NCBI RefSeq assembly: GCF_004363235.1
Contig: NZ_SNYW01000009.1
Span: 124,001 to 188,000, forward strand
Length of the DNA: 64,000 bases
Direction of reading: 5' to 3'
DNA from: Dongia mobilis
GTDB taxonomy: Bacteria > Pseudomonadota > Alphaproteobacteria > Dongiales > Dongiaceae
Shown here: piece after piece, positions 1 to 64,000 of the stretch
Numbering within the stretch: the stretch's first letter is position 1
How the letters are laid out: every line of letters begins with the position of its first letter
The notes under the pieces: generated by a model
What the model was told of the DNA's origin: nothing
Database searches by the model: none
The model's input: only the letters and a program-made list of their open reading frames with translations
Position numbers and translations under genes: made by a program

Positions 1-1
1 C

Positions 2-238
2 GAGTTCCTCGCCGAGGGCGCCGCCGATGCAGCCGAGTGGCGCACGGCACCGCTTTGGGGTCTGCGCTGGGCGCTTGACGAGAATGGCGAAGGGGCCCTG
101 CTGCATGACGGCCGTGCACGCAACCTTCTGGAGGCGATCCTCTGGCATGGTGGCGAGGCGCAGGCGGCACGCGACCGCGTGGTCGACCTGTCAGCCGAAG
201 AACGTGTGGCACTGATATCCTTTCTTTCCAGTCTGTGA
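2..238 (+). CDS. Di-heme oxidoreductase (DHOR / DUF1111) family protein, C-terminal fragment
   Basis: The 5' end lies outside the window. The visible 78 residues read in one frame to a TGA at 236-238. They show the hallmark tail of the DHOR family: a TAPLWGLR segment, then LLHDGRAR, EAILWHGGEA and a final FLSSL. DHOR proteins are periplasmic di-heme c-type proteins that usually sit between two imelysin genes and a DUF1513 gene. The next two genes downstream are exactly an imelysin-like gene and a DUF1513 gene, which supports the call. The gap to the next gene is nine bases, so they are probably one transcript. The heme motifs themselves are not visible here. Confidence 0.82.
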   Translation, partial: EFLAEGAADAAEWRTAPLWGLRWALDENGEGALLHDGRARNLLEAILWHGGEAQAARDRVVDLSAEERVALISFLSSL

Positions 239-247
239 TGGCAAGCG

Positions 248-1306
248 ATGACCGACAATCAATTCGACAAGATTTCGCGGCGCCAGACTTTGGCCACCAT
301 GCTGGCTATCGGTATGGTCGGGCGCATGGCGCATCCGGCCGCGGCCGCTGATTTCGGAGCTTTCAATACCGGCTATGCGAAGGCCATCGTGGTGCCGGCG
401 CTCGCAAGCTTGCAGGCTGCCGCAGATCAATTCCACGACTTGGCGCAGCGCGCGGGCGGGAACCCGGATGCACCCGATATCGAGGCGCTGAGGGCCGGCT
501 TCAACGATCTCGCCGATGCCTGGGCGGCGGCGCAGTTGTTTCGCTTCGGGCCGCTGGCCGATGCCCAGCGAGCCGAACGCTTTTCCTATTGGCCGGAGCG
601 CCGCAATATCATCGACAAGCAATTGTCGTCGCTCCTGGCGGGCGGCGAGGCCAAGACGATGTCGCCGCAGCGCCTGGGCGAAGCCAGTGTGGCCGTACAG
701 GGCCTTCCGGCGCTGGAGCGTCTGCTCTACACCGACAATCTGCGCCATGAGGCTTGGCTTTCAGTTGCGATTGCCGCGAATCTGCAGTCGATCGCCACGG
801 AAGCGGCTGCGGCCTGGCGAGAAGCGGCGGTCAACCCGGCGCCCTTTGCCGCAAGCCCCGTCGAGGCGACGACGCAGTTCTATACCAACCTGCTTACCCT
901 CCTCCAGATTGTCGCGGAGCAGAAGATCGGGGTCCCGTTGGGAAGCGAGCTGGCAGCGGCAAAACCGAAGGCAGCCGAGCAATGGCGCTCCGGCCGCTCG
1001 CTGCGCAACATCCGCCTCAACCTCGCCGCGGCGCAGGCAGCTTTCCTGGATGAAGGCGGCTTCGCGGCGCTGGTCGCATCGGACGAGCTCAACGGTGCGG
1101 TGGCAGCAGCCTTTGCCGAGGCAATCGCGGCAGCCGATCGTGCCGGCGAGGATCTGGTGGCTGATGTTTCCGACCCGGCACGGCGATCGCTTGTAACAGA
1201 ACTTCTGGTCAGGGTGAATCATCTGCGCGACATGTTGCGCCAGGACGTTCCGCCGGTCATCGGCATCACCCTGGGCTTCAATGAACTGGACGGCGATGGC
1301 TCCTGA
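248..1306 (+). CDS. Imelysin-like (peptidase M75 superfamily) periplasmic protein
   Basis: 352 residues. The N-terminus has a twin-arginine-like SRRQT motif (residues 9-13), a hydrophobic stretch and an AAA-A cleavage region near residue 34, so the product is probably exported by Tat or Sec. The rest is an Ala-rich all-helical protein of normal imelysin length. Imelysins and EfeO-type proteins bind metal in the periplasm and are linked to iron uptake. The classical GxHxxE metal motif is replaced by GLPALE (152-157), a form seen in the second imelysin of such operons, so direct metal binding at that site is doubtful. The gene sits between the DHOR gene and DUF1513 and overlaps the latter. Confidence 0.88.
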   Translation: MTDNQFDKISRRQTLATMLAIGMVGRMAHPAAAADFGAFNTGYAKAIVVPALASLQAAADQFHDLAQRAGGNPDAPDIEALRAGFNDLADAWAAAQLFRFGPLADAQRAERFSYWPERRNIIDKQLSSLLAGGEAKTMSPQRLGEASVAVQGLPALERLLYTDNLRHEAWLSVAIAANLQSIATEAAAAWREAAVNPAPFAASPVEATTQFYTNLLTLLQIVAEQKIGVPLGSELAAAKPKAAEQWRSGRSLRNIRLNLAAAQAAFLDEGGFAALVASDELNGAVAAAFAEAIAAADRAGEDLVADVSDPARRSLVTELLVRVNHLRDMLRQDVPPVIGITLGFNELDGDGS

Positions 1307-2339
1307 ATTGTCGACGCCGGCATATCTTGCTTGTTGTGGGGTGGGCGGCGGCTTCGCAGCCATCGGGCTGGATGGCGATGGCCGTCCACTGTGGCATCAA
1401 ACGCAGCCGGCCCGGGCGCATGACATTATTGGTCATGCAGACCTCGGTATTTGCGCGGTGGTGGCGCGAAAGCCGGGCACCTATGTCGCCGTCTGCGACC
1501 TGGTGACCGGTAAGACACAAGTGACTTGCAAGGCCGTATCCGGGCATCACTTTGACGGCCATGGTGTCTTCAGCCTCGACGGCCGGGAGATCTTCGCCAC
1601 GCAGAGCGCCGACCGGACGCAGGACGGCCTGATTGCGGTCTACGACACCAGAAGCGGGGCGTTGCTGAGGACCTTCCCCAGCCAGGGCACCGAACCCCAC
1701 GAATTGATTTGGTCGGAACCAGGCATTCTCGCAATCGCCCATGGTGGCATCGTCAACCGCAACGATCCGGATGCGATCGATTCATCCCTGGTGTTGCTCG
1801 AAGCCGAGAGTGGCGAGGTCCTGCGGCGCTGGGTGCTGGATGATGATTGGGAAACACTGTCGATCCGGCATCTAGCCGGCCTAACGGATGGCGGCATCGT
1901 CTTTGCGATGCAGGACCAGGACGCCGCGACCGACCGGCGTCCGCTGGTCGGTATTGCCACTGCCAGCGGCGCATTGTCTTTCCTGCCTATTCCCCCGGAA
2001 CTGCAACCCAGGCTGGATGGCTATATCGGCAGCGTGGCGGCGGACACCGCTGGCCGCGTTGTCGCCGCCACTGCGCCGCGCGGTGGCGTGGCAATGTTCT
2101 GGTCCGTGGATGACGGCCGCTTTATTGGCCGCGTCGACCTGCCCGATGTCTGTGGCGTGGCGCCCGGCGCAAAGCCGGGGACTATGCGCCTCACCAGTGG
2201 TCACGGCCGCCAGCTATTGGCGGCGGTGGATTCCCGAAACGGCATTTCGGGTCTCGAACTGGCGGAAATGACCGAGGCCGGCATTCAATGGGACAACCAT
2301 CTGGCGCGGGTCGCGCCGGGCGCCGGCGGGCTGGGTTAG
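1281..2339 (+). CDS. DUF1513 domain protein (beta-propeller-like)
   Basis: 352 residues when read from the ATG at 1281. The ATG at 1296 is an alternative five codons in. Either start overlaps the end of the imelysin gene (26 or 11 bases), which suggests translational coupling. The protein has repeated glycine/aspartate-rich blade-like segments, an early GGGFAAIGLDGDG run and an H-D-I-I-GHADLG stretch typical of DUF1513. Members accompany imelysin and DHOR genes in periplasmic iron-related operons. Most family members carry an N-terminal Tat or Sec signal, but none is visible here. The gene ends tail-to-tail with the GntR gene, sharing four bases (2336-2339). Confidence 0.85.
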   Translation: MNWTAMAPELSTPAYLACCGVGGGFAAIGLDGDGRPLWHQTQPARAHDIIGHADLGICAVVARKPGTYVAVCDLVTGKTQVTCKAVSGHHFDGHGVFSLDGREIFATQSADRTQDGLIAVYDTRSGALLRTFPSQGTEPHELIWSEPGILAIAHGGIVNRNDPDAIDSSLVLLEAESGEVLRRWVLDDDWETLSIRHLAGLTDGGIVFAMQDQDAATDRRPLVGIATASGALSFLPIPPELQPRLDGYIGSVAADTAGRVVAATAPRGGVAMFWSVDDGRFIGRVDLPDVCGVAPGAKPGTMRLTSGHGRQLLAAVDSRNGISGLELAEMTEAGIQWDNHLARVAPGAGGLG

Positions 2340-3097
2340 GGCCTGGCTTCGGTGTCGCGAACCTGGGCCATGCGTGCCAGCATCATGGTGATGTGGTTGC
2401 GGCGGATATAACCGACCGCCTGGTAATCCTCGATCTCCAGGGCGCGCTGGGTTTCCTCGACCTCGTGAAGAAAATGCGTGACCTCGATGCGAATGTCGGC
2501 GCGTTCCATCCAGCCGTACCAGAAGCGGTCGGTCTGGTGGTAGAGCGTGTCGATGAAGCTGCGCAGCATGCGCGCGCCGATCACATGGTTGACGACATTG
2601 TGGAAGCGCTCGCACAGTTCGGCGAACCGCTCGACGATCGGTGGTTCCTTCTGACGCAGCAGGTCGATCACCCCTAGGCGAATCGATTCCAGTTCTGCCA
2701 GCTGGTCCCTGTCGAGCGGTTGCGGCGAATGCTTGCCGATCATCGCGGCCAGTTCGCAGCGCAGCGCATAGGCCTGGTCGATTTCGGTGCGATCCGGATC
2801 GGTCACCGTGACGCCGACCCCATTGCGGATCTTGACCAGGCCGCCTGCCTCCAGCAATTGTAGCGCCTGCCGCACGGGCGTCCGGCTGAGGCCGAATTCG
2901 GTGGCGAGGTCGGACTCGCTCAATTTTGCCCCTGGCGGATAGGCACGGGTCGCGATGCGCAGTCGCAACTGGTCATAGACCTGCGCCGGGGTCATCGACG
3001 ACTTGCCGGTGGGCGATTTGCCGCCCGTCCGGGGTGCGCCGCCCTTGCGCTGATGGCCAGGCTTGGTCCATCCGCCGGTCGTTGCCGATCTGGCCAT
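2336..3097 (-). CDS. GntR-family transcriptional regulator (FadR/FCD type)
   Basis: 253 residues from the ATG at 3097, which follows a GAAGGG ribosome-binding site. A longer reading from 3178 lacks such a site. The N-terminal winged helix is clear: VYDQLRLRIATRAYPPG, then LSESDLATEFGLSRTPVRQAL and a GLVKI wing. The helical C-terminus has the FCD pattern with FHNVVNHV and a later RRNHITMM, which in this subfamily bind a metal and a small carboxylate effector. It is a DNA-binding regulator, transcribed divergently from the PAS protein gene. The basic, Gly/Lys-rich first 35 residues are poorly conserved. Its target and ligand are unknown. Confidence 0.87.
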   Translation of the reverse strand: MARSATTGGWTKPGHQRKGGAPRTGGKSPTGKSSMTPAQVYDQLRLRIATRAYPPGAKLSESDLATEFGLSRTPVRQALQLLEAGGLVKIRNGVGVTVTDPDRTEIDQAYALRCELAAMIGKHSPQPLDRDQLAELESIRLGVIDLLRQKEPPIVERFAELCERFHNVVNHVIGARMLRSFIDTLYHQTDRFWYGWMERADIRIEVTHFLHEVEETQRALEIEDYQAVGYIRRNHITMMLARMAQVRDTEARP

Positions 3098-3269
3098 AAG
3101 GCAAATTTTCCCTTCAACACCTATTCTCATCATCTGTCTAAAGCGGGCAGCCGCCGTGTCAATACCGCGTAACGGCACTGTCTGGCGGATGGATACGCAT
3201 TTGGTTCATACTGTCCCTGGCTTCGCGCAGCTGCCGCGGGCCGTCGCTGGCCGCGGGGAAGTGGCAAGG

Positions 3270-3731
3270 ATGGATGCATCTTACAGCCGGGAACTGGAAG
3301 CCAGGGCGGAACATCCGACGATCAAGCGCATGATCGCACTCTGGGAGAGCAAGAGGGCGGGGCGGGCAGCACCGCTCCGCGCCGATTTTGATCCGGCCGA
3401 GATGGTGTTCGCCCTGGGCGATCTCAGCCTGTTCGATATCAAGGACAATCCCCGACGCTATTGGTGCCGGCTGGACGGGACCCGGCAGGTCGAACTCTTC
3501 GGTGTCGATTGCACCGGGAAACACCTCGATGAGGCCTTCTCGCCGGACTATTACGCGATTGCTCACAAGAGTTTCACCGAAGTGGCAGATAGCGGATTGC
3601 CAGGCCTCTATCAGCGGCAGATTCCCTATGCCGGTCGCCTGATCCGCTACGAGGTGGCACTGCTGCCGCTGTCCCGTGACGGCACCAGGATCGACATGCT
3701 CCTGGTGGTCCTGACACCGCACTGGGACTGA
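3270..3731 (+). CDS. PAS-domain protein of the PAS_5 type
   Basis: 153 residues from the ATG at 3270, which has GGGGAAG upstream. The ATG at 3189 is an in-frame alternative with no clear ribosome-binding site. The sequence matches the small stand-alone PAS_5 proteins common in alphaproteobacteria: IKRMIALWESKR, then PLRADFDPAEM, LFDI and YWCRLDGT, followed by a GVDCTGKHLDE loop. No output domain is attached. The protein is presumably a cytoplasmic sensor or adaptor, but its partner and ligand are not shown. It is divergent from the GntR gene, which may control it. Confidence 0.72.
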   Translation: MDASYSRELEARAEHPTIKRMIALWESKRAGRAAPLRADFDPAEMVFALGDLSLFDIKDNPRRYWCRLDGTRQVELFGVDCTGKHLDEAFSPDYYAIAHKSFTEVADSGLPGLYQRQIPYAGRLIRYEVALLPLSRDGTRIDMLLVVLTPHWD

Positions 3732-3909
3732 GTTACAGGCCCGATAAGTCCCCTGCGGCGTGATGTGGCTCACGCCGCAGGCTGGTTTGCATCCCTTCGG
3801 CCCGGATTCTGTGCGGCAGGTCACTGCGCCGGTTTCGGACTGCCGCTAAATAGCCAGTCATACCGAACGGCGCGGCCGGTTTCGGACAGGTTGGGAAAGG
3901 GATCACACC

Positions 3910-4323
3910 ATGAAACGGATTGCTCTGCAGCGGATTGCTCTGGCCTTCGCGATATTGACCGTGTCGGGCGCGGCCCAGGCGCAGACCTATCAGCCTTATC
4001 AGCCCCAGTATCCGAACCAGTACCAGACCCAGTATCAGCCCCGGAATTACCAGCAGGACCTGGCGGAATGTCAGGCCTATGCCAACCAAGTGAGCCCGGT
4101 TCAGGATGCCGCCGTGGGTGCCTTGGGTGGCGCTGCGGTTGGCGCCGGTCTCGGGGCCCTGACCGGGGCTGCCTTCAAGGGCGTCAGCGTCGGCAAGGGT
4201 GCGGCAATCGGCGCCATCGGTGGCGGCGTCATTGGCCTGGCTGGCGGCGCCTATACCGGTCATCAGAACCAGCGGGAAGTACTCAACAATTGCATGCGCG
4301 GGCGTGGCTACAGCGTCTACTGA
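3910..4323 (+). CDS. Glycine-zipper envelope protein (copy 1)
   Basis: 137 residues with a Sec signal peptide ending AQA near residue 24, preceded by AAAGGGA. After the signal comes a Tyr/Gln/Pro-rich linker. Then follows a glycine-zipper region with small-residue repeats (ALGGAAVGAGLGALTG and AIGAIGGGVIG) that can form a membrane-inserting helical hairpin. A conserved pair of cysteines brackets the zipper (DLAECQAY and NNCMRGRGY). It is probably an outer-membrane or periplasmic structural or stress protein. The next gene is a paralog with the same QVSPV-DAAVGALGGAA core, so this is a tandem duplication. Confidence 0.8.
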   Translation: MKRIALQRIALAFAILTVSGAAQAQTYQPYQPQYPNQYQTQYQPRNYQQDLAECQAYANQVSPVQDAAVGALGGAAVGAGLGALTGAAFKGVSVGKGAAIGAIGGGVIGLAGGAYTGHQNQREVLNNCMRGRGYSVY

Positions 4324-4483
4324 GATGACGGTTTCCGGCTGCAAATGTGCGCCAGATCACTCAGATTTGACTGGGTGGGAGCACCGGGAACCGCGTTATA
4401 CTCCGTGTAATTTCGCGGACGCTCCGGGGACGGCGGGGGCAGACCCTGCCGCACGGGGGAAAAACACAGGAAAGGACAATCAG

Positions 4484-4864
4484 ATGAAGCGTTTCGTGGC
4501 GTTGGCCCTGGCCTCGGCGGTGTTGGCGGGCTGCTCCAGCTTCAGCCAACCCATGGTAGACACCAAGGGCGTCGATTCGGCCAGGTTCAACCAGGACAAG
4601 TACGAGTGCGAGCAGTATGCGGCCCAGGTAAGCCCGGTTGGTGATGCCGCCGTTGGCGCGCTGGGTGGTGCTGCGGCGGGTGCTGCCCTTGGCGCCATCA
4701 CGGGCGCTTTGGTGGGTGGCGTTGGCGCCGGCGAAGCGGCCGCCTTCGGCGCTGCCACCGGTGGTGCGCTCGGCCTCGGCGGCGGCGCCGTCACCGGTGT
4801 TCAGAACCAGAATGACGTTTATCGCCGCTGCATGGCTGGTCGCGGCTATAACGTCCTCAACTGA
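4484..4864 (+). CDS. Glycine-zipper lipoprotein (copy 2)
   Basis: 126 residues. The ATG at 4484 lies behind AGGAAAGGA; longer in-frame readings start inside the previous gene and are rejected. The N-terminus is a lipoprotein signal with an LAGC lipobox (Cys20), so the mature protein should be lipid-anchored, probably in the outer membrane. The remainder parallels copy 1: a cysteine in KYECEQY, the QVSPVGDAAVGALGGAA core, a long glycine zipper, and a terminal RRCMAGRGYNV. A strong terminator follows. Its function is unknown; related proteins support envelope integrity. Confidence 0.8.
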   Translation: MKRFVALALASAVLAGCSSFSQPMVDTKGVDSARFNQDKYECEQYAAQVSPVGDAAVGALGGAAAGAALGAITGALVGGVGAGEAAAFGAATGGALGLGGGAVTGVQNQNDVYRRCMAGRGYNVLN

Positions 4865-4884
4865 TTGATTTTGTTAACAATTGA

Positions 4885-4917
4885 CCCCGCCCAGGCGACG
4901 CCAGGGCGGGGTTTTTT
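4885..4917 (+). terminator. Rho-independent terminator after the glycine-zipper genes
   Basis: An eight-base perfect stem (CCCCGCCC at 4885-4892 with GGGCGGGG at 4904-4911) is followed directly by six T residues. It lies 20 bases after the lipoprotein stop codon. Confidence 0.9.
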
Positions 4918-5017
4918 GTCGCGCGGGCGGATTTCTGTTGCGAAATCGACCGGGTAGTCCTTATGTGCACTGCAGCATTGGGCGCCAAAGTGGCGTCATC
5001 CGCTCAGGAAACTCCAC

Positions 5018-5545
5018 ATGGATATCAGCAAGATCAAGATCGGCGAAAATCCGCCCTACGATATTAACGCAATCATCGAGATTCCGCTGGGCGGGTCGCC
5101 GGTGAAGTATGAACTCGACAAGGATTCGGGCGCCATGTTTGTCGACCGTTTCCTCTACACCGCCATGTTTTACCCGGGGAATTACGGCTTCATCCCGCAT
5201 ACGTTGGGTGGCGATGGCGATCCCCTCGACATCGTGGTGTTGGGCCCGACCCCGGTCGTCCCAGGCGCCGTGGTGCGCTCGCGCCCGGTCGGCTGCCTGA
5301 TGATGGAAGATGAAGCCGGTGGCGACGAGAAGATCATCGCTGTGCCGGTCGACAAGCTGCACCCTTTCTACTCGAATGTCGGTTCGTATCGCGATCTTCC
5401 CGAGGTGCTGCGGGAGCAGGTGCGGCACTTCTTTACGCATTACAAGGACCTGGAAAAGGGAAAGTGGGTCAAGTTTGCGCGCTGGGCCGAGCCCGAGGAA
5501 GCGATGGAATTGATTCGACGCGGGATAGAAGCGGGACGCAAATAG
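5018..5545 (+). CDS. ppa: Inorganic pyrophosphatase (family I)
   Basis: 175 residues, the normal size of a bacterial family I enzyme. It hydrolyses pyrophosphate to two phosphates in the cytoplasm and pulls biosynthetic reactions forward. The signature DGDPLD is at residues 66-71 and supplies Mg-binding aspartates. Other active-site pieces are KYELDKDSG, YPGNYGFIP and a late HFFTHYKDLEKGKW. It is monocistronic, between the preceding terminator and a hairpin and RNA gene downstream. Confidence 0.97.
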   Translation: MDISKIKIGENPPYDINAIIEIPLGGSPVKYELDKDSGAMFVDRFLYTAMFYPGNYGFIPHTLGGDGDPLDIVVLGPTPVVPGAVVRSRPVGCLMMEDEAGGDEKIIAVPVDKLHPFYSNVGSYRDLPEVLREQVRHFFTHYKDLEKGKWVKFARWAEPEEAMELIRRGIEAGRK

Positions 5546-5563
5546 CGCTGGCGCAATAAAGAG

Positions 5564-5595
5564 AACAAATATTGCGCAACATGCGCATATTTGTT
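5564..5595. other. AT-rich hairpin downstream of ppa
   Basis: AACAAATAT (5564-5572) pairs with ATATTTGTT (5587-5595) and GCGC with GCGC around a five-base loop; one T is bulged. There is no T-run on the plus side, so it is not a classical terminator. It may stabilise the ppa mRNA 3' end or be a protein-binding site. Confidence 0.5.
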
Positions 5596-5684
5596 GCGTA
5601 ATGCTTGATTCAGCACGGCGATGGTGCCACGTTCCAAGGGCTGGTTTCCTGGATCTTCCAGCGCCGCGCCAACGGAGCTCCAAG

Positions 5685-5885
5685 TTCATCTCGGGAGGGT
5701 CGGGGCAGCGAGGCAGCGGAAGGTGACTCGGTCCACCAACCAGGGAGGGTGCCTAAAAACATGACTCCACCGGCGATAAACAGCGACAATCTGGCTACGA
5801 CAGCAGATTGAGCACTCAGCTCTCACACTGAGAACCTGGGATACCGAGGGGTTACGGCCCGCGACGGACCGGACCTGAGATTGGC
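5685..5885 (+). ncRNA. ssrS: Probable 6S RNA
   Basis: This interval sits in the long gene-free stretch between ppa and the SDR gene. The 3' part has GGGGTTACGGCCCGCGACGG followed by ACCTGAGATT. This parallels the conserved 3' arm of gammaproteobacterial 6S RNA (GGGTTACAGCCTGCGGCGGC then CTCGGAGATT). The 5' part has CTCGGTCC and GCCTAAAAAC, matching CTCGGTCC and GCCTTAAAAC of the same RNA. The two ends can pair: ATCTCGGGAGGGTC near 5688 with GACCGGACCTGAGAT near 5880. 6S RNA is a long open hairpin that binds sigma70 RNA polymerase in stationary phase. The match was made from memory of the consensus; ends are approximate. Confidence 0.68.
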
Positions 5886-5954
5886 TCTTCGCGGAGCGGT
5901 TCTCCTCGCCGCGGCAAGCCGGTCAGCTAGATCCCAGCGACAGACAAGCGAAGC

Positions 5955-5996
5955 GAGACCCCGCCAGTGCCGAGGCCAGAGCGGGGTCTCCGTTTT
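5955..5996 (+). terminator. Rho-independent terminator downstream of the 6S RNA
   Basis: A ten-base perfect stem, GAGACCCCGC (5955-5964) with GCGGGGTCTC (5981-5990), is followed by CGTTTT. It lies about 70 bases after the predicted mature 3' end, so it probably ends a precursor transcript. Confidence 0.8.
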
Positions 5997-6083
5997 CCGG
6001 GGTAGCCGTTTTTTCGTCGTCGGACGGCATCAATCGGGCATAGTACCGCTGGATCGCAACGGACCGGGTTGCCAGGGGGACCC

Positions 6084-6851
6084 ATGCCGTCACCATTTGA
6101 TCTTGCTGGAGAAGTCGCTCTCGTTACCGGAGCCGGCGGCGAGTTGGGCCGTCATTTTGCTCGTGTGCTGGCGGAAGCCGGCGCTGCCGTGGCTCTGATT
6201 GGTCGCCGGGCCGCGCCGGTCGCGGAGGAAGCCGAACGACTGCGGGAGATTGGCTTTCGCGCCATTGGCATCGTCGCAGACGTCACCCAGGCCCACGCCC
6301 TTGCCGGTGCCTGCGCGGAAGCAGAGGGGGAACTGGGGCCGATCTCGATCCTGGTGAACAATGCCGGCCGAACCGCAACGGTTCCGGCCCTGGAGGTCGA
6401 GGAGGCCGCCTGGGATGACATCCTCGACACCAATCTCAAGGGTGCCTGGCTCATGAGCCGAGCCATGGCGCGCCGTTGGGTGGAGGCGAAGCGGCCAGGC
6501 AACATCATCAATATTGCCTCGATTCTCGGCCTGCGCGTAGCCAGCCAGGTCCTGCCCTATGCGGTTTCCAAGGCCGGCCTCGTGCAGATGACCAAGGCCC
6601 TGGCGCTGGAATGGGCGCGGCATGACATCAGGGTCAACGCGCTGGCGCCGGGTTACATCCTCAGCGACCTCAATCGGGATTTCCTGGCGAGCGAAGCCGG
6701 CGGCGCCCTGTTGAAGCGCATTCCGCAGCGCCGCCTCGGCAGCCTCGACGATCTGACTGGTCCAATGCTGCTGCTGGCCTCGCGCGCTTCCGCCTATATG
6801 ACCGGCAGCGTGCTGACCGTCGATGGCGGCCATCTCAATTCCGGCCTCTGA
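6084..6851 (+). CDS. SDR-family oxidoreductase, LvaD-like
   Basis: 255 residues from the ATG at 6084 behind AGGGGGA; a TTG at 6069 is less likely. A classical short-chain dehydrogenase: cofactor loop TGAGGELG (15-22), NNAG (92-95), catalytic Ser146 with Tyr159 and Lys163 in YAVSK, and a C-terminal VDGGH. It is the first of four close genes followed by an acyl-CoA dehydrogenase, an APH-type kinase and a DUF6285 protein. That set equals the lvaABCD genes of Pseudomonas putida, where the SDR reduces a 4-oxoacyl-CoA (levulinyl-CoA) to the 4-hydroxyacyl-CoA. The same role is inferred here; the exact substrate is unknown. Confidence 0.85.
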   Translation: MPSPFDLAGEVALVTGAGGELGRHFARVLAEAGAAVALIGRRAAPVAEEAERLREIGFRAIGIVADVTQAHALAGACAEAEGELGPISILVNNAGRTATVPALEVEEAAWDDILDTNLKGAWLMSRAMARRWVEAKRPGNIINIASILGLRVASQVLPYAVSKAGLVQMTKALALEWARHDIRVNALAPGYILSDLNRDFLASEAGGALLKRIPQRRLGSLDDLTGPMLLLASRASAYMTGSVLTVDGGHLNSGL

Positions 6852-6862
6852 AGGATCCCTGC

Positions 6863-8062
6863 ATGGATTTCCAGATCAGCGATCGTGCCCGCGACTTCGT
6901 TGCCCGTATCGACGCCTTCCTCGAGCGCCATGTCCTGCCGCTGGAAGTAGACCGGGCCAATTTCGATGTCGGCGAGAACATTCGCGACGACATCTTGCAG
7001 GGCCTGCGCGCAAAAGCCATGGCCGAGGGCCTGTGGAATTTCCAGCTGCCCGAGGCGATGGGCGGGCCGGGCCTCAAATTCACCGAACTGGTGCCGATCT
7101 ATGAAGCAGCCGCCCGGTCGATCTTCGGCCCCGTCTGCTTCAACATCGCGGCACCCGATGACGGCAACATTCACCTGCTCGCGCGTGTGGCCACGCCCGC
7201 GCAGCAGGAGCGCTGGCTGATGCCGATCGTCCATGGCGAGGTACGCTCGGCCATCGTCATGACCGAGCCGGCGCCCGGCTCCGGTTCGGATCCAGCCGGC
7301 ATGATGCGCACGACAGCCGAGAAGAAGGGCGAACTCTGGACCATCCGCGGCCATAAATGGTTCATCACGGGGGGCGAGGCGGCAGAGCATTTTATCCTCC
7401 TGGCCCGCACCTCGGATGACCCGCGGCGGGGCTTGACCGCCTTCCTGTTCGACAAGTCACAACCCGGCTGGCGGATCGAGCGGCGCATTCCGATCATGGG
7501 GCCCGAGGAACATGGCGGCCATTGCGAGCTCGCCTTCGATGGCCTGGAAATTCCTGACGAGAACCGCCTGATGGGGGTGGGCGAGGGGATGAAGGCGGTG
7601 CAAATACGCCTCGGCATCGCCCGCCTCACCCATTGCATGCGCTGGTCGGGCCTGGCCAAGCGGGCGCTCGACATCGCCGGCCAGCATGTGCAGGTGCGCG
7701 AGGCCTTCGGGCAGACATTGATGGCGCATGAGGGTGTCCAGTGGATGCTGGGCGATGCAGCCCTGCAGGTGCAGATGGGTCGACTGCTGACCCTGCACGC
7801 CGCCCACAGGCTGGATTGCGGCGACCGGGCGCGGAAGGAAGTGTCGATGGCCAAGATCGCTGTGGCCGATGCGCTGCACAAGGCGGTCGATACCGCGATC
7901 CAGTTGCTCGGCGCCAAGGGTTATTCCCGCGACACCATCCTGGAATGGATCTATCGCTATGCCCGCCAGGCCAGGCTGGTGGACGGCGCCTCGGAAGTCC
8001 ATAAAATGGTGCTGGCGCAACATCTCGGCGCCGAAGGGCGCGATTTCTGGAAATGGGATTGA
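6863..8062 (+). CDS. Acyl-CoA dehydrogenase, ACAD10/11 and LvaC type
   Basis: 399 residues, full family length. It has the FAD-binding middle segment (VMTEPAPGSGSDP, then a KWFITGG loop) and the C-terminal helical domain ending with QLLGAKGYSRD and YRYARQARLVDGASEVHKM. These features are typical of the branch acting with an aminoglycoside-phosphotransferase-like kinase. In animal ACAD10/11 and in bacterial LvaC, this partner acts on 4-phosphoacyl-CoA, removing phosphate and isomerising 4-hydroxyacyl-CoA so it can enter beta-oxidation. It starts 11 bases after the SDR stop and ends six bases before the kinase start. Confidence 0.9.
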   Translation: MDFQISDRARDFVARIDAFLERHVLPLEVDRANFDVGENIRDDILQGLRAKAMAEGLWNFQLPEAMGGPGLKFTELVPIYEAAARSIFGPVCFNIAAPDDGNIHLLARVATPAQQERWLMPIVHGEVRSAIVMTEPAPGSGSDPAGMMRTTAEKKGELWTIRGHKWFITGGEAAEHFILLARTSDDPRRGLTAFLFDKSQPGWRIERRIPIMGPEEHGGHCELAFDGLEIPDENRLMGVGEGMKAVQIRLGIARLTHCMRWSGLAKRALDIAGQHVQVREAFGQTLMAHEGVQWMLGDAALQVQMGRLLTLHAAHRLDCGDRARKEVSMAKIAVADALHKAVDTAIQLLGAKGYSRDTILEWIYRYARQARLVDGASEVHKMVLAQHLGAEGRDFWKWD

Positions 8063-8068
8063 GATCAA

Positions 8069-9115
8069 TTGCTGGCCAACAGGATTGCGGCGCTCTGCGC
8101 CTTCGTCAGGGAAAAAAGCGGGGCCGGCGATGTCACGGCCACTCTCATCGGGCGCCTCGGCGGGGGGGCGATCCAGCACAACTGGGCGATCGACCTTTCG
8201 CTTGATGGCGTCGCGCATCCGGTTGTCCTGCGCACCGATGCGCCGAGTGGCATCGCCGAAAGCCGAGGAAAGGACCAGGAATTCGCCATCCTGCGCGTGC
8301 TGCATGCCGCCGGCATCAAGGTACCGGAACCGCTCTGGCTAGAGGAAACCGGCCGCGTCATCGGCACGCCCTTCCATGTGACAAGGCGCCTCGGCGGTTC
8401 GGCGGATCCCCGCAAGCTGGTGCGCAACATCGAGGAAGAGCCGGGCGAGACATTGGCGCGGGAATTGGGCGCCGAGATTGCAAGACTTCATGCCGTCAAG
8501 CCGGGCGACGCGCTCGGCTTCCTGCCGCAGCCGGCCTCGAACCTCGTGGCGGACCGCCTCAATCACCACCGCGCACAACTGGATGCGCTGCCTGAGCCGC
8601 AGCCGGTGCTGGAATGGGCCATCAATCGGCTGCAGGACGAGGCGCCGGCCTACTTGCACAACGATGACCGCGTCGTCCTGTGCCATCGCGATTTCCGCAC
8701 TGGCAATTACCTCGTCGAGAACGACCGGCTGGTGGCACTGCTGGATCTTGAATTTGCGGGGTTGAGCGACCCCTATGAGGATCTCGGCTGGTTCTGCGCG
8801 CGCTGCTGGCGCTTCGGCATGGTCGGTGCAGAAGCCGGCGGGATCGGCAGCCGCTCTGCCTTTTACGCAGGCTATGCGGAAGCAAGCGGCCGCAATGTCG
8901 ATGACGACAAGGTGCGATTCTGGGAGCAGATGGCGGCGCTGCGCTGGGCGATCATGGCGCTGGAGCAGGCCGAGCGCCATCTCGCCGGTCGCGAGCGGTC
9001 GCTGGAACTGGCCTTGACTGGATTGGTTGCCCTGGAAACGGAATACGACCTGCTGGTCGACCTCAACCTGCCGGGCTTCAAGCCGGCGCCGCGCAAGACC
9101 CGTTTGGAGAACTGA
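8069..9115 (+). CDS. APH-family phosphotransferase, LvaA-like 4-hydroxyacyl-CoA kinase
   Basis: 348 residues from a TTG at 8069; no in-frame ATG or GTG fits the N-terminus. The kinase fold is visible: a Gly-rich loop near residue 32 (GRLGGGAIQHNW), VLCHRDFRTGNYLV as the catalytic loop (HxDxxxxN), and LDLEFAGLSDPYEDL as the metal-binding segment. Relatives include the kinase half of ACAD10/11 and LvaA, which phosphorylates the 4-hydroxyl of a 4-hydroxyacyl-CoA. Placement between the dehydrogenase and the DUF6285 gene supports that role rather than antibiotic resistance. Confidence 0.87.
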   Translation: MLANRIAALCAFVREKSGAGDVTATLIGRLGGGAIQHNWAIDLSLDGVAHPVVLRTDAPSGIAESRGKDQEFAILRVLHAAGIKVPEPLWLEETGRVIGTPFHVTRRLGGSADPRKLVRNIEEEPGETLARELGAEIARLHAVKPGDALGFLPQPASNLVADRLNHHRAQLDALPEPQPVLEWAINRLQDEAPAYLHNDDRVVLCHRDFRTGNYLVENDRLVALLDLEFAGLSDPYEDLGWFCARCWRFGMVGAEAGGIGSRSAFYAGYAEASGRNVDDDKVRFWEQMAALRWAIMALEQAERHLAGRERSLELALTGLVALETEYDLLVDLNLPGFKPAPRKTRLEN

Positions 9116-9117
9116 CC

Positions 9118-9519
9118 ATGAAACAGCGTCCAGGCCCCGACGCCCTGGTCGAGGCAGCGCTTGCCACGTTGCAGGAGGAATTGCTGCCGGGCCTCAAGGG
9201 TCGGCAGAAATACCTTGGCGCCATGATCGCCCGAGCGCTGCAGGTCGCCCGGGCCACCCAGGCCGCGGCACACGAACTGGAAGCGGAAGAGCGCGCCAGC
9301 CTGTCGCGGCTATACGAGCGCCGCATTGAAGGGGACCTGGTCGAAGCACGGCGACAACTCGCCGCGGATATCCGCGCCCGCAGGTTCCAGCCCGGCTCGC
9401 CAGCGGAGACTCGATTGCTCGATCACCTCGTCGAAACCACGGCCCATGACCTGCGCATCGCCAACATCAAATACCTGGCGCAACGGCAGCGGCGCCATGG
9501 CGCGGAATCTGCCGTTTAG
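9118..9519 (+). CDS. DUF6285 protein, LvaB-like kinase partner
   Basis: 133 residues, highly charged and all-helical in appearance, with no signal peptide. The N-terminal pattern (P-ALVEAALATLQEELLPGL, then LGAMIARALQVA) fits DUF6285. It starts two bases after the kinase stop. Small proteins of this family are nearly always adjacent to the APH-type kinase and acyl-CoA dehydrogenase, and LvaB of Pseudomonas is needed for LvaA kinase activity. A partner or stabiliser of the upstream kinase is therefore inferred. It ends two bases before the convergent mntP stop. Confidence 0.78.
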   Translation: MKQRPGPDALVEAALATLQEELLPGLKGRQKYLGAMIARALQVARATQAAAHELEAEERASLSRLYERRIEGDLVEARRQLAADIRARRFQPGSPAETRLLDHLVETTAHDLRIANIKYLAQRQRRHGAESAV

Positions 9520-9521
9520 GT

Positions 9522-10091
9522 CTAGGCGAATACGCCGTGCTCGAAGAGCAGCTTCACGCCAATGGCGATGAGGCAGAGACCGCCCACGCATTCGGCCCAG
9601 CGACCGAGCAAGGGGCCGGCAACGCGCGCAATCAGCACGCCGCCGAAAGTCATGCCGAAAGTCACTATGCCGATAAGCATGATGGTAAGCGGAATGTGCA
9701 GGTCCATATAGGCGAGCGTGACGCCAACGGCAGTTGCGTCGATGCTGGTGGCCATGGCGGTCAGCATCAGGACGAGTGGGCCGTGGCGGACCGGTTTGGG
9801 GGCGTCCGCATCCTTCTCGCCCATGAAGGCAAGCCAGCACATGCGGCCGCCGACACCCAGCAACAGCGCAAAGGCGATCCAGTGGTCGACCGCCTCGATA
9901 TAGCGGCCGATGGTGTAGCCGAGGCCGAGGCCGATGACGGGAGCAACCAGTTCGAAGATGCCAAAATAGGCGGCGATGCGGGCAGCTTCCGCCACGCGCG
10001 GCCTGTGCAAGGCGGCGCCCTTGCCGAGCGAGGCGGCGAAAGCGTCAGCGGAAAGTGAAAAGGCGAGGGCAAGGGAGGTGGCGATGGACAT
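9522..10091 (-). CDS. mntP: Manganese efflux pump MntP
   Basis: 189 residues, inner-membrane, with about six hydrophobic helices arranged as two DUF204 halves. The duplicated acidic motifs are SADAFAASLGKG in helix 1 and SIDATAVGVTLAY in the second half, matching the conserved aspartates of MntP. It exports Mn(II) to prevent manganese toxicity. A manganese riboswitch lies upstream on the same strand, which both supports the assignment and predicts induction by Mn. Confidence 0.93.
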   Translation of the reverse strand: MSIATSLALAFSLSADAFAASLGKGAALHRPRVAEAARIAAYFGIFELVAPVIGLGLGYTIGRYIEAVDHWIAFALLLGVGGRMCWLAFMGEKDADAPKPVRHGPLVLMLTAMATSIDATAVGVTLAYMDLHIPLTIMLIGIVTFGMTFGGVLIARVAGPLLGRWAECVGGLCLIAIGVKLLFEHGVFA

Positions 10092-10169
10092 CAGCTAAAA
10101 TCCCGAAGCCAGTATTGAGCACAGCGGTCACGACGCCTATCCCCCTGGCTTTGGCGGGGATGGGTGCGT

Positions 10170-10303
10170 GCCACTGGTCTCGCCCGGTTTCGATTGATCG
10201 CCGATCATCGAAATCTGCGCATACCATGAAGGCCGAAACCTCCAAGCATGTTGATATGCGCCCTGCCTGGAGCCCGGCAGGCGGCTACTCCCCAATGAGT
10301 GAC
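10170..10303 (-). promoter_or_regulatory. yybP-ykoY manganese riboswitch upstream of mntP
   Basis: Read on the minus strand, GGGGAGTAGCCGCC (10293 downward) is the conserved 5' element. It is followed by a GC stem and CAACATGCTTGGAGG. The conserved 3' element GCGAGACC is at 10183-10176. These are the invariant parts of the Mn-sensing aptamer, which often precedes mntP. A further hairpin (ATCCCC with GGGGAT, about 10138-10161) lies between the aptamer and the start codon and may be part of the expression platform. Boundaries are approximate. Confidence 0.85.
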
Positions 10304-10344
10304 TGTCGAATACGTGCCGGCGCGGTCGAAGTCAAGCGCGGCCC

Positions 10345-11757
10345 TCACACGCGGCGCCAGGATTTGGCGCGCGCCACCGCATCTGCAAATCGTTCGCAGT
10401 ATTCGCGACTATCCTGCCCTGGTGCCACCACTGTTGTAGCACCCGGGGGCAATTCCAGGTCGCGACCGACGGCACGTCCGGCGAAGGCTGCACAGCCGAA
10501 AGCGGTGAGTTCATCAAAACCGCGCGTCACCAATTCGCGGCCGGTGACGTCGGCCAGGAACTGAAGGAAATAGGGGTTGCGGGTGAGGCCGCCATCGACC
10601 GAAATGCGGGCATCCAAGGTGATGTTGCCGGCCATCGTGGCAACCACTTCCGCGGTCCGCAGCGCGATCCCTTCGATGACCGACCGGGCAAGGTCGGCGG
10701 GCGTTGTCTCAAGGCCCATGCCGAGCCAGAGGCCGGCGGCACCCCGGTCCCAATGCGGGCAGGCGAGCCCGGATAGCGCCGGCACGAAAACCAGTTCGCG
10801 GGCGATGGCCGGCACGCCTTCGAAACGATTGAGTGCCGCCATGTCGGGAACGAGGCCGAGTTTCAGCAGCCAGTCGACGGCCGAGCCCGCATTGTAGACG
10901 CCGCCATCGACGGCATATGTACGCTCGCCGCCGAACTGCCAGGCAAGGGTGGGCAACAGGCCCTGATCGGGCCGACGCAGGATCTCGGACCCGGTAAGGG
11001 CGAGGGCGAAGGCGCCGGTGCCGAAGGTGATCTTTGCATCGCCGGTGTTGCGGCAGCCATGGCCATAGAGGGCGGCTTGCTGGTCGACCATCGAGGCGGT
11101 CACGGGAACGCCGCCGATGGTTCCGAATTCACCGATGGTGGGGCGGATCGGAGGCAAGGTTTCCATCGGCACGCCGAAAAGATCGCAGAGCACCGGATCC
11201 CATTCGCCGGTGGCGAGGTTCATCAGCGAGGTGCGGCTGGCGGTGGTCGCATCCGTGGCGCAGGTGCCGGTCAGGCGCTGCAGGAAGAAGGCATCGGTGG
11301 TGCCGAGGCGCAGGCGCCTCTGCTTCAGCAAATCCCCGGCTGCCGGCACATGATCCAGCAGCCAGCGCAGCTTGGTGGCCGAGAAATAGGCATCAAGCGG
11401 CAGGCCGGCACGGGTCAGGGTTTCCGTCTCGGCGCCCGCAGATTTCAGCTTCTCGATCTCCGCCATCGTTCGCGCATCCTGCCAGACGATGACGGGCGAG
11501 ATCGCCTCACCGGTCATGGCATCCCAGGCGAGGCAGCTTTCGCCCTGGTTGTCTATACCGATCGCCTCGGCCTTGCCGGCCGCGGCGAGGCAGGTTTGGA
11601 TATGTGCAATGAGTTCTTCGGGGTCGTGCTCGACCCGGCCGTCGGCACCCAGAATCTGCCGGTGCTTCTCGCTGTGGACGATACGCGCGCCACCGTCATC
11701 CGCGACCAGAAGCGCGCGGGTCGAGGTGGTGCCCTGGTCGATGGCCACGATCGCCAT
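10345..11757 (-). CDS. FGGY-family carbohydrate kinase (glycerol kinase-like)
   Basis: 470 residues from the ATG at 11757 behind GAGGA; a TTG two codons upstream overlaps the previous stop. FGGY features: IDQGTTSTRALL, DAYFSATKLRWLL, MVDQQAALYGHG, FGTGAF and the C-terminal SVDGGLTRNP. Overall layout resembles glycerol kinase. However, where GlpK has NQRET (its Arg and Glu bind glycerol), this protein has NQGES (70-74), losing the arginine. It phosphorylates a polyol or sugar with ATP in the cytoplasm; glycerol is possible but not certain. It is last in an operon with two FAD oxidoreductases. Confidence 0.83.
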   Translation of the reverse strand: MAIVAIDQGTTSTRALLVADDGGARIVHSEKHRQILGADGRVEHDPEELIAHIQTCLAAAGKAEAIGIDNQGESCLAWDAMTGEAISPVIVWQDARTMAEIEKLKSAGAETETLTRAGLPLDAYFSATKLRWLLDHVPAAGDLLKQRRLRLGTTDAFFLQRLTGTCATDATTASRTSLMNLATGEWDPVLCDLFGVPMETLPPIRPTIGEFGTIGGVPVTASMVDQQAALYGHGCRNTGDAKITFGTGAFALALTGSEILRRPDQGLLPTLAWQFGGERTYAVDGGVYNAGSAVDWLLKLGLVPDMAALNRFEGVPAIARELVFVPALSGLACPHWDRGAAGLWLGMGLETTPADLARSVIEGIALRTAEVVATMAGNITLDARISVDGGLTRNPYFLQFLADVTGRELVTRGFDELTAFGCAAFAGRAVGRDLELPPGATTVVAPGQDSREYCERFADAVARAKSWRRV

Positions 11758-11759
11758 GG

Positions 11760-12992
11760 TCAATCCTCGATCGAGACGCGGATGCTGTCAGCGCCTTCGG
11801 GCAAGGCGAGATCAGCCAGCGGTATCAGAATGCGGCGCTCGGGCAAGGTGTTTCGCCAGCCGCGCCAAATGACTCTGTCGCCGCACGAGATGCTGATCAT
11901 GCCACCTGCCTTGTCGCTTGCGCGCAACTGGATGAAGTCACCGAGACCGGTACCAAGTCGCGGCAGCGCCAGGCGTTGTGGGACGGTCAGTTTGACATGG
12001 GCGCCGCGCTCGATGCTAAGCACCCGGTCAGGCGCCGGCAGATCGCCGGCAAGATCCTGTGCCACCACGGCTCCCACACGCCGCCCTTCGCGCCAGGACC
12101 AGCCGGCCGTTTCGACCGGGCGGAGCAGATTGCCGGTGGCGAAATAGGCCGCGTCGGAACAGCGGCCGTGTTGATCGACCACCGGTCCGCCGCTACCGAC
12201 GTCCAGCGCCAGATGGCTTGACCGCACCAGTTCGGCTGCCGGCACGAAGCGGCCGGTGAGGATGACGCCGTCGCAATCCAGCAGAACCTCGGTATTGTCC
12301 CGCCGGAGGCGCACGCGCCCGACCTGACCGCTACCGCAGATCTCGATAAGTTCGGTTTCCAGCAGCAGCGGAACACCGAACAGGCGCGGTGCCAGGGCGT
12401 ATGGTGACCATGCCGTGACGCGGTCATTCGCCTCCACCATGGCGACCGGCTGCATGCCCGCCTTGCGACAGGTGAGGAGTGCCGAGAAGGCAACCAGTTC
12501 CGATCCGATGATGACCGGGCGCGCGAAGGGTCGCTGTTTCTCCAGATAGGTAAAGGCCTGCAGGGCGCCGGTGTTGATGACGCCCTGGGGCCGGTCGCCG
12601 CCGATAAAGCGGGCGCTGCGCGGTGTCTCGCGGACCCCGGTTGCCAGGATGACACGTCGCGCCTGCAAAGTGGCGGTGCCGTCGGGTGTCGCGAGATCGA
12701 GGCTGCCGCCTGGATGCAGGGCGACGACGGTGTGCTGCCGGCGGATGTCGATGCCGGCACGTTCCGCCGTTTCGACCAGCCTCGCCGCATAGCGCGGCCC
12801 CGACAGAATACGGCCGAATTCGCGCAGGCCGAAGGGTGGGTGGCCGCAATGGCGCGGGATGCCGCCTGCCTGCTTTTCCCGTTCAAGGACGACCACCTGC
12901 GCGACACCCGCTTCGCGCAGCGCCATGGCGGCAGCAAGGCCCGAAGGGCCACCGCCAATGATGGCGACATCGCAGGCGCTCGTCTCAGCCAT
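11760..12992 (-). CDS. NAD(P)/FAD-dependent oxidoreductase, GlpB-like component
   Basis: 410 residues from the ATG at 12992, overlapping the end of the upstream gene by eight bases. A two-dinucleotide-binding flavoprotein: IIGGGPSGLAAA near the start, then RRVILATGVRETPRSARF and a second LTGRFVPAAEL segment. It resembles the small FAD/NAD proteins that pair with GlpA-type dehydrogenases in three-part glycerol-phosphate dehydrogenases. The last 90 or so residues are a beta-rich extension (LRASDKAGGMISISCG) beyond the oxidoreductase core. It likely passes electrons between the dehydrogenase and an acceptor. Confidence 0.82.
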   Translation of the reverse strand: MAETSACDVAIIGGGPSGLAAAMALREAGVAQVVVLEREKQAGGIPRHCGHPPFGLREFGRILSGPRYAARLVETAERAGIDIRRQHTVVALHPGGSLDLATPDGTATLQARRVILATGVRETPRSARFIGGDRPQGVINTGALQAFTYLEKQRPFARPVIIGSELVAFSALLTCRKAGMQPVAMVEANDRVTAWSPYALAPRLFGVPLLLETELIEICGSGQVGRVRLRRDNTEVLLDCDGVILTGRFVPAAELVRSSHLALDVGSGGPVVDQHGRCSDAAYFATGNLLRPVETAGWSWREGRRVGAVVAQDLAGDLPAPDRVLSIERGAHVKLTVPQRLALPRLGTGLGDFIQLRASDKAGGMISISCGDRVIWRGWRNTLPERRILIPLADLALPEGADSIRVSIED

Positions 12993-14373
12993 GGAGGCGC
13001 CCCGCGCTGATGGCAGCGACATGGGCGCTGCAATAGAAGCCCTGGCAGCGGCCCATGCCGGCCCGCGTGCGCCGCTTGAGCCCGCCCGGATCGCCGGCCG
13101 GCAAGGGCCCGGTCAGCGCCTGTTCGATCTCGCGTCTGGTTACCAGTTCGCAATGGCAGACGATCTCGCCATGCCCCGGCTGTTGCCAGTCGCGCGGCAG
13201 GTGGTCGGCAAGGTTGGGCATTCTCGGCCACTGGGGCTCGGCCCGAGTTGCGGTCTTTGCGCCGTCGTAGAGCGCAACCACATGCTGGGCAATGCCGAGG
13301 GCCGCCGTGAGTCCGGTCGAACGGATGCCGCCGACCGAGATCCAGTTCCGTTCCTTCACGCCGATACGGTATTCCTTGCGCTCGGTCGCCGGCCGCAAAC
13401 CGGCATAGGTCGCGGTGACCGGAATTGGAGCGAGTCCCGGAATCATGCGCAGGGCGGACGCGTGCAGCTCTTCCAGCATGCGTCGGTCGAGGTTGGCGCG
13501 ATCTCGTTCCGGCTGTTCCTCGGCCGTGGGGCCGACCAGCACATTGCCGAAGATAGTGCGGCAGATGACGACGCCCTTGGACCGCTCGGTCGGCACTGGC
13601 AGGATGATGGTGCGGAGCAGGGCGGCGGCGGCCTTGTCGAAGACGACGAATTGCCCCTTGCGCGGGCGAATCTCGAAATCGCATTCGCCCAGCAGGCTGC
13701 GTTCCAATTCGTCGCCATGGAGCCCGGCGCAATTGACCACATGCCCTGCCGTGATGCGCCCCCGGGGCGTTTCCAGCCGCCAGGACGCGCCGTCGAACGA
13801 ACCGGCGGTGACCGGCGCGTTGCGCAGGCAGGCAGCACCCTCGGCCAATGCCTGGGAAATATAGGCGAGCGGCGCCGACCATGGATCGATCAGATGCTCC
13901 CCCGGTACCAGCACGGCAGCGCGCGCCTGCGGTGCAAGGTTGGGCTCACGCGCCAGCAACTCGTCGCGGCCGATGCGCCGCGCATCAGAGACATCGTTTT
14001 CATGCGCCTGGGCCAATATGCCGTCGAGTTTTGCCTCGTCCTCGTCCGACCAGGCGACGACCGCGGCGCCGGTTTCCAGGAGCGGCAGATTGAGGCGCTC
14101 GCGGATTTCCAGATATTCACGGTAGCCCGTCTGCATGCAGCGGAGCTCGAGCGAGCCCGGTGGCGCGTCGAACCCGGTGTGCAAGATGGCGCTGTTGCCC
14201 TTGCTGGCCCCTGCCAGGATATCGGGCGCGCGCTCCAGCAGGATGACGGCTGCCCCTTCCAGTGCAAAGCGCCTGGCCACGGCGCAGCCCACCACGCCAC
14301 CGCCAATCACGGCCACATCCCAGTTGCGACCCAGCGCCGCTTGTGCCGTCATCCCCGCTTCCGGCTGCGCCAT
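12985..14373 (-). CDS. FAD-dependent glycerol-3-phosphate dehydrogenase-like protein with BFD-type [2Fe-2S] domain
   Basis: 462 residues. DAO fold with VIGGGVVGCAVA (22-33), a central substrate domain, and GGIRSTGLTAALGIA at the end of the FAD region. The last 60 residues form a bacterioferredoxin-like iron-sulfur domain with cysteines at 406, 408, 443 and 448 (CHC and CQGFYC). This is the GlpA architecture. It should oxidise a sugar or polyol phosphate such as glycerol 3-phosphate. First gene of the operon with the GlpB-like protein and the FGGY kinase; the kinase product would be its substrate. Confidence 0.86.
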   Translation of the reverse strand: MAQPEAGMTAQAALGRNWDVAVIGGGVVGCAVARRFALEGAAVILLERAPDILAGASKGNSAILHTGFDAPPGSLELRCMQTGYREYLEIRERLNLPLLETGAAVVAWSDEDEAKLDGILAQAHENDVSDARRIGRDELLAREPNLAPQARAAVLVPGEHLIDPWSAPLAYISQALAEGAACLRNAPVTAGSFDGASWRLETPRGRITAGHVVNCAGLHGDELERSLLGECDFEIRPRKGQFVVFDKAAAALLRTIILPVPTERSKGVVICRTIFGNVLVGPTAEEQPERDRANLDRRMLEELHASALRMIPGLAPIPVTATYAGLRPATERKEYRIGVKERNWISVGGIRSTGLTAALGIAQHVVALYDGAKTATRAEPQWPRMPNLADHLPRDWQQPGHGEIVCHCELVTRREIEQALTGPLPAGDPGGLKRRTRAGMGRCQGFYCSAHVAAISAGRLHG

Positions 14374-14475
14374 TTCAGTTTGTTCCCGCCCGCTTTCATT
14401 CTGTGCGGGCCGGATGTTAGGGGAGCGACACCGGGGCGGTCAATTGCCCGGCCGTCTTGCATGCAACGCCCAAGC

Positions 14476-14509
14476 AAAACGGCCCGCCGGCGGATCCGCC
14501 GGCGGGCCG
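14476..14509 (-). terminator. Rho-independent terminator of the chemoreceptor operon
   Basis: A perfect inverted repeat centred on GGATCC (14480-14509, 15-base arms) is followed on the minus strand by TTTT. It lies 27 bases after the stop of the minus-strand chemoreceptor gene. Confidence 0.88.
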
Positions 14510-14535
14510 GGCCATCATGGGGACGATGATGGCCC

Positions 14536-16218
14536 TCAGAGGGAGCGCACGTCCGCGATGAATCGCTCGATGGTCTGGCGGATGGTTGCCGTGTTCTGGC
14601 CGAGCGTCTTCGCCGCGTTGAGCACGGTTTCTGTGGCACTCTGCGTATGGCCCGCCGCCTGGGCGACAAACTCGATCTTCTCCGAGACTTCCTGGTTGCC
14701 GATCGATGCTTCCTGGACGTTGCGCGAGATCTCCTTGGTGGCGGCGTTCTGCTCCTCGACCGCGGCAGCGACACCGCTGGATATCTCCGACATCTGGCGG
14801 ATCTGGTCGCCGACGGTCCGGATCGAATCCGCCGTCGACTGGGTCGAGTTCTGGATGGACGAGATCTGAACAGCGATGTCCTCGGTGGCGCGCGCCGTCT
14901 GGTTGGCGAGGCTCTTGACCTCGTTGGCAACCACGGCAAAACCCTTGCCAGCCTCGCCGGCGCGGGCCGCCTCGATTGTCGCATTGAGGGCAAGAAGGTT
15001 GGTCTGGTTCGAGATCTCGGTGATGAGGCGCACCACGTCGCCGATCTTGGTCGACGCTTCGGTCAGCAGGTTGACGCGCGACGTGGTATCGTCGATCGCA
15101 TGGGTCGAAGCCTCGGCGATGTTGGCCTGGTTGGCGACCTGACGGCTGATCTCCATGATCGAACTGGACAGTTCTTCGGTGGCGGCGGCTACCGTGGATA
15201 CGTTGGTGCTGGCCTCCAGCGCTGCCGCAGCCACCTTCTGCACCTGTTCGAGGGATTCGGTGCTGAGCTTGGTGAGCGTATCGGCGGTCTGGTCGAGGTC
15301 GGTAGCGGATTTCACGAGTGCCTGCAACACGGTTTCGACCTCCTGGTCGAAGCCGCGGGCAAGCTCGGTCATGCGCTGCGCGCGCTTTTCGCGCGCCGCC
15401 TGCTGTTCGGCGGCCTCGCGCTGCAGTCGTTCGTTGTTGCGCATGTTCTCGGCGAAGACCGCAACCGCCGCCGCCATGTTGCCGACCTCGTCGGCGCGCG
15501 CGGCATATGGAATCTCGACGGCCGTGTTGCCGGCAGCCAGTTCCTTCATGGTCGCCGTAATAGTCCGAATGGGCGAGCCGATCGAACGCGACAGCACAAA
15601 GAAGAAGAACACGGCCGCCACCAGCATGACAATGGCACTGCCGATCACCGTAAAGAGTGTCGTTTTCAGGGCACTGGCGATTTCACTCTTCGCGGCCTCG
15701 GTATTCTTCTGGATCTCCTGGGCCAGCAGGCCACCCGCCGCCTCAAGCTGTGTGGTCAGGCGCTCGCCGGCGCCAGTGACTTCGATTGCACGCGCCTCGT
15801 TGACTTTCGAGGGGTGACGCATGTCGAGCAGCTGGATTGTAACAGGACCATCACGCCATTCATTGACTGCGCTCCGAATGCTTTCCAGTGGTGCCACGAG
15901 TTCGGGATCGCCGGCCGCGGCATCCAGAGCCTGCTGAAGCGACGTGTCGTAGCCGGCGCTGATTTCCTCATAGGCGCGCGAGTAGTTGGAATTGCCGGTG
16001 ACCAGAAGCCCGCGGATCAGGTTCTGCATCTTTGCCGCATCGGCGAGCGTCCTGCTGACGGAACTGGACTGGCGTTCGGCCGCGTCGCTGACCGCATTGG
16101 CCGCCTGGATGCGGAAGGTCTGCAGGATGGATATACCGCCCGACACGATGATGATCACGCCAAGCAGGGCGAAGGCCAGGATCAGCTTCTTGGCAACAGA
16201 GAGATTGGCAAAACTCAT
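14536..16218 (-). CDS. Methyl-accepting chemotaxis protein (CHASE3-like sensor, HAMP, MCP signalling domain)
   Basis: 560 residues. Transmembrane helix 1 covers about residues 10-32. A helical periplasmic domain of about 155 residues resembles CHASE3. Helix 2 is near 190-212, followed by a HAMP domain with [10 protein letters not shown]. The cytoplasmic hairpin contains the conserved tip [22 protein letters not shown] that contacts CheA and CheW. It ends without a visible CheR/CheB tether pentapeptide. It lies 20 bases downstream of a secreted sensor-like protein and is probably co-transcribed with it. The ligand is unknown. Confidence 0.94.
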
Positions 16219-16238
16219 GATTATATCCCCCTGTCCGA

Positions 16239-16850
16239 TCAGCCCTGCAGCCGGCGCTGCAGTTCGGTGAGATTGAATTCGATGGTGACGGCGCCGATCG
16301 ATTCCTTGCTGTCGGGATCGACGATGGTCAGGTTGACCTGGGTCCGCCAGGTCTTGGTTCCTTCATGAAATTCGGCTTCGTCGATGAACACGGCATCCGG
16401 GCCGACCAGAAAGGTCTTCTGGTACTTCGCCTCGTCGCCCTGCCAGAAATCCGATGTCACCGAACTCTGCCCGACATTGAGTCCATACTGGTCCATCACG
16501 AAGATTTCGGTGTAGAGCCCGGCCGAACCAGCCTGGATATAAAGGAGATAGTTCGACAACGGGCTGCTGAGAATTTCGGCGATCAGCGGCTGGTCATCGG
16601 ATTCGGCTTCGGCCCGCCAGGAGCCGTCCATCTCGTCGATTTTCGCTTGGTCGAGGCCGGTCCGCGCCTCGTTGGCTGCGCGCACCGATAGGATGGTAAC
16701 CGGCTGGATGATGCGTTCGCGCATCTCGGCAATCACGTCCGGGGAAATGATGCTGGGAGAGATCGGCAGCGTGCTCTGGGCGTGAGCAGGGGCGAGGCCG
16801 GTCATGACCAGCAAGGTCAGCAGGGTTAGGAATCTGGCGGCTGGTTGCAT
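16239..16850 (-). CDS. Secreted PDC/Cache-like sensor protein
   Basis: 203 residues with a signal peptide (cleavage near AHA-QS, residue 24) and no other membrane segment. The C-terminal 110 residues read like a Cache/PDC fold: [14 protein letters not shown], then [15 protein letters not shown], a short EGTKTW loop and a final GAVTIEFNL strand. Such domains bind small ligands in the periplasm. It is the first gene of a two-gene transcript with a chemoreceptor, so a role as its ligand-binding partner is inferred. A free-standing Cache protein beside an MCP is less usual than a fused one. Confidence 0.68.
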
Positions 16851-17006
16851 GGTGTGACTCCGCGAACAGGAAAACTGCGCTTAGCTAAAACTTTAAACGT
16901 AAAGAAATGATTGCTATGGCAGTGGCGGCCGAGAATTAGATGAGCTGCATAAATTCAAGGGATTATTGGCGAATAATGGCGAGGAAGAATTGTTTGATTT
17001 ATGTAT

Positions 17007-17025
17007 TATGTCCTAAAACATAGGA
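17007..17025. promoter_or_regulatory. Inverted-repeat operator candidate in an AT-rich divergent intergenic region
   Basis: The 288-base region 16851-17138 between the sensor gene and the YihY gene is AT-rich. It contains TCCTA-N5-TAGGA (17011-17025) nested with TATGT-N6-ACATA (17007-17022). The position suits a shared operator for the divergent genes. No binding protein is known. Confidence 0.3.
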
Positions 17026-17138
17026 ATGCCGCCTTGATGCTGAATGATTCGGACATGCACTACGCGGTGCAGGATCATGCGCGGTGTTCTGGTTGCTTCT
17101 GATCGGCGATAGTTGAGCAAAAGAGAAGCGGAAGAAAA

Positions 17139-18458
17139 ATGACGGTCAACGACTCAAATGATGGGGCGTTAGAGAGCGAAGGTCACGGCTCTCCATCCGC
17201 CAGGATGCAACGCGCAAGGCTGTTGGCATCGCAGGCTGGTGGGGCCGCGCAATCCTTCCTTCCCTATTTGTGGCAGCGCTTCAACGCTGATGGCTGCACG
17301 GCAATTGCCGCGGGACTTTCCTATACCTCCCTGTTGTCGATGGTGCCGATGCTGGCGATCGGCCTGGCCATGTTCACCGCCTTTCCCGCCTTTGAGTCCC
17401 TGCGCGGAGAATTGATCGACATCCTGGCGAGCAATCTGGCCCCTGATCTCGCGGACACCGCGACCACCTATCTCGAGAGCTTCGTCGCCAAGGCCGGACA
17501 GGCATCAGCTGCCGGAATCGTCGGCATCGCCGTGACGGCATTGCTGCTGATCCACAACATCCAGGTGGCGTTTGACCGCGTCTGGGGTGTCACGTCGCAA
17601 AAGGGGCGCATGCGGCGGTTGCCGATCTACTGGGTATTGCTGACGCTGGGGCCGATCCTGTTCGGCGCCAGCCTTTCGATCTCGACATATGTCTTTGCGC
17701 AGGCCGGGAGCACAGATTTCTATGGTCTCTCTACAGGTATAAAGGTGCTGGGCGGTTTTCTGCCGTTCATGTTCGAGACGCTCGGCTTCACCCTGTTTTA
17801 TCGACTGATGCCGACGCGCCCCGTACGCATGCGGGATGCACTGTCGGGTGCGCTCATCGCAGCCCTCCTGTTCGAGATACTGAAAGGCGGCTTTGGCCTC
17901 TATCTCAGGCATTTCGGCGGTTACCAGGTGATCTACGGAGCGCTTGCCACCATTCCCATCTTCCTGGTCTGGACCTATCTGGTGTGGATAACGGTCCTGA
18001 TCGGGGCCGAGATCGCAGCCGCCCTTCCCGAATGGCGCTCCGGCAGGCGCAGCATCGGCGCCCTGTCGCGTCGCAGTGATCTGCTCAGCCTGGCACTAGG
18101 CGCACTGGCCGAGCTTTCACGTGCCCAGCGCCATGGCAATGGCCAGCGCATCGAACAGTTGATCACTTCCCTCGCGGCCGACCCGAACCGCATGCTGGCG
18201 GTGCTCGACAGCCTGTCCGCGGCGCGACTTGTTGCCCGCAGCGATAACAATCGCTGGCTGCTGTCCCGCGACCTCGAAAGCTATACCCTCTATGACCTCT
18301 GTCATGATCTGGGGGTTGCCCTTGGCGATGCGGATGAGGAGGTCGTGCCGATCATCAAGCCCCTGATCGACGAGATATCCGGTCATGAGAGGTCGGCTCT
18401 TGGGCAAAGCGTGGGATCGGCCCTGCGGCGGGCCGGCGCCCTGGAATCGGTGGAGTAG
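17139..18458 (+). CDS. YihY/BrkB family inner-membrane protein
   Basis: 439 residues. About six hydrophobic helices occupy residues 45-300, with the family signatures AAGLSYTSLLSMVPMLA, RLPIYWVLLTLGP and an IPIFLVWTYLVWITVLIGAEI final helix. Formerly called ribonuclease BN, the family is now regarded as membrane proteins of unclear, possibly transport, function. The C-terminal 140 residues are a soluble, helical extension (winged-helix-like: MLAVLDSLSAARLVARSDNN). They make it longer than the about 290-residue E. coli type but usual for alphaproteobacteria. Confidence 0.9.
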   Translation: MTVNDSNDGALESEGHGSPSARMQRARLLASQAGGAAQSFLPYLWQRFNADGCTAIAAGLSYTSLLSMVPMLAIGLAMFTAFPAFESLRGELIDILASNLAPDLADTATTYLESFVAKAGQASAAGIVGIAVTALLLIHNIQVAFDRVWGVTSQKGRMRRLPIYWVLLTLGPILFGASLSISTYVFAQAGSTDFYGLSTGIKVLGGFLPFMFETLGFTLFYRLMPTRPVRMRDALSGALIAALLFEILKGGFGLYLRHFGGYQVIYGALATIPIFLVWTYLVWITVLIGAEIAAALPEWRSGRRSIGALSRRSDLLSLALGALAELSRAQRHGNGQRIEQLITSLAADPNRMLAVLDSLSAARLVARSDNNRWLLSRDLESYTLYDLCHDLGVALGDADEEVVPIIKPLIDEISGHERSALGQSVGSALRRAGALESVE

Positions 18459-18464
18459 GGGTGA

Positions 18465-19838
<1,374 letters not shown>

Positions 19839-19920
19839 AGTAAATCCACCAAGACACAATCTAAGTGCTTGAATCGGTTTTCTGTTGACGGGTGGAATCA
19901 CAGTGTGATTCCTTAAATCC

Positions 19921-20253
19921 ATGGAACTGGGCCGCGAAATCAAACGTCGCTTGCGACAGGTGGCACTGCCGCTTCTCGGCGCCTGTCTTACGGCTTATTT
20001 CGTCTATCACGCCGTGCATGGCGACCGCGGCATCTATGCCTGGCTGCGGATCAACCAGGAACTGAAAGCGGCGAATGCCGAGGCGCAGGCGCTGAAGGAC
20101 GAGCGGCTGGCGTTGGAACGGCGCATCACGCTGCTATCCAGCACCTCGCTGGACCTCGACATGCTGGAGGAGCGGGCCAGAGTCATGTTGAATTTTGCGC
20201 ATCCTGATGACCTCATCATCTTCCTCGACCAAACCAGGACAGGTGGAGGTTAA
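19921..20253 (+). CDS. ftsB: Septum formation initiator FtsB/DivIC family
   Basis: 110 residues: a short basic N-terminus, one transmembrane helix (about residues 14-32), then a coiled coil (ELKAANAEAQALKDERLALERR) and a C-terminal ERARVMLNFAHPDDLI motif. These features fit FtsB, which with FtsL and FtsQ forms the divisome trimer at the inner membrane. Its location directly after eno is the conserved proteobacterial arrangement. Confidence 0.9.
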   Translation: MELGREIKRRLRQVALPLLGACLTAYFVYHAVHGDRGIYAWLRINQELKAANAEAQALKDERLALERRITLLSSTSLDLDMLEERARVMLNFAHPDDLIIFLDQTRTGGG

Positions 20254-20307
20254 CCGTATATCAGTTAATTTCAGTATTATCATTTTAAATCAATATATTG
20301 AGCGCTG

Positions 20308-20336
20308 TTGATTTGTCGCATGTTAACCACGATAAT
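20308..20336 (+). promoter_or_regulatory. Sigma70-type promoter candidate for the pdh operon
   Basis: TTGATT (20308-20313), a 17-base spacer and GATAAT (20331-20336) lie in a 214-base AT-rich gap 130 bases upstream of pdhA. Spacing is ideal and both boxes are near consensus. Confidence 0.55.
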
Positions 20337-20467
20337 TAACGGCGCGTTCGACATCCTTTGACTTATACCGCAGCAACTTCAGGATGTTTGGACGGCGGAT
20401 GGCGCGATGTTTCGATGACATTGCAGCGATCCAACGCCAACAAGCCAAACCCAGTCAGGGGGGTCTC

Positions 20468-21472
20468 ATGGCCAAATCCGCGTCCCGCGCCACAAGGGCG
20501 GCGGGCCACGTAACTTCGGACGAACTCATTCAGTTTTACCGCGACATGTTGCTGATCCGCCGCTTCGAAGAGAAGGCGGGGCAACTCTATGGCATGGGCC
20601 TCATCGGTGGCTTCTGTCACCTCTATATCGGCCAGGAGGCCGTGGTGGTCGGCATGCAGGCAGCAGCCGAACCGCAGGACAGCGTCATCACGTCATACCG
20701 GGATCACGGCCACATGCTGGCCTGCGGCATGGACCCCAAGGGCGTCATGGCCGAACTAACCGGACGCCGGGGCGGCTATTCCAAGGGCAAGGGCGGCTCG
20801 ATGCACATGTTCAGCCGCGAGAAGAAATTCTATGGCGGCCACGGCATCGTCGGCGCCCAGGTGCCGATCGGCACCGGCCTCGGCTTCGCGCACAAGTACA
20901 GCGAGGATAATGGCGTCAACATGGCCTATTTCGGCGACGGTGCCGTCAATCAGGGCCAGGTCTATGAAAGCTTCAACATGGCGGCACTCTGGAAGCTGCC
21001 GGTGGTCTATGTGATCGAGAACAACAAATACGCCATGGGTACCGCGGTCAGCCGCTCCGCCGCCGGGCAGAAACTGTTCGAGCGCGGTGCTGCCTATGGC
21101 ATTCCGGGCCTGCAGGTCGACGGCATGGATGTCGTCAAGGTGAAGGAAGCCGCAGCGACCGCGCTTGCTCATGCGCGGACCGGCGAGGGACCCTATATCC
21201 TCGAGATGATGACCTATCGCTACCGCGGCCATTCCATGTCCGACCCGGCTAAATACCGGACCAAGGAAGAAGTTGCGAAGATGCGCCAGGAGCATGACCC
21301 GATCGATCGCCTGCGCGAACGCCTGCTAGCGGAAAAGGTGATCGACGAGGTCGGGCTTAAGAACATCGATCGTGAGATCAAGGATGTGGTTTCGGTCGCA
21401 ACCGAGTTTGCGCAGACCTCACCAGAGCCGGATCCGTCCGAGTTGTGGACGGATGTGCTGGTGGAAGCGTAA
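20468..21472 (+). CDS. pdhA: Pyruvate dehydrogenase E1 component, alpha subunit
   Basis: 334 residues from the ATG at 20468 behind AGGGGGG; a longer reading from 20384 is rejected. It binds thiamine diphosphate and decarboxylates pyruvate with PdhB. Visible motifs are GFCHLYIGQEAV, SYRDHGH, GGSMHMF and the ThDP-binding GDGAVNQGQVYESFNMAALW, then the phosphorylation-loop-like YRYRGHSMSDPAKYR. This heterodimeric E1 type is usual in alphaproteobacteria. First gene of the pdhABC-lpd cluster. Confidence 0.97.
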   Translation: MAKSASRATRAAGHVTSDELIQFYRDMLLIRRFEEKAGQLYGMGLIGGFCHLYIGQEAVVVGMQAAAEPQDSVITSYRDHGHMLACGMDPKGVMAELTGRRGGYSKGKGGSMHMFSREKKFYGGHGIVGAQVPIGTGLGFAHKYSEDNGVNMAYFGDGAVNQGQVYESFNMAALWKLPVVYVIENNKYAMGTAVSRSAAGQKLFERGAAYGIPGLQVDGMDVVKVKEAAATALAHARTGEGPYILEMMTYRYRGHSMSDPAKYRTKEEVAKMRQEHDPIDRLRERLLAEKVIDEVGLKNIDREIKDVVSVATEFAQTSPEPDPSELWTDVLVEA

Positions 21473-21487
21473 GGGGAGGGATGCGCG

Positions 21488-22849
21488 ATGCCGACTGAAA
21501 TTCTGATGCCCGCCCTGTCGCCGACCATGACCGAAGGCAAGCTCGCCAAATGGCTCAAGCAGGCTGGCGATGCGGTCAAGCCGGGCGACGTACTGGCCGA
21601 AATCGAGACCGACAAGGCGACCATGGAAGTGGAGGCGGTCGACGAGGGTATCCTCGACCGCATCCTGGTAGAGGGTGGCACCGAGAATGTCGCCGTGAAC
21701 ACGCCGATCGCGATTCTGCGCGGCGAGGACGAGGCCGCCGGGGCTGCGCCCGCGCCAAAAAAGGCAGCGCCTGCGGCGACACCGGCCGAGGTGAAATCCG
21801 AACCGGCGCCTGCCGCGCCACACATAGCTGCGGCACCGGCTGTCGTCGAGCCGGAATATACCGGACCTGTAAGGGCACAGACCGTCCGCGAGGCGCTGCG
21901 CGATGCCATGGCTGAGGAAATGCGCCGCGACCCGAAAGTGTTCCTGATGGGCGAGGAGGTGGCCGAGTACCAGGGCGCCTACAAGGTGAGCCAGGGTCTG
22001 CTCGAGGAATTCGGGGCGAAGCGAGTCATCGACACCCCTATCACCGAGCATGGTTTTGCCGGCCTCGGTGTCGGCGCGGCTTTCGGTGGCCTGCGCCCGA
22101 TCGTCGAGTTCATGACCTTCAATTTCGCCATGCAGGCGATCGACCACATCATCAATTCGGCCGCAAAGACGCTTTACATGTCGGGTGGCCAGATGGGCTG
22201 TCCGATCGTGTTCCGCGGCCCCAATGGTGCAGCCTCCCGTGTCGCCGCGCAGCATTCGCAATGTTACGCCAGCTGGTATGGACATGTGCCCGGCCTCAAG
22301 GTGGTCTCACCCTATTCGGCGGCCGACGCGAAGGGGCTGCTGAAGGCGGCAATCCGCGACCCCAATCCGGTCATCTTCCTGGAGAACGAGTTGCTCTACG
22401 GCCAGTCCTTCGATGTGCCGGAGGACCCGGATTGGATCGTCCCGCTCGGCAAGGCGCGCATCACGCGCCCGGGCAAGCATGTCACCATCACGGCCTTTTC
22501 CAAGATGGTCCAGGTGGCGATGGCGGCCGCGGATCTGCTCGCCAAGGATGGAATCGAGGCCGAGGTGATCGACCTGCGCACCATTCGCCCGCTCGACACG
22601 GAAACCATCGTGGCTTCGGTCAGGAAGACCAACCGCCTGGTATCGGTCGAGGAAGGCTGGCCCTTTGCCGGCATCGGTTCGGAACTTGCGGCGCAGATGA
22701 TGGAGCTGGCCTTTGACGACCTTGATGCGCCGGTCATTCGGGTGGCCGGTGCCGACGTCCCGCTGCCCTATGCCGCCAATCTCGAGAAGCTCTCGCTGCC
22801 GCAGCCCGAATGGGTGGTCGAGGCGGCCAGGCGCGTCTGCTATCGCTGA
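21488..22849 (+). CDS. pdhB: Pyruvate dehydrogenase E1 beta subunit with N-terminal lipoyl domain
   Basis: 453 residues. Residues 1-80 are a lipoyl domain with the lipoylation site Lys43 in [10 protein letters not shown]. An Ala/Pro-rich hinge follows, then the transketolase-like E1 beta core ([32 protein letters not shown]) and the C-terminal domain. A lipoyl domain on E1 beta is an alphaproteobacterial trait. The lipoyl domain closely resembles that of PdhC, also at the DNA level, suggesting an old duplication or exchange. It starts 15 bases after pdhA. Confidence 0.97.
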
Positions 22850-22864
22850 GAGAGGAAGCGAAAG

Positions 22865-24145
22865 ATGCCGATCAACATCCTGATGCCCGCCCTCTCGCCA
22901 ACCATGACCGAGGGCAATCTCGCGCGCTGGCTGAAACAGGAAGGGGATGCCGTGAAGGCCGGCGACGTGCTGGCTGAAATCGAAACCGACAAGGCGACGA
23001 TGGAAGTGGAGGCGGTCGACGAGGGCACGCTCGCCAGGATCCTGGTTCCCGGCGGTACGCAGGCCGTCAAGGTCAATGACGTGATCGCGATCCTGGCGGA
23101 AGAGGGTGAGGATGCGGGCGCCGTGAAGGCACCCGCACCCGCTGCGGCTGGTGCACCGACGTCTGCGCCCGCGCCTGCTGCTGCCCCGCAACCGGTTGCC
23201 GCGGCGTCACTCGCTGCGCCGGCAGCGAGGCCCGGCAGCCGCATCATCGCCAGCCCGCTTGCGAGGCGGATTGCGCAGCAGCAGGGGATCGACCTCGCCG
23301 GCGTATCCGGCAGCGGCCCGAACGGCCGAATCGTCAGGGCGGATGTCGAGAAGGCGCCGAAAGGCGCGGCGAAGCCGGCCGCCGCGGCGGCACCGGCTGT
23401 GCCTGCGGCAGCGCCCGCGATCTCCGGCGCAGCCCAGTTCGGCGAACCTGCCTTCGACCTGGTGCCGCATACGTCGATGCGCAAGACCATTGCCCGGCGT
23501 CTGCAGGAATCGAAGCAGTTCGTACCGCATTTCTACCTGACCGTCGATTGCGAGATCGACCGCCTGCTGAAACTGCGCGAGGAGGTGAATGCCGCTTCGC
23601 CCAAGGACGGGCCCGACGCCTACAAGGTATCGGTCAACGATTTCGTGGTGAAGGCCTGCGCCATTGCCCTCAAACAGGTGCCGGCCGCCAATGCTTCCTG
23701 GTCGGATGACGGCGTGAAGATGTACAAGAGTGCCGACATTTCGGTCGCCGTCGCCATTCCGAACGGCCTCATCACGCCGATCCTGCGCAATGCGGATGCC
23801 AGGCGCCTGTCTGAACTTTCGATCGCCATGAAGGATCTGGCAGGCCGCGCCAAGGGCGGCAAGCTGAAACCGGAGGAATATACCGGCGGCAGTTTCTCGG
23901 TCAGCAATCTCGGCATGTTCGGTATCAAGGATTTTGCCGCCATCATCAACCCGCCGCAGTCCTGCATCCTGGCGGTCGGCGCCGGGGAGCAGCGTCCGGT
24001 CGTGCGCAACGGCGCCCTTGCCATCGCCACCGTGATGAGCTGCACCTTGTCGGTGGACCATCGGGTGGTCGATGGCGCCATCGGCGCCGAGTTCCTTGCG
24101 GCTTTCAAGCGTCTGATCGAGCAGCCACTCGGCATGCTGGTGTAG
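22865..24145 (+). CDS. pdhC: Pyruvate dehydrogenase E2, dihydrolipoamide acetyltransferase
   Basis: 426 residues. The N-terminal lipoyl domain has Lys43 in [10 protein letters not shown]. An Ala/Pro linker, a peripheral-subunit-binding domain ([27 protein letters not shown] split over about residues 124-155) and the catalytic core follow. The core ends with [18 protein letters not shown], where the HRVVDG histidine is catalytic. It transfers the acetyl group to CoA and forms the core of the complex. Confidence 0.97.
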
Positions 24146-24147
24146 CT

Positions 24148-24474
24148 GTGCGCGCCGCCCTGATCGCTTTCCTGATGATGATTGCGGGCGCCCATTCGGC
24201 GACGGCTGAGCTGCGCGAGCCGCTGGAGAAGCAATTCTTCGACTATTTCGTCATCCAATGTAGTGAAGGTCTTGCCGCCGAGGCCAAGGTATTGAACAAG
24301 GATCCGACGCAGCCTGTCCTGGCCCAAGGCATCAACAAGTACTGCTCTTGCACGGCGCAGGCGATCGTCTCCTATCTCGACGCGGGAGAGATCATCGCTT
24401 TTGCCAATGACGCGTCGCAAGAGCCGGCCGCCAGCAAGATGAGGCCCTATTTCGAGAAATGCAGCGGCAAGTAA
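24148..24474 (+). CDS. Small secreted protein with C...CxC...C pattern, in the pdh operon
   Basis: 108 residues from a GTG two bases after the pdhC stop. The first 21 residues are a signal peptide (cleavage near ATA-EL). Mature cysteines occur as QCSEG, YCSCTAQ and EKCSGK, a C-xn-CxC-xn-C layout. I recognise no family. The next gene has a membrane anchor and a similar cysteine layout, so the two may be related or partners. Tight linkage to pdhC and lpd suggests co-expression, but a periplasmic protein cannot be a direct subunit of the cytoplasmic complex. Confidence 0.7.
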   Translation: MRAALIAFLMMIAGAHSATAELREPLEKQFFDYFVIQCSEGLAAEAKVLNKDPTQPVLAQGINKYCSCTAQAIVSYLDAGEIIAFANDASQEPAASKMRPYFEKCSGK

Positions 24475-24480
24475 CGACAC

Positions 24481-24843
24481 ATGCGAAAGCTGGCTCGCTA
24501 CATCCTCTATCTCGTGATCGTCGTCTTTGTGGGCGGCGCAATCCTGTTCGTCTGGGCGATGCAGCGCGAGATAGACGTCTCGACGCCGGAAGCGCGCGAG
24601 AAGCAGAAGAAATCGATGGTGCTCGGCTGCAAGGTCAAGCTGCCGGATCTTTTGAAGTCCGAGCCAGCTCTTGCCGGCCTCGAGGTCTCGACCAGCGCGG
24701 CCGACGCGGCGTGCAACTGCGCGGCAGATCGGATTCTGGAAACCTATGCGCCAAACGGCGTCATTCGGCCGACCGACGTACCCGAGGCTGCAATCGATGC
24801 GGCCGAGCGCGATTGCCTGTTGCAAGCTATGGCCCCCGGCTGA
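24481..24843 (+). CDS. Small membrane-anchored protein with C...CxC...C pattern
   Basis: 120 residues. One N-terminal transmembrane helix (about residues 8-25) is followed by a probably periplasmic domain. Cysteines fall in VLGCKV, ACNCAAD and RDCLLQ, matching the layout of the preceding protein: single, CxC, single. It starts six bases after the preceding stop and ends 23 bases before lpd. I recognise no family. The codon pattern is like that of its neighbours, so it appears to be a genuine gene and not an overlap artefact. Confidence 0.7.
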   Translation: MRKLARYILYLVIVVFVGGAILFVWAMQREIDVSTPEAREKQKKSMVLGCKVKLPDLLKSEPALAGLEVSTSAADAACNCAADRILETYAPNGVIRPTDVPEAAIDAAERDCLLQAMAPG

Positions 24844-24866
24844 CGGGGCGGGAAAGGACCTGAACA

Positions 24867-26267
24867 ATGGCCGATACTAGCTTTGACCTCGTCGTCATCG
24901 GTGGCGGTCCCGGCGGCTATGTTGCCGCCATCCGCGCGGCGCAACTGGGCCTCAAGACCGCGGTCGTGGAGCGCGAGCATCTGGGCGGCATCTGCCTCAA
25001 CTGGGGTTGCATTCCGACCAAGGCGCTGCTGCGCTCGGCCGAGGTGGGGCACCTCCTGAAACACGCCGATGCCTACGGATTCTCGGCAAAGGAGGTGACC
25101 TTCGACCTGAAGAAGGTGGTCGACCGGTCGCGCAAGGTCGCGGCCCAGCTCTCGGGTGGTGTGAAGCACCTCCTCAAGAAGAACAAGGTCGAGGTATTTG
25201 ACGGCAGCGGCCGACTGAATGGCGCCGGAAAGGTGAAGGTCGAAAAGGACGGCAAGCCAGTCGCCGATCTCGCCGCCAGGAACATCATTCTGGCAACGGG
25301 TGCCCGCGCGCGTAGCTTCCCGGGCCTTGAGCCGGATGGCAAGCTGGTCTGGACCTACAAGGAGGCCATGGTGCCGCCAGCCATGCCGCAATCGCTCCTG
25401 GTCGTCGGATCAGGCGCCATCGGCATCGAATTCGCCAGCTTCTATCGCAATCTTGGCGCCGAGGTGACCGTGGTCGAGGTGATGCCACGCATTCTCCCGG
25501 TCGAGGATGCGGAAATCTCCGCCTTCGCCCAGAAGGCGTTCGAGAAGCAGGGCATGAAAATCATGACCGGCGCCAATGTGAAGGCTTTGAAAAAGGGCGC
25601 AGACAACGTGACGGCGACGATCGAGGCCGGCGGCAAGTCGCAGGACATCACCGTGGACCGCGTCATCCTGGCCGTTGGTATCGTTGGCAATGTCGAAAGT
25701 CTCGGCCTCGAGGGCACCAGGGTTAGGGTCGAGAAGACGCACATCGTTACTGACGGCTATGGCGCCACGGGCGAGCCGGGGGTCTATGCCATTGGCGATC
25801 TGACGGGGGCCCCCTGGCTGGCACACAAGGCCAGCCATGAAGGCGTCATCTGTGTCGAGAAGATCGCCGGGGTGAAGGGCGTCCATCCGTTGGATACGAG
25901 GAACATCCCGGGCTGCACCTATTGCATGCCCCAGGTTGCCTCCGTCGGCCTCACCGAACAGGCTGCGAAGGACAAGGGTCACGAGGTGAAGGTCGGCCGC
26001 TTTCCCTTCATCGGCAATGGCAAGGCCATCGCGCTCGGCGAGCCGGAGGGACTGGTGAAGACCGTCTTCGATGCGCGGACCGGCGAATTGCTCGGCGCCC
26101 ATATGATCGGCGCCGAGGTGACGGAACTGATCCAGGGCTATACCGTGGCAAGAACCTTGGAGACCACCGAGGCTGAACTGATGCACACGATCTTCCCGCA
26201 TCCGACGCTCTCGGAAATGATGCATGAAAGCGTGCTGGCAGCCTATGGGCGAGCCATCCATGTCTAG
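24867..26267 (+). CDS. lpd: Dihydrolipoyl dehydrogenase (E3)
   Basis: 466 residues, preceded by GGAAAGGA. It reoxidises dihydrolipoyl groups of E2 with FAD and NAD. FAD loop [12 protein letters not shown] near residue 10, redox disulfide Cys43/Cys48 in [17 protein letters not shown] loop [11 protein letters not shown], and the C-terminal catalytic [13 protein letters not shown]. Last enzyme of the complex in this operon; it runs into lipA. Confidence 0.97.
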
Positions 26268-26286
26268 ACGCGGAAAGGACAGGATC

Positions 26287-27225
26287 TTGGCCGCAACTCC
26301 CGAACTTCGTCACCCGGAAAAAGCCCGCAAACCGGACTCGCCGCTGCAGCGCAAGCCCGACTGGATTCGGGTCAAGGCGCCGATGAGCGAGGAATACCAG
26401 AATACGCGCAAGCTGATGCGCCGCCTCGGCCTCAACACGGTCTGCGAGGAGGCCGCCTGCCCGAATATCGGCGAGTGCTGGGCGCAGAAGCATGCGACGG
26501 TCATGATCCTGGGTTCGGTCTGCACACGGGCCTGCGCTTTTTGCAACGTGGCGACAGGTCGGCCCGACCGGCTTGATCCGCATGAACCCGCCCATGTGGC
26601 CGCGGCCGCGGCCGAACTCGGCCTCAAGCACATCGTCATCACCTCGGTCGACCGTGACGACCTCGAGGATGGCGGCGCCGCCCATTTCGCCGAGACCATC
26701 TCGCGTATCCGCGCGCTGACGCCGGAAACCACCATCGAGGTACTGACGCCGGACTTTCTGCGCAAGCCCAGGGCGATCGAGATCGTGGTCGAGGCCGGGC
26801 CGGACGTCTACAACCACAACCTGGAAACCGTGCCGCGGCTCTATCGCAGAGTCCGGCCGGGCGCCCGCTATTTCAACTCGCTGCGTCTGCTCAACCGGGT
26901 CAAGGAAATCAACCCGGCCATGTTCACGAAATCCGGTATCATGGTTGGCCTCGGCGAAACGCTGGAAGAGGTCAGCCAGCTGATGGACGACCTGAGGGCA
27001 GCCGAGGTCGATTTCATGACGATCGGCCAGTACCTGCAGCCGACGCGCAAGCACCATCATGTCGACCGCTTCGTGCCGCCGGCGGAATTCCTGCAAATGA
27101 AAAAAATGGGGCAGGGCAAGGGTTTCCTGCTGGTGGCTTCCTCGCCACTGACGCGCTCCTCGCATCATGCGGGCGAGGACTTCCAGAAACTAAAGGCCGC
27201 CCGCCTCGCCCAACTCGGTCGCTGA
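26287..27225 (+). CDS. lipA: Lipoyl synthase
   Basis: 312 residues from a TTG at 26287, chosen because GGAAAGGA sits eight bases upstream. An ATG at 26260 overlapping the lpd stop is the alternative. It is a radical-SAM enzyme that inserts two sulfurs into octanoyl groups on lipoyl domains. The auxiliary cluster cysteines are 53, 58 and 64 ([12 protein letters not shown]), and the SAM cluster cysteines are 79, 83 and 86 (CTRACAFC). It sits next to genes for three lipoyl-dependent subunits, which it would serve. Confidence 0.96.
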
Positions 27226-27232
27226 TTCCGAG

Positions 27233-27682
27233 ATGAGTGCCAAAATTCATCGCGAGGAGCGGGTTCTTCCCTATCGTCCGGACCAGATCTTCGACCTGGT
27301 GGCGGATGTCGGGAAGTATCCGGAATTCCTGCCCTGGTGTACGGGAGCGCGTATCCGCGAGCAGCGGCCCGACATGCTGCTCGCCGATCTGATGATCGGC
27401 TTCAAAATGGTGCGCGAGCGCTTCACCAGCCGGGTCTGGCTGAATCGGGAGGAAAGTCGCATCGATGTCGAGTTCATCGACGGTCCCTTCAAATACCTCA
27501 AGAACCACTGGACCTTCGAGCCGACGCCCGAGGGCCATTGCCGCATCGGGTTCTATCTGGAATTCGAGTTCAAGTCGGTGATGCTGCAAAAGCTGATCGG
27601 CGTCCTCTTCCACGAGGCGGTCAAGCGCATGGTGGCGGCTTTCGAATCTCGTGCCGAACAGCTTTACGGCCCGGCACGCTGA
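27233..27682 (+). CDS. SRPBCC / Coq10-RatA family protein
   Basis: 149 residues, seven bases after lipA. START-like fold with LPYRPDQIFDLVADVGKYPEFLPW, a middle SRIDVEFIDGPFKYLKNHW and a long C-terminal amphipathic helix. The family includes mitochondrial Coq10, which binds ubiquinone and aids its use in respiration, and E. coli RatA. Placement after lipA is common in alphaproteobacteria. A quinone-chaperone role is more likely here than a toxin role. Confidence 0.88.
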   Translation: MSAKIHREERVLPYRPDQIFDLVADVGKYPEFLPWCTGARIREQRPDMLLADLMIGFKMVRERFTSRVWLNREESRIDVEFIDGPFKYLKNHWTFEPTPEGHCRIGFYLEFEFKSVMLQKLIGVLFHEAVKRMVAAFESRAEQLYGPAR

Positions 27683-27724
27683 CAGCGTACCGGGCCGCAT
27701 AGAAAGTCATCAACGCCTGCAGAG

Positions 27725-28324
27725 TCAGGCGAGCTTGGCGGCGATCTTCGCGACATGTTCGCCCTGGAAGCGGGCCATGCCGAGTTCCTGTTCGCTCGGC
27801 TGGCGGCTGCCGTCACCGCCGGCGATGGTGCTGGCGCCATAGGGGGAGCCGCCCTTGATCTCGTCGACGCCCATCTGCGCCTGGCAGGAATAGGGCAGGC
27901 CGACGATCACCATGCCATGATGCAGCAGGGTCGTATGGAACGAGGTGATGGTGGTCTCCTGGCCGCCATGCTGCGTGGCCGAGGAGGTGAAGACGCTGCC
28001 AACCTTGCCGATCAGCGCGCCGTTGAACCAGAGGCCGCCGGTCTGGTCGAGGAAGTTGCGCATCTGCGACGCGGCGACGCCGAAGCGGGTCGGGGCGCCG
28101 AAAATGATGGCGTCGTATTGCGGCAGTTCGTCGATGGTCGCGATCGGCGCCTTCTGGTCAAGCTTGAAGTGGTTTTTTCTGGCGACATCCTCCGGCACCA
28201 GTTCGGGCACGCGCTTGACCGACACCTCGGTGCCGGCGACCTTGCGCGCACCCTCGGCAACTGCATATGCCATGGTCTCGATATGGCCATAGGTGGAATA
28301 GTAGAGAACGAGCACTTTCGACAT
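27725..28324 (-). CDS. wrbA: NAD(P)H:quinone oxidoreductase, WrbA type
   Basis: 199 residues of flavodoxin-like fold. The FMN phosphate loop [14 protein letters not shown] is at the start. [25 protein letters not shown] segment and a C-terminal [20 protein letters not shown] loop are diagnostic of WrbA. It reduces quinones by two electrons, limiting oxidative stress. It is transcribed divergently from a LysR-type regulator that probably controls it. Confidence 0.95.
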
Positions 28325-28456
28325 TCTTGCCTCTTTCGGTCGATGAAACTGGGCTGTCCGGTACGGATCAAGGCAATGTGCGGATCAACGTTTGTGGCGA
28401 CAATCGGTTCCGGCGTGATAAGATCGTTCACCCCTGGATTACAATGAGGATTGCCC

Positions 28457-29365
28457 GTGGATCAGCTTTCGGCCATGCGGACCTTTCGCCGGGTGGTGGA
28501 ACTGGGCAGTTTCACGGCCGCCGCCCGCAGCCTCAATCTCAGCAAAGCCGCGGTCTCCAAGCAGATCGGGGAACTGGAAGCCCATCTTGGCGCCACCCTG
28601 ATCCATCGGACCACGCGGCGGCTCTCCGCCACGGAAGTGGGCAATTCCTATTTCGAAAGCTGCGTGCGGCTGCTGGACGAATTCGAGGCGGCGGAAGCGG
28701 CGGTGCGCAACCTGCAGGCCGAGCCTTCCGGCTCGCTGCGCCTTTCCGTGCCGAACGCATTCGGAGTCAGCCAGCTCGCGCGTACCATCAACGCGCTGGC
28801 CCGGCGTTATCCGAAGCTGCGCCTCAACATCGAGGCCAGTGACCGTTTCGTTGACCTGATCGAGGAAGGTTTCGATGCTGCCATCCGCATCCGCACCGAA
28901 CTGCCGGATTCCAGTCTCATCGCCCGGCGCCTCTGCACGATCCCGCGCTATGTCTGTGCCAGCCCGAAATACATCAGGCAGTTTGGCGAGCCGAAGCGCC
29001 CGGAGGATCTGAAGGCCCATAACTGTATCATCTATACCCAGTCGCCGGCACCCTTCGACTGGGCCTTTCGCACCGCCCAGGGCCGCAAGACGGTTCGGGT
29101 TGCAGGGACGTTCCAGAGCAATCACGGCATGCTGCTGCTGGAACCCCTGCTGGACGGTCGCGGTATTGCGTTGCTGCCGCTGTTCTCCATCGACCAGGTG
29201 CTGAAGGCCGGCAAGATCAAGCGGCTGCTGACCGATTTTCCGACGGACGACGTATCCCTGCATGTCGTCTATCCGCAGAACCGCCACCTGTCGCCGAAAG
29301 TCAGGGTTCTGGTCGACCTGATGGTGGAACACTTTGCGGCGCGTAGCCCGTGGAATCCACTCTGA
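28457..29365 (+). CDS. LysR-family transcriptional regulator
   Basis: 302 residues from a GTG at 28457, seven bases after GAGGA; a TTG two codons earlier is possible. The N-terminal helix-turn-helix (GSFTAAARSLNLSKAAVSKQI) and the substrate-binding domain are typical of the AaeR/CrgA-like branch whose members often control adjacent quinone or aldehyde reductases. It is divergent from wrbA with a 132-base gap. Confidence 0.92.
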   Translation: MDQLSAMRTFRRVVELGSFTAAARSLNLSKAAVSKQIGELEAHLGATLIHRTTRRLSATEVGNSYFESCVRLLDEFEAAEAAVRNLQAEPSGSLRLSVPNAFGVSQLARTINALARRYPKLRLNIEASDRFVDLIEEGFDAAIRIRTELPDSSLIARRLCTIPRYVCASPKYIRQFGEPKRPEDLKAHNCIIYTQSPAPFDWAFRTAQGRKTVRVAGTFQSNHGMLLLEPLLDGRGIALLPLFSIDQVLKAGKIKRLLTDFPTDDVSLHVVYPQNRHLSPKVRVLVDLMVEHFAARSPWNPL

Positions 29366-29378
29366 AACGAGGAATCGG

Positions 29379-30083
29379 ATGACGGAAGTAAAAAGTATGC
29401 AGGACCGGGAAATGGCCGATGTTCCGGTCTGGGATATCTGGATACGTCTGTTCCATTGGGGCCTGCTGACGGCCGTGTCTGCCAGCTATGCCACGGATCA
29501 GATCGGTGATCTGGATTCTCACTACATCGCGGGCCTTGTCATTCTCGGCCTGGTGGTGTTCCGCCTGCTCTGGGGGCTGGTCGGCAGCCCGACGGCCCGG
29601 TTCGGACGGTTCGTTCGTGGCCCGAAGGCGATCATCGCCTATCTGCGGCACGCGGTCGGCGGCCATCCGTCTTTTTCCGTCGGCCACAACCCGGCCGGGG
29701 CCCTGATGGTGTTGGCGCTGCTGCTTGCGCTATTGGCGCAATCCGTCAGCGGCCTGTTCAATACGGACGACGTCCTGTTCGAGGGGCCGCTGTACGACAA
29801 TGCAAGCGGCGCGGTGGCCGATCTGATGGGCGACCTGCATGGCGTGGTTGGCAACCTGATTCTGGCTTTGGTTGGCCTGCATGTGGTCGTGATCCTGCTC
29901 TATCGCCTGCTAAAAGGCGAGAACCTGCTCCGTGCCATGATCCTTGGACGCGCCAGATTGCCGCAAAAGGTGGGAGTGGCCGCCGAAACGAGCGGGGCGA
30001 CGCGCTTTGCGTCGCCCCTCCGTGGACTTGCCTGTGCCTCGTTCGCGGCAGCGGTGCCGCTGGCGATCCACTGGCTGAACTGA
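29379..30083 (+). CDS. Cytochrome b561-type membrane protein
   Basis: 234 residues from the ATG at 29379 behind GAGGA. Four to five hydrophobic helices; candidate heme-ligand histidines are in WIRLFHWGLL, DSHYIAGLV, GDLHGVVGN and VGLHVVVIL. The family passes electrons between quinones and c-type cytochromes in the inner membrane. Its stop lies two bases from the convergent cytochrome c' gene; the two are often found together, so the cytochrome c' may be its periplasmic partner. Confidence 0.88.
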   Translation: MTEVKSMQDREMADVPVWDIWIRLFHWGLLTAVSASYATDQIGDLDSHYIAGLVILGLVVFRLLWGLVGSPTARFGRFVRGPKAIIAYLRHAVGGHPSFSVGHNPAGALMVLALLLALLAQSVSGLFNTDDVLFEGPLYDNASGAVADLMGDLHGVVGNLILALVGLHVVVILLYRLLKGENLLRAMILGRARLPQKVGVAAETSGATRFASPLRGLACASFAAAVPLAIHWLN

Positions 30084-30085
30084 TC

Positions 30086-30523
30086 CTACTCGCGATAGGC
30101 CTTGTGACAGGCGCTGCAGGCGCCACCAACCTTTTCGAATTGGGCGCCGACCGTCGCCATGTCGCCGCCTTCGGCGGCGGCGGCCAGCATGGTCGCCTCG
30201 TTGCCGAGGGCCTGCGCCTTGGCCACGAAGTCATTCCAGTTCTGCCAGATCTCGGGGCGCACCTCGTCGCCGCCGGAGCCCTCGGGGAAAAGGCCTGGAA
30301 TTGTCGCCGCGATCTCGGCGATTTTCTGCGCCGGCGCGACCACGTCGCCAGCCGGCCCGCCACTGCCCACCAGATCCTTGATGGTCTTCATCTGGGCGCC
30401 CATGCCTTTCATGGCCTGCTCCCGCTGGGCGAGTATTGCGTCATCCGCCTGAACCAGGCTGATCGATCCGGCAACGCCGATGAGTACAGCCAGGATGGTG
30501 GCGGATATTGTCGATTTGCGCAT
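30086..30523 (-). CDS. Cytochrome c' (class II c-type cytochrome)
   Basis: 145 residues from the ATG at 30523 behind AAGGGGA. Signal peptide to about residue 26 (VQA-DD). The single heme site CSACH (Cys136, Cys139, His140) is close to the C-terminus, as expected for the four-helix-bundle cytochromes c'. An R-EQAMKGMGAQMK helix near the start of the mature protein also fits. Periplasmic; may bind NO or shuttle electrons with the adjacent cytochrome b. Confidence 0.93.
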   Translation of the reverse strand: MRKSTISATILAVLIGVAGSISLVQADDAILAQREQAMKGMGAQMKTIKDLVGSGGPAGDVVAPAQKIAEIAATIPGLFPEGSGGDEVRPEIWQNWNDFVAKAQALGNEATMLAAAAEGGDMATVGAQFEKVGGACSACHKAYRE

Positions 30524-30719
30524 TTTTGGGTTCCCCTTCAAGGACCTAATCAACGTCGGGCAGCAGTATGCCGAGACTGCCGCAATGTCGCAGCCGGGTG
30601 ATTCCTTATTCACGAGATTGTGAGAAACTCGATAGAATGAATAGGGAAATGTCATGAAACCGTCATTTTTTCTTGAGTTGCCGGTTCACTAGGATCGCGA
30701 CCCGGGACAAGCGGATATC

Positions 30720-32276
30720 ATGAACCAGGAAATCGAGCTGAAACTGTTCCTGCCGGATGGGGCAGCCAGGTTGCGGCCGTCGCGCCTTGCTCGATTGCTT
30801 GGGGCGACCGCGCGGGCAAGTAAAAGCCAGCTCGAAACTACCTATTTTGACGGTCCGGATGGCTGGTTGCGTGGCCGAGGCATGGCGCTGCGCGTCCGCC
30901 GAGATGGCAAGCGGCATATCCAGACCCTGAAACTGCCGATGGCCGGGCCGGATGGTCTGCAATCCTATTTTGAGCTCGAGGCCGAGATTTCTGGTGATCG
31001 CCCCATCCTGGACGCGATCGGAGATGGCAAGGTGCGGCAGCGCCTGCAGCGCAGCGGCTTGATGGCGCGATTGCGTCCGGTATTCACGACCAGGTTCGAG
31101 CGGCACGCCTTCACCTTGCATCAGGACGGCAGCGACATCGAGGTCGCCCTCGACCTGGGCGCGATCGAGTGTCGACTTGGCGCGCTTCCCATAGCGGAAA
31201 TCGAATTCGAGCTGAAGGCCGGAGACCCGCGCAGCCTGTTCCATTGTGCCGAACGTGTGGTGGAGGAGGTGGGCGGTCGCCTTGGTCATTTGAGCAAGGC
31301 GGCGCGCGGTTACCGCCTGGCGCTTGGCCAGGCGCCGACGCCGATGCGCGCCGAGCCTCTGCATCTACCGCGAAAGGGGACGGCAGGCGAGGCCTTCGCG
31401 GCCATCATGCGCAACTGTCTGGAACAATTGCGCGGCAACGAGGACGCGGTTTTGGTCAGCGAGGATGCCGAGGCCATTCACCAGTTTCGCGTCGCGATCC
31501 GCCGCCTGCGCGCAGCCATCGGTGCCTATCGCGAGTTCATCGAGGATGATGCGCATGCCATGCTTTCGATCGATCTCCGGTGGCTGCAGCGGCAGTTCGG
31601 ACCGGCCCGCGACATCGATGTGCTGATTGCCGATACATTGCTGCCGATGCAGGCGCGGCTGAAGGGGCAGCCGGCGATCGATACCCTGATTGATTTTGCC
31701 CAGGCGGCGCGCAGCGAGGCGCGTCGGCAGGCACATCTGGCCCTGGAGAACCCGCGCTATGCATCGTTGCTGTTGCATGCCTATCGCCTGCTGCTGACAG
31801 GCGAATGGCGGGGGCGATCACCGGCGGCACAGTCTGCGCTTGACCAGTCGGCCCGCGCCTTTGCCAAGCCGCTGCTGGCGAGACGGCACAGGCGCCTGCT
31901 GCGCCTCGGCGGTGCCCACGCCGACCTTTCCGAAACCGATCTTCACAGGTTGCGGCTGCTGGCAAAGAAGATGCGCTATGCCGCACAGGCCTTTGCGTCG
32001 CTCTATCCCGACAAGCGCACGGAGCGTTACGTCGGGCAACTCGGCGCCATCCAGGATCATCTGGGCTCCCTCAACGACGCCGTTGTCGGGCGTCAACTGC
32101 TGGTTGACCTGGTTGGCCGCCTGCGCCAGGAACACCACCTGCCGGAGGGCATGGTCCGGTTCCTGGAAGGTCTGGTGGTGGGATGGAAATCAAGGCGCAT
32201 TGCCGTGGATCTCGCCGACTTCCCTGCGACTTGGCAATCATTCCTGAAACAGAAGAAATTCTGGACCGCTGACTAA
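30720..32276 (+). CDS. CYTH-CHAD domain protein (probable inorganic triphosphatase)
   Basis: 518 residues. The CYTH domain (1-205) begins with the defining EIELKL and has RVRRDGKRHIQTLK and EIEFELKAGD acidic/basic tunnel segments that hydrolyse tripolyphosphate. The CHAD domain (about 220-515) has the conserved-histidine helices: IHQFRVAIRRLRAAI, RDIDVL and LHRLRLLAKKMRYAAQAF. CHAD domains bind polyphosphate. Placement two genes from ppk1 and ppx supports a polyphosphate role. Confidence 0.92.
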   Translation: MNQEIELKLFLPDGAARLRPSRLARLLGATARASKSQLETTYFDGPDGWLRGRGMALRVRRDGKRHIQTLKLPMAGPDGLQSYFELEAEISGDRPILDAIGDGKVRQRLQRSGLMARLRPVFTTRFERHAFTLHQDGSDIEVALDLGAIECRLGALPIAEIEFELKAGDPRSLFHCAERVVEEVGGRLGHLSKAARGYRLALGQAPTPMRAEPLHLPRKGTAGEAFAAIMRNCLEQLRGNEDAVLVSEDAEAIHQFRVAIRRLRAAIGAYREFIEDDAHAMLSIDLRWLQRQFGPARDIDVLIADTLLPMQARLKGQPAIDTLIDFAQAARSEARRQAHLALENPRYASLLLHAYRLLLTGEWRGRSPAAQSALDQSARAFAKPLLARRHRRLLRLGGAHADLSETDLHRLRLLAKKMRYAAQAFASLYPDKRTERYVGQLGAIQDHLGSLNDAVVGRQLLVDLVGRLRQEHHLPEGMVRFLEGLVVGWKSRRIAVDLADFPATWQSFLKQKKFWTAD

Positions 32277-32312
32277 GGTTGTCTGGGCACGCCGGGGGGG
32301 CAGCAGGGCCAA

Positions 32313-32828
32313 TCAATCGCCGCCTTTCGGCGTTGCAAAATGGCGCAGGGTGCCGCTGTCGGCATCGATTTCGGTCCAGTGCTCGACATCGAAATCTAGC
32401 ACTGCCACCGCGGCGGTCGGGAATTTTTCGGCCAATCGGGCAAGTTCCTGGCGGTCGCCCTGGCCGGCAAGCCAATGCGCCAGGCTGCCGATGCCGGGGT
32501 TGTGGCCGATAACCATCAACGTGTTGATATCATCGGGCGATTTCCCGATTTCGGCGAGGATTTCGCGGGGCAGCGCCATATAAAGATGCCTGGTTTCACG
32601 TACCGGCGGTTCGGCCCCCAGATCGGCACGCAGCAAAGCGTAGGTTTCCTTGACCCGGCGCGCCGTGGAGCACAGGACAAGTTGCGGGATCAATTTTCTC
32701 TTTCGGAGCCACGCGGCCATCCTGGGTGCGGCCTCACGGCCGCGGGGGGCGAGCGTTCGGTCATGGTCCGGCACATCGTCGCTGTTCCAAGCCGATTTTG
32801 CATGCCGCATAAGGATCAGTGTCTTCAT
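32313..32828 (-). CDS. sixA: SixA-type histidine phosphatase
   Basis: 171 residues from the ATG at 32828; a much longer reading from 33143 runs into ppk1 and is rejected. Histidine-phosphatase superfamily: catalytic LMRHAKSAW (His9), LCSTARRVKETYA, and VIGHNPGIGSLAHWL with the second histidine. E. coli SixA dephosphorylates phosphohistidine in phosphotransfer proteins. It is divergent from ppk1 inside the polyphosphate block; whether it acts on a phosphorelay or on a phosphate ester here is unclear. Confidence 0.88.
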   Translation of the reverse strand: MKTLILMRHAKSAWNSDDVPDHDRTLAPRGREAAPRMAAWLRKRKLIPQLVLCSTARRVKETYALLRADLGAEPPVRETRHLYMALPREILAEIGKSPDDINTLMVIGHNPGIGSLAHWLAGQGDRQELARLAEKFPTAAVAVLDFDVEHWTEIDADSGTLRHFATPKGGD

Positions 32829-32973
32829 TCTGTCATCAAATTGAAGTAATTGATTTGTAAGGAATACCCAGCCATCTGAGTGTAAAGTAATATTTGGAAG
32901 TGAACAGTCGGTTTTGCCAGTCCCCCGCTCGAGGTGGACGGCATCGACCGGCACTTGGGCAACGGAAGCCGCC

Positions 32974-35127
32974 ATGGATGAAGTGCATTTGATCGAGGCC
33001 AAGTACCAGCCGGATTCCCTCAACCGGTTCATCAACCGGGAACTTTCCTGGCTCGCTTTCAACGAGCGTGTCCTCGAGGAGGCCGGAAACACCTCGCATC
33101 CATTGCTCGAGCGGGTCCGTTTCCTTTCGATATCGGCGGCCAATCTTGACGAGTTCTACATGGTCCGCGTGGCCGGTCTGCGCGGCCAGGAACGCGCCAA
33201 TGTAAGTGTCATTTCGGCAGACGGCATGTCGCCGATCCAGCAATTGCACGCCATCAACCTGCGCTCGGGCGAGTTGATGCGGAACCAGCAGATGCACTGG
33301 CGAACCTTGCGCGAGGAACTGCGCGAGAACGGCATCTCGGTACTGGAACCGGCCGAGGTCACGGGAGCAGAGAAGGAGTGGCTGGATTCACATTTCATGG
33401 ACCAGATCTTTCCGGTCCTGACACCACTCGCGGTCGATCCCGCCCACCCGTTCCCGTTCATACCCAATCTTGGCTTCTCGATGGTGCTCGAGTTGCGCCA
33501 ACTGATCGACGGCAAGCCGATGCGTGCGCTGGTCATGATGCCCAACATGCTGCCGCGCTTCATCCGCTTGCCGGGACGCGACCCATACAATGTCCGGTTT
33601 CTCACGATCGAGGCGGTGGTCGGCCTCTATCTTGACCGCCTGTTTCCCGGTTTCGAGGTCATCAGCAAGGGGTATTTCCGCCTCATCCGCGACAGCGAGA
33701 TCGAGATCCTCGAAGAGGCAGAGGATCTGGTCCGCCATTACGAGACGGCACTGAAGAGGCGTCGCCGCGGTCTGGTCATCCGGCTGAAGGTCAATGCCGA
33801 TATGCCGGAGGACCTGCTGTCCTTCGTGATCGATGAACTGGATGTCGAGCGGGAAGACGTCTTCGATCTGGACGGTCTGCTGGGACTTGCGGCAACATCG
33901 CAGTTGATCATCAGCGAGCGCCCGGATTTGAAATTCCAGCCGTTCAATCCGCGCTTCCCGGAGCGCATCCGCGAAATGGGCGGCGATTGTTTTGCCGCCA
34001 TCCGGGCCAAGGACATCGTCGTTCACCATCCCTATGAAAGCTTTGACGTCGTCGTCCAATTCATCCTGCAGGCGGCGCGCGATCCCAATGTCGTCGCGAT
34101 CAAGCAGACGCTATATCGCACCAGCGACGACAGCCCCATCGTGAAGGCGCTGATCGAGGCGGCGGAAGCAGGCAAGTCGGTAACTGCGCTGGTGGAACTG
34201 AAGGCCCGTTTCGACGAGGCGGCAAATATCCGCTGGGCGCGCGACCTGGAGCGGGCTGGCGTGCAGGTGGTCTATGGCTTCGTCCAACTGAAGACGCATG
34301 CCAAGGTCTCGATGGTCATGCGCCGCGAAGGCGCCAACATGCGGACATACGTGCATTACGGTACCGGGAACTACCACCCGATCACGGCGAAGATCTATAC
34401 CGACCTCAGTTTCTTCACCTGTGATCCCGGTCTGTGCCATGATGCGGCGCGGCTGTTCAACTTCATGACCGGCTATGCGCGGCCGGAATCGACCGAGAAA
34501 GTCTCCTTCGCGCCGGTAAACCTTCGTCCGAACATCGTGCAACTGATCGAGGACGAGATTGCGCATGTGAAAGCCGGACGCGCCGGTGCGATCTGGGTAA
34601 AGCTCAATTCGCTGGTCGATTCCGGACTGATCGACGCTCTCTATCGGGCTAGCCAGGCCGGCGTAAAGATCATGCTGATCGTGCGCGGCATCTGCTGCCT
34701 GAGACCGGGCGTCAAGGGCTTGTCCGAGAATATTCGGGTCAAGAGCATTGTTGGCCGCTTCCTGGAGCACTCGCGCATCATCTGCTTCGGCAACGGCCAT
34801 GCCCTGCCGTCGCGCTCGGCCAAGATTTTCATTTCCTCGGCCGATTGGATGCCGCGCAATATGGATCGGCGGCTGGAGATTCTGGTTCCAATCGACAACC
34901 CGACGGTGCATCAACAAGTCCTTGACCAGATCATGATGGCCAATCTCAAGGACAACCTGCAGAGTTGGGAGCTGGACGGCGATGGCAAATACCATCGCCT
35001 CAAGCCGGCCGATGGCGCCGGTTTCAGCGCGCACACTTATTTCATGACCAACCCCAGCCTCTCTGGGCGCGGCTCCGCGTTGAAGAAGCAGAAGAAGATG
35101 CCGAAACTCGATCTGCCGAAAGCCTGA
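32974..35127 (+). CDS. ppk1: Polyphosphate kinase 1
   Basis: 717 residues from the ATG at 32974; a TTG at 32914 is rejected. It makes polyphosphate from ATP at the membrane. The N domain has [19 protein letters not shown]. The catalytic domains have [42 protein letters not shown] and HAKVSMV. The autophosphorylated histidine lies in [10 protein letters not shown]. Full family length. Followed four bases later by ppx. Confidence 0.97.
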
Positions 35128-35131
35128 TCTC

Positions 35132-36637
35132 GTGACGGCATCCCTGCGTAAAGCCGCCGCGACTGCCCGGGCCGCAAAATCGGGCCGCGTCGCGGTCATC
35201 GATATCGGCTCCAATTCATTGCGCCTGGTCGTCTTCGACAAGCGCTCTCGTTGTCCTGTGCCAGTGTTCAACGAAAAGGCCCAGCCCGGCCTGGGCAAGG
35301 GGTTGGAGCGGAACGGTCACCTCAACCCGGAAGCGATCCCTGTTGCCATCACCAATATCCGCCGCTTCGTGACACTGGCCGAGGCCATGGGCGTTGAGGC
35401 GATCGCACTTCTGGCCACGGCCGCTGTCCGCGATGCGAAGGATGGCGCGCTGTTCGCCGCGCAAATCGAAAAGCAGACCGGTCGCAAGGTGCAGGTCGTC
35501 AGCGGCGAGGAGGAAGCGCGCCTGTCGGCCCAGGGGGTGCTAGCCGGCATTCCGGAAGCGGACGGGCTGATGGGCGATCTGGGCGGCGGCAGCCTCGAAC
35601 TGGTTCGCCTCGAAGCCGGCCAGATCCGTGAACACGTCACCCTGCCGCTAGGCCCGCTGCGGCTTGCGGAAGCGACCAATGGCGATCTCGACGCTGCGCA
35701 GAAGCTGATCGACCGGCAGTTCGAAAAGCTGGGCTGGCTGTCGCAGGTAAAGGGCCGGACGCTCTACCCGGTCGGCGGTACCTGGCGCTCGCTGGCGCGC
35801 ATTCACATGGAGCAGACGAACTATCCGCTGCACATCATTCACGAATATCGCATGACGCGGCGGCAGGGCGAAGATCTGGCCGGTGTCCTTGCGCATCTCG
35901 GCCGGAAGTCGCTCAGCAACGTCGCCGGCATTTCCCGCCGTCGGCTGGAGACGGTGCCGCTTGGGTCTCTGGTGCTTGAGCGCCTGATCAAGGCGGTGAA
36001 ACCGGAGTGCATCCTTTTTTCGGCCTATGGACTGCGCGAAGGTTTTCTTTTCGGCACCCTCGACAAATCCGCCCAACAGGGCGACCCCTTGCTGGTCGGA
36101 TGCGCCGATCTTGCCGGGGCGGACGGCCGATTCGGCTCGGTGAGCGACCAGATCGACGACTGGCTGGCGCCATTGTTTCATGGCGAGGGCAAGGCGCGGG
36201 CGCGGCTGCGCGAGGCCGCCTGCCTGCTCTCCGACATTGCCTGGCGCGAGCACCCGGATTATCGCGCCGAACACGCTTTCCTGCGTGTCCTCCGGCTGCC
36301 GGTCGCCGGCATCACGCATCCGGAGCGCATTGTCCTCGCCTTGGTCATTGCCACACGATATGGCGGTGGGCTCGAGATGCCATGTGCGCAGGGTTTGCTG
36401 GGGCTGCTGACCGAAGACGAGCGCGACTTCGCCTTGCGCGTCGGCACGGCATTGCGTCTTGCCTACGCACTCTCGGCCGGAACCGAACACATGTTGCGGC
36501 TGACCAAGGTGGCAAGGCGCGACGATTGCATCGAACTGCACCTTCCGAAGGATGGCGATGCAATGTTCGGCGAAGCGGTACAGCGCCGCCTTGATGCCGT
36601 CGGACGAGCCTTCAGATTGCCAGTAGCGATCGCCTAG
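35132..36637 (+). CDS. ppx: Exopolyphosphatase / pppGpp phosphohydrolase
   Basis: 501 residues from a GTG at 35132, four bases after ppk1, so translation is probably coupled. ASKHA fold: VIDIGSNSLRLVVF, LATAAVRDAKDG, the SGEEEARLSAQGVLAG loop and LMGDLGGGSLELV phosphate loop. The C-terminal HD-like helical domain is present. It degrades polyphosphate processively and so opposes ppk1 in the same operon. Confidence 0.95.
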   Translation: MTASLRKAAATARAAKSGRVAVIDIGSNSLRLVVFDKRSRCPVPVFNEKAQPGLGKGLERNGHLNPEAIPVAITNIRRFVTLAEAMGVEAIALLATAAVRDAKDGALFAAQIEKQTGRKVQVVSGEEEARLSAQGVLAGIPEADGLMGDLGGGSLELVRLEAGQIREHVTLPLGPLRLAEATNGDLDAAQKLIDRQFEKLGWLSQVKGRTLYPVGGTWRSLARIHMEQTNYPLHIIHEYRMTRRQGEDLAGVLAHLGRKSLSNVAGISRRRLETVPLGSLVLERLIKAVKPECILFSAYGLREGFLFGTLDKSAQQGDPLLVGCADLAGADGRFGSVSDQIDDWLAPLFHGEGKARARLREAACLLSDIAWREHPDYRAEHAFLRVLRLPVAGITHPERIVLALVIATRYGGGLEMPCAQGLLGLLTEDERDFALRVGTALRLAYALSAGTEHMLRLTKVARRDDCIELHLPKDGDAMFGEAVQRRLDAVGRAFRLPVAIA

Positions 36638-36654
36638 CCGGTCTGTTGGTTCGT

Positions 36655-37620
36655 TCAAGCGATCTCGTCGATCAGCGGTTTGCCAGCAAAGAAGGCATCC
36701 AGGTTGTCGAGTGCCTTGAAGCCCATGGCATTGCGGGTATCGATCGTGGCGCTGCCGAGATGCGGCAACAGGAACACGTTCGAGAGGTCGCGGTAGGCCG
36801 GATTGAGGTTGGGCTCGTTCTCGAACACGTCGAGGCCGGCGGCGAACAGTTTGCCTGACTTCAGGGCAGCGATCAGCGCTTCGTCATCAACAAGGCCGCC
36901 GCGCGCCGTATTGACGACAATGGCGCCATCCGGCATGCGGGCGATACGCTCGGCGTTCAGCCAGCGATAGGTTTCCGGCCCGCCCGGCGCATTGATCGAT
37001 AGGAAGTCGCAATGGGGCAGCATGTCCTCGGCTGTCTGGTGGTAGATCGCACCCAGTTCCAACTCCGGCTTCAGGCGGCTGCGGTTGTAGTAGTGGATGG
37101 TCATGTCGAAGGCGCGGGCGCGCTTGGCGACAGCCTGGCCGATGCGGCCCATGCCGAAGACGCCGAGTCGCTTTCCGGTCATATGCACGCCCAGCATGTA
37201 GGTGGTGGACCAGGACTTCCAGGTTGCCTCGCGTACGGCGCGCTCACCCTCATAGGCGCGACGCGCAGCGCCCAGCATGAGGAGGAGGGCGATATCGGCC
37301 GTGGCGTCGGTCAGCACGTCCGGTGTGTTGGAAGCCTTGATGCCGCGCTGCTTAAGGGCATCGATGTTCAGGTGCTCATAGCCGACCGAGAAGGTCGCCA
37401 CCATTCGGATGCTGGCCGGAAGCTTGGCGACGATCTCGGGTGTGATCTTGTCCACCGGCGTCACCAGAAGGGCGTCCTTGCCGGCAGCCTTGGCGAGCAA
37501 TTCCTCGGCCGGCATGACATGGTCGTCGGGATTGAGCTCGGCATCATAATGGGCGGTCAGGCGCCGGGTTACGTCGTCCGGCAGGCGGCGGGTGACCAGC
37601 AGTTTCGGCCGAGCAGTCAT
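36655..37620 (-). CDS. D-2-hydroxyacid dehydrogenase (glyoxylate/hydroxypyruvate reductase type)
   Basis: 321 residues from the ATG at 37620 behind GGGGGA. NAD-binding loop GMGRIGQAVAKRA, catalytic arginine in NTARGGLVDDEAL, glutamate in DVFENEP and histidine in LLPHLGSAT. Closest in look to D-glycerate or glyoxylate reductases. It interconverts a 2-oxoacid and a D-2-hydroxyacid; the exact substrate is not determined. Convergent with ppx. Confidence 0.92.
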   Translation of the reverse strand: MTARPKLLVTRRLPDDVTRRLTAHYDAELNPDDHVMPAEELLAKAAGKDALLVTPVDKITPEIVAKLPASIRMVATFSVGYEHLNIDALKQRGIKASNTPDVLTDATADIALLLMLGAARRAYEGERAVREATWKSWSTTYMLGVHMTGKRLGVFGMGRIGQAVAKRARAFDMTIHYYNRSRLKPELELGAIYHQTAEDMLPHCDFLSINAPGGPETYRWLNAERIARMPDGAIVVNTARGGLVDDEALIAALKSGKLFAAGLDVFENEPNLNPAYRDLSNVFLLPHLGSATIDTRNAMGFKALDNLDAFFAGKPLIDEIA

Positions 37621-37869
37621 CTTGTTCCCCCAAAATTCCGAAAAATTGGACCTCGGGCCGGACCCAGCCGTTTGGGGCCGCCCGGATTGGCGCCTGAGTG
37701 CGGTCGGCGCCCAGCATTCATGCGCCCTATCATGCAAAGTAATCGCATGCCATACTTGTCAGAAGCGCCTAGTACTGCCCCCCGAACGACATGATTTCGG
37801 CTGGAACAAGGGCCGGGCGCGGTCATCTGGGCGGACGGTATGTGCCGCCGACGCTACGACGGATAATCG

Positions 37870-38718
37870 ATGGTTTTTGGGCACTTCCTCGCTTTCATTT
37901 CCGCCAGTTTCCCCGGTCGCGCGCGTCCTTTTGCTTGTTTCACGTGGATTCTGGCGCTGCTGATCATTCCCGTGTCGGCAAGTGGCGTTTGCGCGGCTGA
38001 CCTTATCCCGCACCGGGCCGGCTATGTGCTGCGGCTGGCGGCTGGAAGCGATACCAGCGGCGGCGGCACGATGACCTACGAAATCAAGAGCGTCTGTGAC
38101 GGCTGGGCCGTCGAGATGAAGGCCGACCTTACCCTGTTGGGTGCCGACGGCCGGGTCCAGCGTCTTGGGTGGAACCAGATTACCTGGGAGGCAAGGGACG
38201 GCTCGCGGTATCGATACTTCATGCGGGAATCCTCGGATGGCGAGGAAACCGGGCGCCGTCGCGGCGAGGCTCGGCGCCAGAGTCCACAATCCGAGGCGAC
38301 CGTTACGGCCGACCTGCCGCAGAGGGAGGAGTTTACCCTGCCGGGCGGGATCCTTTTCCCGGTCCAGCATACCGAGGCCCTGATCGCCGCAGAGGCGTCC
38401 GGGCAAACCTTCCTGTCGGCGCAATTGTTCGACGGGGCAGTCGAGAACGACGTGGTCGAACTCGGAGCGTCTCTGGGAAAAGGCGTCAGCGACTGGAAGG
38501 GGGCGGGCAAGGCTACCGCAGCCCTGTCAGGGGTGAGATCCTTTCCGGTCGGGCTGGCCTATTTCTTTTCGGAGTCGCCGGAAGGCCTTCCGGACAGCGA
38601 GCAGCACCTTCGGCTATACGTCAATGGCGTGGTCGGCGAACTGATCTTCTCGCTGGGCAGCCTGGAAGTGGAGGCACGGCTGGAGGAGTTCCGGCAACTT
38701 GAACCCGAAGGCTGTTGA
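37870..38718 (+). CDS. eipB: EipB-like periplasmic protein (DUF1849)
   Basis: 282 residues with an N-terminal hydrophobic signal ending about residue 43 (VCA-AD). The mature start LIPHRAGYVLRL and the next GGGTMTYEIKSVCDGW match DUF1849. The structural model is EipB of Brucella, a periplasmic beta-spiral protein that supports envelope integrity. EipB has one disulfide between a Cys in the CDGW region and a Cys at the very end; both are present here (CDGW and the terminal EPEGC). A single gene; the preceding 249 bases show no other feature. Confidence 0.87.
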   Translation: MVFGHFLAFISASFPGRARPFACFTWILALLIIPVSASGVCAADLIPHRAGYVLRLAAGSDTSGGGTMTYEIKSVCDGWAVEMKADLTLLGADGRVQRLGWNQITWEARDGSRYRYFMRESSDGEETGRRRGEARRQSPQSEATVTADLPQREEFTLPGGILFPVQHTEALIAAEASGQTFLSAQLFDGAVENDVVELGASLGKGVSDWKGAGKATAALSGVRSFPVGLAYFFSESPEGLPDSEQHLRLYVNGVVGELIFSLGSLEVEARLEEFRQLEPEGC

Positions 38719-38731
38719 TGGCCGCGACGGC

Positions 38732-40000
38732 CTAGCGGTTCGGCTTCAGACTGCGCCCCTTGATGATCGCGTCATGGCCCAACTTGGCACGTACACTGTC
38801 CATCGCCTCCTCGACCTTGCGGCGCCGCTGCGAATCCGGATCGCCCAGGTCGATCGGGTCGGCATCGCGCGGGTCCTGCAGGGCGTCGATGCCGATGCCG
38901 ATCAGGCGGAACCAATCGCCCTTGGCCTCTTTTTCTAGGAGGGCGTGACCGGCCCGGTAGATCGTTTCGGCCAATTGCGTCGGCGCGGACAGCCTGGATT
39001 GGCGGGTGATCAGGCGAAAGCCTGCTGTCTTCAACTTGATATGCACAACCCCGCCGGCCAGGGTGGCCGCCTTCAACCGCTCGGCAACCTTCTCGCAGAG
39101 GGGCCACAATTCCGCGGCGAGGCTGGAAAGGTCGGCGATGTCGCGATCGAATGTGGTCTCTGCGGAAATGCTCTTGGCAGCGCTATCAGGTTCCACCCGC
39201 CGCGCGTCTAGCCCCCGCGACAGGTGCCAGATATGAGTTCCCATTTGGCCGAAGCGCTCGACAAGGTAGTCCAGCGGCATTTCCTGAACCTGAGCCATCG
39301 TGACGATGCCATCCCTTGCCAGCGCCTCGCGCGAGACGCGGCCGATCCCCCAGATCTGGCCGACCGGGCGTGGCGCCAGAAAGGAAAGGGTCTCCGTCCG
39401 CCCGATGATCGAGAAGCCGCGCGGCTTGTCGAGATCGGAGGCCAGCTTCGCCAGGAATTTGTTGTGGCTGAGACCGACCGAAACGGTGACCCCGATCTCG
39501 GACTCGATTCGTCGTGCCAGCCGGTTGAGCGAGCGGGCCGGGCTCATCCGGTGCAGTGATTCCGTGCCGGTCAGGTCGAGGAAGGCCTCGTCGATCGATA
39601 TAGGCTCGACCAAGGGGGTCAGTTCGCCCATGAGTTGGCGGATCTGCCGACCCGCTTGGCGGTACTTTTCCATGTCGGGCGGCAGGACGACCGCCTCGGG
39701 ACACAGTTTCCTCGCCTGGAACATGGGCATGGCGGACCGCACCCCGGACAGGCGGGCGATATAGCAAGCCGTTGAGACGACCCCGCGATGGCCGCCGCCG
39801 ATGATGAGCGGCTTGTCGCGCAGATCCGGCCGGTCGCGCTTCTCCACAGCGGCATAGAAGGCATCGCAGTCGATATGGCCGATTGCCAATTCATGAAGTT
39901 CGGCGTGGACCAGCAGGCGCGGCGAGCGGCAATGCGGGCAGCGGCCGTCGCCACCTTTCTCGGGAAGGATTGCTTCGCATTCGCGGCAAAAGCCGGCCAT
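38732..40000 (-). CDS. dinB: DNA polymerase IV with N-terminal zinc-finger-like motif
   Basis: 422 residues. Y-family polymerase: catalytic HIDCDAFYAAVE (Asp44, Asp46) and EPISIDEAFLDLTG, then the GLSHNKFLAKLASDLDKP and IWGIGRVS segments and a little-finger domain. The first 24 residues carry two cysteine pairs (5 and 8; 21 and 24) that resemble a zinc ribbon, absent from E. coli DinB but usual in alphaproteobacteria. Translesion synthesis; error-prone. Confidence 0.95.
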   Translation of the reverse strand: MAGFCRECEAILPEKGGDGRCPHCRSPRLLVHAELHELAIGHIDCDAFYAAVEKRDRPDLRDKPLIIGGGHRGVVSTACYIARLSGVRSAMPMFQARKLCPEAVVLPPDMEKYRQAGRQIRQLMGELTPLVEPISIDEAFLDLTGTESLHRMSPARSLNRLARRIESEIGVTVSVGLSHNKFLAKLASDLDKPRGFSIIGRTETLSFLAPRPVGQIWGIGRVSREALARDGIVTMAQVQEMPLDYLVERFGQMGTHIWHLSRGLDARRVEPDSAAKSISAETTFDRDIADLSSLAAELWPLCEKVAERLKAATLAGGVVHIKLKTAGFRLITRQSRLSAPTQLAETIYRAGHALLEKEAKGDWFRLIGIGIDALQDPRDADPIDLGDPDSQRRRKVEEAMDSVRAKLGHDAIIKGRSLKPNR

Positions 40001-40223
40001 GGCGCCCTCAGTTCCCTCTGGATTTGCCCCTGGCGACCGGCAGCATCTTCACGGCCAAGGGGGTAAATATTAACATCATTCAGAATCGCGTTGGATTTTT
40101 CGCGCGGTTTACTATTATGGCATTGATAAGTCGGCGGGATTGGGCCGTTGGGGCCATCGCCAGCTGGCCCGGACAGGGTGTTGCCCTGACCGGGTGTGGC
40201 GTGGTGGGCCGGCAGGAGGGGTC

Positions 40224-40631
40224 ATGGCAGAACAGCTTTCGCCAGAAGAAAAGCGCAAGAAGGCGGCGTCCAAGACGATCTTGATCGTCGAGGACAACGA
40301 ACTGAACATGAAGCTCTTTCATGACCTGATCCAGGCTCAGGGCTACAATATCCTGCAGACAAAGGACGGGATGGACGCCCTGAAACTCGCCCGCCAGCAC
40401 AAGCCTGACCTGATCCTGATGGATATCCAGTTGCCCGAAGTATCCGGCCTGGAAGTGACCAAGTGGATCAAGGAGGACGACAACCTCCGCTCCATCCCGA
40501 TCATCGCCGTGACGGCGTTTGCCATGAAGGGCGACGAGGAAAAGATCCGCGAGGGTGGCTGCGAGGCGTATATCGCCAAACCGATATCCGTGGTCCAGTT
40601 CCTGGAGACCGTTGATCGCTTCCTGCAGTAA
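40224..40631 (+). CDS. divK: Single-domain response regulator DivK
   Basis: 135 residues from the ATG at 40224 behind GGAGGGG. Receiver domain only: acidic pocket VEDNE near residue 23, phosphoacceptor Asp67 in [11 protein letters not shown], Thr in [10 protein letters not shown] and Lys in AYIAKPISV. Followed 18 bases later by pleD, the conserved divK-pleD operon. DivK modulates the DivJ/PleC/CckA network that controls CtrA, so this links to cell-cycle control. Confidence 0.95.
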
Positions 40632-40649
40632 CGGATGGCGTGAGATCGT

Positions 40650-42035
40650 ATGTCCGCACGCATCCTGGTCGTCGACGATATTCCGGCGAATGTCCGCCTG
40701 CTCGAAGCAAAACTCGCCGCCGAATATTTCGAGGTGGTGAGCGCTTCCAGCGGCAAGGAAGCGCTGGAACTGATAGACAAGCAGATCCCCGACATCGTCC
40801 TGCTCGACGTCATGATGCCGGAGATGGATGGTTTCGAGGTTTGTGCGCGAATCCGCGCCAACCCGAAGACGCATTTCCTGCCTGTCGTCATGGTGACGGC
40901 ACTTAGCGACCCCAGCGACCGCGTGCGCGGCCTCGAGGCAGGTGCCGACGATTTCCTCACGAAACCCGTCAATGACCTGGCGCTGTTCGCCCGCGTGCGC
41001 TCGCTTGTGCGCCTCAAGATGATCATGGACGAGTGGCGGATGCGCGAGCAGACGTCGGGCCAGTTCGATCTGCTGACGGCCGCCACCGAACCGGACCAGA
41101 ACGAAGACCGCAACGCCTCGGTCCTGCTGGTCGAGGGGTTTGCCCCTGCGGCGCAGCGGATCGTGCAGGTGCTTTCAAAGGACGGTGACAAGGTCGAGGT
41201 CTGCGAAAGTCTTGGACGGGCGCAGGAACTGGCGACCAGCAACCGCTTTGATCTCATCATCACCAACATCCAGGTTGGCGGCGAGGACGGGCTTCGCCTC
41301 TGTTCGCATCTGCGCTCGCAGGAAGAGACACGCCAGACGCCGATCCTGCTCATCGTCGAGGAATTCGACATGCCGCGCCTGATCAAGGGGCTCGACATCG
41401 GCGCCAGCGACTATCTGATGAAGCCGATCGATCCCAATGAACTGCTGGCGCGCGTCCGCATCCAGATAAGGCGCCGACGATACCAGGACCGCTTGCGCGC
41501 CAATTACGAACGTTCGCTGTCACTGGCGCTGACCGATTCGCTGACCGGGCTCTACAACCGGCGCTATGCCATGCGCCATATGGAAGGCCTGATGGAGCGG
41601 GTGAAGGAATCCGGCAAGGCGCTCAGCGTCCTCGTCTGCGATCTCGACCACTTCAAGAACGTGAATGACACCTATGGCCATGCCGCCGGGGACGAAGTCC
41701 TGAAGCAATTCGCCCAGCGCGCCACCGCCTCGATGCGCAATTTCGACATGGTGGCGCGCACTGGCGGCGAGGAGTTCGTCTGCCTGCTGCCGGATACCGA
41801 TGGTCAATCGGCGCTGAAGGTCGCCGAACGCCTGTGCAGGCGCGTAGCTGAAACCCCGATGAAGGTCGACGGGGCGCCCAATGGCGAGCTCACGGTGACC
41901 GTCTCGATCGGGCTTGCCGCCACCAGCCGGGTCATGTCGGGCGAGGAATTGCTGAAAGTCGCCGATGCGGCGCTCTATCGTGCCAAGCAGAGTGGCCGCA
42001 ATCGGGTCATGGCCGACCCCAGCGCGATGCTCTGA
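40650..42035 (+). CDS. pleD: Diguanylate cyclase response regulator PleD
   Basis: 461 residues: receiver domain (phosphoacceptor Asp53 in LLDVMMPEMDG), a second receiver-like adaptor domain (about 150-290) and a GGDEF domain with active-site GGEEF near residue 370. An RNFD inhibitory (I) site lies five residues before it, so product feedback by c-di-GMP is expected. It makes c-di-GMP when phosphorylated and acts in the polarity and motile-to-sessile switch with DivK. Confidence 0.96.
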   Translation: MSARILVVDDIPANVRLLEAKLAAEYFEVVSASSGKEALELIDKQIPDIVLLDVMMPEMDGFEVCARIRANPKTHFLPVVMVTALSDPSDRVRGLEAGADDFLTKPVNDLALFARVRSLVRLKMIMDEWRMREQTSGQFDLLTAATEPDQNEDRNASVLLVEGFAPAAQRIVQVLSKDGDKVEVCESLGRAQELATSNRFDLIITNIQVGGEDGLRLCSHLRSQEETRQTPILLIVEEFDMPRLIKGLDIGASDYLMKPIDPNELLARVRIQIRRRRYQDRLRANYERSLSLALTDSLTGLYNRRYAMRHMEGLMERVKESGKALSVLVCDLDHFKNVNDTYGHAAGDEVLKQFAQRATASMRNFDMVARTGGEEFVCLLPDTDGQSALKVAERLCRRVAETPMKVDGAPNGELTVTVSIGLAATSRVMSGEELLKVADAALYRAKQSGRNRVMADPSAML

Positions 42036-42044
42036 CCGGCACTG

Positions 42045-42983
42045 CTACGCGCGTTCTGCCCCGTAATACAGCGTTACCGTATGCCTGGCCTCGGCGAAGA
42101 ACAGCCAGCGCTCGGCAAGCGTGCCGGCGGCATTGGCCATGACAGCCAGGATTGCGAGCATCACGCCGAGAACTGATCCCGGTGCCGGGACCAGCGGCAG
42201 GATGACCAGCGGCAGCAGGATGGCGAGCCCGAAGGCAATAGCCCGGAGCCTGACGGCGTGCCGGCGGGCGATTCGATAGCCCATTTCCTTCAGCAAGTAG
42301 TTCTCTTCGGTATGAGGGGCCGTCAGCAGGCGTACCTTGCCGAAGCGGTCGAGGCCGGTCGCTGATCCGGAAGTGGCGACACCCGTTTCCGTGTCGATGA
42401 ACCGCCAGTAGCCGTATTTGACGATTCCGGCCGCGAGCAGGGCGACCATGGCGATGGGGCGGGCCATCGTGTCGTTCAATGCGAAGATGCCGGCCAGCAG
42501 AAAGAGCCAGGCGGCGCCGCTGGCCAAACCCATGGCGAGATAGGCTGGCGTCGTCCAGCAATTCGACCAGCGCCGGACCGTTTTCAGGCTGGCATAGATC
42601 ATCGACGTCGTCACGGTCGTGGCCATACACGCGGCTGCGAGTACAAGCGCCGGAACCAGCCAGATCTCCTGGAAGATCACCCAGCCCAAGGCGGTGATTC
42701 CGGCCGGAACATAGGTGAAGAGGGCAAGCACGCCCTCGCGCGACAGCCAGGACGAGCGCCACTGCGAGAAGGCGCGCCAGGCACGCTCCGGCCGTCCGAG
42801 ATGATAGGTCGAGGAGAGCAGTCCGGCGGTAACGGCAATGAGACCGACGAGGAACCCGGCAAGGCCGAACCAGCGTTCGGCCGGCAGCATGCCAAGGGCA
42901 CCCATCAGGCTCATCAGGGCCAGCAGAGCATAGCCGGCGCCGGAAGCGGTCGTGAAGAATATGACGGAATAGGCTGGGTGCAT
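42045..42983 (-). CDS. soeC: DmsC/SoeC-type quinone-interacting membrane anchor
   Basis: 312 residues from the ATG at 42983, five bases after the Fe-S gene. Eight or so transmembrane helices, starting MHPAYSVIFFTTASGAGYALL, with WRAFSQWRSSWLSREG and a GRPERAW segment typical of the DmsC family. It anchors the complex to the inner membrane and exchanges electrons with quinone. It is grouped with a cytoplasmic-type molybdoenzyme and a four-cluster ferredoxin as in SoeABC sulfite dehydrogenases. Confidence 0.83.
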   Translation of the reverse strand: MHPAYSVIFFTTASGAGYALLALMSLMGALGMLPAERWFGLAGFLVGLIAVTAGLLSSTYHLGRPERAWRAFSQWRSSWLSREGVLALFTYVPAGITALGWVIFQEIWLVPALVLAAACMATTVTTSMIYASLKTVRRWSNCWTTPAYLAMGLASGAAWLFLLAGIFALNDTMARPIAMVALLAAGIVKYGYWRFIDTETGVATSGSATGLDRFGKVRLLTAPHTEENYLLKEMGYRIARRHAVRLRAIAFGLAILLPLVILPLVPAPGSVLGVMLAILAVMANAAGTLAERWLFFAEARHTVTLYYGAERA

Positions 42984-42988
42984 GATCG

Positions 42989-43738
42989 CTACCGGGTCAG
43001 CATCCGGTCGACCCAGCGCAGGAAGGGATGGCCGCTGAGATCGGCTTCTGCCTCCACCTGAGTTGCGGTCACCGCCGTTCCGCAAGCGCCATTCTGGCGC
43101 GGCCTGGGTGGCAGGTACTTGTTGGTGGGCTTGTAGCCAAGCTCCGGCATCAGATCATATCCACCGCGCTCGGCGACCAGTTGCGAGACCTCCGATGTCG
43201 GGTCGCCGAGATCGCCGAAATGGCGCGCGCCGGCGGGGCAGGTCGAGACACAGGCCGGTACCCGCTCGTGCTGCGGCAAGGTTTCGTTGTAAATGCGGTC
43301 GACGCAGAGGGTGCACTTCTTCATCACGCCCACATCCTCGTCGAACTCGCGGGCGCCATAGGGGCAGGCCCAGGAGCAGAGCTTGCAGCCGATGCACATG
43401 TCCTCGTTGACGAGGACGATGCCGTCGGCCGATCGCTTGAAGGATGCCCCGGTCGGACAGACCGTCACACAATCCGGTTCCGCGCAATGCAGGCAGGATT
43501 TGGGGAAGTGCACGGTGCGCCCATCGGCGCCTTCGCCCGCCTCGAAGGTATGGATGCGGTTGAACCAGACGCCGCTGGGTTTCTCGCCGAAGGCATCGAA
43601 ATCGGTCAGCGGCGCCATGTGTCCGCCGGCATTCCATTCCTTGCAATTGACGGCACAGGCATGGCAACCGACGCAGATGTCTAGGTCGATGACGAGACCG
43701 AGGCGGCGCATCGCCGGATTGGCGGGTAACGAGGTCAT
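42989..43738 (-). CDS. soeB: 4Fe-4S ferredoxin subunit, SoeB-type
   Basis: 249 residues. Cysteine motifs for four [4Fe-4S] clusters: CVGCHACAVNCKEWN, CLHCAEPDCVTVCPTGA, CIGCKLCSWACPYGA, and CTLC with a later CVSTCP. It relays electrons between the molybdopterin subunit and the membrane anchor. Its ATG overlaps the stop of the upstream molybdoenzyme gene as ATGA. No Tat signal is present, so the complex should face the cytoplasm. Confidence 0.87.
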   Translation of the reverse strand: MTSLPANPAMRRLGLVIDLDICVGCHACAVNCKEWNAGGHMAPLTDFDAFGEKPSGVWFNRIHTFEAGEGADGRTVHFPKSCLHCAEPDCVTVCPTGASFKRSADGIVLVNEDMCIGCKLCSWACPYGAREFDEDVGVMKKCTLCVDRIYNETLPQHERVPACVSTCPAGARHFGDLGDPTSEVSQLVAERGGYDLMPELGYKPTNKYLPPRPRQNGACGTAVTATQVEAEADLSGHPFLRWVDRMLTR

Positions 43739-46641
43739 GGTTTATTCATTCCGGCACCATAGCGCAACGTCCGAACCGGTGCCGGCCCAAGCTGCTTCTG
43801 CGGCGCGAAGCTTGGTTCGGTCGCGGCGATTTCGTCCGGGCCGCATTTGACTAGGCGGACCTTCAGGTCGAACCAGGCCGCCTGGCCGGTAACTGGATCT
43901 GAATTCGTGTAGCGATACCCGTCCTCGCGCGGCGGTAGCAACTCGGAGATCACGTGGTTGAGCAGAAAACCCTGTTTCGCTTCCGGCGCTTCCGGGTCCA
44001 GATTCCAGGCACCCTTGCGCTTGCCGATCGCATTCCAGGTCCAGATCGTGTCCTCATGGACACCGTCCATCAGCTTGACCTCGGCCTTCACCCTGCCATG
44101 GGCGCTTTCGATCCAGACCCAATCGCCATCGGCGAGGTCAAGTTTGCCCGCCAGTTTGTGGTGCACGAATATCGGATTGCGTGCCTGCAACTGCCGCAGC
44201 CAGGCATTGTGCGTGCCCCAGGAATGGTACATGTGCATCGGCCGCTGGGTAAGGGCATGGAGCGGGAAGCCATCCTTGGTCTCGGCCTCGCCAAAGGGCG
44301 GATACCAGACCGGCAGTGGATCGCAATAGGCGCGGATGCGGGCGGCATCGACCTCGTTCGGCGGTTGCTTGGGGCCGAAGCCTTCTGCTGCAAGCTGGAA
44401 CTTCCGCATCGGCTCGGAATAAAGCTGCAGCACCATCGTGTCCGGGCTGTCGATCAGGCCGCGCGCCGTCGCCCAGGTCAGATAATCCTTGTTGCCATAG
44501 CGGTAGTAGCGCGCATTCTCGGGGATGGTTGCCTGGAAGAAGCAGCCGTTTTCGACATAGCGCTTGATCTGGTCCGGGTTCGGCTTGCCGCGGCCGATTT
44601 CGTTGCCGTCCCCGCGGAAGCCGCTCAGCATGCCGATGCCGGGCTTGCGCTCGTGCTTCAGGATGTAATCGTGCAGCCCGCCCGGATAGAGCGGGCGGCC
44701 ATCCTCGCCCACCATACCGGGAAGCTGCAGACGGGCCCCGAGATCCAGCAGCACATCCTGGAAGGCGCGCACGTCGCGGTCAGGCTGCACTACCGGCTGG
44801 CGGATGGCATCCGCCGCTGCATCGGCGTGGCTGATCGGGCGGTCCAGCAGCGAGATGCAATCCCAGCGTTCGAGATAGGTCGTGTCGGGCAGGATGATAT
44901 CGGCGAAGGACACCATTTCCGAATAATAGGCGTCGCTGTAGATGACGAAGGGAATCCGGTAGTCGCCGGTCGCGGGGTCCTTGTCCGTCAGCATCTGCAT
45001 CGTGCCGGCGGTATTCATCGACGAGTTCCACGCCATGTTGGCCATGTAGAGGAACAGCGTATCGATGGGATAGGGATCGGCCTTCCAGGCGTTGTGGATC
45101 AGCATGTGCATCAGCCCGTGGAGGGCCAGCGGTGCTTCCCAGGAATAAGCCTTGTCGATGCGCTGCGGCCGGCCCAACGCATCCACCAGCAGATCGTTGG
45201 GCCCCTGCGGGAATCCCAATGGCATGCCGCCCAGCGGCTGGTTGGGTCCAACCATGGGGGAGGGCATGGGGCCTGAGCCCGGGGTCTTGGGGAAGGGCGG
45301 CTTGTAGCGCCAGCCGCCCGGGCAGTCGATGCTGCCCAGCAGCATCTGCAGGACATGGATGGCGCGGCAGGTCTGGAAGCCGTTGGAATGGGCGGAGACG
45401 CCGCGCATGGCATGCATCGAGACGGGGCGACCGACGAAGCTGTCGTGATGCCGGCCGGCCCAATCGGTCCAGGGTTGCTTGATCTCGATCGTCTGCTCGA
45501 AGGCGACCTCCGCCAGCTCGCGCGCGATCCGCCGGATGGTTTCCGCCGGAATGCCGATCTGCGGCGCCACCTTGTCCGGTGCATATTGCGGATCGAGATA
45601 GCGGGCCGCCAGCAATTCGAAGACGCTGCGCGCCTGCCGGCCGTCCGGCAGGAGGGCCGGGCCGATCAGATGCGGCCGGATGCCGGGCTGCAGCGCATCG
45701 ACGTAGTTGCCGGTGTCGCGGTCGAGAGCCAGGGGATCGCCCTCCTGGTTGCGATAGATGAGGCCGTGCTCCTCGCTGCCGGGCTCCTGGATAACCAGCC
45801 ACGGCGCATTGGTATAGCGGACTAGAAATTCGAGATCGATCCTGTCGGTGCGCAGCAACTCATGGATGAGCGACAGGACCAACAGACCGTCGGTTCCCGG
45901 CTTGATGCCAAGCCATTCATCGGCGATGGCTGAATAGCCGGTACGGATTGGATTGACCGAGACGAATTTGGCGCGGTTCTCCTTCGGACGGCTCTTGAGC
46001 TGGCCGAGGCCGATCTTGATCGGGTTGCTGTCGTGATCCTCGGCGACGCCGAACATCAGGAAATACCTGGTGTGCTCCCAATCCGGTTCGCCGAACTCCC
46101 AGAAGGCGCCGCCAATCGAATAGAGGCCGGCCGCTGCCATGTTGACCGAGCAGAAGCCGCCATGGGCGGCGAAGTTGGGTGTGCCGAAGCGCGATGCCCA
46201 CCAGCCGGTCAACGCCTGGCTCTGGTCGCGGCCGGTGAAGAAGGCAAGCCGCTTGGGGTCGGTGGCGCGGATTCTGGCGAGGCGCTCGGTCACGACGGCC
46301 AGCGCCTCCTCCCATTCGATTTCCTCGAATTCGCCGGCGCCACGCTCGCCGACTCGGCGCAGCGGCTTGGTCAGACGGGCCGGCGAGTACTGCGTCATGA
46401 TGCCGGCCGAGCCCTTGGCGCAGAGCACACCGCGATTGACCGGGTGGTCGCGATTCCCCTCGATGAAGCGAATCTTGCCGTTCTTCAGGTGGACCTTGAT
46501 GCCGCAACGGCAGGCGCACATATAGCAGGTCGTCGCCTTGACTTCGTCGTCGGTCCGCACGGAGTAGTCGATGGCCTGTTCGCCGGGCTGCGGCGGTGGC
46601 ACGGGGATGGATTCCGCGATGAAGCGGCGCTGCTGGGTCAT
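43735..46641 (-). CDS. soeA: Molybdopterin oxidoreductase, SoeA-type sulfite dehydrogenase catalytic subunit
   Basis: 968 residues from the ATG at 46641. The [4Fe-4S] cysteines are 39, 42, 46 and 74. The bis-MGD domain follows, with a cysteine (164, in GGFCSVNM) where the molybdenum ligand is expected. DMSO reductases have serine there. No Tat signal, so cytoplasmic. With a four-cluster ferredoxin and a DmsC-type anchor this is the SoeABC layout, which oxidises sulfite to sulfate and reduces quinone. It starts 34 bases after an omega-aminotransferase gene; that pairing hints at a source of sulfite from aminosulfonates. A polysulfide or thiosulfate reductase is less likely. Confidence 0.78.
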   Translation of the reverse strand: MTQQRRFIAESIPVPPPQPGEQAIDYSVRTDDEVKATTCYMCACRCGIKVHLKNGKIRFIEGNRDHPVNRGVLCAKGSAGIMTQYSPARLTKPLRRVGERGAGEFEEIEWEEALAVVTERLARIRATDPKRLAFFTGRDQSQALTGWWASRFGTPNFAAHGGFCSVNMAAAGLYSIGGAFWEFGEPDWEHTRYFLMFGVAEDHDSNPIKIGLGQLKSRPKENRAKFVSVNPIRTGYSAIADEWLGIKPGTDGLLVLSLIHELLRTDRIDLEFLVRYTNAPWLVIQEPGSEEHGLIYRNQEGDPLALDRDTGNYVDALQPGIRPHLIGPALLPDGRQARSVFELLAARYLDPQYAPDKVAPQIGIPAETIRRIARELAEVAFEQTIEIKQPWTDWAGRHHDSFVGRPVSMHAMRGVSAHSNGFQTCRAIHVLQMLLGSIDCPGGWRYKPPFPKTPGSGPMPSPMVGPNQPLGGMPLGFPQGPNDLLVDALGRPQRIDKAYSWEAPLALHGLMHMLIHNAWKADPYPIDTLFLYMANMAWNSSMNTAGTMQMLTDKDPATGDYRIPFVIYSDAYYSEMVSFADIILPDTTYLERWDCISLLDRPISHADAAADAIRQPVVQPDRDVRAFQDVLLDLGARLQLPGMVGEDGRPLYPGGLHDYILKHERKPGIGMLSGFRGDGNEIGRGKPNPDQIKRYVENGCFFQATIPENARYYRYGNKDYLTWATARGLIDSPDTMVLQLYSEPMRKFQLAAEGFGPKQPPNEVDAARIRAYCDPLPVWYPPFGEAETKDGFPLHALTQRPMHMYHSWGTHNAWLRQLQARNPIFVHHKLAGKLDLADGDWVWIESAHGRVKAEVKLMDGVHEDTIWTWNAIGKRKGAWNLDPEAPEAKQGFLLNHVISELLPPREDGYRYTNSDPVTGQAAWFDLKVRLVKCGPDEIAATEPSFAPQKQLGPAPVRTLRYGAGMNKP

Positions 46642-46675
46642 CGGGCGACAATGGGCCTGGCGGGTTGCTGCTGCA

Positions 46676-47986
46676 TCAGTACTCGCTGAAGACCTCTTTG
46701 AAGATGCGCCAGATCTCGTCGATATCGGCCTTGGTGGCGACCAGGGCCGGGGCACAGATGCCGGCGTCTCCGGTGAATTTGATGTGCAGGCCGCGCGCGA
46801 ACAGCTTCTTGGTTGCGTCAAAGCCACGAAGGCCGGGGCGACCTGCGGTGGCTAGGTCGATGCCGCACAGCATGCCGTAGCCGCGAATATCGGTGACCGC
46901 CTTGATGCCCTGAAGGTCGTACATGCGGTCGAGGAAATGAGGCGACATTTCAGCAGCCCGCTCGAACAGGCCTTCCTTCTCGTAGATGTCTAGGGTGGCA
47001 ATGCCGGCGGCACAGGCGGCCGGGTGCGCCGAATAGGTATAACCGTGGAAGAACTCGACTGCGCCGTCGAGGGCCGAACTCGTCACCGTGTGGTAGATTT
47101 TTTCGTTCACGGCGACGGCGCCCATCGGAAGCGCACCATTGGTCAGCGCCTTCGCCATGGTGATGATATCCGGGGTGACGCCAAAGCTCTGCGCGGCAAA
47201 GGCCTTGCCGGTGCGGCCGAAGCCGCAGATCACCTCGTCGAAAACCAGCAGAATGCCGTGGCGGTCGCAAATCTCGCGCAGCCTTTCGAGATAACCCTTT
47301 GGCGGGATGAGCACGCCGGTCGAACCGGCGATCGGTTCGACGAAGCAGGCGGCGATGGATTTCGAGCCGTAGAGGTCGACGAAGCGCTGCAGGTCGTCGG
47401 CGAGATCGGCGCCGTTCTCCGGCTGGCCGCGGGTGAAGCGCGCGTCCGGGCTCCAGGTGTGCCGCAGGTGGGCGACGCCCGGCATGACGGCGCCGAAAGT
47501 CTCGCGGTTGCGCACCATGCCGGAGAGGGAAACGCCGCCGATATTGACGCCATGATAGGCGCGCTCGCGGCTGACGAAGCGGGTGCGCTGGGCCTCGCCC
47601 TTGGCGACATGATAGGCGAGAGCCATCTTGATCGCGGTCTCGACAGCTTCCGAACCGGAATTGCAGAAAAACACGTAGTCGAGATCGGCCGGCGTGATCT
47701 TTGCGACCTTGCGCGCGAGTTCGAAGGAAGAGGGGTGGCCGACCTGGAAATGCGGCGTGTAGTCGATCTCCTGCATCGAGGCATGGACCGCCTCGGTGAT
47801 CTCCGGCCGGCCATGGCCGGCAGCACAGCAGAACAGGCCCGACGACGCGTCGATCAGCTTGTCGCCCTTGTGGTTCCAGTAATGCATGCCCTTGGCCTTG
47901 ACCATCAAGCGGGGCTCCGACTTGAAGTCGCGGTTGGAGGTGAAGGGCATCCAGTGGTTTTCGAGCGTGTTGGCGGCGTACTGCAT
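46676..47986 (-). CDS. Class III (omega) aminotransferase, beta-alanine/taurine:pyruvate type
   Basis: 436 residues from the ATG at 47986; GGGAG lies ten bases upstream. Fold-type I PLP enzyme: LENHWMPFTSNRDFK start, FFCNSGSEAVETAIKMA, VFDEVICGFGRTG with the PLP aspartate, and Lys in MAKALTNGALPMGA. The HGYTYSAHPAA motif is typical of omega-amino-acid:pyruvate transaminases. Possible substrates are beta-alanine, taurine, homotaurine or related amines. First gene of a four-gene operon with soeABC, which favours a sulfonated amine. No sulfoacetaldehyde acetyltransferase is in the window. Confidence 0.86.
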   Translation of the reverse strand: MQYAANTLENHWMPFTSNRDFKSEPRLMVKAKGMHYWNHKGDKLIDASSGLFCCAAGHGRPEITEAVHASMQEIDYTPHFQVGHPSSFELARKVAKITPADLDYVFFCNSGSEAVETAIKMALAYHVAKGEAQRTRFVSRERAYHGVNIGGVSLSGMVRNRETFGAVMPGVAHLRHTWSPDARFTRGQPENGADLADDLQRFVDLYGSKSIAACFVEPIAGSTGVLIPPKGYLERLREICDRHGILLVFDEVICGFGRTGKAFAAQSFGVTPDIITMAKALTNGALPMGAVAVNEKIYHTVTSSALDGAVEFFHGYTYSAHPAACAAGIATLDIYEKEGLFERAAEMSPHFLDRMYDLQGIKAVTDIRGYGMLCGIDLATAGRPGLRGFDATKKLFARGLHIKFTGDAGICAPALVATKADIDEIWRIFKEVFSEY

Positions 47987-48115
47987 GGAGCGGCTCCCGA
48001 CTCGGATCTTATCAAGTCTGGCCCCATTCCACAGGGCCATTTGCGACAATCTAGGCGGTAATGCAGCAGGCAGCCAAGGGTGCAGGCAGGGCCGAAACGG
48101 GGGGCCAGCCAGTGC

Positions 48116-48916
48116 CTATTGCGGCGCGGTTTCCCGGCGACGCAGTATTTCGCTGACCAGTTCGAAATCGGCTGGCTTGTCGACATCGATCGGCGCCTCG
48201 GGGAAAGGCAGCAGAACCGGGCGAATCCGGGCGCGGGCAAGGCGCGAGACATGGGCAAAGGCGTCTTCCAGTCCCAGGTTGCCCAGGGCCACACGGAAAA
48301 GTGCCAGCGGGCCGATTTCCCAGATCAGCCGCAAGGGCTTCTTGCGATGGCGCTCCATGCGGCGCCAGAACAAGGCGACGTCGCGCGCCCGGCCGGTTCG
48401 TGCCAGGAACAGGTTGCAGCCCGACACGCGCAGTTTCCCGAACCGGTAGAAGGTGCGGATGGCGCCGGGATAGGCAGCACTCACGATTGCCGCATCGGCA
48501 AGCCCGACGGCAAGGTCGCAGTCGGCCGGCGCCTGGCCAAGTATATGTTCCACCATGGCGACGCTCAGCAACGGATGGTCGGCGGTCGTCACCAGCAGAG
48601 GCAGATCGAGGCCGATTTCATCGAGCGATCGCGCAAGGCTCGCCGCGGGACTCTCCGCCGGCGGGATGATGCGCAGGCGTCCGGCATCCCGCGCGTCGGC
48701 AAGTCCCGGGATATGGTCGAGCAGCGCCGCGTCATCGATGCACACATGGACCGCGCCGATGCCTGGCACGGCGCTGAGGGTCCGATAGAGCCGGAGCAGC
48801 ATCGGCACACCGTTGATCGCGGCAATGGCCTTGTGGCTGACACCGGCCATCTGGGCAACGGAATCGCCCTCGCGCCGGTTGCCGGCCAGAACCAGTGCGT
48901 TGCAGGCGATGCTCAT
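48116..48916 (-). CDS. MobA-like NTP-transferase in the sphingolipid island
   Basis: 266 residues. Rossmann-like nucleotidyltransferase: LVLAGNRREGD (8-18) replaces the usual Gly-rich GGxGxRM loop, with Lys29 (HKAIAAINGVPMLLR) and the metal-binding Asp114 in TTADHPLL retained. Such proteins activate sugars or alcohol phosphates with CTP or GTP. It overlaps the upstream ceramide-synthase-like gene by four bases (ATGA), so it belongs to the lipid operon. It probably supplies an activated head group or precursor. Molybdenum cofactor synthesis is possible in principle but does not fit the neighbours. Confidence 0.72.
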   Translation of the reverse strand: MSIACNALVLAGNRREGDSVAQMAGVSHKAIAAINGVPMLLRLYRTLSAVPGIGAVHVCIDDAALLDHIPGLADARDAGRLRIIPPAESPAASLARSLDEIGLDLPLLVTTADHPLLSVAMVEHILGQAPADCDLAVGLADAAIVSAAYPGAIRTFYRFGKLRVSGCNLFLARTGRARDVALFWRRMERHRKKPLRLIWEIGPLALFRVALGNLGLEDAFAHVSRLARARIRPVLLPFPEAPIDVDKPADFELVSEILRRRETAPQ

Positions 48917-50061
48917 CCGCCGCCCGATGCCAGGGCTTTTTCAAAGAGCCGATAGGTCTTGTAGGGCCGGGCACCGATACCCTCGATAACCCGCCGCATC
49001 GGCATGTTGTCTTCCAGAATCCAGGATAGCTCGACCCGCTCCAGGCCACGCTTCAGGAACGGCTCCTTCAGGCGCTCGAACATCAGCGGCAGCAGGGCGG
49101 CGCCCAGGATCGAGCCGTGATGCGTCTTGCGGATGCCCATCAGGGGGATGCGGGCACTGGTCAGCGTCTTGCGCTTGAGGCGCCAGAGCAGCTTGAAGAG
49201 GTTGAACGGCAGCAGCGAGCCGTCGAAATCGCGGATCGCCTCCATCAGATTGGGCAGACAGACCAGCATGCCGGCTGCCTCGCCCTTGACTTCGGCTATG
49301 ACCACGAGGTCGGGGTCGATGAGCGGCCTCATCGATTTGGCAGCGGCGGAGATCTCCGCCTCGGTGAACGGCACCATGCCCCAATTGTCGCTCCAGGCGT
49401 CATTGAAGATATCGAGGATGACGCGCAGGTCGCGGGCATAGTTCTTCATGTCGAGGCCGCGCAGGCGCACGGTGCCGTCGGCCTGCCATTTCTGCAGCAT
49501 GCGCGACGAGCCCATGGGCTTGTACATGCTCTCGTCAACCTCATAGGCGATGACGTCCTTGACCTTGGCCAGGCCGGCCCGTTCAACATGCTCCGCGGCA
49601 TAGTTCGCATGGTAGGGCATCATCAGCATGGGCCGTGACGCAAAGCCCCCGACCAGCAGGCCGGTTTCCTCGTTGCTGGAGAAGCTGAACGGACCGACCA
49701 TACGATGCATCCCGCGCGCGCGCAGCCAGTCGGCCGCGGCCGCCAGCAGGGCCTCATAAACGGCGCCATCGTCGATCGCATCGAGCCAGCCGAAATGACC
49801 GGTGCCGGGACGTTTCTCCTGCTCCAGCCGGCAAATCTGCGCCGAGATGCGACCGACCGGATGTCCGTCCCGGAGCGCCAGGAAAAGCTCGGCCTCGGCA
49901 TGGGCGAAATACGGGTTCTTCTTGCGGGACAGGACCTCACCACGCTCCATGTCGAGCGGTGCTACATAACCCGCATCGCCGCGATAAAGCTCCTTCGGCA
50001 AGGCGATGAACTGCTTCAGCCGCTCGCGGCCGGCGACGGTGACAACCTCGATCCTTGCCAT
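48913..50061 (-). CDS. Bacterial ceramide synthase (bCerS), GNAT superfamily
   Basis: 382 residues from the ATG at 50061; a longer reading from 50139 is rejected. Signature of the YghO-like GNAT branch that contains Caulobacter bCerS: LYRGDAGYVAPLDMERGEVL, KKNPYFAHAEAELFLA and GRISAQI. Then MVGPFSFSSNEETGLL and a C-terminal ELSWILEDNMPMRRVIEGIGA acyl-CoA-type fold. bCerS N-acylates the 3-oxosphinganine made by serine palmitoyltransferase. All other backbone genes are within 15 kb. Often misannotated as a generic N-acetyltransferase. Confidence 0.8.
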   Translation of the reverse strand: MARIEVVTVAGRERLKQFIALPKELYRGDAGYVAPLDMERGEVLSRKKNPYFAHAEAELFLALRDGHPVGRISAQICRLEQEKRPGTGHFGWLDAIDDGAVYEALLAAAADWLRARGMHRMVGPFSFSSNEETGLLVGGFASRPMLMMPYHANYAAEHVERAGLAKVKDVIAYEVDESMYKPMGSSRMLQKWQADGTVRLRGLDMKNYARDLRVILDIFNDAWSDNWGMVPFTEAEISAAAKSMRPLIDPDLVVIAEVKGEAAGMLVCLPNLMEAIRDFDGSLLPFNLFKLLWRLKRKTLTSARIPLMGIRKTHHGSILGAALLPLMFERLKEPFLKRGLERVELSWILEDNMPMRRVIEGIGARPYKTYRLFEKALASGGG

Positions 50062-50071
50062 GTTTGGCTTG

Positions 50072-50860
50072 TTATTCCGCCGGGCCGTTATGCGTGGCGT
50101 CGGCATTCGCCCGGAAGCGGCGCGGGTTGCCGTCCCCACGCGTGTTGTTCGAGAGCTGCGCTACCCAAGGATAGCGCTGCGCCATTTCCGCGGTGTAGCC
50201 GATGTTGAAAACCGTCGGCGACTTCGGGACCATATTCGCCTTCGGGTAATAGGTGTTGCCGAGCCGGTCCCACAGAAAGTTGGTGATGCCGAAATTGCCC
50301 TGTTCGTTGTGGAAATGATGCCACATGTGAAGCTGCTTGAGGCGCTTCATGAAGCGGGTCTTCGGGCTGGTGTTGAGGTGCTGCACGCAGTGGCAGAACT
50401 CGTAGAAGCAGGTGGTCAGGAGGCCGGCGGCAAAGGCCATGGCAGCACCGGAGAGGCCACCGACCAGATAGCCGATCGGCAGGGTGACGATGGCAATGGT
50501 GGGGATGGTCGTATAGAGCGCGCCGAACAGCACGACCAGATTGTGCGGGTCCTGGTGATGGTCGAAATGGATCCGCTTCCAGGCCTTGGCGGTCAGTGGC
50601 GATTTGTAGAGAAACTGGCTGTGCAGCACCCAGCGATGCAGCACGTACCACACCAGCGGGTAGACGATGATGGTGAGGCCCGTGGCAATCAGCAGCGGCA
50701 GCCAGCCCTCGAACCAGCGCTGGACGAGATAAAGGCTGATCGCGGCAAGGCCGAGATAGGCATGGACAGCGGGATAGGTCGCGAATGCCTTCACGAGGTC
50801 CGCCATGCCCATGCGGGCAAGGTTGTGGGTGCGGTCTTTCCAGAAGCCGAAACGGAGCAT
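50072..50860 (-). CDS. Fatty acid hydroxylase / sterol desaturase family membrane protein
   Basis: 262 residues from the ATG at 50860. Several hydrophobic helices and the di-iron histidine boxes: HRWVLH, HFDHHQ, HCVQH and HMWHHFH. Members hydroxylate or desaturate lipids at the membrane (for example ceramide C4 or fatty-acid C2). It is ten bases upstream of the ceramide synthase gene, so a hydroxylase acting on ceramide or its acyl chain is inferred. The position of hydroxylation cannot be read from sequence. Confidence 0.83.
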   Translation of the reverse strand: MLRFGFWKDRTHNLARMGMADLVKAFATYPAVHAYLGLAAISLYLVQRWFEGWLPLLIATGLTIIVYPLVWYVLHRWVLHSQFLYKSPLTAKAWKRIHFDHHQDPHNLVVLFGALYTTIPTIAIVTLPIGYLVGGLSGAAMAFAAGLLTTCFYEFCHCVQHLNTSPKTRFMKRLKQLHMWHHFHNEQGNFGITNFLWDRLGNTYYPKANMVPKSPTVFNIGYTAEMAQRYPWVAQLSNNTRGDGNPRRFRANADATHNGPAE

Positions 50861-50973
50861 GATCGGGCGACTCGCTGCCTGTCGTTGGTGGAATTGTCTG
50901 CGTGGCCGGTAATCTAGTTGGATCAAGGAATTACGGCAAGCAATCCCTCCCGGGGGCCAGCCGGGTGCGCGGC

Positions 50974-52188
50974 TTAGTCGCGCGGCCTGTCGAAGGTCAA
51001 GATCCAGGCGGTGCGAAGGCCGTGATAGGCGCAGGTAGCCGCCTGCCAGAAAACAATGAAATAAAACGCTTCGATTGCATATCCGACCGCATAAGCTACT
51101 GTGAATAAAGGAAGATTGATGTTGCGGCGTGAAATGAAGGTGCGCACGAAGCCGTCCAGCGGCCGATGCGTGTGCAGGCCTCGTTTGAACTTCGCCCGGT
51201 AGACCGCCAGGATCAGCCGGTCGAGGATATAGAGCGCCAGCATGATCCACGCCGCCTGCCACAGCGGCTCGGCCCAGGATACCGTCGCCCAGCCGCCCAG
51301 CAGACCGGCCGCCCAGCCAAAATACCAGAAGGGCGGGTGCACGATGTCGAGGCCGTGGTCGAGGACATTGCCGATGGCGGAATCGGTGAAGGTGAGGCGC
51401 GCCAGCTTGCCGTCGACGGAATCCAGAACGCTCATGCCGTAGGCGCAGGCGAAGCTCCACCAGAAATGACCGCCGGCAGCCAGTGGCACAGCCAGCAGGG
51501 TCAACACAATGCTGACCAGGGTGACGGCATTGGGGTGGATGCGCGCCCGCGCCAATGGCGGCACCAGTGCCCAGACCAGTGGCGGGTAGACGTATTTGGT
51601 GAAAAAATCGGTGGAGCCCTTGTAGTTCGACCAGAACAGGAAGCGCTCGACCGATCTGCGTTCGGCCCCATTCGTGACCGCGAATAGGTAGAAGGGTAGC
51701 GTCCGGCGCAGCTTGGCGACGAAAGCGGGGAAATCGTCCTGCCGGATTTCCGGAAGCGTGGCGGCGGTGGCGTCCAGTGTCGGCGCGGCGATCAGCAGCG
51801 GCGCATCGTCCGGCTCGATCCGCGCGATGACGGCGCGGTTTTCCCGGGCGGCACCGCTTGCCTTCTGGTCGGCCAGGAACCGGTACAACCTGCCATCGGC
51901 CAGGGTCGTCGCGTCGGTGGCAATCAGCGGCTCACCGGCAGAAAGTGCGCGCCGCAGCCGCTCCGTTGTGCTGCCGCTCTCGCGCAGGATGCGGACGGGA
52001 CAGCCCAACCCGGGTTCCCCACGAAAAGCCGGGGTCGTGGCCGCATCGCCAATGTCGATGATGACTTCGGAGAGCGCCAGTTTCTGATGCCGTGCCGCCT
52101 TGAGGTGACGCTCGATCAGCGTCATGCCGAACACGCGTTCCGTGGCCGCGGCACCTTCCAGGTGCGCGGCATCGATCCACAATTTCAT
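50974..52188 (-). CDS. CDP-alcohol phosphotransferase with N-terminal degenerate NTP-transferase-like domain (paralog 1)
   Basis: 404 residues. The CDP-alcohol phosphotransferase motif is complete: Asp256, Asp259-Gly260, Ala263-Arg264, Gly273, Asp277 and Asp281, followed by HPPFWYFGW. About six membrane helices lie in 205-390. Residues 1-170 look like a nucleotidyltransferase core (GMTLIERHLKAA, EPLIATDATTLADGRLY) but lack the Gly-rich NTP loop, so that part may be inactive or a binding domain. It exchanges a CMP on an activated lipid or alcohol for another alcohol. It sits between the hydroxylase and lptG in the lipid operon and has a paralog at 55789. Confidence 0.83.
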   Translation of the reverse strand: MKLWIDAAHLEGAAATERVFGMTLIERHLKAARHQKLALSEVIIDIGDAATTPAFRGEPGLGCPVRILRESGSTTERLRRALSAGEPLIATDATTLADGRLYRFLADQKASGAARENRAVIARIEPDDAPLLIAAPTLDATAATLPEIRQDDFPAFVAKLRRTLPFYLFAVTNGAERRSVERFLFWSNYKGSTDFFTKYVYPPLVWALVPPLARARIHPNAVTLVSIVLTLLAVPLAAGGHFWWSFACAYGMSVLDSVDGKLARLTFTDSAIGNVLDHGLDIVHPPFWYFGWAAGLLGGWATVSWAEPLWQAAWIMLALYILDRLILAVYRAKFKRGLHTHRPLDGFVRTFISRRNINLPLFTVAYAVGYAIEAFYFIVFWQAATCAYHGLRTAWILTFDRPRD

Positions 52189-52192
52189 GACG

Positions 52193-53284
52193 CTAGTAGC
52201 CCTCCTGCCGGATCAGCCAGGTGCCGCCGATCGCTGCGAACAGCAGGATCGGCAGCCAGGCGGCGAGGAAAGGCGGTACCGCGCCCGATTCACCCAGGGC
52301 CAGAACCAGGCCGTCCGTCACGAAATACAGGAAACCGAGGCTGAACCCGATGGTGACACCCATGGCAAGGCCTCGTTCGCGACGCTGCAGCGAATGCGCC
52401 ACCGGTGCCGCCAGCAGGATCATGAGGATCGCACTGACAGGCTGGGCAATGCGCTTCTGCAGCCAGGTCTCGTAGAAATAGGTCGGCCGCACGCCAACCT
52501 GGGTCGAGGTCACCAGATCGTTCAGCTTGGCGAACGACATGGCCTGCGGTCGCTCGACCAGATCGGAAAACTCGGCCGGTGTCAGAACCGTGTCCCAGGG
52601 CTGGCTTTCCGTGTACTCGGTTTGCACCGGTTGCTGCTTGATGATGTGCGTCGTCCAGACCCGCAGCAGGGTCCAGGTTTCGCTGGCAATGTCGAAACGC
52701 GCTTCGTCGGCGAAAACTTCGGAAACGATATTGCCGCCCGCATCGCGTTCGTAGATGCGCACGTCATTGAGACGATTGCCGTCATGCGAGATGCCGCCGG
52801 CCTCGACCACGCTGGAGCCGTCCTGCACGAAAAGTGAATCGCCCTCGTCCTTGTTCGGCGCCCTGGCAAACTCCGCTTCAAGCTCGAATGTAATCAGGGC
52901 CTGGCTGGTGCGCGGTACGACCTGGTCGGCAAGCACGAAATGCAGCACGGCAACCAGGCCGACCGCCGGCAGGAAGGCCCAGAGAATGGAGAAGTAGGGC
53001 GCACCGGCAGCCTTGTAGGCCATGATCTCGTTGGCACGCTCCATGCGCCCCAACGTGGTAAGCGTGCTCATCAGGACGACGAACGGCACCAGGAAGGAGG
53101 CAATCTCCGGGAGGCGCAGGACGGCGTATTCGAACACTGCGGAAATGCGCCCGCCATGGTCCCGCAGGATATCGGTGCTGTTGCTGAGCAGATCGAACAA
53201 TTGCAGCAGTGCCGTGAAGCTGATGAGGAACAGTCCGAACTGAACCATGAAGCTTCTGAGAACGTAGCGGCTGAAAGTGTTCAT
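52193..53284 (-). CDS. LptG-like permease (YjgP/YjgQ family), sphingolipid-island copy
   Basis: 363 residues. Membrane helices at both ends (about 12-35, 60-80, 100-120 and 275-360) enclose a beta-jellyroll periplasmic domain, as in LptF/LptG. N-terminal RYVLRSFMVQFGLFLISFTALLQ. LptF/LptG partner with the LptB ATPase to extract lipid from the inner membrane. It overlaps the LptF-like gene by four bases. Location amid ceramide genes, away from lptD or pepA, suggests transport of sphingolipid and not LPS. Confidence 0.88.
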   Translation of the reverse strand: MNTFSRYVLRSFMVQFGLFLISFTALLQLFDLLSNSTDILRDHGGRISAVFEYAVLRLPEIASFLVPFVVLMSTLTTLGRMERANEIMAYKAAGAPYFSILWAFLPAVGLVAVLHFVLADQVVPRTSQALITFELEAEFARAPNKDEGDSLFVQDGSSVVEAGGISHDGNRLNDVRIYERDAGGNIVSEVFADEARFDIASETWTLLRVWTTHIIKQQPVQTEYTESQPWDTVLTPAEFSDLVERPQAMSFAKLNDLVTSTQVGVRPTYFYETWLQKRIAQPVSAILMILLAAPVAHSLQRRERGLAMGVTIGFSLGFLYFVTDGLVLALGESGAVPPFLAAWLPILLFAAIGGTWLIRQEGY

Positions 53285-54495
53285 GAGGACGCCTCCGCCT
53301 TGCGGCGCGGCAAGCGCTTACTGACCATGGCGGTGGCCCAGCGCGAAGCGTCACCGACGGCATCGAATACATGGGCCAGCGGATCCGCGCCGGGTCTTCC
53401 GTTGGTCATGTGGAAGAGCCATGTCGTGGAAATCGCGAACACCAGAAAGGGAACCCACAGAACCAGGAACGGCCCGGCGAGTTGCTCGCCCACGGCATCG
53501 TGACCGAATTGCAGGATCTGGAAGTAGCCGACCAGGAACAATGCCCCGAAGGTGACGCGCAGGCTCTTCGATGTGCGTCTGGACGACACCCCCAGCGGCA
53601 TCGCGAGGAGCGGCAGGAACAATATGGAAAGGATCCGCACCAAACGGCTGTTTATTTCGGCCTGCAGGTCCTCGAGGTCGTGTTCCGGCGACTTTGCGAA
53701 ATACGCCTCGACTAGTTCGACCAGATCCAGCTCGCTTTCCTTTTCGCCGCGGCTGCGGAACGGTTCCACCACCGCAGATTCCATCGGCAGTTCGAGTACG
53801 GTGAACTCGACCGACCGCGCATTCGTCGTGCCCGGCATGGATTCCAGTCGCGTCCCGTTGCGCAGCGTGAGTAGCAGTTGAAGCGACCCGCTGCCGGCGC
53901 GCGTGAGTTGTCCGGATTCTGCCGTGATGATCACGTCGCGACCCTGGTCGTCCTTTTCCTTCACGAAGACCTGAGATAAGACCCGGCCGCCATCGGAAAT
54001 ATCGCCGATCAGAATGGTTTTGCCGCCGAAGCCCGAAAAGAAGGCGCCACGTTCGATCGCCGAATCCCACGCGGTCTCCACCACCAGATGGACAAGCCCG
54101 CGATACGCCCAGCGCGTATGCGGCTGCAGAAATCCCATGATGTAGGTGCTGGCGATAACCAGGACGATGGTCAATCCCATGATCGGCACCATCAGCCGGC
54201 GGAGAGAGAGGCCGCTGGCACGCATGGCGTCAAGTTCGCTGTCGGATGACAGTCGCATGCTGGCGAACAATACGCCGACGAACAGTGCCGCCGGCAGCGC
54301 GATGCCGAGATAATGCGGCACCAGGTTGGCCAGCATCCTGATGATGATGTCGAGCGGTCCGCCACGATTGGCAAACAGGTCGAGGAGGCGGATGAGACGC
54401 TCGAGCAGCAGGGCGGCCATGGCAATGCCGACGGCCGCCAGTAATGGCAGCGAAACGCGCTTCAGCAGGTAGAAATCGATCCGCGACAAGGTCAT
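53281..54495 (-). CDS. LptF-like permease (YjgP/YjgQ family), sphingolipid-island copy
   Basis: 404 residues with the same plan as its partner: helices near 12-35, 55-80 and 100-125, a periplasmic jellyroll (about 130-270) and three C-terminal helices. RIDFYLLKRVSLPLLAAVG at the start and SVEFTVLELPME in the jellyroll. The cytoplasmic coupling region SSDSELDAMRASGLS is typical of LptF for contact with LptB. No lptB or lptC gene lies in the window, so the pair would use the housekeeping ones or an unlinked ATPase. Confidence 0.88.
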   Translation of the reverse strand: MTLSRIDFYLLKRVSLPLLAAVGIAMAALLLERLIRLLDLFANRGGPLDIIIRMLANLVPHYLGIALPAALFVGVLFASMRLSSDSELDAMRASGLSLRRLMVPIMGLTIVLVIASTYIMGFLQPHTRWAYRGLVHLVVETAWDSAIERGAFFSGFGGKTILIGDISDGGRVLSQVFVKEKDDQGRDVIITAESGQLTRAGSGSLQLLLTLRNGTRLESMPGTTNARSVEFTVLELPMESAVVEPFRSRGEKESELDLVELVEAYFAKSPEHDLEDLQAEINSRLVRILSILFLPLLAMPLGVSSRRTSKSLRVTFGALFLVGYFQILQFGHDAVGEQLAGPFLVLWVPFLVFAISTTWLFHMTNGRPGADPLAHVFDAVGDASRWATAMVSKRLPRRKAEASS

Positions 54496-54618
54496 GGCCG
54501 GACCGTCCGGTTGCGCCGGCCAGTATTGGCGTCAGCGGCGGGCCCGGGCGCCGCCGTGTTTGTCCTTGCCTTCTGCCATCTCGCGGCGCGGGTCGTCATT
54601 TGCTCAATCATCCTTGGC

Positions 54619-55614
54619 CTACGCGGTCGCCGCTGCCGCCCCCGGCTGGTCCGCACTCGGAGAATAGGCCTTTTGCGGGCCAGATGTCAGGGGGATCGCC
54701 ATGGACATGCGCCCCTGCCGCTCGAAGCCGTCGGCCGCAGCGTTGAGGCCGCGGATCTCAACATCCAGTGACCACGAATCCGGTTCCTTACGGATGGTAT
54801 AGAGATGGTATCTTGCCGGATCCTTGTGGCCGGCCCTGACGGCCGATGCAGACGGAACCCCGAAAACCGGAACCGGGCCGACCGCGGTGGCGATGCGGCC
54901 GAGACCGGAGACATGGGTATGTCCGTGCAGCACAAGTTCCGCGCCGGCTTCCGCTATGACTTCCTGAAACGCCTTTGCGTCCAGCAGCGATTTGCGCTTG
55001 TAGGCACCACCGCCAAAGGGCGGATGGTGGATCAAGACGATCCGGAACAAGCCGTCTGCGCCCGCCGTCCGCAGCTGGCCGGCAAGGCGTTCGCATTGTT
55101 TCGCGCCGAGACGCCCCGCTGCAACGAAAAGGGGCATGGGCAAGGCCGTCGTCGTACCGATCAGGGCGACGGGGCCAAGGCGCCGGGTGAAGGGGAAATC
55201 ATCATGGGAACGGGGCAGGCGGTCGTCTTCCCCCGGCTGGCGCTGACCACGCATGTAGGGAGCCCAGAGGGAGAGGGATTCCTGCCACGGCACGTCGACA
55301 TAGGCGTCGTGATTTCCCGGTATGACGGTCACACGGTCTGCCGGGCCAAGTGTGGAAAGCCACTCGGCCGCGGCGGTGAACTCCGCCGGCAGGGAGATGT
55401 TCACCAGATCGCCGGTGACGACGGCGTGATCCCAATTCTGCCGGGCAAGATCCGCTGTCAGCAGGTCGAGGACGTCGCGCCGGTGTATCCGGATACGATT
55501 CTGGGTCCAGGACAAAAATCCTGAAAGACGCTTGTTCAACAGTGCCGGCCATTCGGCCTGAGGCAACGGGCCCAGATGGGGATCGCTGAGATGCGCCAGA
55601 ACAAAAGCCGTCAC
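54619..55614 (-). CDS. Metallophosphoesterase in the sphingolipid island
   Basis: 331 residues from a GTG at 55614 with AAGGAAAGG upstream; an ATG at 55641 adds nine residues. Calcineurin-like motifs in order: LSDPHLG (Asp11, His13), VVTGDLVN, GNHDAY, LIHHPPFGG and LHGHTH. It hydrolyses a phosphomonoester or diester; lipid, nucleotide and sugar substrates all occur in the family. Divergent from the second CDP-alcohol phosphotransferase. A phosphatase for a phosphorylated head-group intermediate is possible but not shown. Confidence 0.84.
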   Translation of the reverse strand: MTAFVLAHLSDPHLGPLPQAEWPALLNKRLSGFLSWTQNRIRIHRRDVLDLLTADLARQNWDHAVVTGDLVNISLPAEFTAAAEWLSTLGPADRVTVIPGNHDAYVDVPWQESLSLWAPYMRGQRQPGEDDRLPRSHDDFPFTRRLGPVALIGTTTALPMPLFVAAGRLGAKQCERLAGQLRTAGADGLFRIVLIHHPPFGGGAYKRKSLLDAKAFQEVIAEAGAELVLHGHTHVSGLGRIATAVGPVPVFGVPSASAVRAGHKDPARYHLYTIRKEPDSWSLDVEIRGLNAAADGFERQGRMSMAIPLTSGPQKAYSPSADQPGAAAATA

Positions 55615-55643
55615 TGCATTTGACCCTTTCCTTCCGGTCATAT

Positions 55644-55695
55644 CGGTCGATCCCGACCGGTTGGTCAATCTGGACTGTATGGTCAACAATCTGCC
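55644..55695. promoter_or_regulatory. Operator candidates in the divergent promoter of the sphingolipid island
   Basis: CGGTCG-N4-CGACCG (55644-55659) is a perfect inverted repeat. It is followed by an imperfect direct repeat, GGTCAATCTG (about 55663-55672) and GGTCAACAATCTG (55681-55693). These lie in the 174-base gap between the metallophosphoesterase and CDP-alcohol phosphotransferase genes. GGTCA/GGTCG words are concentrated here. The bound regulator is unknown. Confidence 0.35.
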
Positions 55696-55788
55696 GGTAT
55701 GACGGTCGCTCGCCGCCGATTTGGCTAGACGGCAGTCCAATTCGGGTTTAACTAAGCCCCGATTTCCCGCGGACTTACACAAAAACGC

Positions 55789-56913
55789 ATGCCAAATCAA
55801 TCGGATAGTTGGCCCGATCCCACCTTTCTGAACGAGTCTGATGCCGCCATCTGGGGGCTGACGCCGCGCGCGCGGTTGGAACGCGCGCTCCGTCGCGCCC
55901 AGTCCGGGGCAGGGGAGGCGGCCAAGCCGGGAAAACTGGTGTTCCGGGCAGACATGGTCCTTCACGAGAGCCTAGTGCGCGCGCTGGTGTGCCGGCCGGG
56001 CACAGTTTTGACGGATGATCGAGGCAGGCCGGTCGCGGGCCATGGGCGGGACGAGGCCGAAGGCGAAATTATTTCCGGCACCATCAAGGCCGAACGGATG
56101 CCGCATGCGGGGTCGGACCTAGTCGTCGTCGATGCTGCCGGGCTAACCGGCACCTACGACCAGGCCCTGCGCCGCAAGGGGGCGCCGTATCTATTTTCTC
56201 TCGAGACACAGTCGCCGGCCGAGATCGAGCGGCGCATGTATCTCGAGTCCTACAAGGGGGTCACCGATCTGGTGACCAAATATGTCTGGCCCGAGCCGGC
56301 CTTGCTGGTGACGCGGTTCTGTGCCGGACGCGGCATCTCGCCGAACATGGTTACACTCGTCAGTTTTCTGTGCGTCGTGCTGGCGACGTGGCTGTTTGCC
56401 GTCGGGCAGTTTGGCCTCGGCTTGGTCGCAGCCTGGGCGATGTGCTTCCTGGATACGGTCGACGGCAAGCTTGCCCGCTGTACCCTGACCTCCAGCAAAT
56501 GGGGCAACGTATTCGATCACGGCACCGACCTCATTCATCCCCCCTTCTGGTATTGGGCCTGGTATGTCGGCCTCGGCGGTGCTGCCGTCGTCGATCCCTG
56601 GATCTTCTGGGTCATTATCGCCGGCTACATCCTGGGGCGCGGCCAGGAAGGGCTGTTCATGTGGCAGTTCGGCATCGAGATGCATATCTGGCGGCCACTG
56701 GATTCATCCTTCCGCCTGATCACTGCAAGGCGCAATCCGAACCTCATCATTCTCAGCGTCGCGGTGGCATTCGGGGCGCCCGATACCGGCTTCGAAATCG
56801 TCGCCTGGTGGACCATTCTCAGCTTCCTGTTCCATTGCGTCCGAATAGCGCAGGCCTTCATGGCGCGCGCTCAGGGTGCGAGGCCGGTATCATGGCTGAT
56901 GGATCGCGCATGA
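55789..56913 (+). CDS. CDP-alcohol phosphotransferase, head-group enzyme (paralog 2, CpgA-like position)
   Basis: 374 residues. Motif complete: Asp222, Asp225-Gly226, Ala229-Arg230, Gly239, Asp243 and Asp247, then HPPFWYWAW. The N-terminal 140 residues are a divergent NTP-transferase-like domain, followed by YKGVTDLVTKYVWP, which matches YKGSTDFFTKYVYP of paralog 1. First gene of a three-gene plus-strand operon with a lipid kinase and a Tam41-like nucleotidyltransferase. That order beside spt recalls the cpg genes for ceramide phosphoglycerate in Caulobacter. It likely joins an activated ceramide to a polar alcohol. Confidence 0.82.
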   Translation: MPNQSDSWPDPTFLNESDAAIWGLTPRARLERALRRAQSGAGEAAKPGKLVFRADMVLHESLVRALVCRPGTVLTDDRGRPVAGHGRDEAEGEIISGTIKAERMPHAGSDLVVVDAAGLTGTYDQALRRKGAPYLFSLETQSPAEIERRMYLESYKGVTDLVTKYVWPEPALLVTRFCAGRGISPNMVTLVSFLCVVLATWLFAVGQFGLGLVAAWAMCFLDTVDGKLARCTLTSSKWGNVFDHGTDLIHPPFWYWAWYVGLGGAAVVDPWIFWVIIAGYILGRGQEGLFMWQFGIEMHIWRPLDSSFRLITARRNPNLIILSVAVAFGAPDTGFEIVAWWTILSFLFHCVRIAQAFMARAQGARPVSWLMDRA

Positions 56914-57872
56914 ACGACGTCCGGATCGGCGTCATCAGCAACGCCCACAGCAAGCGCAACAAGCGCTCGATGCGCGAGATCCATGCCCTGCTCCTGGAGC
57001 ATCCGCAGGTCCTGCATCGCAGTTTCGACCACATTTCCGAATTGCCCAATTGCTTGAAGGAAATGGCTGCCGCCAGGGTGACGCATCTGGTGATCAGCGG
57101 CGGCGACGGTACCGTGCTGGCCGCCATTTCGAGCCTGATCAACAATTCGCCATTCCGGACCCAGCCAAGCCTCAGCCTGCTTTCCGCCGGGATGACCAAT
57201 GTCATTGCCCATGCGGTCGGGCAGCCGGGCCTGCCGGCGACGGGATTGCGGCGTCTGGTAATCCGGGCGGAAGCCGGGACCAGTGCACAGGTCCTCGAAC
57301 GCCCGGTGCTGTCGGTTGATTTCGGCGACGGTCGCCCCATCGAGCGGGGCTTTCTCATCGGTGGGATCGGCTTCTATCAGGGAACGCAGCTCGTCCGGCG
57401 CGATATCCATTCCCTGGGTGCCAAGCAGACTTTTGCGGCAAAGCTCGGCATCTTCTGGTCGATCCTGAAAATTCTCGCCTTCGGCGCCGGTCCGCGTTCC
57501 GGCTTTCACGGCGAGGAAATCGGACTATCCCTCGACGGACGACAGGAGAGGCGGAACTGCTTCATGTTTCTCTGTTCCACGCTGGACGAGATCCTGCCAG
57601 GCGTCAGGCCCTTTTGGGGAACGGGTACCGGTCGCCTCAGACTCACCACAATCGACTCGCCGCCACGGCGGTTTGCCCTGGCGGCGCCGGCCGTGCTGCG
57701 CGGGCGGCCGCGTCCCTGGATGGCCGAGTCCGGTTATCTCAGCCGCCGCTCCGAACGGCTGGAGATCGAGATCGCCTCGCCGGTCATGATTGATGGCGAG
57801 AAATTCGACCCGCCGGAGAGCGGCCGGATCACGGTCACGGCCGGTCCTGTCGTAAGATTCCATCGCTACTGA
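56910..57872 (+). CDS. Diacylglycerol/ceramide kinase family protein (CpgB-like)
   Basis: 320 residues from the ATG at 56910, which overlaps the previous stop as ATGA. DAGK catalytic domain: NAHSKRNKRS near residue 11, the ATP-binding SGGDGTVLAAIS (GGDGT at 64-68) and LSAGMTNVIA. It phosphorylates a lipid hydroxyl with ATP. A bacterial ceramide kinase of this superfamily is known from the Caulobacter sphingolipid locus, and the gene order here is the same, so ceramide 1-phosphate is the predicted product. Confidence 0.8.
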   Translation: MNDVRIGVISNAHSKRNKRSMREIHALLLEHPQVLHRSFDHISELPNCLKEMAAARVTHLVISGGDGTVLAAISSLINNSPFRTQPSLSLLSAGMTNVIAHAVGQPGLPATGLRRLVIRAEAGTSAQVLERPVLSVDFGDGRPIERGFLIGGIGFYQGTQLVRRDIHSLGAKQTFAAKLGIFWSILKILAFGAGPRSGFHGEEIGLSLDGRQERRNCFMFLCSTLDEILPGVRPFWGTGTGRLRLTTIDSPPRRFALAAPAVLRGRPRPWMAESGYLSRRSERLEIEIASPVMIDGEKFDPPESGRITVTAGPVVRFHRY

Positions 57873-57886
57873 AGGAATCGTGCCAA

Positions 57887-58795
57887 ATGGCCACCGATGC
57901 CGTCGCCACCTTGATTGCCGGGGAACTGGGCCAGCCAATCGCGCCGGCAGCCCTGGCGATGGCCGAGCATTGTCGCGCCCGTCATGGCAAGGCTGCGATC
58001 GCCGTCCTTTTTTATGGCTCGTGCCTGCGCCAGTCCGAACAGGCGCTGGCTGACGCCCTGCTCGATTTTTATGTCGTCGTGGACGATTACGGCACGGCCT
58101 TCGACAGCCGCCTGATGGCCCTGGCGAACCGCCTGCTGCCACCCAACGTCTTCTATGTCGAATTGCCCTGGCAGGGGATCACCCTCAGGGCCAAATATGC
58201 CGTGATGTCGCTCGACCAGTTCGCCGCGGGCTGTGCGCGGTCGGCCGGCAATGTCTCCATATGGGCGCGGTTTTGCCAGCCGGCGCGGCTGGTCTGGGCC
58301 GACAGTGCCGCGACACAGCATGCGCTTGCCGCGGCACTCGCCGACGCTTGCCGTACGATGCTTTGGCATGCCTGGCCGACGGAAACGGGCGGCAAGGTCA
58401 TCGAGGCGGACAGCCTGCAGGTCTGGGAGAATGGCTTCCGGCGCACCTATGCAGCGGAGATCCGCTCTGAGACCGGCGAGCGTGCGCGCGCCCTCGTTGC
58501 CGCGGACAAGGTGCGCTATCAGCAACTGGCCCGCATGATTCTGCCGGAGCTGCGCCGCTCGGGAGCCGCCGGAGAGGGTGTCTGGCGGCGGCGAGGCGTG
58601 ATCGGCAAGTCGCTGAACTTCCTGCGCCTGGTCAAGGCCGCCTTTACCTTCGACGGCGCCGTTGACTATGTGCTGTGGAAGGTACGCCGCCATTCCGGCG
58701 TGGTTGTTCCGGTCAGCGACTGGCAGCGGCGGCACCCGCTCCTGGCAGCGCCGGGACTGGCGTGGAAGCTCTACCGCCTGGGCGCGTTCCGCTAG
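57887..58795 (+). CDS. Tam41-like nucleotidyltransferase (candidate ceramide-phosphate cytidylyltransferase)
   Basis: 302 residues, 14 bases after the kinase. The nucleotidyltransferase core is LFYGSCLRQS (Gly44-Ser45) with LLDFYVVVDDY (Asp60, Asp66) as metal ligands. This resembles Tam41, the mitochondrial phosphatidate cytidylyltransferase (GS..., D-x-V-V-D pattern). There is no membrane helix. The natural step between the kinase and the CDP-alcohol phosphotransferase is transfer of CMP to ceramide 1-phosphate; that function is inferred from order and motif, not demonstrated. It corresponds in position to cpgC. Confidence 0.7.
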   Translation: MATDAVATLIAGELGQPIAPAALAMAEHCRARHGKAAIAVLFYGSCLRQSEQALADALLDFYVVVDDYGTAFDSRLMALANRLLPPNVFYVELPWQGITLRAKYAVMSLDQFAAGCARSAGNVSIWARFCQPARLVWADSAATQHALAAALADACRTMLWHAWPTETGGKVIEADSLQVWENGFRRTYAAEIRSETGERARALVAADKVRYQQLARMILPELRRSGAAGEGVWRRRGVIGKSLNFLRLVKAAFTFDGAVDYVLWKVRRHSGVVVPVSDWQRRHPLLAAPGLAWKLYRLGAFR

Positions 58796-58852
58796 AAAGA
58801 AAGGGCCGATGCGATGCATCGGCCCAATAGACAGGTCGTTGGTATGCTGGAT

Positions 58853-60073
58853 TTACTCGGCGGCAACCGCATGCGCCGGGGTCGGGAGGATGCCAAGTTC
58901 GCGGCCAACGCCACTCAGGACATCGACCACGCTCTGCAGCTGTTCCTTGGTGTGCGCGGCGGAAACCGAACAGCGGAGCAGGGCGGTGCCGGATGGTGTC
59001 GCCGGCGGCAGCGCCAGATTGACGTAGACGCCGTTCAGCAGCAGGGCGCGCCAAGCGCGCGCCGCCAGGGCCGGGTCATTGATGTGGACCGCCACGACCG
59101 GACCCTTCTGTGCGCCGACCGTAAAGCCAGCGGCGCGGGCGCCTTCGTAAAGCGTGTCGACATTGTCCCACAGCTTTTGCATCAGGCCGGGATTGGCGCG
59201 CAGCTTGGCCAGCGACTTGCGGACCGAGGCCACAGTCGCGGGCGGCAGTGACGCAGTAAACATATAGGGGCGGCAGGCGACCCGAAGGATGTCGAAATCC
59301 TCGATGTTGGAGACGAGGAAGCCGCCAATGGCGCCCATGCTCTTCGAGAAGGTGCCGGTGATGAAGTCGACCTGGTCGAGCACCCCGTCATGTTCGACGA
59401 CACCCTGGCCGGTCTTGCCCATGACGCCCATCGAATGGGCCTCGTCGACCAGGATGTAGGCGCCATGCTTCTTGGTCACCGCAACGAATTCTTTGAGCGG
59501 CGCATGGTCGCCCAGCATCGAATAGATGCCTTCGACCACGACAATCTTGTTGCCGGGCTCGTTCGCAAGCCGGCCGAGGCGGCGATCTAGGTCCGCCGGA
59601 TCATTGTGCTTGAAACGGATCACGGTCGCGGAGCCGAGCTTGCAGGCATCATAGATGCTGGCATGGCTGTCGGCGTCGATGATCAGGAAGTCGTTGGGTC
59701 CGGCGAGGGTCGAGATGGCGCCGAGATTGGCCTGATAGCCGGTGGTGAACACCATGCAATGCTTCATGCCGTAGAAATCGGCCAGGTCCTGCTCCAGCGC
59801 CTTGTGGTCGTGATAGGATCCATTGGCGATGCGCGAGCCGGTGGTGCCAGTGCCGCAGGTATCGAGCGTTTCCTTTGCCGCCTCGATGCAATCGGCATCA
59901 AAGGTGAAGCCAAGATAATTGTTCGAGCCGCACAGGATGGTGGGCCGGCCCTCGATCAGGGCTTCGGTGGCGGAGAGAATTTTCTCCATCTTCACACCAA
60001 AGGGATCGGCGCCGCAGCTCTTCACCTGGGCATGCAGCTCGCGCTGCGCCTTGAAGCGATCCAGCAACCCCAT
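58853..60073 (-). CDS. spt: Serine palmitoyltransferase-like alpha-oxoamine synthase
   Basis: 406 residues. PLP-dependent alpha-oxoamine synthase: His137 in DADSHAS, Asp210/His213 in LVDEAHSMG and the PLP lysine Lys244 in GTFSKSMGAIGG. The family includes KBL, AONS and HemA. The SPT choice rests on ACP immediately upstream (gap three bases), ceramide reductase and acyl-ACP synthetase genes, and a ceramide synthase nearby. It condenses serine with acyl-ACP or acyl-CoA to 3-oxosphinganine in the cytoplasm. Confidence 0.87.
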   Translation of the reverse strand: MGLLDRFKAQRELHAQVKSCGADPFGVKMEKILSATEALIEGRPTILCGSNNYLGFTFDADCIEAAKETLDTCGTGTTGSRIANGSYHDHKALEQDLADFYGMKHCMVFTTGYQANLGAISTLAGPNDFLIIDADSHASIYDACKLGSATVIRFKHNDPADLDRRLGRLANEPGNKIVVVEGIYSMLGDHAPLKEFVAVTKKHGAYILVDEAHSMGVMGKTGQGVVEHDGVLDQVDFITGTFSKSMGAIGGFLVSNIEDFDILRVACRPYMFTASLPPATVASVRKSLAKLRANPGLMQKLWDNVDTLYEGARAAGFTVGAQKGPVVAVHINDPALAARAWRALLLNGVYVNLALPPATPSGTALLRCSVSAAHTKEQLQSVVDVLSGVGRELGILPTPAHAVAAE

Positions 60074-60076
60074 TGT

Positions 60077-60316
60077 TCAAGCCCCCTTCTTGGATTCGAT
60101 CACGGTGCGGGCCAACTGACCGACCGTGGCAATTTCCGGCACCATGTTGAGCGGGATCGAGACATCGAACTTGTCCTCGAGCTCCATCAGCAGATCCATC
60201 ACCGCCAGCGAATCCATGTTGAGATCCTGCGCGATGTCGGTATCTGCGGTGATGGCAATGTCGCCCTTCTTGAATGGCTGCAGGGCGATGGCGATCTCCG
60301 CCACCACTGCGTCCAT
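60077..60316 (-). CDS. acpR: Acyl carrier protein for sphingolipid synthesis
   Basis: 79 residues from the ATG at 60316. This places the phosphopantetheine serine at position 36 (NMDSLAVMDL), exactly as in E. coli ACP. A GTG at 60355 would add 13 residues; neither start has a strong ribosome-binding site. Helix 2 MDLLMELEDKFDVSIP and acidic surface fit ACP. Three bases before spt, so it is likely the dedicated acyl donor for SPT, loaded by the acyl-ACP synthetase two genes upstream. Confidence 0.85.
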   Translation of the reverse strand: MDAVVAEIAIALQPFKKGDIAITADTDIAQDLNMDSLAVMDLLMELEDKFDVSIPLNMVPEIATVGQLARTVIESKKGA

Positions 60317-60504
60317 GGACAAATTCGCCACTTGCTGAGCCGCACTCGCCGTCACTGTGCCAACCAATCTTTTTCTGTCTGCGCCGGAATTTGGTGAACT
60401 CCGGGAATCTGCTAAATTCGGGAACCCCTTAGAGGACACGTGATTCGTGCCTCGCCCCACGGGTAAGTTGTCTTAAATTTCGCCGCCAACGTTAAATGAC
60501 AAAT

Positions 60505-60521
60505 TGTTACCGAATGTAACA
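60505..60521. promoter_or_regulatory. Inverted-repeat operator candidate upstream of acp-spt
   Basis: TGTTAC-N5-GTAACA is a perfect six-base inverted repeat in the 243-base AT-rich gap between ceramide reductase and the ACP gene. The gap implies a separate promoter for acp-spt on the minus strand. No known regulator is assigned. Confidence 0.4.
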
Positions 60522-60559
60522 TCGTCTTGATTTCAGTCGGTTAGCGGCTTTTCCTCAAA

Positions 60560-61504
60560 TCACAGGAGAGAATGCCGTCGGTACCAGGCGGCGGTGTCCC
60601 TGAAGCCTTCAGCCAAGCCAAAGGCCGGCTGCCAATTAACCATTTCGGTCAGCCGCGGCCCCCCGGCAACCCAGTCCGGGTGGTAGAGTTCGGCGACCTT
60701 GGCAAGGGAAAGCACCATTGGCCGCCGGATCAGGCTGGCGCGAAGGCTGGCTGCCGCCGCAATTGGCAGGAAGAGTGGACGCGGAACCCTGATGCCAACC
60801 GGGCTGCGCCCGCAGGCGCCGGCCAGCGCCGACAGAATTCCCACCCAATCGTGCCCGGCGGGCGCACCGTCATCAATCTCGATCAGCCTTTCCTGCCAGG
60901 CCGGGGTGTCGAGGAGTGCGGCGATCGCTGCCGCAAGATCGGTGACGTGAACGACCGATACGCGGGCATTCCGTGCAGCCGGATAGGTTACGAGGCCGAG
61001 TTTTGCCGCCTGGAAGAGCGGAAGCAACTCCCGGTCGCCCGGGCCATAGATGGCTGGCGGGCGCAGGATCACCCAATCCCTTTGTCCGGCCCTGGCCTCG
61101 ACCATCTCCTCAGCGGCACGCTTGCTGGCGGCATAGGGGGAGAGGTGCGGCGCACGCGCGGCCAGCGAAGAAATGTGGATGAGCCGCGCCGCGGGCTCCC
61201 GCGCGGCTTCCGCCAGCAGGCATTCCGTACCGCCTGCATTGACGGTGGCAAACTCGGCCGGCGACAGCGCCTTTACCACGCCGGCGCAATGGATGATTGC
61301 GGTCGCGCCGGAAACCAGTCGGTGCAGGGCATCGCGGTCGTCGAGATCGCCGAGGACGATTTCTACATGCCGGTCGGGGCCCAGAACTGCCTGCGGCAGG
61401 CGCCTTGTCAGGATGCGCACCCGCCAGCCCTCCGCCAGCAGCCGCGCGGTCAGGGCGGCGCCGACAAAGCCGGTTGCCCCAGTGACGGCGACTATGCCAC
61501 GCAT
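60560..61504 (-). CDS. cerR: Ceramide reductase-like NAD-dependent epimerase/dehydratase family protein
   Basis: 314 residues. Extended SDR: GATGFVG loop (9-15), catalytic Tyr124/Lys128 in YAASK, and RPPAIYGPGDRE. Alone this would be a sugar epimerase or lipid dehydrogenase. Position between acyl-ACP synthetase (18-base gap) and acp-spt matches CerR of Caulobacter, which reduces the 3-oxo group of the N-acylated intermediate. Confidence 0.8.
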   Translation of the reverse strand: MRGIVAVTGATGFVGAALTARLLAEGWRVRILTRRLPQAVLGPDRHVEIVLGDLDDRDALHRLVSGATAIIHCAGVVKALSPAEFATVNAGGTECLLAEAAREPAARLIHISSLAARAPHLSPYAASKRAAEEMVEARAGQRDWVILRPPAIYGPGDRELLPLFQAAKLGLVTYPAARNARVSVVHVTDLAAAIAALLDTPAWQERLIEIDDGAPAGHDWVGILSALAGACGRSPVGIRVPRPLFLPIAAAASLRASLIRRPMVLSLAKVAELYHPDWVAGGPRLTEMVNWQPAFGLAEGFRDTAAWYRRHSLL

Positions 61505-61522
61505 CAGGGCTTGCGCCGCTGG

Positions 61523-63262
61523 TCAGGCACTGATGCTGAATTCGGCGTTGGCATAGTGACCGGCCAGAAAATTCGCCTTCGCCTTGGCACGCGACAGCTT
61601 GCCGGAAGAAGTCTGCGGCAGGCCCTTGGGCGGCACCAGCTCCACCCGCGCCTCGACCGACATGGATCGCTGCAGCAATGCCGCCACATCCTGCTTCAGC
61701 TTGGTGCGTGCCGCCAGATCGGCGACGCGGCACTGCACCAGAATGACGACCTGCTCCTCGTCATTGTCGCCGAGCATCGAAAAGGCCGCAGTATCGCCGC
61801 GGCGCAAATCCGGCAGGGTCTCGGCGGTCCATTCCAGATCCTGCGGCCAGATATTGCGGCCATTGATGATGATGAGGTCCTTGGCGCGGCCGGTTATGAC
61901 GATCTCGCCATCCAGCAGATAGCCCAGATCGCCGGTGTTCAGCCACCCATCCGGACCGATTGCCTCGGCGGTCAGTTCAGGCTGACCGAAATAGCCGCTC
62001 ATGACGCTGGGCCCGCGGAAGAAGATGCGGCCGATCCGCCGCTCCGGCAGCAGGGCGCCGGATTCATCGCGGATCTCGAAGGCATGGCCGGGCAGGGCCT
62101 TGCCGCAGGCGACAAGCGCGCGCGCCTGGCGCCCGGGCTCGACCGGGGTTGCGACCTGGTCTTCCAGGTCGCCACGATCAATGTGATCGACGTGATAGGC
62201 GCGGTCGAGCGGCGCGAAGCTCATCGCCAGCGTCGTCTCCGCCATGCCGTAACTCGGCACGAATGCCTCGTGATGGAACCCGAACGGGCCGAAGGTCTCG
62301 CTGAAGCGACGCAGGATCGGATCCTGGACCATGTCGCCCCCAATGCCTGCCGCGCGCCAGCAACCTAGGTCGCCAGAAAACTCCGTGCCGCCGCGCATGC
62401 GCTTGGTGCAGAGTTCGTAGCCGAAGGTGGGCGAATAGGCGAGGCTGCCGCGATTTTCGGCGATCAGTTTCAGCCAGGTCAGCGGCCGGCGGGCGAAATC
62501 GCGCGTGGCGATGTAATCCACGGAAACCTGTCCGGTCGCGGGCACCAGCAGGAAGCCGACCAGGCCCATGTCGTGATAGAATGGCAGCCACGAGGCGCAG
62601 CGGTCGGATTCGGTAATATTGAGGCCAAAATGGGTGATGGCGTAGGCGTTGGCCATCAATACGCGCTGGTGGATCTCGATGCCTTTGGGAAAGCGCGTCG
62701 AGCCGGACGAATATTGAAGGTAGCCCGGTTCGTCGGCGGCGAACGGCTTGAGGTCGGCGTCGCGGGTCGGTAACGCCATGAAATCCGCGGCGCTGGCCGC
62801 CATCCGCACGTGATCCAGTCCCTTCACCGCTTCGGCGAGAAAGCCGAGCAACGATTGCGGCGCCATCGCAAGGCTGGCCTCGCAACCCGCAATCTGCTGC
62901 CGAAGCTGCGCGACATAGGCATCCCGACCGCCGAGGCTGGTCGGAATTGCGACCGGCACGGGCAGCAGCCCGGCATACTGCGTGGCGAAGAAGGCCGTCA
63001 CGAAATCCATGTCTGTGTCGGCAACAAGGACAATGCGCGAGCCGCGCTGCAACCCCAGACCGAGGAACCGGCGAGCCATGTCCTGCGCCCGATCACGCAG
63101 CTCGGCGTAGGAAAACACCGCCTGGAGATCACCCTTGGCCGAGTAGAAATTGAGCCCCGTCGCGCCCTTTGCCGCATAATCCAGAGCCTGCCAGAGCGTG
63201 TCGAAATCGCTGCGACGATGCGGGAGGCTGCTATTCGTTGTGGGCGTCGGTTTGAGGGTCAT
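61523..63262 (-). CDS. Fatty acyl-AMP ligase / acyl-ACP synthetase for sphingolipid synthesis
   Basis: 579 residues from the ATG at 63262; the ATG at 63322 adds 20 residues. Adenylating enzyme: YLQYSSGSTRFPKG P-loop near residue 165, YGMAETTLAMSF, and LINTGDLGYL-like WLNTGDLGYLLDGE followed by INGRNIWPQDLEW. The look is that of fatty acyl-AMP ligases, which load acyl chains on an ACP and not on CoA. With acp, spt and cerR it forms the backbone module. It should charge the neighbouring ACP with the fatty acid used by SPT. Confidence 0.86.
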   Translation of the reverse strand: MTLKPTPTTNSSLPHRRSDFDTLWQALDYAAKGATGLNFYSAKGDLQAVFSYAELRDRAQDMARRFLGLGLQRGSRIVLVADTDMDFVTAFFATQYAGLLPVPVAIPTSLGGRDAYVAQLRQQIAGCEASLAMAPQSLLGFLAEAVKGLDHVRMAASAADFMALPTRDADLKPFAADEPGYLQYSSGSTRFPKGIEIHQRVLMANAYAITHFGLNITESDRCASWLPFYHDMGLVGFLLVPATGQVSVDYIATRDFARRPLTWLKLIAENRGSLAYSPTFGYELCTKRMRGGTEFSGDLGCWRAAGIGGDMVQDPILRRFSETFGPFGFHHEAFVPSYGMAETTLAMSFAPLDRAYHVDHIDRGDLEDQVATPVEPGRQARALVACGKALPGHAFEIRDESGALLPERRIGRIFFRGPSVMSGYFGQPELTAEAIGPDGWLNTGDLGYLLDGEIVITGRAKDLIIINGRNIWPQDLEWTAETLPDLRRGDTAAFSMLGDNDEEQVVILVQCRVADLAARTKLKQDVAALLQRSMSVEARVELVPPKGLPQTSSGKLSRAKAKANFLAGHYANAEFSISA

Positions 63263-63484
63263 CTGTTCGTCGGCCTGTTCCGGGGGCGTTCGTTCCGGCG
63301 GGAATGAGACCTTCGGTCGCATTCGGATAAATTGCGCCAGGGCCTTGCTATCCTTAGGATTTTGCGGTCCATAGCAAAACTGCCGGCCAGGGACAAGGCA
63401 ATCCGGGGCCAGATCAAAGGAAGGTTGGGTTGAGTATGCAATTCAGCTTACACTTTCCTTACCATTACGTCGGGACCTATCGGA

Positions 63485-64000
63485 ATGAAGACATCGGATG
63501 TTGAAGTGGCGCCGGCGGCGGAAAAAGGATCCAGCCGGAACTTCCTGCTGGAATGGTTTCTGCCGGGCAAGGAAAAACCCAAGAAATTCAAGGCCGGTAC
63601 ACATCCTTCGGCCGGCGGCGTGCCAGACGCCAAGACCAAGGTCAGCCAATCCATTGCCGATGTCCTGGGGCTGCTGCGGGCCGACAAGGCGCATCGGGTC
63701 GGTGTCCACGGCGACGAGGCCTTCTTCCGGGCCTTCGCCGCCGAGTCGGCGGAAATCGAGGCCGTCTGGCTTTCTACCGACATCTTCCAGGACCAGCCGC
63801 GTGGGGCCCAGCCGCTCACGGCCGCCTCGCTCAAAACGGTCGACGCATTGGTCGCCGGCGGCGCTGACGTCGCGACCAGGTACCGCTACTCCCTGCGATT
63901 GATGCTGGCGCACGCTCCTGAAAAGCCGGTGCATTGGGTGGCGGAAAACTGGGAGTTCTGCGCCGGCACGGCTGCCATCCCGGCCGTGATCGACGACGTC
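63485..64000 (+). CDS. Protein of unknown function, 5' part (runs off the window)
   Basis: An open frame from the ATG at 63485 to the right edge (172 codons, no stop). It begins with a charged, probably disordered segment and then FLLEWFLPGKEKPKKF and an alternating alpha/beta pattern (HRVGVHGDEAFFRAF, AVWLSTDIFQD). Cysteine is rare and no signal peptide or membrane helix is visible. I recognise no family. It is divergent from the acyl-ACP synthetase gene, so it may be the next part of the sphingolipid island or an unrelated neighbour. Confidence 0.7.
   Translation, partial: MKTSDVEVAPAAEKGSSRNFLLEWFLPGKEKPKKFKAGTHPSAGGVPDAKTKVSQSIADVLGLLRADKAHRVGVHGDEAFFRAFAAESAEIEAVWLSTDIFQDQPRGAQPLTAASLKTVDALVAGGADVATRYRYSLRLMLAHAPEKPVHWVAENWEFCAGTAAIPAVIDDV

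Follow-up and report, generated by a model that had tools for sequence, protein, structure and literature searches.

In Caulobacter crescentus, the region CC_1168-CC_1152 unites acs, cerR, acp, spt, a CpgC/CpgB/CpgA-like set, a phosphoesterase, LptF2/LptG2, a GNAT protein and a nucleotidyltransferase (PMC11324152), and the reported N-acyl hydroxylase CC_0202 sits apart from it. Sphingomonas makes sphingolipids without LPS, and in the Sphingomonadales the genes are reported to be scattered (PMC11324152, citing earlier work for the former). The same source states that the route of bacterial sphingolipids to the outer membrane is unknown, and no sphingolipid flippase or transporter has been identified according to PMC11087976. 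Here we report a Caulobacter-type phosphosphingolipid locus at positions 48116-63322 of a 64,000-nucleotide stretch of the Dongia mobilis genome (the window), which profile matches and comparison of family genomes show to be real and conserved. The locus as such is not new, having been described in Caulobacter; what is new is its genomic setting, in which LPS genes are missing and the sole LptF/LptG pair is the island's own. We consider it probable (roughly 0.77) that the cargo of this pair is an anionic sphingolipid, which has taken over from LPS in the host and in most of its family.

Every gene class named in the first-pass annotation is present as an open frame, nearly all with a profile match, and the Caulobacter-like order that it noted agrees with the published one (PMC11324152). 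The island brings together five genes for ceramide synthesis (acs, cerR, acp, spt and a GNAT gene), all on the minus strand, the identities of CerR and the GNAT protein being given by fold and position. The fatty acyl-AMP ligase or acyl-ACP synthetase gene acs (NF006624, 811.5 bits, cutoff 600), which adjoins cerR-acp-spt in relatives, occupies 61523-63322; the frame opens at 63322, and the island edge given earlier, 63262, is an ATG inside this frame that may be the true start. It is followed by a cerR-like gene for an NAD-dependent epimerase-fold reductase (60560-61504; PF01370, 114.4 bits), positioned as in Caulobacter (PMC11324152), and by acp for a dedicated acyl carrier protein (60077-60316; PF00550, 41.2 bits; DSL motif; start codon set by eye). 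The serine palmitoyltransferase (SPT) gene spt (58853-60073) scored 652.6 bits against the NCBIfam equivalog NF047599 (cutoff 500) and 506.9 against the alpha model NF047603, below its cutoff of 670; SPT was seen in 17/17 family genomes. Identity with KBL or AONS, which would have undone the earlier assignment, was rejected on the NF047599 profile and on solved structures, among which SPTs matched best (PDB 2w8j, 1.7e-138) and KBL reached only 3.7e-67. The GNAT-family protein (48913-50061), placed like CC_1154, is a probable bacterial ceramide synthase (bCerS); its match to PF00583 is weak (23.6 bits, cutoff 20.7), and the search for solved relatives gave nothing significant (best E 0.11). A membrane fatty acid hydroxylase-family gene (50072-50860, minus strand; PF04116, 74.8 bits; His boxes) adjoins the GNAT gene in many relatives.

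The head-group genes comprise a kinase, CDP-alcohol phosphotransferases, a phosphoesterase, a CpgC-like gene assigned by position and one MobA-like nucleotidyltransferase. AP1, a cpgA-like CDP-alcohol phosphotransferase with an N-terminal domain (55789-56913, plus strand; PF01066, 46.6 bits), opens the three-gene run AP1-kinase-cpgC. The cpgB-like putative ceramide kinase (56910-57872, plus strand; PF00781 or DAGK_cat, 40.3 bits) has the DAGK fold and the GGDG motif and lacks CxxxCxxC, as reported for bacterial CERK, in which GGDG occurs without this eukaryotic motif (PMC10331486). The cpgC-like protein (57887-58795, plus strand), probably of nucleotidyltransferase fold, is assigned by its position and a GS...LDF motif, the region of which is conserved in 14 sequences. 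It matched zero Pfam or NCBIfam families at E 0.001; for the family, the best PDB match, a non-significant one to a nucleotidyltransferase, had E 1.2, and searches with its 14 members gave at best 0.0095 against Pfam (one member; Polbeta 0.17 in one) and 0.0018 against NCBIfam (NF041661 in 3/14 members). Alignment A1 included L099 (start trimmed) and L117 (first half fails to align), and A4 left both out. The motif may be Tam41-like. The two nucleotidyltransferases annotated earlier are represented by one PF12804 protein, MobA-like and resembling CC_1153 or CpgD (48116-48916, minus strand; 39 bits; TTHA0179, PDB 2dpw, 6.7e-14), and by this frame without a family match; compared at the island, a single nucleotidyltransferase follows the Dongia GNAT gene, not two as in Caulobacter. 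A CC_1158-like metallophosphoesterase lies at 54619-55641 (minus strand; PF00149, 46.4 bits).

Unlike the Caulobacter locus, the Dongia island contains the PF04116 hydroxylase and two additional two-domain CDP-alcohol phosphotransferases: AP2 (50974-52188, minus strand; PF01066, 37.9 bits) and a third paralogue, AP3, which lies beyond the window. These are the extras of the Dongia locus; the LptF/LptG pair, which the first-pass annotation had counted as one, is known from Caulobacter, where LptF2/LptG2, encoded by CC_1156/CC_1155, have been described (PMC11324152). AP1, AP2 and AP3 each carry the full DGxxARx8Gx3Dx3D catalytic motif. The nearest solved relative of AP2 is AF2299 (4o6m, 4.1e-9), followed by IPCT-DIPPS (4mnd, 3.2e-5); all have the CDP-alcohol phosphotransferase domain after an N-terminal domain, but similarity is significant over the C-terminal part only, the N-terminal match to 4o6m being non-significant. 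The N-terminal domains of 4o6m and 4mnd are presumably of the cytidylyltransferase type, as the title of 4mnd suggests. The three paralogues raise the possibility, tentative and with somewhat less than even odds, that the head group goes beyond phosphoglycerate and that these enzymes add other alcohols or several units, which would be compatible with sphingolipid export in place of LPS. Inositol-phosphate and archaetidylinositol synthases appear among their profile neighbours, each match scoring far under the cutoff, and AP2 finds matches at 1e-10 in 20/40 SPT-bearing genomes of the class, most of them over the C-terminal domain only; against this, the kinase, the cpgC-like gene, AP1 and the nucleotidyltransferase resemble the Caulobacter CPG/CPG2 set (PMC11324152, PMC12275187).

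The block acs-cerR-acp-spt is contiguous in 16/16 family stretches examined, the window included (for the 17th family genome, G016, a short spt locus was fetched and stands outside this count), which makes the locus more than a chance arrangement. The island, which had looked complete in the first-pass annotation, is cut by the window and runs on beyond its end; the 5' part of a gene for a 661-aa protein without a Pfam match (L088:1486-3471), kept across the genus, occupies 63485-64000 (plus strand). Recent acquisition was rejected on composition, the G + C fraction at 48-64 kb (0.617-0.646) lying inside the span of values found elsewhere in the window (0.574-0.680). Frame x8949m, which probably reads antisense to a gene on the plus strand, was not counted as a gene.

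Searches of the host genome (assembly rated 100% complete) gave no match for LpxC, LpxK or KdtA, whereas all three were found in Caulobacter, which served as search control. LpxC and KdtA are both missing in 13/17 family genomes, including the host, LpxC being absent from all 7 genomes of the genus; KdtA is missing in 14/17, and LpxK in 9/11 searched. LptC is kept in 17/17 family genomes and LptD in 11/11 searched. One family genome (G007; assembly 94% complete) has LpxC and the canonical LptF/LptG and lacks matches to LpxK and KdtA. Dongia would resemble Sphingomonas as a sphingolipid producer without LPS, and differs from the Sphingomonadales in that its head-group genes and LptF/LptG are clustered with spt. 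This genome context, with the island LptF/LptG as sole pair, was invisible to the first-pass annotation.

The island pair consists of LptF2, the first gene (53281-54495, minus strand; PF03739, 216.7 bits), which falls in a sphingolipid-type clade, and LptG2, the second (52193-53284, minus strand; PF03739, 254.7 bits); these are the only two LptFG matches in the host genome. Above the family cutoff, two LptFG genes, those of the island, were found in each of 10 LpxC-minus family genomes searched and four in each of 3 LpxC-plus ones. The surroundings of lptD were compared in 10 of 14 fetched stretches: G007, G008 and G010 show the order pepA|lptF lptG lptD surA, with the second, canonical pair adjoining lptD, and 6/7 LpxC-minus genomes examined show pepA|lptD surA, the canonical pair being gone from the site. 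The empty site was not seen in the host, whose lptD is located apart from pepA and surA. From 160 LptFG-like frames, 159 were over 250 aa and 117 remained without duplicates from overlapping loci; in a tree of 60 first-gene rows, Caulobacter's own named LptF2 not being among them, the 31 rows of the island type part from the 29 canonical ones with support of 100/100. All 18 SPT-bearing genomes without LpxC that were typed have the island type only, and all 17 typed genomes with LpxC and without SPT the canonical type only; G018, G044 and G066 were typed by the first gene of the pair, G146, G174, G181 and G277 by similarity only, and typing covered LpxC-minus genomes other than G095, G209, G247, G258 and G288. 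In most stretches LptF2G2 sits among sphingolipid genes; this was not seen for G160, G241 and G260.

Over 289 genomes of the class, with at most six LptFG candidates per genome scored in the large searches, at least four LptFG genes occur in 15/16 genomes with SPT and LpxC vs 0/24 with SPT and without LpxC (p=4e-10; genomes counted singly, kinship ignored), and in 1/249 genomes without SPT. LpxC is missing in 24/40 SPT-bearing genomes vs 22/249 others (p=1.8e-12; kinship ignored). On the SPT tree, five independent pairs were comparable, of which four or five agree and none is opposite (p 0.0625 at best); the comparison used 48/53 SPT-bearing genomes, 45 of the 48 bearing both traits, and left out G016, whose locus is short, as well as G086, G095, G260 and G288, for which no locus had been fetched. 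Three genomes (G081, G293 and G086) have neither LpxC nor any LptFG match, so that sphingolipid genes can exist without any LptFG, and G094 has SPT and LpxC yet only two LptFG genes. In G081, G293 and G094 the surroundings of spt yielded no kinase, cpgC or LptFG gene; excusing them on this ground is weak because 11/18 spt stretches in the batch share the trait, and eight of these belong to genomes that follow the rule or almost do. The suggestion that a second LptFG tracks head-group rather than ceramide genes is likewise weak.

In the proposed mechanism, ceramide would be made by acs, acp, spt, the GNAT protein and cerR, phosphorylated by the kinase and given an anionic head group by the cpgC-like protein, the CDP-alcohol phosphotransferases, the nucleotidyltransferase and the phosphoesterase; LptF2/LptG2 would then load the finished lipid onto the normal Lpt bridge, whose LptC and LptD are retained, for delivery to the outer membrane. 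With the lipid A pathway and canonical LptF/LptG apparently lost in the host and most of the family, LPS has most likely been replaced in the outer leaflet by this sphingolipid. We infer the enzyme activities, the head-group chemistry and, from co-occurrence only, the carriage of sphingolipid by LptF2G2. A bolder version seems doubtful: that a ceramide-anchored lipid fully replaces LPS via the Lpt bridge and a cargo-switched LptFG, that an extended module, made up of AP2, AP3, an Elm1-like protein, two ABC exporters and further conserved genes, elongates the ceramide head group into a longer chain of glycan or phosphodiester units, giving a sphingolipid counterpart of LPS, and that lipid A was lost several times in exporter-owning lineages of Alphaproteobacteria. 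This module was not adopted as a marker of LPS loss, as the LpxC-bearing G007 and G008 carry parts of it.

It is improbable that, after the loss of LPS, the outer leaflet consists mainly of another lipid or polymer (hopanoids, glycoglycerolipids, capsule), carried by LptF2G2, with sphingolipid a minor component; the evidence here is gene content, and G081 and G293 keep ceramide genes without LpxC or any LptFG match, but LptFG counts track the presence of SPT and LpxC over the 289 genomes and LptF2G2 mostly lies among sphingolipid genes. A standard locus of the Caulobacter type in a bacterium that has LPS, with accessory sphingolipid and a normal LPS exporter located here by chance, would agree with the content and order of the published locus (PMC11324152) but is largely refuted and very unlikely, given the missing LpxC, LpxK and KdtA in an assembly rated complete and the separation of the island LptF clade from canonical LptF.

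Replacement of LPS by a sphingolipid exported through LptF2/LptG2 would bear on a component that is usually essential. No relation between LPS loss and LptFG was found in the literature covered (titles and abstract openings, with many subscription papers outside reach). LptF2/LptG2 has so far been a proposal without study, and the comparison names it as an exporter candidate. It amounts to a natural experiment, in which the genes of both lipids are almost always accompanied by two LptFG pairs and the genes of a single lipid mostly by one; where typed, the pair kept by LPS-less sphingolipid makers is of the sphingolipid type. In Caulobacter, the presumptive target of polymyxin is CPG2 (PMC11324152), and the finding may therefore have a bearing on polymyxin susceptibility. 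It also points to hosts in which an LPS-free outer membrane may be sought, as a case of LPS replacement, and makes the transport of sphingolipids to the surface a directly testable question.

The first-pass annotation had described a sphingolipid gene island in the genome of Dongia mobilis (assembly of 4.19 Mb, rated 100% complete), and this was borne out: the named genes are present and supported by profile searches, except for the cpgC-like frame at 57887-58795, which is without any family match. The locus (48116-63322) belongs to an already described kind. From 63322 the genes acs, cerR, acp and spt (serine palmitoyltransferase, SPT) follow downward in this order on the minus strand, all with profile matches. 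The acs frame opens at 63322, and its actual start codon may be an internal ATG at 63262. After spt, the plus strand carries the cpgC-like gene, a kinase and AP1, a two-domain CDP-alcohol phosphotransferase (transcription order AP1-kinase-cpgC), and the minus strand then encodes, down to 48116, a phosphoesterase, LptF2, LptG2, AP2 (a second two-domain phosphotransferase), a hydroxylase, a GNAT protein and a nucleotidyltransferase. Directly after the latter lie a class III aminotransferase (PF00202; 46676-48049, minus strand) and a molybdopterin oxidoreductase (43735-46827, minus strand); in loci of the Dongia group this aminotransferase is 90-93% identical, above the identity of the sphingolipid genes. 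The sole Rfam match at gathering score within the window is a manganese riboswitch (yybP-ykoY, RF00080; 10186-10305, minus strand, 51.2 bits).

The island extends past the window end at 64000, where the genome encodes a 661-aa protein without a Pfam match, two ABC exporters (PF00664 and PF00005) in divergent orientation, further conserved frames, and a third CDP-alcohol phosphotransferase (AP3), which is 53% identical to AP2. In the fetched locus L088, which covers this region, a frame at 8994-9866 (plus strand) has a weak match to the 2OG-Fe(II) oxygenases (PF13640; 23 bits, below the cutoff of 27) and is possibly a second oxygenase of the extended island, which is bordered, outside the window, by genes for an Elm1-like protein (PF06258; L088, 11350-12576) and a bacterial alpha-2-macroglobulin (L088, 12829-18069). 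The catalytic motif is complete in AP1, AP2 and AP3. AP1 and AP2 are related in their N-terminal domains (hhalign probability 96.8%). Among solved structures, AF2299 comes closest to AP2 (4.1e-9, C-terminal part covered). For Caulobacter, it is stated that CpgB is a ceramide kinase and that CpgD produces CDP-glycerate (PMC12275187); a passage on the same pathway adds that CC_1161/CpgC might yield activated ceramide and that the condensation might require a further, as yet unknown enzyme (PMC11324152). The extra CDP-alcohol phosphotransferases are candidates for such a condensation step.

SPT scored above the curated cutoff in all 17 genomes of the family seen, and acs-cerR-acp-spt were contiguous in all 16 family stretches examined, the window among them. 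AP1-kinase-cpgC adjoin spt in 12 of the 16; they are on a separate contig in G007 and absent from the interval between spt and the phosphoesterase in G010 and G014, and in G004 the contig ends. At 74-76% identity, the named relatives of AP2 include sequences from records of Dongia sp. and Dongia mobilis. Matches to the nucleotidyltransferase, AP1, the AP2/AP3 type, and the cpgC-like gene and kinase were found together in four of 20 named loci, from a Desulfurellaceae bin (L111), Binatia (L112, L115) and Ramlibacter (L113). An AP-like gene on a delta-proteobacterial contig (L117, 198-1430) may be frame-broken or misassembled, because its first half could not be aligned and it was found as two tblastn pieces. 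SPT-like genes (ca. 49-56% identity) are also present on 23 records of a plasmid collection (e.g. NZ_MG591698.1, NZ_CP106839.1); of these, Roseomonas accounts for 13, Escherichia for three (two being of chromosome size) and Klebsiella for one.

The searches for LPS-synthesis genes covered LpxC, LpxK and KdtA. LpxC was not found in D. mobilis or in any of the seven genomes of its genus, and was present in four of 17 family genomes (G007, G008, G010, G014; G016, counted among those without it, is only 68% complete). KdtA was present in three of 17 (G008, G010, G014) and LpxK in two of the 11 searched (G008, G010); LptD was retained in 11 of 11 and LptC in 17 of 17. Of the family genomes, 13 were searched for LptF_LptG: the 10 without LpxC have two matches above the cutoff and the three with LpxC have four; G005 had one extra match below the cutoff. 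In G007, G008 and G010, which have LpxC, pepA and lptD flank the second pair. In G001, G002, G003, G005, G006 and G009, which lack LpxC, pepA and lptD adjoin, and no canonical LptFG pair was found at this site; in D. mobilis, the seventh such genome examined, lptD adjoins neither pepA nor surA within the stretch. G007 (94% completeness) has LpxC and canonical LptFG but no LpxK or KdtA match; either its assembly is incomplete or LPS loss is at an intermediate stage there.

In a tree of 60 first-gene LptF proteins, the island type (31 rows) and the canonical type (29 rows) form separate groups with full support (100/100). Solely the island type was found in the 18 SPT-positive genomes without LpxC that were typed, and solely the canonical type in 17 SPT-negative genomes with LpxC. 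Both types occurred in nine genomes with SPT and LpxC; for the other eight this typing covered one pair each, and two of them (G138, G173) show an island-type pair in a separate search. A single draw of 289 alphaproteobacterial genomes (E up to 1e-100 for SPT and 1e-20 for LptFG) contained SPT in 40, LpxC in 243 and LptFG in 266. The SPT threshold alone is no proof, because control E. coli matches too; 39 of the 40 also pass the curated cutoff, and the remaining one reached 495 bits. LpxC was missing from 24 of 40 genomes with SPT vs 22 of 249 without. At least four LptFG genes were found in 16 genomes, namely 15 of 16 with SPT and LpxC, none of 24 with SPT and without LpxC, and one without SPT (G038); those 24 had two (20 genomes), three (1) or none (3). 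Class-wide p-values are too small because the genomes are related. The 40 SPT genomes belong to 23 families; in this draw LpxC is lacking from 12 of the families and present in 11, and the family of D. mobilis is in fact mixed. An SPT tree covering 48 genomes shows seven changes of LpxC; in 200 pairings on it, four or five of five independent pairs agreed, and none was opposite (p 0.0625 to 0.125).

The count is broken by G081, G293 and G086 (no LpxC, no LptFG) and by G094 (LpxC, two LptFG genes). Ceramide genes are present in G081 (L262), G293 (L263) and G094, and the 20 kb around their spt gave no match to the kinase, cpgC-like or LptFG genes. A second LptFG pair might be tied to head-group synthesis; the point is weak because these genes are missing from 11 of 18 spt stretches of the batch, eight of them from other genomes, where the genes may lie elsewhere.

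Some bacteria that lack LPS are known to make sphingolipids, and LptF2/LptG2 have been proposed to carry sphingolipids to the outer membrane, by a route that the same source gives as not known (PMC11324152); according to a second source, neither a flippase nor a transporter had been identified (PMC11087976). The setting of the D. mobilis locus, a lineage whose sphingolipid-type exporter has outlived LPS genes, was not encountered in the literature that could be searched. Comparison of the genomes supports, at the level of gene content, the proposed role of LptF2/LptG2 as the exporter and offers a direct test of it.
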